Origin: Deltaproteobacteria bacterium | GTDB taxonomy: Bacteria > Myxococcota_A > Polyangia > HGW-17 > JAJRWW01 | Reading direction: 5' to 3' | Length of the DNA stretch: 34,146 nucleotides | Assembly (NCBI GenBank): GCA_029938605.1 | Contig: JAOZUO010000086.1 | Coordinates: forward strand, 1-34,146 | Shown: piece by piece, positions 1-34,146 of the stretch | Numbering within the stretch: the stretch's first letter is position 1 | Layout of the letters: each line of letters begins with the position of its first letter | Notes under the pieces: generated by a model | What the model was told of the DNA's origin: nothing | What the model saw: only the letters and a program-made list of their open reading frames with translations | The model's database searches: none | Made by a program: the position numbers and the translations under genes

Positions 1-42
1 CTCATAACCCGAAGGTCATAGGTTCAAATCCTGTCCCCGCTA
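1..42 (+). tRNA. tRNA-Met (CAT), 3' part only
   Basis: The window opens inside a tRNA. The first bases give an anticodon loop CTCATAA with anticodon CAT. They are followed by a T arm (ATAGG stem, TTCAAAT loop, CCTGT stem at 18-34), the 3' acceptor strand CCCCGCT at 35-41 and discriminator A at 42. The CCCCGCTA end is typical of elongator tRNA-Met. The next bases are CTTT, so the CCA end is not encoded and must be added by a nucleotidyltransferase. The 5' half lies outside the window. Confidence 0.85.
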
Positions 43-47
43 CTTTG

Positions 48-76
48 AAAAGCCCAGGTCATTGACCTGGGCTTTT
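48..76 (+). terminator. Rho-independent terminator after tRNA-Met
   Basis: A perfect inverted repeat lies six bases after the tRNA: AAAAGCCCAGGTCA, one T, then its exact reverse complement ending in CTTTT and followed by CTTT. The GC-rich stem, flanking A run and trailing T run are those of an intrinsic terminator, able to work on both strands. Confidence 0.85.
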
Positions 77-442
77 CTTTTTCGAATCCGGGGGTTGGCG
101 CCGCCCTCGATCCCCGCCCCGATCCCGACCCAGTGATGCGTTTCGGCCCGGATACGCCCCGCCAAAACGCATCGATGCACAGAAAGATGCGTTTTGTACA
201 CGTCGCCTACGGTCGCCACCCACGATCGCCGGCTTCGGTCGTCGGGTTCCGGTCTCCTGCTGCGTCAATCCTACTCTTTGTGCGCATCTCCACCTGCCCC
301 GCAAACCTCTGTGGCACTAATGCGAGTCCCATCTGTCCCATCATCTGGGCCACTCAAAAAAAAGCCCGGTCGCCAAATCTGGCTTTCGCATGATGGAGGC
401 CGTGGATCTTTGCCGCCCTGCACCTACTACCAGTTCGGAGCC
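77..442. other. Gene-free stretch downstream of the tRNA
   Basis: No convincing coding region is visible in either strand. The short open frames here have biased composition and no ribosome-binding site. The only structure seen is the three-armed repeat at 135-195, described separately, and an A-rich run near 355-364. Confidence 0.5.
135..195. repeat. Three-armed inverted repeat GATGCGTTT / AAAACGCATC / GATGCGTTTT
   Basis: GATGCGTTT occurs at 135-143, its reverse complement AAAACGCATC at 164-173 and GATGCGTTTT again at 186-195. The middle arm can pair with either outer arm, giving two mutually exclusive hairpins with loops of about 21 and 12 bases. It lies just after a tRNA gene. It may be a REP-like element or the relic of a recombination site; no function can be assigned. 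Confidence 0.4.
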
Positions 443-790
443 TGTCAACGAGTTTGAGACAGTGGCGGTTCTCATTTAGTGTAGCTCCTCCTCTGCCTTT
501 TCGCCGGACTTCTCCGGCGGGTTTATCCACACCGCGTGAGGCGTGGCCACTGGCCTTGGGGGACCGTTCACGAATCGTTCTGGGTGTGTGTGGTAGGCGG
601 CAAGGGCCACCTCGTACCGCTCACCGAGGAAGCCGCCGCCGCCTGACCGCGATGGACCATCTCCGGCGTCAGCATCGCGGTCCCGCTGTGCCGATGGTCC
701 CGGTTGTACCAGGTGAAAAACACCCGGCTCCAGCTCAAGGCGTGTTGCTGGCTGCAGAAGCGTTCCGGGAACATTTCGCCGGACCCTTGA
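443..790 (-). mobile_element. IS3-family insertion sequence remnant (3' end of transposase OrfB)
   Basis: Reading the minus strand from about 790, one frame gives residues like the end of an IS3-family DDE transposase (MFPERF, then FFTWYNRDHRHSG and LTPEMVHRG). After a frameshift in the GCC-repeat tract near 630-645 the second frame continues with AAYHTHPERF, GPPRP and AVWINPPE, the usual C-terminal end of this family. It stops at 476-478. The bases at 443-461 (TGTC...GAGACA) could be the IS terminal repeat. The catalytic N-terminal two thirds are missing and the frame is broken, so it is inactive debris. Confidence 0.75.
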
Positions 791-827
791 GCTTCGTGTC
801 GGGTCGGGCCGGAGCGCCCTGCCAACC

Positions 828-1030
828 TTACGGCTGGTGGGTTTCTCCGGTCCGCGCTGACACTCCGTGGCGAAAATCATTACACCACCCCCGAAGCACT
901 CGACTAAGCGAGTGCAACAGGTCGCCAAGCGTCCGGTGTTTTGCTCTGGCAGTCAGCGATCGGACCTTGGCCATCACAGAAGCGAGCACGTACCTCCAGT
1001 GGAAGATCCACCAAGCCCAGAAGGGTCGTA
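828..1030 (-). mobile_element. Group II intron maturase remnant (C-terminal fragment)
   Basis: A minus-strand frame contains AKVRSLTARAKHRTLGDLL followed by VLRGWCNDFRHGVSART. The L-x-x-VLRGW-x-N/D-x-FRHG block is the thumb/maturase end of group II intron reverse transcriptases. Only about 60 residues remain: the reverse-transcriptase palm (YADD region) and the DNA-binding end are absent. It ends next to the IS3 remnant, so one element may have been interrupted by the other before both decayed. Confidence 0.65.
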
Positions 1031-1041
1031 TATCCCGGTAG

Positions 1042-1161
1042 GCCGCCCGCGGGCGCCTCGATCTCCCCAGCCGCACCGCGCTCATCCGGCGCACCCAGGT
1101 GGTCTACCTGGCCAAGGTCGGCGAGAGCGACGTCGCCGCCCTCCTCGAGAAGAGGGAGTGA
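1042..1161 (+). pseudogene. Short coding-like fragment, unidentified
   Basis: Between a TAG ending at 1044 and a TGA at 1159-1161 this frame encodes about 38 residues with the amino-acid balance of real protein (for example RTQVVYLAKVGESDVAALLE). There is no start codon with a ribosome-binding site at its head. It looks like the C-terminal tail of a lost gene. I do not recognise the family, and chance is possible in DNA of this GC content. Confidence 0.25.
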
Positions 1162-1314
1162 TGGATCAGCCTGGCCGGTTCGTCTGCTTACAGACAAGTC
1201 GTTGAGAGACCGAACTAGCGCAGCCGGAATCCCTGAACCGTCATCTCCAATCCACACGTTCCAGCAGGACCGCTGTCCGATGCGCCCCCGCTCCGTGCGG
1301 ATCCAGACGTTCGG

Positions 1315-1488
1315 TTATCCGGTGAGGGCCTCAGCCGACCTGTTGAACATCGTGATACGCCCAGAGGCGTCGACGATGACCACGGAGATCCTTCTTTGCT
1401 GGTCCGCCAGCCAAAGCAGTTTCTCCGGACTCTGCCTTTTCATCAGTTCTTCCAGACTTGCTACAACGGGCACAAACGCCGTCACCAC
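1315..1488 (-). pseudogene. PAS-domain-like fragment of a sensor gene
   Basis: A 57-codon minus-strand frame beginning at a GTG reads SLEELMKRQSPEKLL, then ISVVIVDASGRITMFNRSAE and ALTG before a TAA. The V-D-x-x-G-R-I-x-x-F-N-x-x-A-E-x-L-T-G pattern is that of the first strands and helix of a PAS domain, as found at the front of histidine kinases. The rest of a PAS fold and any kinase domain are missing, so this is most likely a gene relic. A short free-standing protein is a less likely alternative. Confidence 0.4.
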
Positions 1489-1635
1489 TCAGCTGAACGT
1501 GAGTAATCCCGTGTGTACCTGACTCTTCAACTGTCCGTATTTGTACGCCTCGAAACCGCAAATCCCAGCCCGTTTTCGACGTGTGGCACGAGAACGACGC
1601 TGGAGGTGACGAAGTGGCAACAGCCGACCTCTCAC

Positions 1636-1824
1636 CTAGGGTGGACGCGGAAGCTCCATCCTCCTAATTTGATTCCACGCGTCGTTGACCCCGTTGCAGC
1701 ACGATTCGCCGTAGCCCCCGAGCCAGACAATGACCACAATGGCGAAAAGTACCGAAACAACAGAAAGCGCACGTGCCCCGTTTGCAATCACTTCATCGAG
1801 GTTGCTGTCATCGCGGCCACTCAT
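1636..1824 (-). CDS. Possible small single-pass membrane protein
   Basis: A 62-codon frame starts at an ATG preceded by GGGAG-like bases (GGGAGTGGCGGG). It encodes a short polar N-terminus, one strongly hydrophobic stretch at about residues 18-38 (ALSVVSVLFAIVVIVWLGG) and a polar tail. The hydrophobic segment and plausible ribosome-binding site argue for a real small gene. The short length and the surrounding decayed DNA argue against. No family is recognised. Confidence 0.3.
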   Translation of the reverse strand: MSGRDDSNLDEVIANGARALSVVSVLFAIVVIVWLGGYGESCCNGVNDAWNQIRRMELPRPP

Positions 1825-1898
1825 CCCGCCACTCCCGGTCGCGCTACAGAAAACTGGCTGCTCAGCAGGACTGAAACAGCACCACTCCTATTCTCTAC

Positions 1899-1954
1899 AT
1901 GTTTTGCTTGACAAATCAAGCAGTTTTGTCGATTATTAAAACATCGTGTCGATT
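1899..1954 (+). promoter_or_regulatory. AT-rich promoter with hairpin and repeated TGTCGATT
   Basis: This AT-rich patch in GC-rich DNA holds a perfect stem TGCTTGA-CAAA-TCAAGCA (1905-1922). A -35-like TTGACA lies at 1908-1913, with a -10-like GATTAT 17 bases further on. TGTCGATT is repeated at 1927-1934 and 1947-1954, exactly two helical turns apart, and ATGTTTT (1899-1905) is mirrored by AAAACAT (1938-1944). It could drive the membrane-protein gene at 2074, with the repeats as regulator sites. Confidence 0.4.
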
Positions 1955-2073
1955 TGTTCCGAAAGTAGCATATCGTTGCTTTTTGTTCAGGTGATTCGAG
2001 ATCGTTGCCGTCCGTTTGGCCACGATTTCCAACCCCACTGAGAAACGTACGTAATGGACGTAGAATCTCGACA

Positions 2074-2541
2074 ATGGAACCTCCCACCACCACGCTGAGC
2101 AGCACCATGGCCCCTCCTTCCTGGCATTGGATCGTGTTCCGGAATCTCATCACGCTGGGCAGCTGCGTTGTGGGAACCGGCCTGCTCCTACCGTTGAAAG
2201 TCGCGGGATGGCCGATCCCGTCAATGATGTGGATTGGGCTCGTGACCTCCATACAGTTGGGGATCGCCCGGCTGTACCACGAGCCTTGGTCTGGGCTTGA
2301 GCTAGCGCTCCGTACGAAGTCGCGCGAATTCAGTCCATCCTCGAGGCCGCGTCGACTCGGAGCATTACAACCTCTGATGCTTTTGAACGACCTGATGCCT
2401 CTGACTCTGCTCGGCGTGTCGATACTGGCCAGCGTGTTCTTTTCGGTGGGGTGGAGACACCATATTCTAATTGGCAGCCTTGTCTGCTTGATTTGGGGTT
2501 CATCTCTGGTCAAATCGCGTCTAGGCCGAGACGATGTCTAG
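2074..2541 (+). CDS. Hypothetical polytopic membrane protein
   Basis: About 155 residues with roughly four hydrophobic segments in two pairs: one pair in the first half (WIVFRNLITLGSCVVG and IPSMMWIGLVTSIQLG), then a basic linker rich in Arg and Ser, then a second pair near the end (LMPLTLLGVSILASVFFSVG and ILIGSLVCLIWGSSL). The frame is open further upstream to a TTG at 2005, but the ATG at 2074 begins a polar N-terminus suited to a membrane protein. An ATG at 2107 is also possible, and none of the three has a good ribosome-binding site. It lies 69 bases before a TetR gene in the same direction and may be its partner. No family is recognised. Confidence 0.45.
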   Translation: MEPPTTTLSSTMAPPSWHWIVFRNLITLGSCVVGTGLLLPLKVAGWPIPSMMWIGLVTSIQLGIARLYHEPWSGLELALRTKSREFSPSSRPRRLGALQPLMLLNDLMPLTLLGVSILASVFFSVGWRHHILIGSLVCLIWGSSLVKSRLGRDDV

Positions 2542-2610
2542 CCCCGCAGAAGTTATGCGCTTGCGCCCCTCTTGGTGTATCTTGGTCTTTGAGAAAAGAA
2601 GAGATGACCC

Positions 2611-3267
2611 ATGAGTTCAAAAACTGACAACGAACCCACCACTGAAAAGCCGCGCACCACGCAGGCCAGGAGCAAGGTCAAGCGAACTCGCATCCTGGAC
2701 TCGTCACGCCGGCTCTTCGCTCACTACGGATTCGCCAAGACCACCATCGACGACATCGCCCGCAAGGCGGGCGTAGGCAAAGCGTCCTTGTACTATCACT
2801 TCGAAGGTAAGGAAGACATCTTTCGCGCTGTCGTACGGCTGGAGAGCGACATGTTACTGGAGAAGCTGCAACAGACCGTCGACAGGGCACCCGACACGGT
2901 GACCAAGCTTCGCTCCTTCGTTACGGCGCGTTACAACTGGCTCACAAAGCTGAAAACGCTCAATGCTCTCACCTCCGAGGCGGTGGAGGAGCTGCTTCCG
3001 CTGGCGAACCTGGAACGGAAGCTCTACTACGAGCGGGAGATCGCCCTGCTCGAATCGATCCTGTCTCGGGGTGTTGCGGAGGGCAACTTGTCGCTGCCTG
3101 ATCCGAAATCCACAGCGCTGGTAATGCTCTCCGGCTTATGGGGGTTTGACAGCATGTTCATGATGTACAGCCACGACAAGCCCCTCATGGAAGGCATCGA
3201 GGGTATGATGGACTTGATCCTGTGGGGCATGGTTCCCCGCGACGGCTCGGACAGGGATCAAACGTAG
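2611..3267 (+). CDS. TetR/AcrR-family transcriptional regulator
   Basis: A 218-residue protein with a typical TetR N-terminal DNA-binding domain at about residues 24-72: RILDSSRRLFAHYGFAKTT, then IDDIARKAGVGKASLYYHF, followed by GKEDIF. The remainder is helical and should form the ligand-binding, dimerising core. The ATG is preceded by AAGAGATGACCC, an acceptable ribosome-binding site. The gene converges on the efflux operon and its last ten bases overlap the end of the PII-like gene. TetR proteins of this type commonly repress neighbouring RND efflux genes, so control of the 3258-9672 pump is likely, though no operator was identified near those genes. Confidence 0.9.
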   Translation: MSSKTDNEPTTEKPRTTQARSKVKRTRILDSSRRLFAHYGFAKTTIDDIARKAGVGKASLYYHFEGKEDIFRAVVRLESDMLLEKLQQTVDRAPDTVTKLRSFVTARYNWLTKLKTLNALTSEAVEELLPLANLERKLYYEREIALLESILSRGVAEGNLSLPDPKSTALVMLSGLWGFDSMFMMYSHDKPLMEGIEGMMDLILWGMVPRDGSDRDQT

Positions 3268-3647
3268 TCCTCCACCGGCAGAACAAAGGCCCGCAGACCT
3301 TCCTGGGACACGCGGGTCTTGAGATCCCGGAGCCAGCTGAGCAGCGGAGGCACGGCCGCTGGGTCCATTACCAGGGCGAGTACATTGTTCGTGCCAGGCC
3401 ACACATGGGAATCCAGGTGCGGCGCGCTGGTGTGACCTCGTCCGTGGACCCGAGTCCAGCGGGTAAAGGAGCGCAGCTCGAGGGACTCCAGCCCCTCGAG
3501 GATCTCACCGTCCAGGGCGGCGCCATAGACCACCAGAACCAAGCTTTTGCTCATTCCCTCGTCGGGGAGCGCGCCCTCGGTCTTGGTCTCCGAAGCACTG
3601 CCGTCAGGCTCCAGGTCGGTCGGCGTGGTCGGGTTCTTGTCGTTCAT
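3258..3647 (-). CDS. PII-like signalling protein at the end of an RND operon
   Basis: A 129-residue protein. After a polar N-terminus of about 30 residues (many Thr, Glu, Asp) comes a compact domain of about 95 residues: VLVVYGAALDGEILEGLE, then FTRWTRVHGRGHTSAPHLDS, HVWPGTNNVLALVM and a final FVLPVEDYV. This pattern (Y-x-x-x-L-D-x-E, T-R/K-W, G-R-G, H-V-W-P-G-x-N-N, LPVE) matches the small PII-like trimeric proteins encoded after RND pumps in deltaproteobacteria and relatives. They are presumed to sense a ligand or gate the pump; their function is not established. The start ATG overlaps the RND stop by one base and has a strong AAGGAGGGAG ribosome-binding site inside the RND gene. An internal Met at residue 32 could be an alternative start. 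Confidence 0.8.
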   Translation of the reverse strand: MNDKNPTTPTDLEPDGSASETKTEGALPDEGMSKSLVLVVYGAALDGEILEGLESLELRSFTRWTRVHGRGHTSAPHLDSHVWPGTNNVLALVMDPAAVPPLLSWLRDLKTRVSQEGLRAFVLPVEDYV

Positions 3648-6600
3648 CAGGCTCCCTCCTTGGCAGGGGTGGCGACGTGCTGGACCTTGGTCCGGGCCCG
3701 CTTGCGGGCGAGGCGCCGCTCGCGGCCCTCCTCGAACACGGCGTAGAGGGTGGGTACAAAGAGCAAGGTGATCACGGTGGAGAAGGCCAGACCACCGATG
3801 ACCGCGGTGGCGAGCGCATTCCACATCTCGGAGCCTTGGCTACGACTCATGGCCAGAGGCATCATTCCAAGCATGGTGGTGATCGCGGTCATGAGGACCG
3901 GGCGCAACCGATGGCGGCTGCCCTCGCGCACAGCGTCGATCACGCTCTGGCCTCGGGCACGCAAAATGTTGATGTAGTCCACCAGCACGATGCCGTTTTT
4001 CACCACGATGCCCACCAGCATGATCACCCCGATGAAAGAAAGAACGGAAAGGGACTGTCCGGTAATCACAAAGGCCCAGATCGCGCCCACGAGCGCGAAT
4101 GGAATGGCAAAGAGAATGATGAACGGATCTCGCAGGGACTCGAACTGGGCGGCCATGACGATGTAGACCAACCCGATGCCCAGCAAAAGAGCCAAGTAGA
4201 GTAGGCGAAAGGACTTTTGCTGCTCTTCCCGGGAGCCACCAATGCGCAACGAGAAGCCCGGAGGTACCTCGATCTTGTCCACCATGCGCCGTACGTCCGC
4301 GGATACGGCGCCCAGGTCCCGGCCCTCGATGTCGGCCCCCACGTAGATGATGCGCTCCTGGTTCCTGCGCTCAATCTTCTCCGGGCCGGTGCCACGCACG
4401 ATCTTGGCCACGTTGTCCAGCCGGATGGGCTTTCCGAGCATGGACTGCACAGTGAGCCCCCCCAGGTCGTCCGGCGTCCTGCGGTCCCCGGGGCGCAGGC
4501 GCACGAAGATGTCATACTCATCACCTCCTACCCGGTACTTGCTCACCGTGATCCCATTAAAGGCGTTGCGCACGGTCATGGCCACGGTGGCAATGTTCAG
4601 GCCAAGGGCCGCGGCCTTGTCCCGGTCCACCTTCACCTGGAGCTCGGGCACGCTCTCCTTGCGACTAATGTCGATGTCGATGAGACCTGGGATCCGCTTC
4701 AGCCCACGGGCCACGCGCTGGGCCAATCGGGCAGCGATGACCTCGTCGTGACCGCGCACCTCAACGGTCACTGGCCTGGCACCTCCCAATAGCATACTCT
4801 GCATGGGGTCGCTCGAGTTGACCTTGACGGTCGCGGCCGGAATTGTGTCCAGGAAGGGACGGAGGTCTCGCGCCACTTCCTTCGTGCTTCGTCGCCGGTG
4901 GTCCCGGGAGCCCAGGTTGGCCATGATTATGCCGTAGTTGGACCCCTGGCCCATGCCGAGCATGGCGGTGGCCTCCTGGCCCTCCTCGCCCGCCCCCCAC
5001 ATGGACATGGTTACGATCTTGGTTTCCGGGTTCTGGTGCAGGGCCTTGCTGATACGGCGCACCACCTGGCCGGTGATCTCCTTTCGGGTGCCCACCGGGA
5101 GCTCGACGCTCACCATCAGGGAGCCGGTGTCCTGCTCGGGCATGAACTCCGTCTTGAGGTAAGGCATGGCCACCAGGCTGGCTCCGCACACGGCCACGGT
5201 GCCCGTGATGACCACCACGCGGTGCCGGAGTGCCCAACCCACCAAGGCAGAGTAGGCGCGCTCCAGCCCCTCGAAGACCCGCTCACTCTGACGAAACAAC
5301 CACCCCAGTACTCCGGACGGGGGCCGGACCACCAGCAGCCGGGACGAGAGTGTGGGCACCAGGATCAGGGAGACCGCCAAGGAGGCGAGGAGCGCCATGC
5401 TCACAATGGCGGCGAGCTGGGTGAAGAAGATGCCCACGATGCCCCCGAGGAAGACCACGGGCAGAAAAATGGCCAGGGTGCTCAGGGTGGACGCGGTCAC
5501 GGCCATACCCACCTCGGAGGCGCCTTCGCTGGCACCCTCCTTGGCGCGAGCCCCATCGGCCCGGTGCCGGTAGATGTTCTCGAGCACGACGATGGAGTCG
5601 TCCACCACCATGCCGATGGCAATGGCCAAGCTGGTGAGAGATATCATGTTCAGCGTGTAGCCCATGATGAACATCAAGGCGAAGGTCACCACCAGGGAGG
5701 TCGGAATGGAGATGGCCACGATGAGGCTGCCGCGTATATTGCGCAAAAAGAGCAGGATCACCAGGATCACCAGAATGCCGCCCCAGAGCACCGTCTCCTT
5801 CAGATTGTCGATGGTGTTGGTGATGTCCTTGGAGTAGTCCTTGATCTCCAGCACCTTCAGATCAGGCGGCAAATCCGCGCGCATTCGCTTGAGCTCGGCG
5901 CGAACCCGCTTGGTGACTTCCACGGTGTTGGCGCCCGACTGCTTGGCGATCATGAGACCTACGCCCGTGCTGCGGTTGGCCTGCATAAACTGAGTGGCCT
6001 CCTCTGGTCCGAACACGACCCGCGCCACATCTCGCAGGCGCACCGGCGCGCCCGTGCGCGGGTTCTGGCCCACCACGAGCTGGCCGATCTGGGCGGGGGT
6101 CTCGAACTCGGCGGGGACCCGCACGGTGTAGCTCGTGCGGCCTACCTCCAAGGCCCCTCCGGGTACGCTCACGTTGGACGCGGCCAAAAGCCCCATGACT
6201 TGGTCGAGGCCGACCCCCGTGGCCTGGAGCCGCCGCTGGTCCACCTCCACACGCACCTGGCGCTTGGCGCCCCCCATGACATTGACCGTGGCTACCCCGG
6301 GAAGCCGCTTCAGCCGGTCGGCGATCTTGTCCTCCACGAGCTTCTTGAGCCCGCGACGCGACGGCCCCGATGCCGAGATCGCCAGCATCAAAATGGGCAT
6401 CTGGGACATGTCCATCTTCATGATGTAGGGCTCGTCCACCACATCGGGCAACCGCTTCTTAGCCAGGGAGATCTTGTCCCGAACCTCGTTGGATGCCGCG
6501 GTGAGGTCTGTGCCCCAGTCAAAGCGGAGAGTAATGATGGAGGCGTTCTCCTGGGAGGTGGACTCGATCTTATCGAGATCCGTGACCACGGCGAGCTGGG

Positions 6601-6805
6601 TCTCCAAGACCTTGGTGACCCGCTTCTCCACCTCCTTGGGTCCCGCTCCCCGGTAGACCGTGATCACGCTGATCACGGGGATATCGAACTTAGGCATGAG
6701 GTCCAGGTTCAGCCGGGTCAGGGAGACCACGCCAATGGCCGCCACGGCCACAAAGATCATGATCGCGGCCACTGGCCGGCGCACGCCAAATTCCGGCAAG
6801 TTCAT
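3647..6805 (-). CDS. RND efflux pump, HAE1/AcrB-like inner-membrane subunit
   Basis: The 1052-residue length and layout are those of AcrB-type proton-driven exporters. An N-terminal membrane helix (RRPVAAIMIFVAVAAIGVVS) is followed by a periplasmic porter domain, transmembrane helices 2-6, a second porter domain and six more helices. The conserved proton-relay aspartate pair lies in GMVVDDSIVVLENIYRH at about residues 402-403. The second half carries the usual PFIILFAIPFALVGAIWA and GIVVKNGIVLVDYIN blocks. It would span the inner membrane and pump amphiphilic compounds through the adaptor and TolC-like channel. Its start overlaps the adaptor stop as ATGA, and its stop overlaps the PII-like start, so translation is coupled. 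The substrate cannot be told; the lipid genes nearby do not prove a link. Confidence 0.95.
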   Translation of the reverse strand: MNLPEFGVRRPVAAIMIFVAVAAIGVVSLTRLNLDLMPKFDIPVISVITVYRGAGPKEVEKRVTKVLETQLAVVTDLDKIESTSQENASIITLRFDWGTDLTAASNEVRDKISLAKKRLPDVVDEPYIMKMDMSQMPILMLAISASGPSRRGLKKLVEDKIADRLKRLPGVATVNVMGGAKRQVRVEVDQRRLQATGVGLDQVMGLLAASNVSVPGGALEVGRTSYTVRVPAEFETPAQIGQLVVGQNPRTGAPVRLRDVARVVFGPEEATQFMQANRSTGVGLMIAKQSGANTVEVTKRVRAELKRMRADLPPDLKVLEIKDYSKDITNTIDNLKETVLWGGILVILVILLFLRNIRGSLIVAISIPTSLVVTFALMFIMGYTLNMISLTSLAIAIGMVVDDSIVVLENIYRHRADGARAKEGASEGASEVGMAVTASTLSTLAIFLPVVFLGGIVGIFFTQLAAIVSMALLASLAVSLILVPTLSSRLLVVRPPSGVLGWLFRQSERVFEGLERAYSALVGWALRHRVVVITGTVAVCGASLVAMPYLKTEFMPEQDTGSLMVSVELPVGTRKEITGQVVRRISKALHQNPETKIVTMSMWGAGEEGQEATAMLGMGQGSNYGIIMANLGSRDHRRRSTKEVARDLRPFLDTIPAATVKVNSSDPMQSMLLGGARPVTVEVRGHDEVIAARLAQRVARGLKRIPGLIDIDISRKESVPELQVKVDRDKAAALGLNIATVAMTVRNAFNGITVSKYRVGGDEYDIFVRLRPGDRRTPDDLGGLTVQSMLGKPIRLDNVAKIVRGTGPEKIERRNQERIIYVGADIEGRDLGAVSADVRRMVDKIEVPPGFSLRIGGSREEQQKSFRLLYLALLLGIGLVYIVMAAQFESLRDPFIILFAIPFALVGAIWAFVITGQSLSVLSFIGVIMLVGIVVKNGIVLVDYINILRARGQSVIDAVREGSRHRLRPVLMTAITTMLGMMPLAMSRSQGSEMWNALATAVIGGLAFSTVITLLFVPTLYAVFEEGRERRLARKRARTKVQHVATPAKEGA

Positions 6806-8076
6806 GGGACAGCCCCCCGCCCCGGCTCGCTCGCGGTCTGCACGGTCTGCCCCCTTGAGCTCGACTCGCCGGCTTGCTTACCCCAAGCTTTCAAGGTACT
6901 CGCTGCAGCCACTCGCACGGGCTCGTCGGCGCGCAGGAGGCGTTGACCGAGCACCACCAGCCGGTCACCAGCGCGGAGACCTCGCATGATCTCCACTCGC
7001 TTCCCATCGTTCAGGCCAAGGACTACCTTGCGTCGGCGAGCCTTGCCGCCTTGCACCACGAACACGTGCTCGCTGCCAGCGGCTCCCAGCACGACATCCC
7101 GGGGCACCACGAGGACGCTCTTTCGCTCGCCCACCCTCACGGCCACGCGCGCGAACATGCCCACCTTTAGCAGACGGTCACCGCCCTCCTGGTTCGCCTT
7201 CTTGCCAATGGTCTTATTTTCCCGGAACGGGTTCGAGATCTCCACGGTGACCTCGGCGGTGCGGGTCATGGGGTCCACCATGGTACCGATCTCGGTGACC
7301 CGCCCCCGGAAGGTGCGCCCTGGGTAGGTGTCTACGGTCAGGGAGGCCGGCTGGCCCACATGGACCCGGCCTAGGTCCTTCTCCACGACGTGCACCCGCA
7401 CCTTCAGGCGGGACACATCGGCGATGATCAGCAGGGGCGAGGTCTTCATCATGCCCGCCGCCGAGGACAGGTCCCCCAAGCTCATGAACTTCTTGAGCAC
7501 GGTGCCGGCAATGGGCGCCCGGATGTAGGCGTCGGCCAGCTGGGAGCCGGCCAGCCCAACTCCGGCGTTGGCTTGACTTACCTGGAGCCCTGCCGCTTTG
7601 TATCCTGCCTCCACCTTATCGAACTGCGCTTTGGGGAGGGCGCCCTGCTTGTAGAGCGCCTTCATGCGGCGGTAGGTGAGCTTCATCTGAGCCTGGTTTA
7701 CCCGGGCCATGGCCCGGCCAGCGCGGGCCTGCTGGACGGCGAGGACCATCTTGTAGGCGTCCAACCGGGCGAGGAGCTGCCCCTTTTTCACTATGTCCCC
7801 TTCGGAGACCTTGAGCTTCTTCACCACGCCGGGGACCATGGAGAAGACTGTCGCCTGGGTCCTCGCCTCCATCGTGCCATTGAGGCGTAGCACCACCTGA
7901 ATCGGCCCCGATTTCACGGTCTCCACCTCCACCAGAACCGCAGGAGGTATCCTCCTGCTCTTCTTGGCTGCCCGCGCCTTTTTCACCTGTGCAGCGTTGA
8001 TCTGATGGTAAATCACCCCCCCAAGCCCGGCCAGGAACACCAAGGCGAGGGTCACGCTTCCGATTCGCTTGAGCAT
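6802..8076 (-). CDS. Membrane-fusion protein (RND periplasmic adaptor)
   Basis: A 424-residue adaptor. An N-terminal signal anchor (IGSVTLALVFLAGLGGVIY) is followed by a lipoyl-like half (MEARTQATVFSMVPGVVKKL and VSEGDIVKKGQLLARLD), a helical hairpin with Gln/Ala-rich heptads, the second lipoyl half (ADAYIRAPIAGTVLK), a beta-barrel (VGQPASLTVDTYPGRTFRG) and a membrane-proximal domain (VPRDVVLG, GLRAGDRLVVLG). The ATG at 8076 has a GGGAGG ribosome-binding site; the frame is open about 20 codons further but without one. It would bridge the RND pump and the TolC-like channel. The stop overlaps the RND start by four bases. Confidence 0.95.
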   Translation of the reverse strand: MLKRIGSVTLALVFLAGLGGVIYHQINAAQVKKARAAKKSRRIPPAVLVEVETVKSGPIQVVLRLNGTMEARTQATVFSMVPGVVKKLKVSEGDIVKKGQLLARLDAYKMVLAVQQARAGRAMARVNQAQMKLTYRRMKALYKQGALPKAQFDKVEAGYKAAGLQVSQANAGVGLAGSQLADAYIRAPIAGTVLKKFMSLGDLSSAAGMMKTSPLLIIADVSRLKVRVHVVEKDLGRVHVGQPASLTVDTYPGRTFRGRVTEIGTMVDPMTRTAEVTVEISNPFRENKTIGKKANQEGGDRLLKVGMFARVAVRVGERKSVLVVPRDVVLGAAGSEHVFVVQGGKARRRKVVLGLNDGKRVEIMRGLRAGDRLVVLGQRLLRADEPVRVAAASTLKAWGKQAGESSSRGQTVQTASEPGRGAVP

Positions 8077-8160
8077 AGTCAGCCTCCCACCACATGTCGA
8101 AGTGCGTAAAACATAAATCTTATCAATTGATTTCATCTCCGGCTTTCATTCGGAGGATAT

Positions 8161-9672
8161 CTATTTCTTGAGCCCCATGGCTCCGTCCAGGGCTGCCAAT
8201 CCTATGTAGTACGAGAACAGGGCACTGCTGTACTGCAGACGGGCGCGGTTATGTCGGGCCTGAGCGTCAAGCAAATCGGTCGCAATCTTCACACCTTGGC
8301 CGAATCGCAAACGCTCCAACCGCAGACCCTCGGCTGCCTCGCGTACCGCCGTACGAGCCACTCCCAGGTTCAGATAGGCCGTACGCACTCCGAGATGGTG
8401 CTTGCGTACCTCCAACCGGACACCGCGCCGCACTTGCCTGACGACTTGGAGCAACTGGAGCGATTTGGCGTCGAGGGCCTGGGTCTCGCGATACTGACTG
8501 CCCCATTCGAAGGTCCACGAGAGGTTTACACCAGCAAAGAAAGCGTGCGTCGGTTGAAATGATCCCATGCCATGGCTGAACTGGTATGTCGCCATTACGA
8601 CTGCCTGCGGCAAGAGCATGATCCGAGCAGCCTTGCGCCCCGCGCGCAACATCTGGTGCTGGGTGGACAGGATCTTCAGCTCGGGACGGAGGCGAAGCGC
8701 GGTCTTCTGGCAGCCGGACAGGCTCTTCGTGAAACCTGGTGGTGGATCCTTGAACTGCTCCGTGAGACGAAATCGCGCGGTGGACTTGGCTCCGATATGC
8801 ATCCGAAGCGCAGCACGCGCGAGAGCGGCTCCAGACCTGGCCTGAGCCAGTCGCTGCCGTGCCGTGGCCAGAGCGACCTTGATCTTCAGAACTTCCGTTT
8901 TTCCCACCACTTCAGCCTTATACAGAGCAGTGACCTGCCGCTGAATGGCCTGTATCAGCTTCACCGCGTCCGCGGCGATGATCACGTATCGTTCCACCTG
9001 TAACACCTGGAGATAGGTTTTCCGGACGCTGAATCGGAGCTTCAGTGCCTGTAGACGGCGATCCAGGTTGGCTGCGGTAACACCGAGCTTTTGGATTTTT
9101 AATCGTTTCAGCAAAGCGAAGAGTGCTGTGACCGGCTGTGCCACGGTCACACTCAATTGAAGCGTGAATTGATCCCGGATGTTTCCCAGATCAAAGGCGC
9201 TGAAGAGCCCTCCCATATACGACAAGCAGCCGATCGGACAATCGGCGGGTGGAGGTCCCAGCTCTGGGATCGCAATATCGAACTTCAAGGCGCTGTCCCA
9301 CACGAAAGCGTTTCCCTGGAGCTGGATCTTCGGCAGTAGCGCCCCCCTGGCGGCCTTTACTTTGAGCAGAGCCTCGCGCTTTTTGAGCGCCGAGATCTTG
9401 AGGGTCGGGTTACGGCGCAATGCCAGGGCGACTGCGCGCTTCAAGCTCAAGCTGGTTGTTGCAGCCGAGCCGGATGTAGCACGTCTTCGCGGACTCTTGG
9501 GCCGTTTTGCACCCAGTGTGGTCGCGGTCTTCACCGGTCCGCTCGGTCGTCTGGCAGGCGCCCCTGAGGTGTACGGAATTGCCACAAATACGACGATCGT
9601 GAAGGCCAGGAGCTGTCCAGCCCGTACCGCAACAGCGGCAGGCACGACCGGGCACAAGAGTTCATGGGGCAT
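8161..9672 (-). CDS. TolC-family outer-membrane efflux protein
   Basis: A 503-residue secreted protein with an N-terminal hydrophobic signal (LLAFTIVVFVAIP). A low-complexity basic linker follows, then two repeated TolC-type helical modules: LSLKRAVALALRRNPTLK opens the first, and the second begins near SGCQKTALRLRPELKIL. Alternating Ala/Gln/Arg-rich helices and porin-type strands such as FAGVNLSWTFEWGSQYRET support an outer-membrane channel-tunnel. The basic linker of about 35 residues between signal and first module is longer than usual. The ATG is preceded by GGGAG at a good distance. It lies 38 bases after the Crp/Fnr gene and 84 bases before the adaptor gene, completing a tripartite pump. 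Confidence 0.9.
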   Translation of the reverse strand: MPHELLCPVVPAAVAVRAGQLLAFTIVVFVAIPYTSGAPARRPSGPVKTATTLGAKRPKSPRRRATSGSAATTSLSLKRAVALALRRNPTLKISALKKREALLKVKAARGALLPKIQLQGNAFVWDSALKFDIAIPELGPPPADCPIGCLSYMGGLFSAFDLGNIRDQFTLQLSVTVAQPVTALFALLKRLKIQKLGVTAANLDRRLQALKLRFSVRKTYLQVLQVERYVIIAADAVKLIQAIQRQVTALYKAEVVGKTEVLKIKVALATARQRLAQARSGAALARAALRMHIGAKSTARFRLTEQFKDPPPGFTKSLSGCQKTALRLRPELKILSTQHQMLRAGRKAARIMLLPQAVVMATYQFSHGMGSFQPTHAFFAGVNLSWTFEWGSQYRETQALDAKSLQLLQVVRQVRRGVRLEVRKHHLGVRTAYLNLGVARTAVREAAEGLRLERLRFGQGVKIATDLLDAQARHNRARLQYSSALFSYYIGLAALDGAMGLKK

Positions 9673-9710
9673 ACTGATTACTCCCTATTACTGAGTGATC
9701 GGAAGGGTGT

Positions 9711-10541
9711 TCACTGGTTGGAAGTACCGAGAATTCCTGATCCGCCGAGTATGGGGCCACTGCGAACAGTCGGATCCAATCTCAGGGAAAGGACAAGACC
9801 TCGGCCCCGCTTCTGGATGAGTCTCCTCCGCGTCATGCTGCCGAGAACACGCGACACCGTTTCACGGCGGCTTCCGACCATATCGGCAAGCTCCTGATGA
9901 TTGGGAAGCCGACGGACGACCCCTAGCAAATCGCGTTCAGCAGGCTCTGCCAGCTCGACCAGAGTTCCCACGAGACGTGCCTCCACGTCTTGAAGGGCGA
10001 GCCCGGCAACAATATTGGTCCGAACGCGCATGCGCTGGCAAAGCGCAACGGCGAACGAGAGCGTTGTCTCTGGATAGTGCTCGAAATGGTCGAAGACCGT
10101 CTCACGCCCCAGGCTAAGAAGCGTCGAGTCCTCGACTGCCACGGCCGTCAGGTCGCAGCGACCTCCATCGAGTACCGATGTCTCCCCAAAAAAATCTCCA
10201 CGGCGCAGCATCGCTATCGTGATTGCCTGCCCGTCTTCGCCGTAGATGACCAACTTCACCAGACCACGCCGAACGATGAAGAGCGTGTCATTCGATGAGT
10301 CCTGAGAAATGACCACCCCTCCTTTCCGTACGAACCGATGTATCGCGTGAGATGCAATGTCGTGACAGGCCTCTGGATGGGTGTTCCGGAATGGGCTGTG
10401 GCTGGATAAGAAACGTAGAAGGCCGGATTCACCGTCACGAGAAGGCTCGGTGAAATGCGAACGCTCTGGAGCAGAGCCATACATCGCGTCATACCTTGAC
10501 TGGGTGTCTGTTCTCGATACTATGTATGAATTACTGAACAT
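9711..10541 (-). CDS. Crp/Fnr-family transcriptional regulator
   Basis: Up to 276 residues. A cyclic-nucleotide-type beta-barrel spans about residues 55-170, with GDFFGETSVLDGGRCDLTAVA as the phosphate-cassette-like segment. A long dimerisation helix follows, then a C-terminal helix-turn-helix (LPNHQELADMVGSRRETVSRVLGSM) with a wing (QKRGRGLVLSL). No cysteine cluster is visible in the first 40 residues, so an Fnr-type iron-sulphur sensor is unlikely. The cassette differs from E. coli CRP, so cAMP binding is unproven. The ATG at 10541 has no clear ribosome-binding site and lies only about 12 bases from the predicted transcript start; the ATG at 10484 is an alternative. Being 38 bases upstream of the TolC-like gene, it is probably co-transcribed with the pump and may control it. 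Confidence 0.9.
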   Translation of the reverse strand: MFSNSYIVSRTDTQSRYDAMYGSAPERSHFTEPSRDGESGLLRFLSSHSPFRNTHPEACHDIASHAIHRFVRKGGVVISQDSSNDTLFIVRRGLVKLVIYGEDGQAITIAMLRRGDFFGETSVLDGGRCDLTAVAVEDSTLLSLGRETVFDHFEHYPETTLSFAVALCQRMRVRTNIVAGLALQDVEARLVGTLVELAEPAERDLLGVVRRLPNHQELADMVGSRRETVSRVLGSMTRRRLIQKRGRGLVLSLRLDPTVRSGPILGGSGILGTSNQ

Positions 10542-10559
10542 TGCGTTCTGTTTGTCTGA

Positions 10560-10588
10560 CTTATGCCTATCACATCCTGTAATGTCAA
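10560..10588 (-). promoter_or_regulatory. Predicted promoter of the Crp/Fnr-efflux operon
   Basis: On the minus strand a perfect -35 TTGACA (10583-10588) is followed after 17 bases by CATAAG (10560-10565), four of six matches to the -10 consensus. Transcription would start near 10553. The eleven bases TTGACATTACA recur exactly at the predicted promoter of the inositol-lipid series near 29750. Confidence 0.5.
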
Positions 10589-10731
10589 GTCTTTATATAT
10601 ACGGCACTGCGTAAACCTTTGCGGTGACTCATCCACGCACCACGTTGTCCGTCTCCTGGGTTTCAGCGCCGCTCTCGAGCCTTTGGCGAAGTGAAGAATC
10701 GCCCATCAGGGATGTAGTTGCCAGAACATTA

Positions 10732-10760
10732 TTGACATTTTTGCACCTTGGCATTATAAA
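10732..10760 (+). promoter_or_regulatory. Near-consensus sigma-70 promoter for the PIP-synthase operon
   Basis: TTGACA at 10732-10737 is separated by exactly 17 bases from TATAAA at 10755-10760, in an AT-rich patch. Transcription would begin near 10767, leaving a leader of about 205 bases before the ATG at 10973. It is the best-scoring promoter by eye in the window. The promoter at 10560-10588 reads in the opposite direction, so the two operons diverge from here. Confidence 0.65.
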
Positions 10761-10766
10761 GTTACG

Positions 10767-10972
10767 GTTTCATGCCATATCACCATGTAATTATATGCGT
10801 TTCTCTTGCCCGACTATTTCAGTCGCTAGCTGTCGTGATGAGTGACGGTGACCATGCACGGGCCTAATCCACGGCAGCCACAACTACCCGCACCAACGAA
10901 AGCGAGAAATCGGAGCTAAGGACCCGAATCAGACGTTGACCACGTCCTGTGTTGCTCCCTACCTCCTGAACC
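10767..10972 (+). promoter_or_regulatory. Leader region of about 205 bases before the PIP-synthase gene
   Basis: The stretch between the predicted transcript start and the first ATG holds no convincing open frame and no T-run terminator. Short self-complementary pieces are present, but I could not match it to a known riboswitch class. No strong Shine-Dalgarno sequence precedes the ATG (ACCTCCTGAACC), which is unlike most genes here. Confidence 0.3.
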
Positions 10973-12202
10973 ATGCAACTGATCTACGATTGGGCACGCG
11001 GCCACCTGTCGATATCCGAGCGCATCTGGAGCGCGCTGACGCCACTGCTCCTTATTGGTTGCTACTTCCTCGTGGCGTTTATTATCTACGCTATCCGATT
11101 CGGACGCGGTGGTTTCCGAGACCGCGAGCTGTCGGCGCGTGTCGGGCTGGCGTCGAGCCCCATCGCGCACTGGTTCCTGTGGTCCATCGGCCCGATGTGG
11201 GGATTGATTAGCCGAAGCGGGATCCCCGCGAACGCCGTGACCTCCTTGTCGTTCCTGATCGCCGTCACCGCTGGTTTGGCCATGGCCATGGGCAGATTCG
11301 CCCTTGGCGGCTGGCTGTTCATCTTGTCCGGAGTCTGCGATCTCATCGACGGCCGCCTGGCGCGGGCCAAGCAGCAGGCAGGTCCATACGGAGCGGCACT
11401 CGACTCCATCCTGGATCGATACAGCGACGCGATCGTGATGTCGGGGCTGGCCTGGTACTACCGTTCGACGTGGGTGCTGCTCCCTTGCCTGGTGGCGCTC
11501 GTGGGCTCGTTCATGATCTCCTACACGCGCGCCAAGGGAGAGGGGCTCCAGGCCAAGATGAAGTCCATTGGCGTGATGCAGCGCCCCGAGCGCGTGCTCC
11601 TGCTGGGCCTCACCGTGGCCTTGAGCCCGATTCTAGCGTCCATCCTCGCGCCCACTGCTCCACATCCCATGCACTGGATCGCGGTGTCTGGCATACTCGT
11701 GCTGGCCGTGACCACGCAGATCACCGCGACACACAGGTTCTTTCATCTGCTGGGAGTGCTCGACGATCGAAAGATCCAGCTGCCGCGACGAAGGCGGGGG
11801 ACGCTGGGGCGGGCCGTGATCAGTGCGTTCATCGCCACTGGAATGGACTTCGCCCTGGTGCTCCTGCTGGTTTCCTCCGGGTTGCTGCCGCCGGTTGTGG
11901 CGACCGGGCTGGGCTGCATTCTTGGGGCAGTCATCAACTTCGCGATCAACCGGCTCTGGACCTTTGACAGCCACGGGCCGGCGATGCTCCAGGGCCGGCG
12001 GTACATCCTGGTGAGCTTGAGCAGCGCACTGTTGAACTCCGGCGGGGTCGCCGTGCTGCTTCTCGTGCCCGATATTGACTACCGCTTGGCATGGGTGCTG
12101 GCTCGCGGGCTGGTTTTCGTGACCTGGAACTTCCCGCTTCAACGCGACTACGTCTTCGCCAAGGACGCGTCTCCTGCCCACAGCTATGACGGGCTGGCGT
12201 AG
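10973..12202 (+). CDS. Phosphatidylinositol-phosphate synthase-like CDP-alcohol transferase fused to GtrA domain
   Basis: A 409-residue two-domain membrane enzyme. The N-terminal part has the complete CDP-alcohol phosphotransferase signature D-x2-DG-x2-AR-x8-G-x3-D-x3-D (D123, D126, G127, A130, R131, G140, D144, D148). Downstream come SYTRAKGEG near residue 183 and GVMQRPERV near 202, which resemble the inositol-phosphate-binding elements of mycobacterial PIP synthase and archaeal archaetidylinositol-phosphate synthase. From about residue 280 a GtrA-like four-helix domain follows (AVINFAINRLWTFDS and a closing WNFPLQRDYVF). Known family members join CDP-diacylglycerol and inositol phosphate to give phosphatidylinositol phosphate. 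GtrA proteins are implicated in moving lipid-linked sugars across membranes, so this fusion may couple synthesis to translocation (inference). The next gene starts 12 bases on. Confidence 0.85.
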   Translation: MQLIYDWARGHLSISERIWSALTPLLLIGCYFLVAFIIYAIRFGRGGFRDRELSARVGLASSPIAHWFLWSIGPMWGLISRSGIPANAVTSLSFLIAVTAGLAMAMGRFALGGWLFILSGVCDLIDGRLARAKQQAGPYGAALDSILDRYSDAIVMSGLAWYYRSTWVLLPCLVALVGSFMISYTRAKGEGLQAKMKSIGVMQRPERVLLLGLTVALSPILASILAPTAPHPMHWIAVSGILVLAVTTQITATHRFFHLLGVLDDRKIQLPRRRRGTLGRAVISAFIATGMDFALVLLLVSSGLLPPVVATGLGCILGAVINFAINRLWTFDSHGPAMLQGRRYILVSLSSALLNSGGVAVLLLVPDIDYRLAWVLARGLVFVTWNFPLQRDYVFAKDASPAHSYDGLA

Positions 12203-12214
12203 GAGCTGGACATC

Positions 12215-15175
12215 GTGGGCAACGACAGCGCAGGCTCTCGGCCTGGAACGAAGATTCTGACCCCCGAGCCGACGCCCAGCCGCGTTGCCCGTGCCACCGA
12301 GGTCGTGCTCGGTGGCGTTTCCGCCCTTGCCCATCGCCATCCTTTCAAGACGCTGCTGCTGGCCAGCGTGCTCACCGCGGTGGCGCTACTGTCCGCCCGG
12401 AAGCTGGTGGTGGATCCGGACATCGCCAACATGTTGCCACGCTCCGTTGAGAGCACGCGGAATCTCGACCAACTCAAGGCCCGGTTCGGCGGCATCGGAT
12501 ACGTCACGGTGCTGGTCTCGGGCGCAGACACCGAAAAGCTGAAGCGTTTTGCCGGGCTGCTGGCCAGTCGCCTCGAGAAGCTCCCGGAGGTGCGGTTCGT
12601 CGACTACCGCCGACCAGTCGAGTTCTTCAAGAGCCGAGCCTTCTACTATATGGAGCTCGAGGATCTCCGCGAGATCAAGCGTCGCGTGGACAAGCGGGTC
12701 AAGTGGGAGAAGCTGCGGGCCAACCCATTGTACGTCGACCTCGAGGACACCCCGCCGCCCAGGATCGATGTCGAGGACATCGTCGACAAACAAAAGCGCA
12801 GGGCGCGCCGACGCTTTCGTTTGCTCCAGCAGGATGGGGACGACTACTACGTCGATCAGGCCGGGCGACGCCTGCTGCTGCTCATCAAGCCCGCCGCGGG
12901 ATCCACGGATCTGGACTTCTCTCGAAGCGTGCTCGAGCGGATCAAGCGGACGGTGGCCGGATTGCTGCGCGAAGCCCCCAATCCCGCCATCAAGGTGGCC
13001 TACTCCGGCCGCTACACCAAGCGTGTCGAGCAACAGGACGCCATCACGCAGGATCTCCGGTTCACCTCCATCGTCGCTCTGATCCTGATGCTGCTGTACC
13101 TCGGGTTCCATTTCCGGCGGGTGACGAGCGTCGGGCTGGTGATGGGACCGCTGCTGATCGGGCTGGTCTGGACCTTTGGCTGGGCTGCGGCGATGGTGGA
13201 CTCGTTGAACCTCCTGTCCGCCTTCATCGGCGTCATTCTGCTTGGCATGGGAATGGACCACGGCATCCACTTGCTCGGACGATATCAGGCGGAGCACAAC
13301 GCGGGAGAGGCGGGAGATGAGGCCGTGCGGAAGGGGTTCGCTTCCACGGGACGCGGGGTTGTCGTGGCCGCGACGACCACCGCCGCTGCCTTCATTGGCC
13401 TGGGGCTCACGGAGTTCCGCGGCTTCCACGAATTCGGCGTGATCGCCGCCGGAGGAGTAGTGGCGCAGCTGATCGCCTACGTGCTCGTGATGCCGGCGCT
13501 GATCGCGCTGGCGACCAGGCTTGGCTGGCGCGTACCTGACCGGCACCACCAACGCCCTTCGCCTCTGTGCACACACGTTAAACGGTGGTCACCGCTTCTG
13601 TTTTGGATCAGCGTAGTCGCACTCGGCGCGGTTATGCTCGACGTTGGGCAAGTACGGTTCCAGTACGATTTCGCCGCGCTCGACCGCCGGGACCTACCCT
13701 CCTACCGACTCGACCACGACGTGAACAAGCTGCTCGGATACTCACAGACGCCACTGGTCGTACTCACAGAGAGTGAACGGGACGCCCGTCGCGTGACGGA
13801 GGAGATTCAACAGCGCCAAAGGAGGCGTGGCGCGTCGTCGGGGGTGCACTTCACCGCCACGCTGAGAGACTTTATTCCTCGGCAGCAGACCGAAAAGCAC
13901 CGCTTGATGCTGGCGATCACTCAGGTGCTTTTGGACGCGGATCAGAAGTCCCTGACCGCCAAGGAGCATAAGCGTGTGGACGCCCTCCTCCGAGCGGCCA
14001 GACATCCCCCTTTCGGGCCGAACGACCTGCCGCAGGAGGTCCAGCGGCAGTTCCGGGCCGAGGACGGTCAGGGCCGCTTCGTGCTCGTCTTTCCGGCGAT
14101 CCGGCTCAGTGACGGTGCCAAGGTCCGCCAGCTGGCGCGCGAGCTCAGGAACCTGCCGCTCGCGAGCGACTCGAGCAAGATCTCCGCCGCCGGAGAAGCC
14201 ATGGTGCTCGCTGACGTGTTGGACCTGATCTTTCGCGAGGCTCCTCGGCTCATGATGGTCAGCGTGGCGTTCGTCTTTGTCGTGCTCTGGCTTCTCATGG
14301 GAAGCCTGCGAACCGCGCTGCTCGGTTTGGTACCCCCGACTGTTACGTTACTGGCGACCGTCGGGCTGATGTCACTGGCGGATCTGCGATTCAACTACCT
14401 CAACATTGTAATGATACCTGTTCTCTTCGGCGTGGCTGTGGACGGTGGAGTCCACCTGGCGCTCCAGGGCCAGCGTACGGATTTTTACCCGGACGTACTG
14501 GCCAACGTGGGCCGGGCCATTTCCGGCTCCCTGGCGACAACGATGCTGGGATTTGGCTCACTCATGTTGATCGACCACCCGGGGCTCCGCTCCCTGGCGC
14601 AGCTCGCGCTGCTCGGGCTCAGCGTAAACCTGCTGGTCTGCCTGCTCCTGATGCCGGCGTTGTTGGCGCTGCCGAAGGTCATTCAACGGCGGTGGGATGC
14701 AGCCAAGCCCTCATCCGACCAGATCGGCGTGGTCGGCGTTCTGGCAACCGTGGGAGGCGCCGGCTACTCGCCCATCGCGCCGGGCACAGTGGGCGCCCTC
14801 GCGGCCATTCCCGCGGGATGGGCTCTCGCCCAGCTCATCTGGCCAGCGCAGGCCGCTCTCCTGGCCGCGTCCACGCTCCTGTCGGTGTGGATCGTAAAGT
14901 GCTTTCTGGTCGGCCGACATGAGCGAGACCCTCAGGAAATCGTGCTCGACGAGTTCATCGGCGTGCTCATCGCGCTGGCCTTCGTGGAGTGGCGCTGGCC
15001 CTGGGTGATCGCCGCATTCCTGCTCTTCAGGCTCTTCGACATCTGGAAGCCGTGGCCCATCCGCACCGTCGATCGGCGCGCACCAGGCGCGTGGGGCGTT
15101 ATGGGAGACGACGTCCTGGCAGGGCTCGCCGCCGGAGCGGTGCTCCTGTGCGCCCGCTTCGTGGTCCTTTTCTAG
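12215..15175 (+). CDS. Lipid-type RND exporter fused to PgpA phosphatase domain
   Basis: A 986-residue protein beginning at a GTG with ribosome-binding site TAGGAGC. Residues 1-830 form an MmpL/HpnN-like RND exporter: helix 1 near residues 45-65, a periplasmic loop with DPDIANMLPRS, helices 2-6 containing GMGMDHGIHLLGRYQ (D348), a second loop and helices 8-12 containing VAVDGGVHLALQG (D743). From residue 838 to the end it is a full PgpA-type phosphatase: YSPIAPGTVGAL, LDEFIGV (D912, E913), FRLFDIWKPWPI (D942, K945) and GVMGDDVLAG (D965, D966). PgpA enzymes dephosphorylate phosphatidylglycerophosphate; PgpA-like proteins also act on phosphatidylinositol phosphate in Bacteroides inositol-lipid clusters, as I recall. 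Next to a PIP-synthase-like gene, the fusion most likely removes the phosphate and exports the product. I know of no described protein with this layout. Confidence 0.9.
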   Translation: MGNDSAGSRPGTKILTPEPTPSRVARATEVVLGGVSALAHRHPFKTLLLASVLTAVALLSARKLVVDPDIANMLPRSVESTRNLDQLKARFGGIGYVTVLVSGADTEKLKRFAGLLASRLEKLPEVRFVDYRRPVEFFKSRAFYYMELEDLREIKRRVDKRVKWEKLRANPLYVDLEDTPPPRIDVEDIVDKQKRRARRRFRLLQQDGDDYYVDQAGRRLLLLIKPAAGSTDLDFSRSVLERIKRTVAGLLREAPNPAIKVAYSGRYTKRVEQQDAITQDLRFTSIVALILMLLYLGFHFRRVTSVGLVMGPLLIGLVWTFGWAAAMVDSLNLLSAFIGVILLGMGMDHGIHLLGRYQAEHNAGEAGDEAVRKGFASTGRGVVVAATTTAAAFIGLGLTEFRGFHEFGVIAAGGVVAQLIAYVLVMPALIALATRLGWRVPDRHHQRPSPLCTHVKRWSPLLFWISVVALGAVMLDVGQVRFQYDFAALDRRDLPSYRLDHDVNKLLGYSQTPLVVLTESERDARRVTEEIQQRQRRRGASSGVHFTATLRDFIPRQQTEKHRLMLAITQVLLDADQKSLTAKEHKRVDALLRAARHPPFGPNDLPQEVQRQFRAEDGQGRFVLVFPAIRLSDGAKVRQLARELRNLPLASDSSKISAAGEAMVLADVLDLIFREAPRLMMVSVAFVFVVLWLLMGSLRTALLGLVPPTVTLLATVGLMSLADLRFNYLNIVMIPVLFGVAVDGGVHLALQGQRTDFYPDVLANVGRAISGSLATTMLGFGSLMLIDHPGLRSLAQLALLGLSVNLLVCLLLMPALLALPKVIQRRWDAAKPSSDQIGVVGVLATVGGAGYSPIAPGTVGALAAIPAGWALAQLIWPAQAALLAASTLLSVWIVKCFLVGRHERDPQEIVLDEFIGVLIALAFVEWRWPWVIAAFLLFRLFDIWKPWPIRTVDRRAPGAWGVMGDDVLAGLAAGAVLLCARFVVLF

Positions 15176-15462
15176 AAACTACATCACGTTGGTTCAGCTC
15201 GCCCGGTGTTCATCTCAACGGCGGTGGACTACTGCGGGATTTCACCCATCGGTAAAACGAACCTACCAGCTCGGTCTTTACTCGGTTCCGGTACCCGTCG
15301 CACCGGGATGAATAGTACCTGGAGCAACCATCCAGCGAAGCGCCGAGCAGCGAGACGACGATGAAAAGCAAAATCACCAGCCAAGAACCGCGAGGCCGGT
15401 AGAGTCGCTGCGATTGCTCTCCATGCCCCCCTTGACGCTCTCGGGCAAGAGCGCGCAATCCC

Positions 15463-15478
15463 TTGGCCAATTGTCCAA
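15463..15478. promoter_or_regulatory. Palindromic operator candidate, copy 1
   Basis: TTGGCCAATTGTCCAA, an imperfect 16-base palindrome of the form TTGGYC-N4-GRCCAA. It ends 12 bases before TATACT (15491-15496). A bound protein would cover the -35 position of that promoter. Confidence 0.55.
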
Positions 15479-15695
15479 ACACACCCGCATTATACTCAGA
15501 ACACATACCATCCGGCAATGCAGATTTGGTCACCCGTACAAAAAACCGTCAGCGCGCTCAGCAGGCCCCATGGTGTTCCAGGGGCATTTCGGGGCCTCCG
15601 AACGCACCGAAACTGAATGATGAAGGGACGGAACGACCAGCCAACGCGCACGTAACCAGCGCACCAGGTGGACACTCTCGAGAACGCCTTAACCC

Positions 15696-15711
15696 TTGGC
15701 CAATTGACCAA
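15696..15711. promoter_or_regulatory. Palindromic operator candidate, copy 2
   Basis: TTGGCCAATTGACCAA, the most symmetrical copy of the motif (15 of 16 bases shared with copy 1). It lies 39 bases before the MmpL start codon at 15751, a position suited to repression of that gene. Confidence 0.6.
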
Positions 15712-15750
15712 ATTCAGTTATGTTTCCTCCAATTACGAGGTCTACTGGCA

Positions 15751-18048
15751 ATGCTCGAACGCGTTCTCACCCGCATGACCACCTGGCTCTTGCACCACCG
15801 GATTTTGGTGATCATCGTCTGGCTGCTTCCTCTGCCGGTGCTGATCTACGGCTACCTGAACGTTAACTCCGTCCTCAAGAGTATCGTCGGGTCGAACGAT
15901 AAGGCGCAGTCCACCATCGTCAGCAACAAGCTGGCGGAGGACTTCTCCCGGCAGACGCAGTTCCTGGCTCTGGTCAGTTTTCATCACGACACAGAGACAG
16001 CGGATGACACGCGGTTCAACGCATCGACAGAAAAGGTCCACGCAGCCATCGCCTCGATGAAGTGCGTGAAGAAAGTCACGGCCTATCCAGAGCTTCCAAT
16101 CCGGTCGCTCCTGATCTCCAAGTCCGGACACACGCAGTTCTCGATCATCGAGATCGGTGTACCGGTCAATGAGTACACCCAAGCCGAAAAGTGTGTGGCC
16201 GCCATGCGAAAGCGCATCGCGGACCTGAAGCGGAGCTTGCCGTTACCGGATCAGGAGGTGTTGATCACCGGTACGCCCGCCGTGAACCTGGATATCGGTG
16301 ACATTGTCATGCGAGACACCCGCAAGGCTGAGGGCACCGTCATCCTGGTCGCCCTTATACTGCTGATCTGGATGTTCCGCAGCGTTGCGGGAGCCTTCTT
16401 GCCGCTCATCACGGCGAGCCTCGCCGTGATGAGCACCCTGACGGTGGTCTATTTCCTGGGCCAGGCGTACCGGATATCCATTTACGTCTCGACCGTTTCG
16501 ACCATGACCGGTCTGGCTTTGGGCCTGGACTATGCGCTGCTTTATGTGACCCGATTCAAGGAGGAGCTGGCCAATGGCCGGGAGACAACCGAAGCGCTGG
16601 TGCTCACCTCCGGTACGGCGGGCAAGGCCATCGGGGGTTCGGGGATCCTGGTGATGTTCGGCTTCGCCGGGCTGTTCCTGCCCGATCTCGTGTTTCCCCG
16701 CTCGGTGGCGCTGGCCGGCGTGCTGAGCGTCTTCTTCACGCTGGTTTGGACACTCACCTTCATGCCCGTGCTGCTGAGCCTGCTCGGGCGCGCCATCCAT
16801 TGGCCCCGGTGGCGTTGGATCACCAACAGTCACGGCGCCGTGGACCGGTTCTGGGGCCGTTGGGGACGGTTGGTGCTTCGCCGACCGGTAGTGCCAGTGG
16901 TGCTGGTGATTACCATCGTCGCGACCTGCGCGCCCCACGTCTTCGATCTCAAGGTCAAAAATCCCCGGCATGAGATCATCCCGACCTCAGTGGAGGCGCG
17001 GCGTGGCGTGGATCGGATCATCGAGGTGTCGGGGGTGGGACAGATCTACCCGATCACCGTCGTGGTGGAGATCCAGGACGGCGGCACATGGAAGGATAAG
17101 AAGCGTCAGGCCAAGCTAATCAAGGTCCTTAAGGAGGTGCGAACTTGGCCCAACGTGGCCAAGATTCAGAGCGCGGACCTGCTCATGGACTATTCGTTCA
17201 CGATCATGGGCAAACGTATCGGCTTCGACTTCGGGGAGGGGTTCGCCCGGAAGTTCATCAGCGACAACTACCGGGCCGTCAGTATCGACATCCAAGCCAA
17301 AGACGTGGACGACAAAAAACTGGGGGATCTGGTGGTGCTGCTACGCAAAGAGTTCCCCAAGTCCTTCGCCGACGATCCGGGAATCAAGACATGGATCGGC
17401 GGCCGCCCGGCCATGTCCTGGGAGACCCTCACCATGCTCGTGGGCAGTCTTGCCACCATGGTCCCCATCGTGATGGTGGCCGCGTTCCTGGCCATGGCAT
17501 TGCTGTTCAGATCGCTGCTCATTCCGTTCAAGGCCATCGTGATGAATATCATCTCATTGTCGACCACCTTCGGCATCCTGGTGGTGGTGTTTCAGTACGG
17601 CTATGGCCTCGAGCTCCTGGGGTACCACGGCCCACCCCCGGGCGCGCTCAGCCTGGCCACCCCCATCGTGATGTTCTGCGTGCTCTTCGGCGTCTCCATG
17701 GACTACGAGATCTTCCTCGTTTCACGTATCCAGGAACGCTGGAAAGAAACAAAGTTCGCGGGGATGACGACCGCGGACGAGACACGGTTGACCAACGAAG
17801 CGATTCTCGAAGGGATCTCCCGCACCGGAGGCATCATCACCAACGCGGCCTTCCTGATGGTCATCACCTTTGCGGCGTTCGTTTATGGGTCCCTGCTGCC
17901 AATGAAGGAGATGGGCTTTGCCTTGGCCTTGGCGGTTGCTCTGGACGCAACCCTGGTGCGAATGATGCTCGTGCCTGCGGTTCTGAGACTGGCCGGGCGC
18001 TGGAACTGGTGGTGGCCCGGACGAAATGAACCCACCGAAAAAACCTGA
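15751..18048 (+). CDS. MmpL-type RND lipid exporter
   Basis: A 765-residue RND protein of the MmpL subfamily. Helix 1 (HHRILVIIVWLLPLPVLIY) is followed by a periplasmic domain, helices 2-6 and a second repeat. The Asp-Tyr proton-relay pairs of MmpL proteins are both present: GLALGLDYALLYVTRF (D260, Y261) and FGVSMDYEIFLVSRI (D651, Y652), almost the same positions as in mycobacterial MmpL3. Such proteins flip or export large envelope lipids across the inner membrane using the proton gradient. The ATG at 15751 has GAGG ten bases upstream; the frame is open further upstream, but that part overlaps the operator region and looks non-coding. Two palindromic operators lie in front of the gene, pointing to separate regulation from the RND-PgpA gene before it. 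Confidence 0.9.
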   Translation: MLERVLTRMTTWLLHHRILVIIVWLLPLPVLIYGYLNVNSVLKSIVGSNDKAQSTIVSNKLAEDFSRQTQFLALVSFHHDTETADDTRFNASTEKVHAAIASMKCVKKVTAYPELPIRSLLISKSGHTQFSIIEIGVPVNEYTQAEKCVAAMRKRIADLKRSLPLPDQEVLITGTPAVNLDIGDIVMRDTRKAEGTVILVALILLIWMFRSVAGAFLPLITASLAVMSTLTVVYFLGQAYRISIYVSTVSTMTGLALGLDYALLYVTRFKEELANGRETTEALVLTSGTAGKAIGGSGILVMFGFAGLFLPDLVFPRSVALAGVLSVFFTLVWTLTFMPVLLSLLGRAIHWPRWRWITNSHGAVDRFWGRWGRLVLRRPVVPVVLVITIVATCAPHVFDLKVKNPRHEIIPTSVEARRGVDRIIEVSGVGQIYPITVVVEIQDGGTWKDKKRQAKLIKVLKEVRTWPNVAKIQSADLLMDYSFTIMGKRIGFDFGEGFARKFISDNYRAVSIDIQAKDVDDKKLGDLVVLLRKEFPKSFADDPGIKTWIGGRPAMSWETLTMLVGSLATMVPIVMVAAFLAMALLFRSLLIPFKAIVMNIISLSTTFGILVVVFQYGYGLELLGYHGPPPGALSLATPIVMFCVLFGVSMDYEIFLVSRIQERWKETKFAGMTTADETRLTNEAILEGISRTGGIITNAAFLMVITFAAFVYGSLLPMKEMGFALALAVALDATLVRMMLVPAVLRLAGRWNWWWPGRNEPTEKT

Positions 18049-18166
18049 AGCGCCGGCTGAGCGAGCTCTGGCGCCGCAAGGTTGGCGTTTTCTCACGGTC
18101 ATCGCCGTGGCCGGCTACCAGGTACTGAGGCAAAGCGCCACTCATCGCTCAGAGAGATCCGGATGA
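18026..18166 (+). CDS. Possible small overlapping open frame
   Basis: A 46-codon frame starts within the last 23 bases of the MmpL gene in a different frame and ends at 18166. It encodes a Pro/Lys/Glu-rich start and a mildly hydrophobic segment (FLTVIAVAGYQVL). The overlap would allow coupled translation, but there is no distinct ribosome-binding site and no known family. It may be chance. Confidence 0.2.
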   Translation: MNPPKKPEAPAERALAPQGWRFLTVIAVAGYQVLRQSATHRSERSG

Positions 18167-18277
18167 TGGCCGGTCGACTCCAGCAAGCAGAGCCGTAAAT
18201 CCGCGAGATCCCGCCTGCAATGGGGTGGTAGAGCGCATCGAGCGCATTACCTGTCGACTGGTGTAGGCGCGATGGGG

Positions 18278-18943
18278 TTACGGCGTCGACTTCACTGAGC
18301 GACCATCCCGGCCGTGATGACTGTCTGCCGGCCGAAGCACACGCTTAATCTGGTCACAGAGCATGCGACCTGCGCGGCTGAGGTCCTCGCTGGTGAGCTC
18401 GTCCAAGCGCTCCGCGATCCAGTGACCAACGGTCCTGTCCAGCACGAACACGAGCTCCACCAGCAAGGACAAGGGTAGGTCACCGCGCACCGCCCCCACT
18501 TGCTGACCGTCACGAAGAAAGCGCTCTATCCGCTCTCGCGACTTCTTGCAGACCTCTTTGACGGCCACGTCCGTCACACCGGAGTATTCGAATTCATGCG
18601 TTGCTCGCATGAGCGCGACGTAGGTTGGATTCTCACGCCCATATCGAATGATGCAGTCGATGTGCCCATGGACCGACCTCCAGAATGCTGCGGCCGACAC
18701 CTCCGGTGGTGGTGGCGGGAGGTCCTTTTCCAACTGGTCGAAGACATCCGTGACAACAGTAGTGAACAGGTCGGCCTTGTCATCGAAGTAATAGTACATC
18801 GCGCCCTTGCTGACGCCGGCCCTCTCGATGATCCTGTTGTACGAAGCTCCCTCGAAACCGTGAGTCGCGAACTCCTCGGCGGCGGCGCTGAAGATCGCAG
18901 CACGCTTGTCGGGATCGAGACGAAACAAACGGGGACTGGGCAT
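18278..18943 (-). CDS. TetR/AcrR-family regulator closing the inositol-lipid series
   Basis: A 221-residue TetR protein: RLDPDKRAAIFSAAAEEFA and HGFEGASYNRIIERAGVSKG, then AMYYYFDDKADLF give the helix-turn-helix at about residues 12-58; the rest is an all-helical ligand domain with a Pro-rich run (PPPPPEV) at about 76-82. The ATG has a good AGGAG ribosome-binding site. It starts 16 bases after the SRPBCC gene and is probably the last gene of the long minus-strand series, so the operon may carry its own regulator. It converges on the MmpL gene. Confidence 0.9.
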   Translation of the reverse strand: MPSPRLFRLDPDKRAAIFSAAAEEFATHGFEGASYNRIIERAGVSKGAMYYYFDDKADLFTTVVTDVFDQLEKDLPPPPPEVSAAAFWRSVHGHIDCIIRYGRENPTYVALMRATHEFEYSGVTDVAVKEVCKKSRERIERFLRDGQQVGAVRGDLPLSLLVELVFVLDRTVGHWIAERLDELTSEDLSRAGRMLCDQIKRVLRPADSHHGRDGRSVKSTP

Positions 18944-18959
18944 GGGACGCTCCTGGTTT

Positions 18960-19661
18960 TCAACGAGCTGGTGCTGCTGTTCGGCTCTCGCCGAAACCGC
19001 GCCGGCGCTTGGTGAAGTACCGCTGGATGTCGTCCGCCATATTGCGCGCGGACCGCCGGTTGCGCTTGCGCTCGAAGCTCCGGGGAAGCAGGGGCGAAAT
19101 CTTCAAGAAGTAGGCGTACGCGACCTTGCACCACCCCGGATGCCCAGGCAAGGGCTCCAATCGGACATATCCGGCTGCGGCCTGAAAGCTGCCGTCGAGC
19201 ATCTTCCAGTGACTGCGGTAGCGTTTCGGTTCGTACCAGGTTTTGTGCTTGAGGAACATGCCCTTTGCGTGCGTGAGCTGCATCAGGTTGATCTCCCAAC
19301 CAGGACCTTTCTCAAGGGTTCTGCACGACGCCACACCTTTCAGGGCTTTGGCCAGCTCGCCGCACCTGCTGAGCGAGCGCCACGCCTCTTGCATCGGTAC
19401 ATCCAGCTGAAAGTGGGCCACCCAGCCCGGAATGCCTCCATCGCTACGAGCAGGCACGAGCCGAATGCCCCCCAGCTCGGGCCGACGCGACCTCACAGTC
19501 ATGACACGCTGCTCGTAGAACAGGTTCTCGATCCAATGATATCCGTAGAACAGCAACGCTGCAGCCACTGCCATACCCAGCAGGGATAGCATCAGCCAGC
19601 TCAGGCGGCGCCCCCACCGTGCCGCGAATGGGCTTCGCGATGCTCGGTTCACCAGCTTCAT
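18960..19661 (-). CDS. Membrane-anchored SRPBCC/START-like protein
   Basis: A 233-residue protein with a single N-terminal membrane helix (LSWLMLSLLGMAVAAALLFYG). A soluble part of about 170 residues on the far side follows. This part has the outline of a SRPBCC (START/polyketide-cyclase-like) fold: FQLDVPMQEAWRSLSRCGEL, then KGVASCRTLEKGPG, HKTWYEPKRYRSHWKMLDG and YVRLEPLPGHPGWCKVAYAY, with a Lys/Arg-rich tail. Such folds bind hydrophobic ligands in a central cavity. The assignment is from pattern and is less certain than the enzymes nearby. The start overlaps the stop of the RND gene by four bases (ATGA), so it is likely to work with that exporter, perhaps as a periplasmic lipid carrier (inference). 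Confidence 0.65.
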   Translation of the reverse strand: MKLVNRASRSPFAARWGRRLSWLMLSLLGMAVAAALLFYGYHWIENLFYEQRVMTVRSRRPELGGIRLVPARSDGGIPGWVAHFQLDVPMQEAWRSLSRCGELAKALKGVASCRTLEKGPGWEINLMQLTHAKGMFLKHKTWYEPKRYRSHWKMLDGSFQAAAGYVRLEPLPGHPGWCKVAYAYFLKISPLLPRSFERKRNRRSARNMADDIQRYFTKRRRGFGESRTAAPAR

Positions 19662-22591
19662 CTCCAGACGCCCGTGCCCCTCTCGAGGACAGCCAGCAGA
19701 CTGCCGGTGACCAGCCCAGTTGCCATGCTCGAGCCGAGCAAGGCCAGCGCTCTCCAGAACGGCCGCACACGGCCGGCTCTCATTCTAAGGGCCCAGCGGT
19801 TGGCCTGATGGTGATGGAGCGCTAGAAACAACGCACCGGCGGCAAGCACCCAGCCCGGCTTGAAGGGGATCCAGGCGAGCGCGACCAGGAACCCGCAGAA
19901 GACGTCGACCACCAGTCCCTTAAACGGCTCGCTGCCCGAGGCCCGGTCGAGAAATCGCCACGCAGCCAAGAGCCCGAGCGCCGCGACGGCGGCGACTACG
20001 ATGAGCCGGAATGGTGTCGTAAGCAGTCCGATCGACCAGGCCGCAGGCAACGCGATGAACGCGGCAACTGCTGCCGGCGCCACCGGGCTGTATCCGGCCG
20101 CACCCACCGTGGCGATGGCGTCGACCAGCCACCACATGCGCCCCCGGTCGACCGCCGTGGCGCCGTGACCCCGGCGCAGCACGGTGGGCAAGGCCAGGGC
20201 GGCTGGCAGCAGCACGACGGTGGCGAGCAAGTTGCAGCAAAGACCGATCAACACGAGACGGGCCATGGACTGCAGGCCCGGGTGATGTGCCAGCATCAGC
20301 GCTCCGAAGCCAAGACCGGTGGTCAGAATTGCCCCTGAGATCGCTCGCCCCGTCTCCGCCACCACCTTGGGGAGCGTCGCGGCCGACGTTCCACGGATGA
20401 CCATGTGCACGCCTCCATCGACCGCGAGGCCAAAGAGGACCGGCATCATCACGACGTTCAGGTAGTTGAATTTTGTGTCGGTCAGAGGCATGAGACCGAC
20501 GGTAACCAGGAGGGTGACGCCCGCCGGGAGGAGACACAATACGGCGCGACGCACACCGCCGAGCAAGATCCAGATCGCGAGGAAGACAAAAGCGACCGTG
20601 ATGACCATCACACGGGGTGATTCCCGGAACACCATATCCAGGACATCCGCGAGCACCATTCCGGAGCCCGCCGCAGACACCGAGCGCCCGTTTCCGAGCG
20701 GGATGTCCCGCAGCTCCCTTGCCAGCCGGCGCAGCTCTACACCGTCGGAGAGGCGCACCTTGGAGTAAACCAGTACGAAGTGGGGCGAAAAGGCCACACC
20801 CGGCGCTTGGAAGCGACGCCTGATCTCGGCGGGCAGATCGGCGAGGGTGAAGGGGAGGATATCGCGATACCGCTTAAGCTGCTCGATCTGTTTCCGAGTG
20901 TCGCCCTTGAAATCGACGTCGTGAACCGATCTCAGCTGTCGCAGGATGTCGGCGATGATCTTCCGCTTGGTGCGTTGGTGCGTCGGGAGGAAATCCGCGG
21001 CCGTCACCGCATAGTCGATTCCAGAGCCAGACTTCTTCTTACGTACGTTCAGCGCAGCTACGACCTGCCTGGAGTCCTTGTCGCTCTCGGTGAGCACTAC
21101 CAGCGGTGCCTGGGAACGCCCTAGAATATGATCGACCGTTCGATCGACCCGCACAGACGGGAGATCCCGCCTATTGAGTTTGGAGAAGTTGTACTCGAAC
21201 CGCGCCTGCCCGATCTGGCTGATAACCGCGATCGTACAAACCACCCCTAGCCAGAAGGTGACCGGTGACCACTTGATCACTCCTCGTGCGAGCCACGAGC
21301 TCGCCTCGCCTCCTCCTGACGAAAGTCGCCATCGGAGTCGGGACGCCACTCCGATGAGCGCCGGAAGGCACAACAGGTAGGCCAGGACAATCAACGCAGT
21401 CCCAGCCGCTGCGATTTTGCCAAACTCGTTGAAGCCGCGGAACTCAGTAACGCTCAGCCCAATGAAAGCGACGGTGGTGGTGAGAGCGGCAATGAGCACG
21501 GCCCGCCCTGTACGCCCGAAGGCCATGCGGACCCTCTCCTGGGGCCCTATGCCTTGGCCTTGCTCCTCTTGGACTCGAGATAGCAAATGAATTCCATGAT
21601 CCACACCCAGCCCGAGTAAGATCACACCGAAGAAGGCGCTGAGCAGGTTCAGCTTGTCGACCAGCACTGCCGCAACGCCGAAGGTCCAGACGAGCCCCAC
21701 CAGCAGTGGAACGAAGACCAACACTACAGCCCCCACCCGTCGGAAGTGCACCGCGAGATAGAGCAGCATCAACGCCAGAGCCACCACCGAGGTGATGCCC
21801 AGGTCGGAATTGATCGCCGCCTGATGCTCCACCTGCTTGGTATATCGGCCGCAGAGCTGTACCTTGAGTGAAGGCGGATACCGCGAGTAGTCGAGCCCGT
21901 TCACGGTTCGTAGGACGTCCGCAACCACGCGCCGGGCGAAGTCGATTTGAGTTGAAATTCCGGCCGGCTTGACCAGGATCACCAGCTGCTTGCCCGGCTG
22001 GTCCAGATAGTAGCTCTCACTGCTTGCCGTCTCGGCGCGCCAGTGGTTCTTATTCCTTCTCTTGTACTTACGTTCGATGTGGCTGAAATCGATTGAAGGT
22101 GCGGGGATCTCCTCCAGATCGACGTACAACGGGTTGGCGTGAATCTTCTCCCACTTGACCCGCTTGCTGATGATCTGATGGATCTCCTTGAGGTCGTCGA
22201 CATCGATGTAATAGAGCGCCCGGTCCTTGAAGAACTGGACGGGGCGCCGGTACTCCACATAGCGGACCGTGGGGAGCGTCTCCAGTCTTTGGGCCAGCTC
22301 GGCCGCAAAGCGACGGAGCACGGCGGGCTCGGTACCGCTCACGTGCACCGTGACGTATCCCACTCCTCCGAACCGATCCTTGAGCCGTTCAACGTTCCGA
22401 ACGCTCTCGAAGGACCTCGGCAGCATGTTCGCCAGGTTGGCGTCCACGCGGAGATCTCGGGCAGACAAAACGCCGAGGACAGTGAGCACGCCAGCGATGG
22501 TCAGCGCGAGCCACGGCCGTCGGAAGCTGAGCTCGGCAGCGCCGCCGAGGCCGGACTCGATCAGCCGGGAAATCCTCGCTCTGCGTTTCAA
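19658..22591 (-). CDS. Lipid-type RND exporter with degenerate C-terminal PgpA domain
   Basis: A 977-residue paralogue of the RND-PgpA protein at 12215, colinear along its whole length: ANLANMLPRSFESVRN, YRRPVQFFKDRALYY, NPLYVDLEE, GLGVDHGIHLLSRVQ (D331) and LAVDGGVHM (D725) all have counterparts there. Residues 819-977 align with the PgpA domain, but its key positions are gone: GTVG reads AAVA, the Asp-Glu pair reads VDVFCG with Glu lost, FRLFDIWKP reads LALHHHQANRW, and the final Asp-Asp is missing. The transmembrane pattern is kept. The exporter part is therefore probably active while the phosphatase part is probably dead or binding-only. It starts at a TTG behind a strong GAGAGGAGGA ribosome-binding site, 44 bases after the radical SAM gene. 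Confidence 0.9.
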   Translation of the reverse strand: MKRRARISRLIESGLGGAAELSFRRPWLALTIAGVLTVLGVLSARDLRVDANLANMLPRSFESVRNVERLKDRFGGVGYVTVHVSGTEPAVLRRFAAELAQRLETLPTVRYVEYRRPVQFFKDRALYYIDVDDLKEIHQIISKRVKWEKIHANPLYVDLEEIPAPSIDFSHIERKYKRRNKNHWRAETASSESYYLDQPGKQLVILVKPAGISTQIDFARRVVADVLRTVNGLDYSRYPPSLKVQLCGRYTKQVEHQAAINSDLGITSVVALALMLLYLAVHFRRVGAVVLVFVPLLVGLVWTFGVAAVLVDKLNLLSAFFGVILLGLGVDHGIHLLSRVQEEQGQGIGPQERVRMAFGRTGRAVLIAALTTTVAFIGLSVTEFRGFNEFGKIAAAGTALIVLAYLLCLPALIGVASRLRWRLSSGGGEASSWLARGVIKWSPVTFWLGVVCTIAVISQIGQARFEYNFSKLNRRDLPSVRVDRTVDHILGRSQAPLVVLTESDKDSRQVVAALNVRKKKSGSGIDYAVTAADFLPTHQRTKRKIIADILRQLRSVHDVDFKGDTRKQIEQLKRYRDILPFTLADLPAEIRRRFQAPGVAFSPHFVLVYSKVRLSDGVELRRLARELRDIPLGNGRSVSAAGSGMVLADVLDMVFRESPRVMVITVAFVFLAIWILLGGVRRAVLCLLPAGVTLLVTVGLMPLTDTKFNYLNVVMMPVLFGLAVDGGVHMVIRGTSAATLPKVVAETGRAISGAILTTGLGFGALMLAHHPGLQSMARLVLIGLCCNLLATVVLLPAALALPTVLRRGHGATAVDRGRMWWLVDAIATVGAAGYSPVAPAAVAAFIALPAAWSIGLLTTPFRLIVVAAVAALGLLAAWRFLDRASGSEPFKGLVVDVFCGFLVALAWIPFKPGWVLAAGALFLALHHHQANRWALRMRAGRVRPFWRALALLGSSMATGLVTGSLLAVLERGTGVWR

Positions 22592-22635
22592 CCGCCGTCC
22601 TCCTCTCAGCTAGCGGGAAAGTCTGGTCCTTGGAC

Positions 22636-23655
22636 CTACAGGTTGCGTATAGCGTCGGTCAGCAGCACGTCCCAAGACTTCTCCGTGTTGGCCCGGATGC
22701 TGGTGGTGCAAGCTTCGCAAGTGTTTGACGCGAGGAAGTGTTCGACGATCTCCCGCCGACTCTTGTAGCTCCTGATCTGCAGACCGCATGGAGACAGCGT
22801 GCCGTCCGGGTTTACTACCAAGAACCGGTCCCCGGCGCGGCAACCGGGCATCCGCTCTTTTTCGAAGAACCAGACCATCCGCTGGAAGACGTACTCCGAG
22901 GTGAAGATCGTGCCATACCTACGCTTGAAGTCCAGGAGCTGCCTGATGACGTTTCTGAGCTCGCTAAGCTCCTCCTTCGGGACCATCCAACTTTTGTCGC
23001 CCGTCCTGAGCCAGGTGTAGGTCGAGAAGCTGATCTTCACTCCGTGCTTGCGAGCAAACTCCGCCAGCAAGATGAGATCATGGTAGTTCTGACGCTGCAC
23101 AACGCAGGCGAGCGTGATCCCCTTGCGCTGCTCATCCTTGATGTCCAGGAGTAAGCGCTCTATCTTTCGGAATAGGCCGGGGATGCTTCGGAACACGTCA
23201 TGGCGCTCATCGGGAAAGTCCAGAGAAACCGAGAACTCATCCACTCCCGCACCCTTGAGTGCGTAATACGTCTCCTTTTTGAGCAACGCTGCATTGGTAG
23301 TTAGAACGACAATGGGTGTGGAGCCGGGACGGCGGATCTCCTTCACGATCTGCAGGATGTCGGGTCGTAGCAGCGGCTCACCACCTGAGATCTGGGCCAC
23401 CAACGGGTCGAGCTCCCGACAGCGCTCTCCGAAACGCGCCGGTGGTGCCGGAGGGCAGGTCTCCTGGTCGGAGCCAAGGTGGCAGTGCTCACACCGGGCG
23501 TTGCACCGATAGGTGACCTCGAACGAGACGCATAGAGGTTTCTTCAATATGTAGTTCCGGAGACCGTGACGGGCGATCCGAAAGTTGCGAAGCGCTTCGC
23601 TCGCAGTTTTCTGACCTACATCGAGCGCACCGAGGATACGAAGCATGTTGCTCAT
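22636..23655 (-). CDS. Radical SAM protein with C-terminal cysteine cluster (SPASM/Twitch-like)
   Basis: A protein of about 339 residues. The CNARCEHC motif (C-x3-C-x2-C at about residues 51, 55 and 58) binds the 4Fe-4S cluster that cleaves S-adenosylmethionine; QISGGEPLLRPD is the GGE motif. The C-terminal part has GCRAG, SPCG and TCEAC, cysteines fit for an auxiliary cluster of the SPASM/Twitch type. Start: an ATG at 23655 with GGAAGG ten bases upstream is preferred over an upstream TTG at 23685. The substrate is unknown. In this setting it could modify the inositol lipid head group or chain, but SPASM proteins mostly act on peptides. It is not a close match to the HpnH hopanoid enzyme. Confidence 0.85.
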   Translation of the reverse strand: MSNMLRILGALDVGQKTASEALRNFRIARHGLRNYILKKPLCVSFEVTYRCNARCEHCHLGSDQETCPPAPPARFGERCRELDPLVAQISGGEPLLRPDILQIVKEIRRPGSTPIVVLTTNAALLKKETYYALKGAGVDEFSVSLDFPDERHDVFRSIPGLFRKIERLLLDIKDEQRKGITLACVVQRQNYHDLILLAEFARKHGVKISFSTYTWLRTGDKSWMVPKEELSELRNVIRQLLDFKRRYGTIFTSEYVFQRMVWFFEKERMPGCRAGDRFLVVNPDGTLSPCGLQIRSYKSRREIVEHFLASNTCEACTTSIRANTEKSWDVLLTDAIRNL

Positions 23656-23701
23656 GGTTTCAAAACCTTCCATCAAGCGGGCCAATTATGATCATTGATG
23701 C

Positions 23702-25261
23702 TTACGGGCTGTGTTGCTTCCGATTCTCCATCCTCTTCCGATCTCGCCGAAGGAATGATCTGACCTGGGTTACGATCGCCTTCTCCTCAGGCTCGAGCTT
23801 TCCTACAGCGAGGAGGCTGAGGTAGGCGCCGATCATCACCACGAACAGAGCAGCCCGACCGGCGCTTCCCCAGCTCACGCTGAACAGAAGCACTGTGACC
23901 GGGAGCATGCTTCCGGCAGCGGCGAGGACGGGAAGGATGAGGTTTCGCCCCAAGGGGTGAGCTCGCGCGGTGTGGTAAACGGCGAGCACGAGGACGATCC
24001 CAAGAACCGCATACGCTGACGCGACCGCAAAACCGGCCCCCCGGATCCCCAGCCGGGGTACCAACAAAAAGCACAATCCCGCGAGCAGCAATACCGAGAC
24101 GGAAGTAATCGCCGCCATCGTCTTGGATCGGCCGGACATAACCAGCAGGCTCTCGGCTGGGTACGTGATCGCGCTGAAGCCGTGCCCCAGGGCCAAGGCA
24201 GTGAGAGTGATCCATGCCGCCGAACCTCTTACGTCGAACAGCAACAGCGCCTCACGGCCAAAACAGGCGAAGATCGCAACCAGGGGAAGTGTACAGATCA
24301 GGAGCCACCGGGTGGCGAGGCCGTAGCTCCGAACCAGCCGCTTCTGATCGTTGGCGTGGACCAGCTGGGCTGTCAGCGGCGCCAGGATCGGCTCAAACGC
24401 CTGGCGCGCGCGCTTGATGAGGCTGATGAGCTCCACGACGACGCCATAGACGCCCACCATGGCCGGCTGTAGAAATACACCGACCAGGAATAGATCGGTT
24501 TTGTACCCCAGGAAGGTGAGCGTATCCACGGCTGCCAACGGCCAGGAGAACTTCACGATGCGTCCGCAGTCCGCTCTCTGTAGCTGCTGATGTTTGTGTG
24601 TGGCGTTACGCTTGAAGACCTTCCGTAAGGCGATCAACGCGGCCACTGCTGCAGCGGCGAAGGCGCCTGTCTGGGCCAGAATCAACGTTTCAGCCCCCCA
24701 ACCAAGCGGATAGAGCGTACCCGCCAACGCCAGAAATACGAACGGTTCCACCCCCCCGCGGATATAGGCATCGAACCGCATGATCTTGAAGGCGCGTATC
24801 GCCGCTAGGAACACCTCCAGGATCGTGAGTACCGGGATGGTCAGCGAGGCCAACCGGATGAGGCCTGCGAGCTCCGGTTGGTTGAATACGTGCACCGCGA
24901 TCGGGTCGGCCAAGGCGACCAGCCCCAACATTACTCCGATCCCTAAACCGGCTCCTAGAGAGACATGGAACAGCACGAGAGATCGGGGAGAGATAGCCCG
25001 ACTTGAGAGCTCACGGATCAACGAACGGTCGAGCCCGAACCGGGAAATCTTGGCGACCACCTCCGCCGTGCTCCAGGCGAGGAAGTACAGCCCGAGCACG
25101 GTCTTTCCGTAGAAATGTGCTGCAAATAAAAGGAAAAGGACGCGGCTCGCTTTTCCCACGATCCCCAGCACGTTGACTACGACTCCCCGAGCGAGGTCAG
25201 TGGCATCCTTCACATGCTTGCTGTTCATCTCCTCGGGCCGCTCCGGAGGGCCGCCGGTCAT
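23702..25261 (-). CDS. MOP-superfamily flippase (Wzx/polysaccharide-export type)
   Basis: A 519-residue integral membrane protein with 12-14 predicted helices and few charged residues between them. The opening (DLARGVVVNVLGIVGKASRV, then FYGKTVLGLYFLAWS) is characteristic of Wzx-type oligosaccharide-lipid flippases. It would turn a lipid-linked head group from the cytoplasmic to the periplasmic face of the inner membrane. The ATG overlaps the stop of the preceding CDP-alcohol transferase gene as ATGA, with GAGGAGG just upstream. A lipid flippase set directly after phosphoinositol transferases suggests that the product is a glycosylated or head-group-modified inositol lipid (inference). Confidence 0.85.
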   Translation of the reverse strand: MTGGPPERPEEMNSKHVKDATDLARGVVVNVLGIVGKASRVLFLLFAAHFYGKTVLGLYFLAWSTAEVVAKISRFGLDRSLIRELSSRAISPRSLVLFHVSLGAGLGIGVMLGLVALADPIAVHVFNQPELAGLIRLASLTIPVLTILEVFLAAIRAFKIMRFDAYIRGGVEPFVFLALAGTLYPLGWGAETLILAQTGAFAAAAVAALIALRKVFKRNATHKHQQLQRADCGRIVKFSWPLAAVDTLTFLGYKTDLFLVGVFLQPAMVGVYGVVVELISLIKRARQAFEPILAPLTAQLVHANDQKRLVRSYGLATRWLLICTLPLVAIFACFGREALLLFDVRGSAAWITLTALALGHGFSAITYPAESLLVMSGRSKTMAAITSVSVLLLAGLCFLLVPRLGIRGAGFAVASAYAVLGIVLVLAVYHTARAHPLGRNLILPVLAAAGSMLPVTVLLFSVSWGSAGRAALFVVMIGAYLSLLAVGKLEPEEKAIVTQVRSFLRRDRKRMENRKQHSP

Positions 25262-26409
25262 GCTGCCTCCTCGCGAAGCTCAACAGCGGCTTGCACGATC
25301 TTGCGCCAGAACAACGCGAACGAAAACAGAGCGACACAGAACCCGAGCACGGCGAATAGGACGATGGCGCTCCGATGTCCCGCAAACGAGACCAGGAAGA
25401 AGAGCGCGGCGAAGAAGTCGCGCCGGAGGCCCAGGAACAGCAGGCGGACCAGTCGGAGCAACAACGTACCGCTCGTCTCAGCGGCGCGCGCTATCGAGCG
25501 GTCCACCCAGACGAACGACCCATCGGGCGCGTGTTCTCGTACAAACCGAAAAAGGATGAACAGCAGGCCCACCGTCCCTAGCACCAGAGCGCAAGCCAGC
25601 GCGAGCCCCACCGCCCCGAAACCCTCTCTGCCCCAACCAATGGCGAGGCCGACGAGACAGGCGAGGTAGGTCACATTGTCGATGGAGGTGTCGATCCAAG
25701 CCCCCCTAGGCGACTCGGTCAGGGTGGCACGGGCCATCTCACCATCAACTCCGTCGAAGGCGGAAGCCAACTGGAACAGCGCCCCTGCCATGACCAACGT
25801 CCAGTATCCGGTGAGTGCGATGCAGACGGCTGAGCCGAGTCCGATAATCAGGTTGACCAGACTGGCATGCCAGGCTCGCAACCTGAATGAGAGGAACAGA
25901 AATGCGATTGGCCGACTTATTTTTCGGTTGAGGTGTCGAGATACCCAGCCATCGGTGGGCTTACCCGAGGCACCGAGAAGAACCCAGGAGGACACGCGGG
26001 CCTCCCTTGGGGTGCGGGCTAGAAGGATCCACCTGCTATCAACGAGTCGCGTGGTCTCGGCGACGCGGCGGCCTCCTTCGGGGGGGACGAGCCAGTCCCC
26101 TACCGTTCCAAAGTACAGTCCCTCACGGTACCGTGGGGTCACGAGTCTAAACACGCCCTCCGGCTTGAGGGAGTCGAGCTCCTTGAGCAGCGCTTTGTCA
26201 ATCGTCAAACCATCGGGGAGCACGAGCAGGGGCTGGTCGGCGTCGCAACCCGTGAGCGCGCTGTCTTCTACGATGATCGCCCCTAGCCGCTCCCCTACTC
26301 GCCGATTTCGCTCTCGGGTGCTCAGGCCCACCACCGCATGGTTATCTCCCGGCACCAAAAGAAGACACAGGCGATGGCCAATCGTCTCCGCTGCAGTAGG
26401 TTTCTTCAT
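25258..26409 (-). CDS. CDP-alcohol phosphotransferase with N-terminal nucleotidyltransferase-like domain (DIPP synthase-like)
   Basis: A 383-residue protein. Residues 1 to about 130 are soluble (LLLVPGDNHAVVGLSTRERN, then PLLVLPDGLTIDKALLKEL) and look like a reduced nucleotidyltransferase fold without the usual Gly-rich loop. Residues 160-380 form a membrane CDP-alcohol phosphotransferase with a perfect signature (D219, D222, G223, A226, R227, G236, D240, D244). This layout recalls the archaeal and thermophile inositol-phosphate cytidylyltransferase/di-inositol-phosphate-phosphate synthase, except that the active cytidylyltransferase here is a separate gene just upstream. It would use CDP-inositol as donor, with a polyol or lipid acceptor. 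Start: the ATG at 26409 with GGAG is chosen over a TTG two codons earlier. Confidence 0.8.
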   Translation of the reverse strand: MKKPTAAETIGHRLCLLLVPGDNHAVVGLSTRERNRRVGERLGAIIVEDSALTGCDADQPLLVLPDGLTIDKALLKELDSLKPEGVFRLVTPRYREGLYFGTVGDWLVPPEGGRRVAETTRLVDSRWILLARTPREARVSSWVLLGASGKPTDGWVSRHLNRKISRPIAFLFLSFRLRAWHASLVNLIIGLGSAVCIALTGYWTLVMAGALFQLASAFDGVDGEMARATLTESPRGAWIDTSIDNVTYLACLVGLAIGWGREGFGAVGLALACALVLGTVGLLFILFRFVREHAPDGSFVWVDRSIARAAETSGTLLLRLVRLLFLGLRRDFFAALFFLVSFAGHRSAIVLFAVLGFCVALFSFALFWRKIVQAAVELREEAA

Positions 26410-26448
26410 GCCCAACTCCGATGCGGTGCATCACGTTGACCAATACTG

Positions 26449-27213
26449 TCAGCCATTCAAGCTCCGGAGCCGCCGTCGCCCGTAAAGCATTGCATTCGCG
26501 TGAGCCAACATCTTCGGAGTATCCACGTCCTGCCAGAAGCCGTCTCCGATATCGAGCACCTGCATCAGGCCCTTCGACGCCAGCGCCTGGACCCCGTCGG
26601 AGAGCGAAGCGTTGCCCACCTGGGCGCGGACCTCGGCCAGCGCGTCCATCAATCCCGTCGTGCAGATGAAGACCCCGGTGTCGACGCAGTTGTACGTCAT
26701 CAGCTCCTTGCCGATGGTCTGGATTAGCCCATCTCGCTCCTGAACCTTGGTGGCATCCTCCAGATCAAAGACGCGCTCCACTTTGTAGTCGACGCATAAC
26801 GTCGCACCGTCCCGTGGTGGGTGGTGCTCCCGGATCAGCTCCATGGTCTCGTTTCCAAATACGTGGTCGGCCATTGTCAGCACGAACTCACCTGCCACAT
26901 AGGGCCTGGCGCACAGGACCGAGAGACCGTTCGCCAGATGAAAGTCTGGGTTGAAGACGAACTGCAGCCGAAGAATCCCTGTGTAGCAGTCCTCGATCTC
27001 ACGCTGTAGGCGATCGGCCTCATGACCCAGCACGATGATCACCTCGCTACACCCGGCAATTTCCAAGCTGCGCAGCGTTCGATTCACTAGCCGCTCGCCA
27101 CCCACCTCGAGCAACGGTTTTGCCGAAGAGGAGGCACCCGGTGCGGCGAGTCGGGAACCGAGCCCCGCGGCGAGCACGACGGCCGGCCGACCGCCAGTCC
27201 GCAAAGCGCCCAT
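26449..27213 (-). CDS. Nucleotidyltransferase, probable inositol-1-phosphate cytidylyltransferase
   Basis: A 254-residue GT-A-fold nucleotidyltransferase: VVLAAGLGSRL is the nucleotide-binding loop, followed after a Ser/Ala-rich stretch by KPLLEVGGERLVNRTLRSL; VLTMADHVF holds the metal-binding Asp and GDGFWQDVDTPKML the second metal site. This end pattern (W-x-D-x-D-T/S) and the neighbours fit the inositol-1-phosphate cytidylyltransferases, which make CDP-inositol from CTP and inositol 1-phosphate. Other NTP transferases share the fold, so the substrate rests on context. It starts one base after the inositol-phosphate synthase stop (TAG then ATG) with a GAGGGG ribosome-binding site, implying coupled translation. 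Confidence 0.8.
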   Translation of the reverse strand: MGALRTGGRPAVVLAAGLGSRLAAPGASSSAKPLLEVGGERLVNRTLRSLEIAGCSEVIIVLGHEADRLQREIEDCYTGILRLQFVFNPDFHLANGLSVLCARPYVAGEFVLTMADHVFGNETMELIREHHPPRDGATLCVDYKVERVFDLEDATKVQERDGLIQTIGKELMTYNCVDTGVFICTTGLMDALAEVRAQVGNASLSDGVQALASKGLMQVLDIGDGFWQDVDTPKMLAHANAMLYGRRRLRSLNG

Positions 27214-28533
27214 CTAGGCCCCCTCAAAGTTCTCGGACAGGTGCGTGATGGGCGCCTCCCCCGCAAAGACCCGCAAAGTGTTTTTCAACCGCATGTGCTG
27301 AATGAACAGGTCGTTCTCCGGGACGTGGCCCTCCGCCACATGCGGCGCCTTGAAGAAGAAAGACATCCACTCCTGGATACCGGAGCGGTCGGCGCGTTGG
27401 GCGAGGTCCAGGCAAAGCGCGACATCCAATACGATCGGGGCCGCCAGGATCGAATCGCGGCACAGGAAATCGATCTTAATCTGCATCGGGTAGCCGAGCC
27501 AGCCGAAGATGTCGATGTTGTCCCACCCCTCCTTGGCGTCACCGCGAGGTGGATAGTAATTGATGCGGATCTTGTGATACATGTCGCCATACAGCTCGGG
27601 GTAGATGTCCTTTTGAAGGATCGTATCCAACACGCCCGCCTTGCTGACTTCCTTGGACTTGAAGCTCTCCGGATCGTCGAGCACCTCGCCATCACGGTTG
27701 CCAAGGATGTTGGTGGAAAACCAGCCTTTGATGCCAAGCATCCGGGTCTTGAGGCCGGGTGCCAGGATGGTCTTCATCAGCGTCTGACCAGTCTTGAAGT
27801 CCTTGCCCGCGATGGCCACACCGCGCTGCTTGGCAAGCTGCTCGAGGGCTGGGCAGTCCGCGTTGAGATGCGGTGCGCCATTGGCGAACGGGACCCCTTC
27901 TTTGATGGCGGCGTAGGCGTAGAGCTGACTGGGCGAGATGGCCTGATCGTTCTGATCGAGCCCTTGCTCGAAGGTGCCGATGGTGGCGTGACAGCCTGAA
28001 GGCCGGGTGAAGATCTCGGTGGAACCGCACCACACCATTACGGCTCGCGATGCGCCGGTTTCGTCGATCTTGGAACGAATGTCTGCTCGGAGCGCTTCGG
28101 CCAACTCGCGACGGCTTGTGTCCGGCTTGACGTTCGGGCCGTCGAGCTTCTTGACGAACCGTTGGTCGAAAGCAGCAGGCATGGGTTTGATATCGTGTAA
28201 GAAGTCCTTTACTGGTTCCAGGGTCTCAGGGCTGAGCACCTGTGCTCGCGAGGCAGCATCGTAGGCATCGTCTGGAAACACGTCCCAGGCGGCAAAGGTG
28301 AGATCGTCGAGCGGAGCCAGATCAACGATCTCTTTGATCAAGGGACAGTGGCCGACAGATCGCTGCCCAAGCCTAATGGTCTGCATCTGCGTGACCGATC
28401 CGATGGGACGCGACAATCCACGCCTGATCGACTCCACTCCAGCAATAAAGGTCGTGGACACCGCCCCTAGTCCAGGAGTCAATACCAACAACTTGCCTCG
28501 ATGGGGTGCCACTTTACATACTTTTTCGGACAT
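27214..28533 (-). CDS. ino1: myo-Inositol-1-phosphate synthase
   Basis: A 439-residue member of the inositol-3-phosphate synthase family, which converts glucose 6-phosphate to 1L-myo-inositol 1-phosphate with NAD. Visible blocks: the N-terminal Rossmann region (LLVLTPGLGAVSTTFIAG), FANGAPHLNADCPALEQLA, the catalytic AGKDFKTGQTLMKTILAPG, GWFSTNILGNRDG and the closing HKIRINYYPPRGDAKEGWDN with GYPMQIKIDFLCRDSILAAP. The length is near that of bacterial (Bacteroides-type) enzymes, shorter than eukaryotic ones. The ATG at 28533 has GGAG; the frame is open 28 codons further without one. It supplies the inositol phosphate for both the lipid branch and the CDP-inositol branch encoded around it. Confidence 0.93.
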   Translation of the reverse strand: MSEKVCKVAPHRGKLLVLTPGLGAVSTTFIAGVESIRRGLSRPIGSVTQMQTIRLGQRSVGHCPLIKEIVDLAPLDDLTFAAWDVFPDDAYDAASRAQVLSPETLEPVKDFLHDIKPMPAAFDQRFVKKLDGPNVKPDTSRRELAEALRADIRSKIDETGASRAVMVWCGSTEIFTRPSGCHATIGTFEQGLDQNDQAISPSQLYAYAAIKEGVPFANGAPHLNADCPALEQLAKQRGVAIAGKDFKTGQTLMKTILAPGLKTRMLGIKGWFSTNILGNRDGEVLDDPESFKSKEVSKAGVLDTILQKDIYPELYGDMYHKIRINYYPPRGDAKEGWDNIDIFGWLGYPMQIKIDFLCRDSILAAPIVLDVALCLDLAQRADRSGIQEWMSFFFKAPHVAEGHVPENDLFIQHMRLKNTLRVFAGEAPITHLSENFEGA

Positions 28534-28652
28534 TCTGTTTCTCCATGGAACTCTGTTGAGCGTCTGCGAGAGATCCAACTCTAATGCTGAGTTGTCTTGA
28601 CTATTTCCTATGCGCAATACTCACGCATTCTCTGTTGGCACCAACGCACGAG

Positions 28653-29690
28653 CTACTGTATTGGAACCGCCGTGTAACCTGTTTTCTTGAGATCGGTGCG
28701 CGTGCGATTTGTGGCGTACCGTTGCCAAATGAGCGCAACCAAGAAGATCCCGTTGCCGATGAGCAGTCGATACCAAAGGTACAGATCCACCCGGTTCAAC
28801 ATGCCTGCGATGGCGAGAAGATAAGAGTGGGGGGCCAGGGAGTTGAGCGCCCAGAGCTGAGTCGGCCAGTAGTTGTGGCGACGGTAGATACGCACGGTTT
28901 CGTCGTCGACCGCACAACGCCACTCCCCGCGGAGCGCCCGGGGATTCGTAACGCTAATGAGGCGCGTCTCGGCTGTAATAACCCCCTCATACAGCTTGGT
29001 TACCAGGATCCTGAACCAACCGGCATCCTCTTCCCGTAGGCGCTGGATGCGATCCCGGATTTGGTCCAATGACTCGGATCGGCCGTCCCAGTTGGGGTTG
29101 GTCGACTCCAGGTACGACTCCTTGTAGTAGTCGTACAAGTAAATCTGGGCCACGGCCGTGAGGGTGGCCACAACCAAGAGCGTCGTCTGCAGCGGCTGCT
29201 GGTTGCTGTCCCAGACATGGTAGAAAGCGGCGAAGCAGGTCGCGATGGCAACCACCATATCCATGCTGCCGTCGAAGGCGCGGCCAAACTCCGAGGTCAG
29301 ATTCTTGGCCCGGGCCAGAATGCCGTCAGCTCCGTCCAGGATAGAGGCAGACCACAGCAAGACGCCACCAAGGACCATCAGCCACGGTGAACCCACGAAC
29401 CAGCAAGCTGCCGCAATGAGCCCGACCAGCGTCGCCAGCACGGTGACCTGGTTCGGGGTGATCGGCGCTCTGAAGATCAGCGCGACGAAGCTGTAGGCCA
29501 GCGGGCGGTGCACCCAGACGTTGACCGGATCTTCGACGTCTGGGTGCTTGACCACAGAAGAGAATGAGGGCAGCCGAGGTGCCGCCACCTGCTCGGTCTC
29601 AGGTCGTTGGTCCAGCTGCTCAGTGCGCATGAGGTCGTAGCTCATATTGATTGTGGAGCTTCGGAAGCTGCAGTGTCCATTGGCGCTCAT
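28653..29690 (-). CDS. CDP-alcohol phosphotransferase, third in the cluster
   Basis: A protein of about 345 residues with a polar N-terminus of some 60 residues, then membrane helices carrying the complete CDP-alcohol phosphotransferase signature (D119, D122, G123, A126, R127, G136, D140, D144). A long soluble insert rich in Arg, Asp and Glu follows (YDYYKESYLEST, then RSESLDQIRDRIQRLREED), and more helices at the end. It lacks the SY-x-RAK and RPER elements of the enzyme at 10973, so a different acceptor or donor is likely, for instance CDP-inositol with diacylglycerol or ceramide (inference). It opens the minus-strand series. Start codon uncertain: ATGs at 29690, 29645 and 29630 all lack a clear ribosome-binding site. 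A 119-base gap separates it from the synthase gene. Confidence 0.85.
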   Translation of the reverse strand: MSANGHCSFRSSTINMSYDLMRTEQLDQRPETEQVAAPRLPSFSSVVKHPDVEDPVNVWVHRPLAYSFVALIFRAPITPNQVTVLATLVGLIAAACWFVGSPWLMVLGGVLLWSASILDGADGILARAKNLTSEFGRAFDGSMDMVVAIATCFAAFYHVWDSNQQPLQTTLLVVATLTAVAQIYLYDYYKESYLESTNPNWDGRSESLDQIRDRIQRLREEDAGWFRILVTKLYEGVITAETRLISVTNPRALRGEWRCAVDDETVRIYRRHNYWPTQLWALNSLAPHSYLLAIAGMLNRVDLYLWYRLLIGNGIFLVALIWQRYATNRTRTDLKKTGYTAVPIQ

Positions 29691-29726
29691 AGCGCAATAC
29701 TTGAACTTTACGTTCGATTAGTTCGC

Positions 29727-29755
29727 AGAATGGTCATTGTTCTATGTAATGTCAA
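29727..29755 (-). promoter_or_regulatory. Possible promoter of the nine-gene inositol-lipid series
   Basis: On the minus strand a perfect -35 TTGACA (29750-29755) is followed at 17 bases by CATTCT, a weak -10 (three of six). The eleven bases TTGACATTACA are the same as at the Crp/Fnr promoter near 10580. Transcription would begin about 30 bases before the ATG at 29690. Confidence 0.35.
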
Positions 29756-30041
29756 CTCTAATTAACGTCAAGTGACTTTCGTGGTGCCGACTTGATAAAC
29801 CAGTGAGACCGACTTGCAGACATGCTTAACACCGTGTAAGCATACCTGAATATGTCATGGGGCGTCGTGGGTACCGCGGCTTTATGGATCAAGAGTGAAG
29901 TCGCCAGAGAGACTCTGAACAGTGCGAAATGATGGAATCCTTGGGCACAAGGCCAAGAAAAAGCAGGTGGGCGGGCTTTGGACATTGGCCCAACAGTAGG
30001 CCCTGTCAATTCCCCCATGAATCAAGCACAATATTACATCT

Positions 30042-30057
30042 TTGGCCAAACGACCAA
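30042..30057. promoter_or_regulatory. Palindromic operator candidate, copy 3
   Basis: TTGGCCAAACGACCAA fits the TTGGYC-N4-GRCCAA pattern seen at 15463 and 15696. It lies about 350 bases upstream of the first gene of the minus-strand series and about 120 bases beyond the end of the third TetR gene. Confidence 0.5.
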
Positions 30058-30064
30058 GCGTAGG

Positions 30065-30080
30065 TTGGCCTAACGGCCTT
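30065..30080. promoter_or_regulatory. Palindromic operator candidate, copy 4
   Basis: TTGGCCTAACGGCCTT matches the motif at 14 of 16 positions and starts 23 bases after copy 3, about two helical turns. The pair could bind two dimers on one face of the DNA. Confidence 0.4.
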
Positions 30081-30175
30081 GCTGTGCGCTCACGGAGTGT
30101 GAGCGCGATAGGAAATCGCTAACAACTGTGCTGTACCCCCAAAGCCCGCTCGTTCGCTTCAGCGTTGCCTCCGGA

Positions 30176-30850
30176 TCATTTCCGCCGAGAGCCACGATTC
30201 AGGGACAGTGCCGTGGATTGATCAAAGACGTCAATAAGACCTTCCGGCCGATGGGGACTGTTTACTACTCCGTAGGCAATCAATGAGGAGAATGCGTCGG
30301 CGATCTCTTCGGGTGATCTTCCTGGCTCCAGGTGGAACCACTGCGCCGCCCAGTTGACCGCGCCGAAGGTGAAATGGCGTACCAACCTCAAGTCCAACCC
30401 CGGCACCAGTCGACCTGTTCCGGCGGCCTCGTAGATGAGACCGTCCCACAGCGACTCGTAGCGAGTCTGAAGTTGAAGCATCCGTTCTCTTGCCTCCCCG
30501 GTGAGCATTCGCGTTTCGTATAGTAGAACGTACGCCGCATCATCCCCCGACAGGAGAATCCGCAGATGGGCCCGCAGCGCCATGCGTAGGCGTTCGAAGG
30601 GATCATCGGTGGAGTCGATGGCCTCACGGATCGCCGCTGTAGCTTGCGAGACTGCCAGCCCCATCAACCCCAGCAACAGTAACTCCTTGGTGCGATAGCG
30701 GTAATGGACACTCCCGGGCAGCATATCAGCTTCGCGCGCGATCTCTCTCACCGATGTTCCACCAAACCCCCTCTGTCTGAACAGTCGCGCGGCCGCTCTG
30801 AGCAGGTTCTTGTCCACTACAGTCAGTTCTCCCTTTGGTCGTTCAGTCAA
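30176..30850 (-). CDS. TetR/AcrR-family regulator, likely controller of the lipid cluster
   Basis: A TetR protein of 224 residues from the TTG at 30850, which has GGAGG seven bases upstream; the ATG at 30895 would add 15 residues but has no ribosome-binding site. The DNA-binding part reads LLRAAARLFRQRGFGGTSV, then REIAREADMLPGSVHYRYRT and KELLLLGL, at about residues 14-62. The remainder is a helical ligand-binding core with WFHLEPGRSPEEIADAFSSL near its end. A TTGGCC palindrome lies just upstream at 30914-30929, and copies of it precede the MmpL gene and the inositol-lipid series. The simplest reading is a self-controlled repressor of lipid synthesis and export; a fatty-acyl or lipid ligand would fit but is inference. 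Confidence 0.88.
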   Translation of the reverse strand: MTERPKGELTVVDKNLLRAAARLFRQRGFGGTSVREIAREADMLPGSVHYRYRTKELLLLGLMGLAVSQATAAIREAIDSTDDPFERLRMALRAHLRILLSGDDAAYVLLYETRMLTGEARERMLQLQTRYESLWDGLIYEAAGTGRLVPGLDLRLVRHFTFGAVNWAAQWFHLEPGRSPEEIADAFSSLIAYGVVNSPHRPEGLIDVFDQSTALSLNRGSRRK

Positions 30851-30913
30851 AGTGCTACCTCCCTCAAACAATGCCTCCTTACCAAGCTGCTTCATAGCAC
30901 AATCTGGAACAGC

Positions 30914-30929
30914 ATAACCAATTGGCCAA
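30914..30929. promoter_or_regulatory. Palindromic operator candidate upstream of the third TetR gene
   Basis: ATAACCAATTGGCCAA; on the minus strand it reads TTGGCCAATTGGTTAT, keeping the left half-site and the CCAATTGG core of the motif at 15463 and 15696. It overlaps a -10-like TATGCT (minus strand, 30911-30916), a place suited to autorepression. Confidence 0.5.
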
Positions 30930-31011
30930 GGTCCTGAAGTTTATCGATGTTACGTAGGCTCGACGCCACAGGTGGTGAAGATACGCGACATCAAGCGCTC
31001 ATCCATGTAAG

Positions 31012-31055
31012 GATCACGGTAGGGGCCGCCCGAACGGGCGGCCCCGACCGTGATC
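31012..31055. repeat. Long GC-rich inverted repeat in a divergent region
   Basis: GATCACGGT, A, GGGGCCGCCC, loop GAAC, GGGCGGCCCC, G, ACCGTGATC: 19 base pairs with one mismatch and a four-base loop. No T run follows on either strand, so it is not a standard intrinsic terminator. It lies between the divergent TetR gene and the secreted-protein gene, where no transcript should end. Confidence 0.7.
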
Positions 31056-31066
31056 GGCTACTCGAT

Positions 31067-31096
31067 TTGACGCAGCCCTTTGGGTTCGACTATCCT
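31067..31096 (+). promoter_or_regulatory. Possible promoter of the secreted-protein gene
   Basis: TTGACG (31067-31072) and TATCCT (31091-31096), spaced by 18 bases, start 11 bases after the long inverted repeat. Transcription would begin near 31103, about 38 bases before the ATG at 31141. Confidence 0.4.
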
Positions 31097-31140
31097 TTTA
31101 GCGATCTTTGGGAAAAATGGACCTGACCGGAAGGGCAGAA

Positions 31141-34100
31141 ATGCGACGTTGGGGAGCCATGAAACAAACCAGACCCTTCACGAGCATCGCGGCGTTGTTC
31201 ATCGGGCTGCTGCTCTTCATCGCGTTCGTCCCGGATGCGCGGGCTTACGAGCCCATCGGGCAGGTCGATCCAGACAGCGACGGTCTCGTCTGGGTGCTTC
31301 CACTCGGCAGCCAGGTCCTTTCGAAGTGCTGCTATCGAGACCGCGACTGCGACCACGTCGTCGACTGGGTCGAGGCCGAGCTGGCCTGGGCTTTCCGGCC
31401 GTATGTGGTCTACGACGAGGGAGAGGATCCCGAGGAGGGAGACGAGCACATGATCCTCTACCACGTGATCCCGATCGAGCACCAGCCAGGTCAGAAGCTG
31501 GTGCTCCGGGTAACGCTGGTCTTCATCTTCCAGGACGACCATACTCGAGGGAATGATACCTGCGGTTCGTCCCATCACGGGGATACCGAGCGCCTGCGTT
31601 TCTTTGTCACGAGCACCGATCCGGGATTCCAACGCTGGCACATCTCCACCATCATGTGGCGGAATTGTCACGACACCGTTAACGAGTGGGATGCCTCCAA
31701 CCCTGATCCGGCGCTCTTCGACTGGGTACCCGACACCGACACCGGGCTGAGCCACTTCCCGGTCTATGTCGCCGAGCAGAAGCACGGTCTCTACCCCTCC
31801 CATTCGCGGTGCGAGGACTGCCGGCATGCCTGTAGACAGTACGAAGACTGTAGCGGCGGCTGGGAGGGCTGGGCCCGATACGGCATCCGCGGATACAACT
31901 TCGCCGGCGCGAGCTGGCACTCCTACTGCGCGACGAATCCATGCGGCTTTGATCACGCCGACAGCGACGAGCTGTACAATCTCATGACCCAGCTGCCGTG
32001 GCAGTCTGTCTATCTGGGCAACGTGGGCGGCTTTCACTTCCCGAGCAGCACTGGAACCTACTCGGGCACCGAGCAGTGGCCGGATCCGCGACATGTCTTC
32101 ATGCCCACCGAGCCATTCCAGCCCTATCACGTGGGCTACGGGAGCGCCGGGACACTGGGCGGGACGCTCAGTGCCCCGATCGAGGTGAGCCCGCTCCAAG
32201 GCCACTTCGGCGCACCAGGACTATGGGCCTACGGGTACGAAGGCGAGTTCGTCTGGGACAACCAGCACCAAAGCTTCTGCGGACGTCCGTTCAATACGGA
32301 CAATTGCAGTAGTGACGTTGGTCTCCTTCGGACCCAGTTCCACAGAACCGACGAGCCTCCCGAGGTAGGGGGAGTGGTGGACCTCTCCGCCCTTTTTCCG
32401 AATGAGTACGTGGGAGCTGCCGGTCAACCGCAGACGAGGATCTGCGAGGCGACGGACACCGACTGGGACGGCACGCCGGACCTCATTGACTGCGACCCGT
32501 ACAACCCCTACCTGACCCTCGACACCGACATGGACGGAATTTGCGATCTGGCCATTGACGTCAATGACGAGCCAGGTTGTCGAGACTCTTGCGTGGCCAT
32601 CTACGAGGCCCTGAATGACGAGGACAACCCCAACCCTCCCCGGGTGAGTCCAGGGTGGGACGTCGTTTTCTGCATGTTGACGCAGTGCAATCCCAACCAT
32701 GTCCCCGACAACTGTGTTGACCTGAATGATCCGGACTGCGCACGGATCGCCGTGACCTTTGGCTACGACGCCCAACCGTGGGTCGAGTCCTGGTGGCGCT
32801 GCATGAACCGCTACTGGAACCCGTACCAGGAGGACGAGAACCACGACGACATCGGAGACCAGTGCCAGCCACTGGCCCACGCCACCGTTTTGGAGGTCGA
32901 GACGCACGTGCGAAACACCGTCTCCTTCTCGATCCCTCCCGGCGGGGGGCCTACCCAGGTCACCTGCAAGACCTACGAGGCCTCCATCGACTTCACCGCC
33001 AGAGGCGGCCCCTGGCGCATGGGCCACCTCCGCCCCACCACGGTGGGGGCGTGCGGGTGTGATCCAACGGATTCCAAGAACTACTGCAATTCCGTTACTT
33101 GCCGCGAGTACGCAAGACATTCTTTTTCAGGCGGTGAGTATCAGTTTACCTACCCGCCCGTCCAGGGCTGCAACCACCTGGGCAACACGGTGCTCGGGGA
33201 CCTGCTCGAACAGCCGGGCGTCGGCTACACCTCGCTCTGCCGGTTCAAGGACGTGGAGTACAAGCCGGCGCCCTTCAGCCAGGACCACGTGGCCATCGAC
33301 TGGTCCTGGCCGGCCCAGACGCGCTTCGCGCCGGACCAGCTCACCAACCTGGGCTACACGCCCGATCCGGCCGACCTGCTGAACCTGCGCGGCCGCCTGG
33401 TCCGGCTGCGGGCAGAGTATCCCGAGCCGGATCAAAGCGCCGGCCTGAACGACCCGAGCTGGTACCCGGCCCAGGGCGCACACCGGCACCGCGTCTCCCG
33501 CTGGCTCAACGATCCCTTAGTGGACCCGAACGAGCTCGACGACTCGGACCAATCGTGCATCTGGGACGATCGTCCGTTCACGTCTTCCCTTAGTCGACTG
33601 GGTTGTTTCTTCGTGCCTCATCCCACGGCCGATCCGCTGGTGGTCAGGATCCCCGGGTCGTGGGTGATGCTCCAGGATCCGCTGACCGGGGAGCAGGCCA
33701 CCGTGACCCTGCGGACCGGTGCGCTGCGGCCCTCGGCGCTCCGCGCCGTGACCACCGAGACCGGGGTGCGACCGAACCTCGTCGGGGCCGTGATGACCGG
33801 AGCCGTGCTCAACACCGAGCAGCTCGGGCTGAGCCACCCCCGGGAGCCGGTGATCCTGGCCTACCGGCCGGGCACATCCGTGGTCACGGGGGAGCCTCGG
33901 CCACCCGAGCTCTACCTGGGGCTGGTGGAGCGTGAGGAGAACCGCTGGCTGACGTGGTCTGAGTTGTTCGGTGACAACGCCGTGGTGCCGCGGGTGACCG
34001 CGCCGCAGCTCTTTTTCTCCCCGCGGCAAAACGCCATCCTCTTGATGGGGGGCACCGTGGACGCCTCCGGGCTCAACCAACCGCACACCCTGGTGACGGT

Positions 34101-34146
34101 GAGCCTGGACGACGGGTCGGTGCGCTCGCGGCCGCTGCGCTTCCTT
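31141..34146 (+). CDS. Large secreted cysteine-rich protein with Vps62-like and DxDxDG segments (3' end outside window)
   Basis: The frame is open from 31141 to the window edge, 1002 residues without a stop. The ATG at 31141 has GGAAGG six bases upstream; ATGs at 31117 and 31159 are in frame. A signal peptide (IAALFIGLLLFIAF, then VPDARA) predicts export. Residues 65-220 resemble the Vps62-like/DUF946 family: MILYHVIPIE, FIFQDDHTRG, HHGDTERLRF and YVAEQKHGLYPS. Aspartate-rich DTDWDGTPDLIDCD and DTDMDGICDLA near residues 438-470 look like thrombospondin type-3 calcium repeats. Many cysteines occur in pairs (CCYRDRDC, CEDCRHAC), implying disulphides outside the cytoplasm. The last part (NAILLMGGTVDASG) may open a Kelch-like repeat domain. 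The role is unknown; a surface or outer-membrane protein is likely. It lies divergent to the third TetR gene. Confidence 0.8.
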   Translation, partial: MRRWGAMKQTRPFTSIAALFIGLLLFIAFVPDARAYEPIGQVDPDSDGLVWVLPLGSQVLSKCCYRDRDCDHVVDWVEAELAWAFRPYVVYDEGEDPEEGDEHMILYHVIPIEHQPGQKLVLRVTLVFIFQDDHTRGNDTCGSSHHGDTERLRFFVTSTDPGFQRWHISTIMWRNCHDTVNEWDASNPDPALFDWVPDTDTGLSHFPVYVAEQKHGLYPSHSRCEDCRHACRQYEDCSGGWEGWARYGIRGYNFAGASWHSYCATNPCGFDHADSDELYNLMTQLPWQSVYLGNVGGFHFPSSTGTYSGTEQWPDPRHVFMPTEPFQPYHVGYGSAGTLGGTLSAPIEVSPLQGHFGAPGLWAYGYEGEFVWDNQHQSFCGRPFNTDNCSSDVGLLRTQFHRTDEPPEVGGVVDLSALFPNEYVGAAGQPQTRICEATDTDWDGTPDLIDCDPYNPYLTLDTDMDGICDLAIDVNDEPGCRDSCVAIYEALNDEDNPNPPRVSPGWDVVFCMLTQCNPNHVPDNCVDLNDPDCARIAVTFGYDAQPWVESWWRCMNRYWNPYQEDENHDDIGDQCQPLAHATVLEVETHVRNTVSFSIPPGGGPTQVTCKTYEASIDFTARGGPWRMGHLRPTTVGACGCDPTDSKNYCNSVTCREYARHSFSGGEYQFTYPPVQGCNHLGNTVLGDLLEQPGVGYTSLCRFKDVEYKPAPFSQDHVAIDWSWPAQTRFAPDQLTNLGYTPDPADLLNLRGRLVRLRAEYPEPDQSAGLNDPSWYPAQGAHRHRVSRWLNDPLVDPNELDDSDQSCIWDDRPFTSSLSRLGCFFVPHPTADPLVVRIPGSWVMLQDPLTGEQATVTLRTGALRPSALRAVTTETGVRPNLVGAVMTGAVLNTEQLGLSHPREPVILAYRPGTSVVTGEPRPPELYLGLVEREENRWLTWSELFGDNAVVPRVTAPQLFFSPRQNAILLMGGTVDASGLNQPHTLVTVSLDDGSVRSRPLRFL

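Follow-up and report, generated by a model that had tools for sequence, protein, structure and literature searches.

Inositol lipids are comparatively rare in bacteria, and a cluster for making them, BT_1522-1526, has been described in Bacteroides thetaiotaomicron (Heaver et al. 2022, PMC9246714). In that cluster, BT_1525, which belongs to the PgpA family, is most probably the phosphatidylinositol-phosphate (PIP) phosphatase. B. vulgatus and Prevotella have an alternative cluster of an NTP transferase, a CDP-alcohol transferase, and a HAD hydrolase, all with putative functions, and a route to phosphatidylinositol (PI) via CDP-inositol has been proposed for Bacteroidetes. According to the same paper, almost every species with myo-inositol-phosphate synthase (MIPS) has one or the other cluster beside it, and Myxococcus xanthus is reported to make ceramide phosphoryl-myo-inositol. 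The parts of the paper that we draw on throughout name no exporter, its text nowhere contains the word "flippase," and we found no paper in the open-access literature on the export of inositol lipids across the Gram-negative envelope.

We analyzed a window of 34,146 nucleotides, which is one entire contig of an 8.6-Mb Myxococcota assembly from an uncultured relative of the myxobacteria. Two convergent operons of tightly spaced open frames, arm A (+ strand) and arm B (- strand), are arranged around one intact MIPS gene:

10732..10761, + strand: promoter-like TTGACA-17-TATAAA upstream of arm A (weak, spotted by eye; the consensus scan did not call it)
10973..12202, + strand: PIPS-GtrA of arm A, a PIP synthase of the CDP-alcohol phosphotransferase (CDP-AP) family fused to a GtrA/DPMS transmembrane domain (PF01066, 1.6e-13; PF04138, 2.8e-16)
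12215..15175, + strand: RND1-PgpA1 of arm A, an HpnN-like MMPL/RND protein with an intact C-terminal PgpA phosphatase domain (PF03176, 3e-43; PF04608, 1.4e-40)
15751..18048, + strand: MmpL (MmpL3-like) exporter on the arm A side (PF03176, 4e-84; frame open from TTG 15463)
18278..18943, - strand: TetR regulator at the end of the arm B operon (PF00440, 2.7e-15)
18960..19661, - strand: START/SRPBCC-like protein of arm B with one N-terminal transmembrane helix (PF03364, 1.2e-4, below the cut-off)
19658..22591, - strand: RND2-PgpA2 of arm B, an HpnN-like RND protein with a degenerate PgpA domain, sister paralogue of RND1
22636..23685, - strand: radical SAM protein of arm B with a weak SPASM-like C terminus (PF04055, 2.7e-17)
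23702..25261, - strand: Wzx-type flippase of arm B (PF13440, 4.8e-16; PF01943, 1.5e-11)
25258..26415, - strand: CDP-alcohol phosphotransferase B of arm B, AF2299/DIPP-synthase-like with an extra N-terminal domain (PF01066, 1.3e-6)
26449..27213, - strand: IPCT of arm B, CTP:inositol-1-phosphate cytidylyltransferase-like (NF041135, 7e-39, below the cut-off)
27214..28617, - strand: MIPS of arm B (PF07994, 2e-85; PF01658, 1e-32)
28653..29690, - strand: CDP-alcohol phosphotransferase C of arm B (PF01066, 2e-12)

The window has an open frame for every gene type in the original prediction, which had recognized the PIP-synthase-like enzyme but missed its fusion to a GtrA domain (PF04138). Our claims about genes are based on tblastn, Pfam, or genome-wide searches and not on our in-house gene caller, which may pick the wrong frames in G+C-rich DNA and which missed a START copy on contig C311 and a cytidylyltransferase in locus L185. 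The MmpL protein may start at ATG 15751 instead of TTG 15463. Promoter and terminator scans of the window gave counts close to the shuffled expectation. We also asked whether an AcrB-HlyD-TolC-Crp block (3647-10541) belongs to the system, and we left it out because AcrB-type genes flank just 3 of 73 RND loci (L069, L081, and L113), which we judged to be near chance for such common genes. (In our second set of loci, AcrB-type genes also occur at L060 and at L045, which is on the same contig as L081.)

On balance, we favor the view that the locus encodes two routes to inositol phospholipids, one resembling that of B. thetaiotaomicron and the other resembling the route proposed for B. vulgatus, which both start from one MIPS and which each have their own RND exporter. 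In arm A, MIPS would form inositol phosphate, PIPS-GtrA would join it to CDP-diacylglycerol to give PIP, and the PgpA domain of the RND protein would strip the phosphate to give PI; these three steps are assigned from families in which some members have been tested. Aided by the GtrA domain, the lipid may then cross the inner membrane and may be handed toward the outer membrane by the RND part. In arm B, the cytidylyltransferase would make CDP-inositol, and transferases B and/or C would transfer its inositol phosphate moiety, most likely to a lipid acceptor. Wzx might flip the product, and RND2, together with the membrane-anchored START-like protein, might export it. We infer both the cargo of the exporters and its export to the outer membrane. 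This scheme largely follows the original prediction (from glucose 6-phosphate to inositol phosphate, PIP, and PI, with a second CDP-inositol route and RND export), which agrees with the gene families and with conserved neighborhoods, except that only one PgpA domain appears to be intact.

The enzyme assignments for arm A are well supported. MIPS is the sole intact copy that we found in the assembly (one further copy is truncated), and its closest solved relative is BT_1526 itself (7NWR, 9e-153), so it is of the BT_1526 type. The best solved matches of PIPS-GtrA are PIP synthases (6wm5, 5d92, and 6h5a). It carries the CDP-AP motif, RPER, and a second arginine at the inositol-phosphate site; we take the meaning of these two arginines from the relevant part of PMC4634129. 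In our PIPS-type alignment, RxER is present in all 20 rows and the second arginine in 19 of them. By motif and arginine positions, PIPS-GtrA is thus a CDP-AP with PIP-synthase residues, as in the B. thetaiotaomicron-type cluster. It falls under the curated cut-offs of NF052561 (112 versus 350 bits), NF045883 (99.4 versus 170 bits), and NF040950 (140.5 versus 180 bits). The PgpA domain on RND1, which scores 138.9 bits against a cut-off of 28 for PF04608, is the predicted PIP phosphatase and is of the same family as in that cluster. The window and BT_1522-1526, as described in the cited text, share the same type of MIPS, a CDP-AP PIP synthase, and a probable PIP phosphatase of the PgpA family, but in the window PgpA is fused to RND and the synthase to GtrA. 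There is no AUR1-like/PAP2 gene among the window genes that we scanned with Pfam; two PAP2_3 genes lie on other contigs of the genome.

Both HpnN and MmpL3 belong to the RND/MMPL family: HpnN is the closest solved relative of RND1 (6wu0, 2e-35; 5khn, 1e-34) and MmpL3 is the closest to MmpL (2e-49). The RND proteins differ from HpnN in having the additional PgpA domain, and they score 294.5 and 294.7 bits against the HpnN cut-off of 751.85 (TIGR03480); no hopanoid cyclase is present among the window genes that we scanned. By a crude count, the RND/MMPL proteins of the window have 12 transmembrane helices. RND genes are numerous in the host genome.

The two RND-PgpA proteins of the original prediction are not equivalent. 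The RND part of RND2 is normal, with changes at 15 of 148 invariant columns (the others, 11-25 of 144-158). Its PgpA part scores just 23.0 bits against the Pfam cut-off of 28, and it departs at 16 of the 33 columns that do not vary among the five remaining fusions of the alignment, while each other member departs at 1-4 of 18-21. Judging from these substitutions, the PgpA2 domain looks dead. Decay of PgpA2 would fit a CDP-inositol route, in which there is no phosphate that must be stripped off. In a tree, RND1 and RND2 form one group with SH-aLRT support of 100 (72 of 104 rows were used; 16 loci, mostly from Myxococcaceae, were left out), and their genes probably arose by duplication in the host lineage.

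The proposed substrates and acceptors of arm B are less direct, as is our suggestion that it ends in a lipid. IPCT is closest to the Archaeoglobus fulgidus IPCT (2xme, 1.5e-23; the best RmlA is at 3.8e-6), which would fit a putative role in making CDP-inositol from inositol phosphate. It scores 134 bits against the curated cut-off of 580 for NF041135, which describes the fused IPCT-DIPP synthase; here the proteins are separate. In the Archaeoglobus and Thermococcales IPCT-DIPP synthase system, as in the window, a cytidylyltransferase and a CDP-AP form a pair adjoining MIPS, but in the window they are unfused and are clustered with a flippase and an exporter. A related Caulobacter enzyme, CpgD, makes CDP-glycerate and so also activates a head group, for a ceramide lipid; its substrate is different, and the cited part of its description (PMC12275187) mentions no link to MIPS. 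This family of cytidylyltransferases is broad: a homologue in the host genome is fused to an aminotransferase, and others are fused to a DHQ-synthase-like domain. With the B. vulgatus alternative cluster, again as described in the cited text, the window (25258-29690) shares MIPS with an NTP transferase and a CDP-AP, and the CDP-inositol logic. It differs in having two CDP-APs and, in addition, Wzx, RND, START-like, and radical SAM proteins, and our Pfam scans of the window genes found no HAD hydrolase.

The closest solved relatives of transferase B are 4o6m (1.6e-16 over residues 28-309) and the IPCT-DIPP synthase 4mnd (2.5e-13). Transferase B lacks the RxER of PIP synthases; instead, RLVR aligns near the inositol-phosphate site, in a loop whose alignment is uncertain. 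L106 and L069 contain homologues of transferase C (52% and 47% identity), close to genes for IPCT, LPG_synthase_TM, and RND. The SRPBCC-like protein of the original prediction is an open frame with START-like matches, but the Pfam match is under the cut-off and the top Foldseek matches, to START domains (3e-5, TM about 0.3), rest on a poor model (pLDDT 61), so we use them as a hint about the fold only. Co-occurrence adds nothing for this protein, which was found in 1 of 377 genomes, the host. The radical SAM protein is weakly similar to HpnH (47 bits versus a cut-off of 225).

The expectation that synthase, PIP synthase, and RND genes occur together elsewhere is borne out: of 73 RND loci, 23 also contain both MIPS and PIPS. 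(These 73 loci overlap with our second set, which includes some of the same contigs, so we do not sum the counts.) Among 11 other Myxococcota genomes with close PIPS-GtrA matches (E ≤ 1e-80), nine have an RND gene 39-113 bp away, and two have no RND match. In a looser set of PIPS genes (rows down to about 1e-24, which cover 45 of the 50 non-own genomes at 1e-20), an RND match (1e-100) lies within 10 kb in 15 of the 45 genomes. Within the locus DNA examined, 33 of 61 loci with RND identity of at least 36% contain PIPS, and 23 contain none of PIPS, GtrA, MIPS, or IPCT. Where a PIPS frame is present (30 loci), that frame also includes GtrA in 28 cases; RND and PgpA are in one reading frame in 9 of the 73. 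An apparently longer PIPS fusion in Polyangium (a 720-amino-acid frame) was rejected: its first 300 residues are apparently in the wrong frame. In those loci (L117, L121, and L122), tblastn finds PAP2_3 matches. In a same-genus assembly that is 86% complete (G001), MIPS has no match, PIPS-GtrA matches in the GtrA part only, and the RND protein is 30% identical and lacks PgpA.

Arm B-like sets recur as well. IPCT and CDP-AP genes lie beside RND genes in L069, L106, L112, and L129-L134, and in L129-L134 with MlaC too; sets with MlaC are found in Latescibacterota. MIPS adjoins IPCT or is within 1.2 kb of it in 14 of 17 non-own loci, which were selected for reading. An IPCT-like gene is present in 18 of 23 RND-bearing genomes, as compared to 116 of 376 (p = 1.8e-6, by a hypergeometric test that ignores phylogeny). 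None of the 73 RND loci has PIPS together with IPCT. The original prediction held that the union of these functions in one locus is undescribed. Arm A alone is common in Myxococcota and is not special to the host; what is special here, and only here among the loci examined, is that the B. thetaiotaomicron-type and B. vulgatus-type routes (as characterized in the cited text) are joined around one intact MIPS. We found no description of both routes combined with RND export in the open-access literature, which mostly leaves out subscription papers.

We considered other explanations, most of which concern the product of arm B. It might make a soluble inositol phosphodiester, such as a di-inositol-phosphate type of solute, or another polar compound, with its RND, Wzx, and START-like proteins serving something else. 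This is favored by the few transmembrane helices of the transferases and by the nearest solved relatives of B, which act on soluble substrates. Both transferases are similar to AF2299 and DIPP synthase, and a crude hydropathy count gives four helices for B and five for C, while an additional three or four helices at the C terminus are typical of CDP-APs that act on lipid acceptors (PMC4634129, in part). RLVR may point to a soluble inositol-phosphate acceptor for B, given the uncertain loop, and fused IPCT-CDP-AP genes adjoin MIPS without an RND match in L192 and L193. But B-type fusions adjoin MlaC and RND in L129-L133, C-type transferases occur with IPCT, LPG_synthase_TM, and RND in L069 and L106, a CDP-inositol route to PI has already been proposed, and a solute would need neither a flippase nor an RND exporter. 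We therefore consider a soluble product unlikely. Another idea is that the arms act in series, with arm B adding a second inositol phosphate to the PI from arm A to give a bis-inositol phospholipid. The single locus, single MIPS, and sister RND proteins would fit, and the IPCT-related enzyme of Caulobacter is needed to add a second phosphoglycerate to its ceramide lipid (PMC12275187, in part). Yet each arm has a separate RND protein, and arm B modules lie beside RND without PIPS in L069, L106, and L129-L134 and thus can do without a neighboring arm A; a serial pathway seems quite improbable.

We give similarly little credence to an inositol-phosphate-decorated glycan or polymer precursor, made by chemistry resembling that of teichoic acids and with Wzx as its flippase, instead of a simple phospholipid. 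START-RND-Wzx sets elsewhere in the host genome (L038 and L041) do include a glycosyltransferase and a CDP-glycerol glycerophosphotransferase family protein (PF04464), and one of them holds remnants of MIPS and IPCT. Neither gene was found among the window genes scanned or on the L112 contig, and the latter is weak evidence from a short contig that is cut at both ends. For arm A, PIPS-GtrA and RND-PgpA might make another anionic phospholipid, such as phosphatidylglycerol, with MIPS serving arm B only. PgpA families take their name from phosphatidylglycerophosphate, and MIPS is outside the arm A operon in the window; but the pair of inositol-phosphate arginines is kept, and loci from Corallococcus, Myxococcus, Polyangium, and Bradymonadaceae have MIPS in the vicinity of PIPS-GtrA, which makes this very unlikely. 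Finally, with so many RND genes in the host, unrelated lipid and efflux genes might have become neighbors by chance. Given the tight operon spacing, the conservation of gene pairs between different families and phyla, and the RND gene beside PIPS-GtrA in 9 of 11 other genomes, we consider this highly unlikely.

The fusion of an RND protein to a phosphatase hints that the final step of synthesis is physically tied to transport. It is conceivable, though doubtful, that export is coupled to maturation: RND-PgpA would be a gated exporter that strips the phosphate from PIP at the pump and then passes on PI, the dead PgpA of its paralogue would be a docking or sensing part, and the two arms would be assembly lines with a dedicated RND protein each that share one pool of inositol phosphate. 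The decayed phosphatase of arm B is a natural control for such a link. The cargo of the RND proteins may vary between loci, because 23 of the 61 loci above show no inositol genes in the DNA examined, two of the 11 PIPS genomes lack an RND match, and the tandem of MIPS, PAP2_3, and PIPS-GtrA in another Myxococcus (L207) has no RND gene in 18 kb (an RND pair is about 36 kb off).

The conserved neighborhood of PIPS-GtrA and RND(-PgpA) in Myxococcota provides concrete candidate genes for the synthesis and export of inositol lipids. Relatives of these genes are present in M. xanthus, in which ceramide phosphoinositol has been reported and gene removal is routine. In M. xanthus AM003 (L206), MIPS, PAP2_3 (AUR1-like), and PIPS-GtrA are in tandem, and an RND gene of the same family lies 7.6 kb further. 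In contrast to the window, PAP2_3 is present, the RND match stops before the PgpA domain, and there is no IPCT match within the 16 kb examined. The PIPS-GtrA fusion of AM003 is 49% identical to that of the window over residues 4-402.

The inositol-lipid locus of the window is real and coherent, and parts of it are widely conserved; it is made of two convergent arms that meet between 18048 and 18278. The window is all of contig C266 (34,146 bases). The surrounding assembly comprises 8.56 Mb in 359 contigs and is 92% complete; the family-level search set included one further genome (G001, from the same genus).

10973-12202, + strand: PIPS-GtrA (PIPS, phosphatidylinositol-phosphate synthase), first gene of arm A
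12215-15175, + strand: RND1-PgpA1, an HpnN-like RND protein with a PgpA phosphatase domain, arm A, 12 bp after PIPS-GtrA
15751-18048, + strand (from an ATG): MmpL, third gene of arm A
29690 to 18278, - strand: arm B operon, in the order CDP-alcohol phosphotransferase C, myo-inositol-phosphate synthase (MIPS), CTP:inositol-1-phosphate cytidylyltransferase-like protein (IPCT), CDP-alcohol phosphotransferase B, Wzx, radical SAM protein, RND2-PgpA2 (paralogue of RND1-PgpA1), START-like protein and TetR, with small overlaps or gaps no longer than 44 bp

The genes of arm A are conserved as a unit. In a set of 377 genomes from the phylum, counting the window's own, RND1-PgpA1 has matches in 24 (E ≤ 1e-100) and PIPS-GtrA in 51 (E ≤ 1e-20); in 9 of the 11 non-own genomes with PIPS-GtrA at E ≤ 1e-80, an RND gene lies 39 to 113 bp away from it. 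We also scanned 73 RND loci from named organisms, taking flanks of as much as 10 kb, many of which stop short at a contig end. MIPS and PIPS both accompany the RND gene in 23 of these, so the co-occurrence that the original prediction proposed to look for in other genomes is found there; RND and PgpA form a single frame in 9. Among the 61 loci whose RND identity is 36% or higher, PIPS is present in 33, GtrA in 34, MIPS in 21, PAP2_3 in 20 and PgpA in 10, and 23 have no PIPS, GtrA, MIPS or IPCT within these flanks, which are often truncated. Nor are there PIPS, MIPS or IPCT genes at the loci of more distant RND genes from the window's own genome and G001 (L039, L040 and L042), or beside the RND gene of L181.

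PAP2_3 (PF14378), which we take to be the family that includes yeast AUR1, sits between MIPS and PIPS-GtrA in two Myxococcaceae loci (L072 and L086). Myxococcus xanthus AM003 (L206) has MIPS (2428-3750), PAP2_3 (3752-4675), PIPS-GtrA (4674-5885) and RND (13529-15946) in this order. In a second Myxococcus (L207), the MIPS-PAP2_3-PIPS-GtrA tandem is present with no RND within 18 kb; its RND pair is some 36 kb distant, on the same contig. Ceramide phosphoryl-myo-inositol is reported in M. xanthus (PMC9246714, citing Lorenzen et al. 2014), and the genes listed above for M. xanthus probably make it.

For arm A, the original prediction that known families supply each step from glucose 6-phosphate to phosphatidylinositol held up at the sequence level. 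The closest solved protein to the window's MIPS is 7NWR, the BT_1526 enzyme of Bacteroides thetaiotaomicron (9e-153), and PIP synthases are the nearest matches of the CDP-alcohol phosphotransferase part of 10973-12202. Two arginines (R153 and R191 in Renibacterium, R155 and R195 in M. tuberculosis) have been identified as likely ligands of the inositol phosphate's phosphate group (PMC4634129); in our alignment the corresponding positions of PIPS-GtrA read RPER and THR, and 20 hand-chosen PIPS-type rows have RxER in every case and the second arginine in 19. PgpA1 retains all 33 columns that are invariant among five fusions; the PgpA family includes BT_1525, most probably the PIP phosphatase of B. 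thetaiotaomicron (PMC9246714). Each of the three steps would thus be carried out by a family that includes a tested enzyme, and the predicted enzymes of arm A are well supported.

In arm B, the 254-amino-acid IPCT-like protein is closest to the A. fulgidus CTP:inositol-1-phosphate cytidylyltransferase (2xme, 1.5e-23), with RmlA far more distant, and has homologues in 117 of the 377 genomes, own included (E ≤ 1e-25). MIPS adjoins the IPCT-like gene or lies within 1.2 kb of it in 14 of 17 non-own loci chosen for inspection, which supports inositol phosphate as the probable substrate. However, the family is broad, which counts against this assignment: Caulobacter CpgD, an IPCT relative, makes CDP-glycerate for a ceramide lipid (PMC12275187). 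In many Myxococcota (L182 to L191), MIPS adjoins an unfused IPCT-like gene with no adjoining CDP-alcohol transferase motif.

Transferase B resembles AF2299 and DIPP synthase over most of its length, and transferase C less so; C lacks RxER and B has RLVR near that place, with the loop alignment uncertain for both. IPCT and a B- or C-type transferase also stand beside RND in L112 (CSMAG_262), whose arm B genes are 84 to 88% identical to the window's, in L069 and L106, with LPG_synthase_TM, and in L129 to L134 (Latescibacterota, one labelled Gemmatimonadota), with MlaC in all six. Because MlaC and START proteins are lipid carriers, we read the arm B product as probably a lipid. Yet CDP-alcohol phosphotransferases with lipid acceptors typically carry extra C-terminal helices (PMC4634129), and a crude helix count found none in transferases B and C, which counts against a lipid. 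Of the second, CDP-inositol route originally proposed, the enzyme families and MIPS neighborhoods stand, and we infer the substrate and product. In L129 to L133 a fused IPCT-CDP-alcohol phosphotransferase, MlaC and RND stand one after another, and in L129 a membrane protein with no Pfam match comes next.

The window joins routes that are elsewhere apart, around the one MIPS of the assembly that we found intact (the copy on contig C241 matches residues 231-465 only). Within their flanks of 10 kb or less, often truncated, none of the 73 scanned loci has both PIPS and IPCT. Other Myxococcota have the two routes at different loci: G038 has PIPS-GtrA-RND-PgpA with MIPS at L045 and MIPS with a fused IPCT-CDP-alcohol phosphotransferase at L193; G340 has MIPS-PIPS-GtrA-RND at L051 and MIPS with IPCT at L196. 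G001 has no match to MIPS or to the synthase part of PIPS-GtrA. In Bacteroidetes, two clusters beside MIPS are described as alternatives (PMC9246714), whereas both types share one locus here. In line with the original view that the combination was undescribed, searches of an open-access library turned up no paper that links inositol lipids in Myxococcota with an RND exporter or an RND-PgpA fusion; the background sources consulted included a review (PMC10191378).

L057 and L058 do not count as unions of PIPS and IPCT: their IPCT-fold domain is fused to a DHQ-synthase-like domain and is a different protein. The fusions (L057:13728-15593 and L058:14144-16102) are divergent to MIPS-PIPS-GtrA-RND, and SDR and PfkB genes lie near the one in L057; a cyclitol pathway is possible.

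RND1 and RND2 group together (SH-aLRT 100 in a quick tree of 72 rows), with L112 beside RND2; the L112 contig ends inside the RND gene, leaving the PgpA region beyond view. Both RND-PgpA fusions of the original prediction are present and PgpA1 is intact, but of the 33 columns that do not vary among the other five fusions, PgpA2 is changed at 16 (including E913V, K945Q, P946A, D965S and D966S). The RND part of RND2 is normal (15 of 148 columns differ). The decay of PgpA2 would fit a CDP-inositol route for arm B, because a dephosphorylating domain would be idle where no PIP is made. Both arms probably export their products.

Divergent from arm A is an AcrB-HlyD-TolC pump with a Crp-type regulator (3647-10541). 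The window has two further TetR regulators, at 2611-3267 and 30176-30895, the latter most similar to regulators of the fatty-acid type (FadR, 1e-16, below the cut-off). A reading frame longer than 1,000 residues, without a Pfam match (31108-34146, + strand), stays open and runs off the contig; it has a signal-peptide-like start, is cysteine rich and has DxDxDG-like stretches.

Elsewhere in the genome, L038 (G000:C241:1-11706) is a second arm-B-like set with a PF04464 protein, glycosyltransferase, Wzx, RND and START-like protein (63%); its MIPS is truncated (86% identical to the window's, residues 231-465 only) and its cytidylyltransferase is split by a frame change. L041 (G000:C118:42000-54000) brings together a glycosyltransferase, a member of the PF04464 glycerophosphotransferase family, Wzx, RND and a START-like protein, and is perhaps a related export set for another head group. 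L179 (G000:C38:1-16000), perhaps a phosphonate-lipid set, has a cytidylyltransferase-class-V aminotransferase fusion, which presumably resembles PntC, beside two CDP-alcohol transferases and a metallophosphatase.
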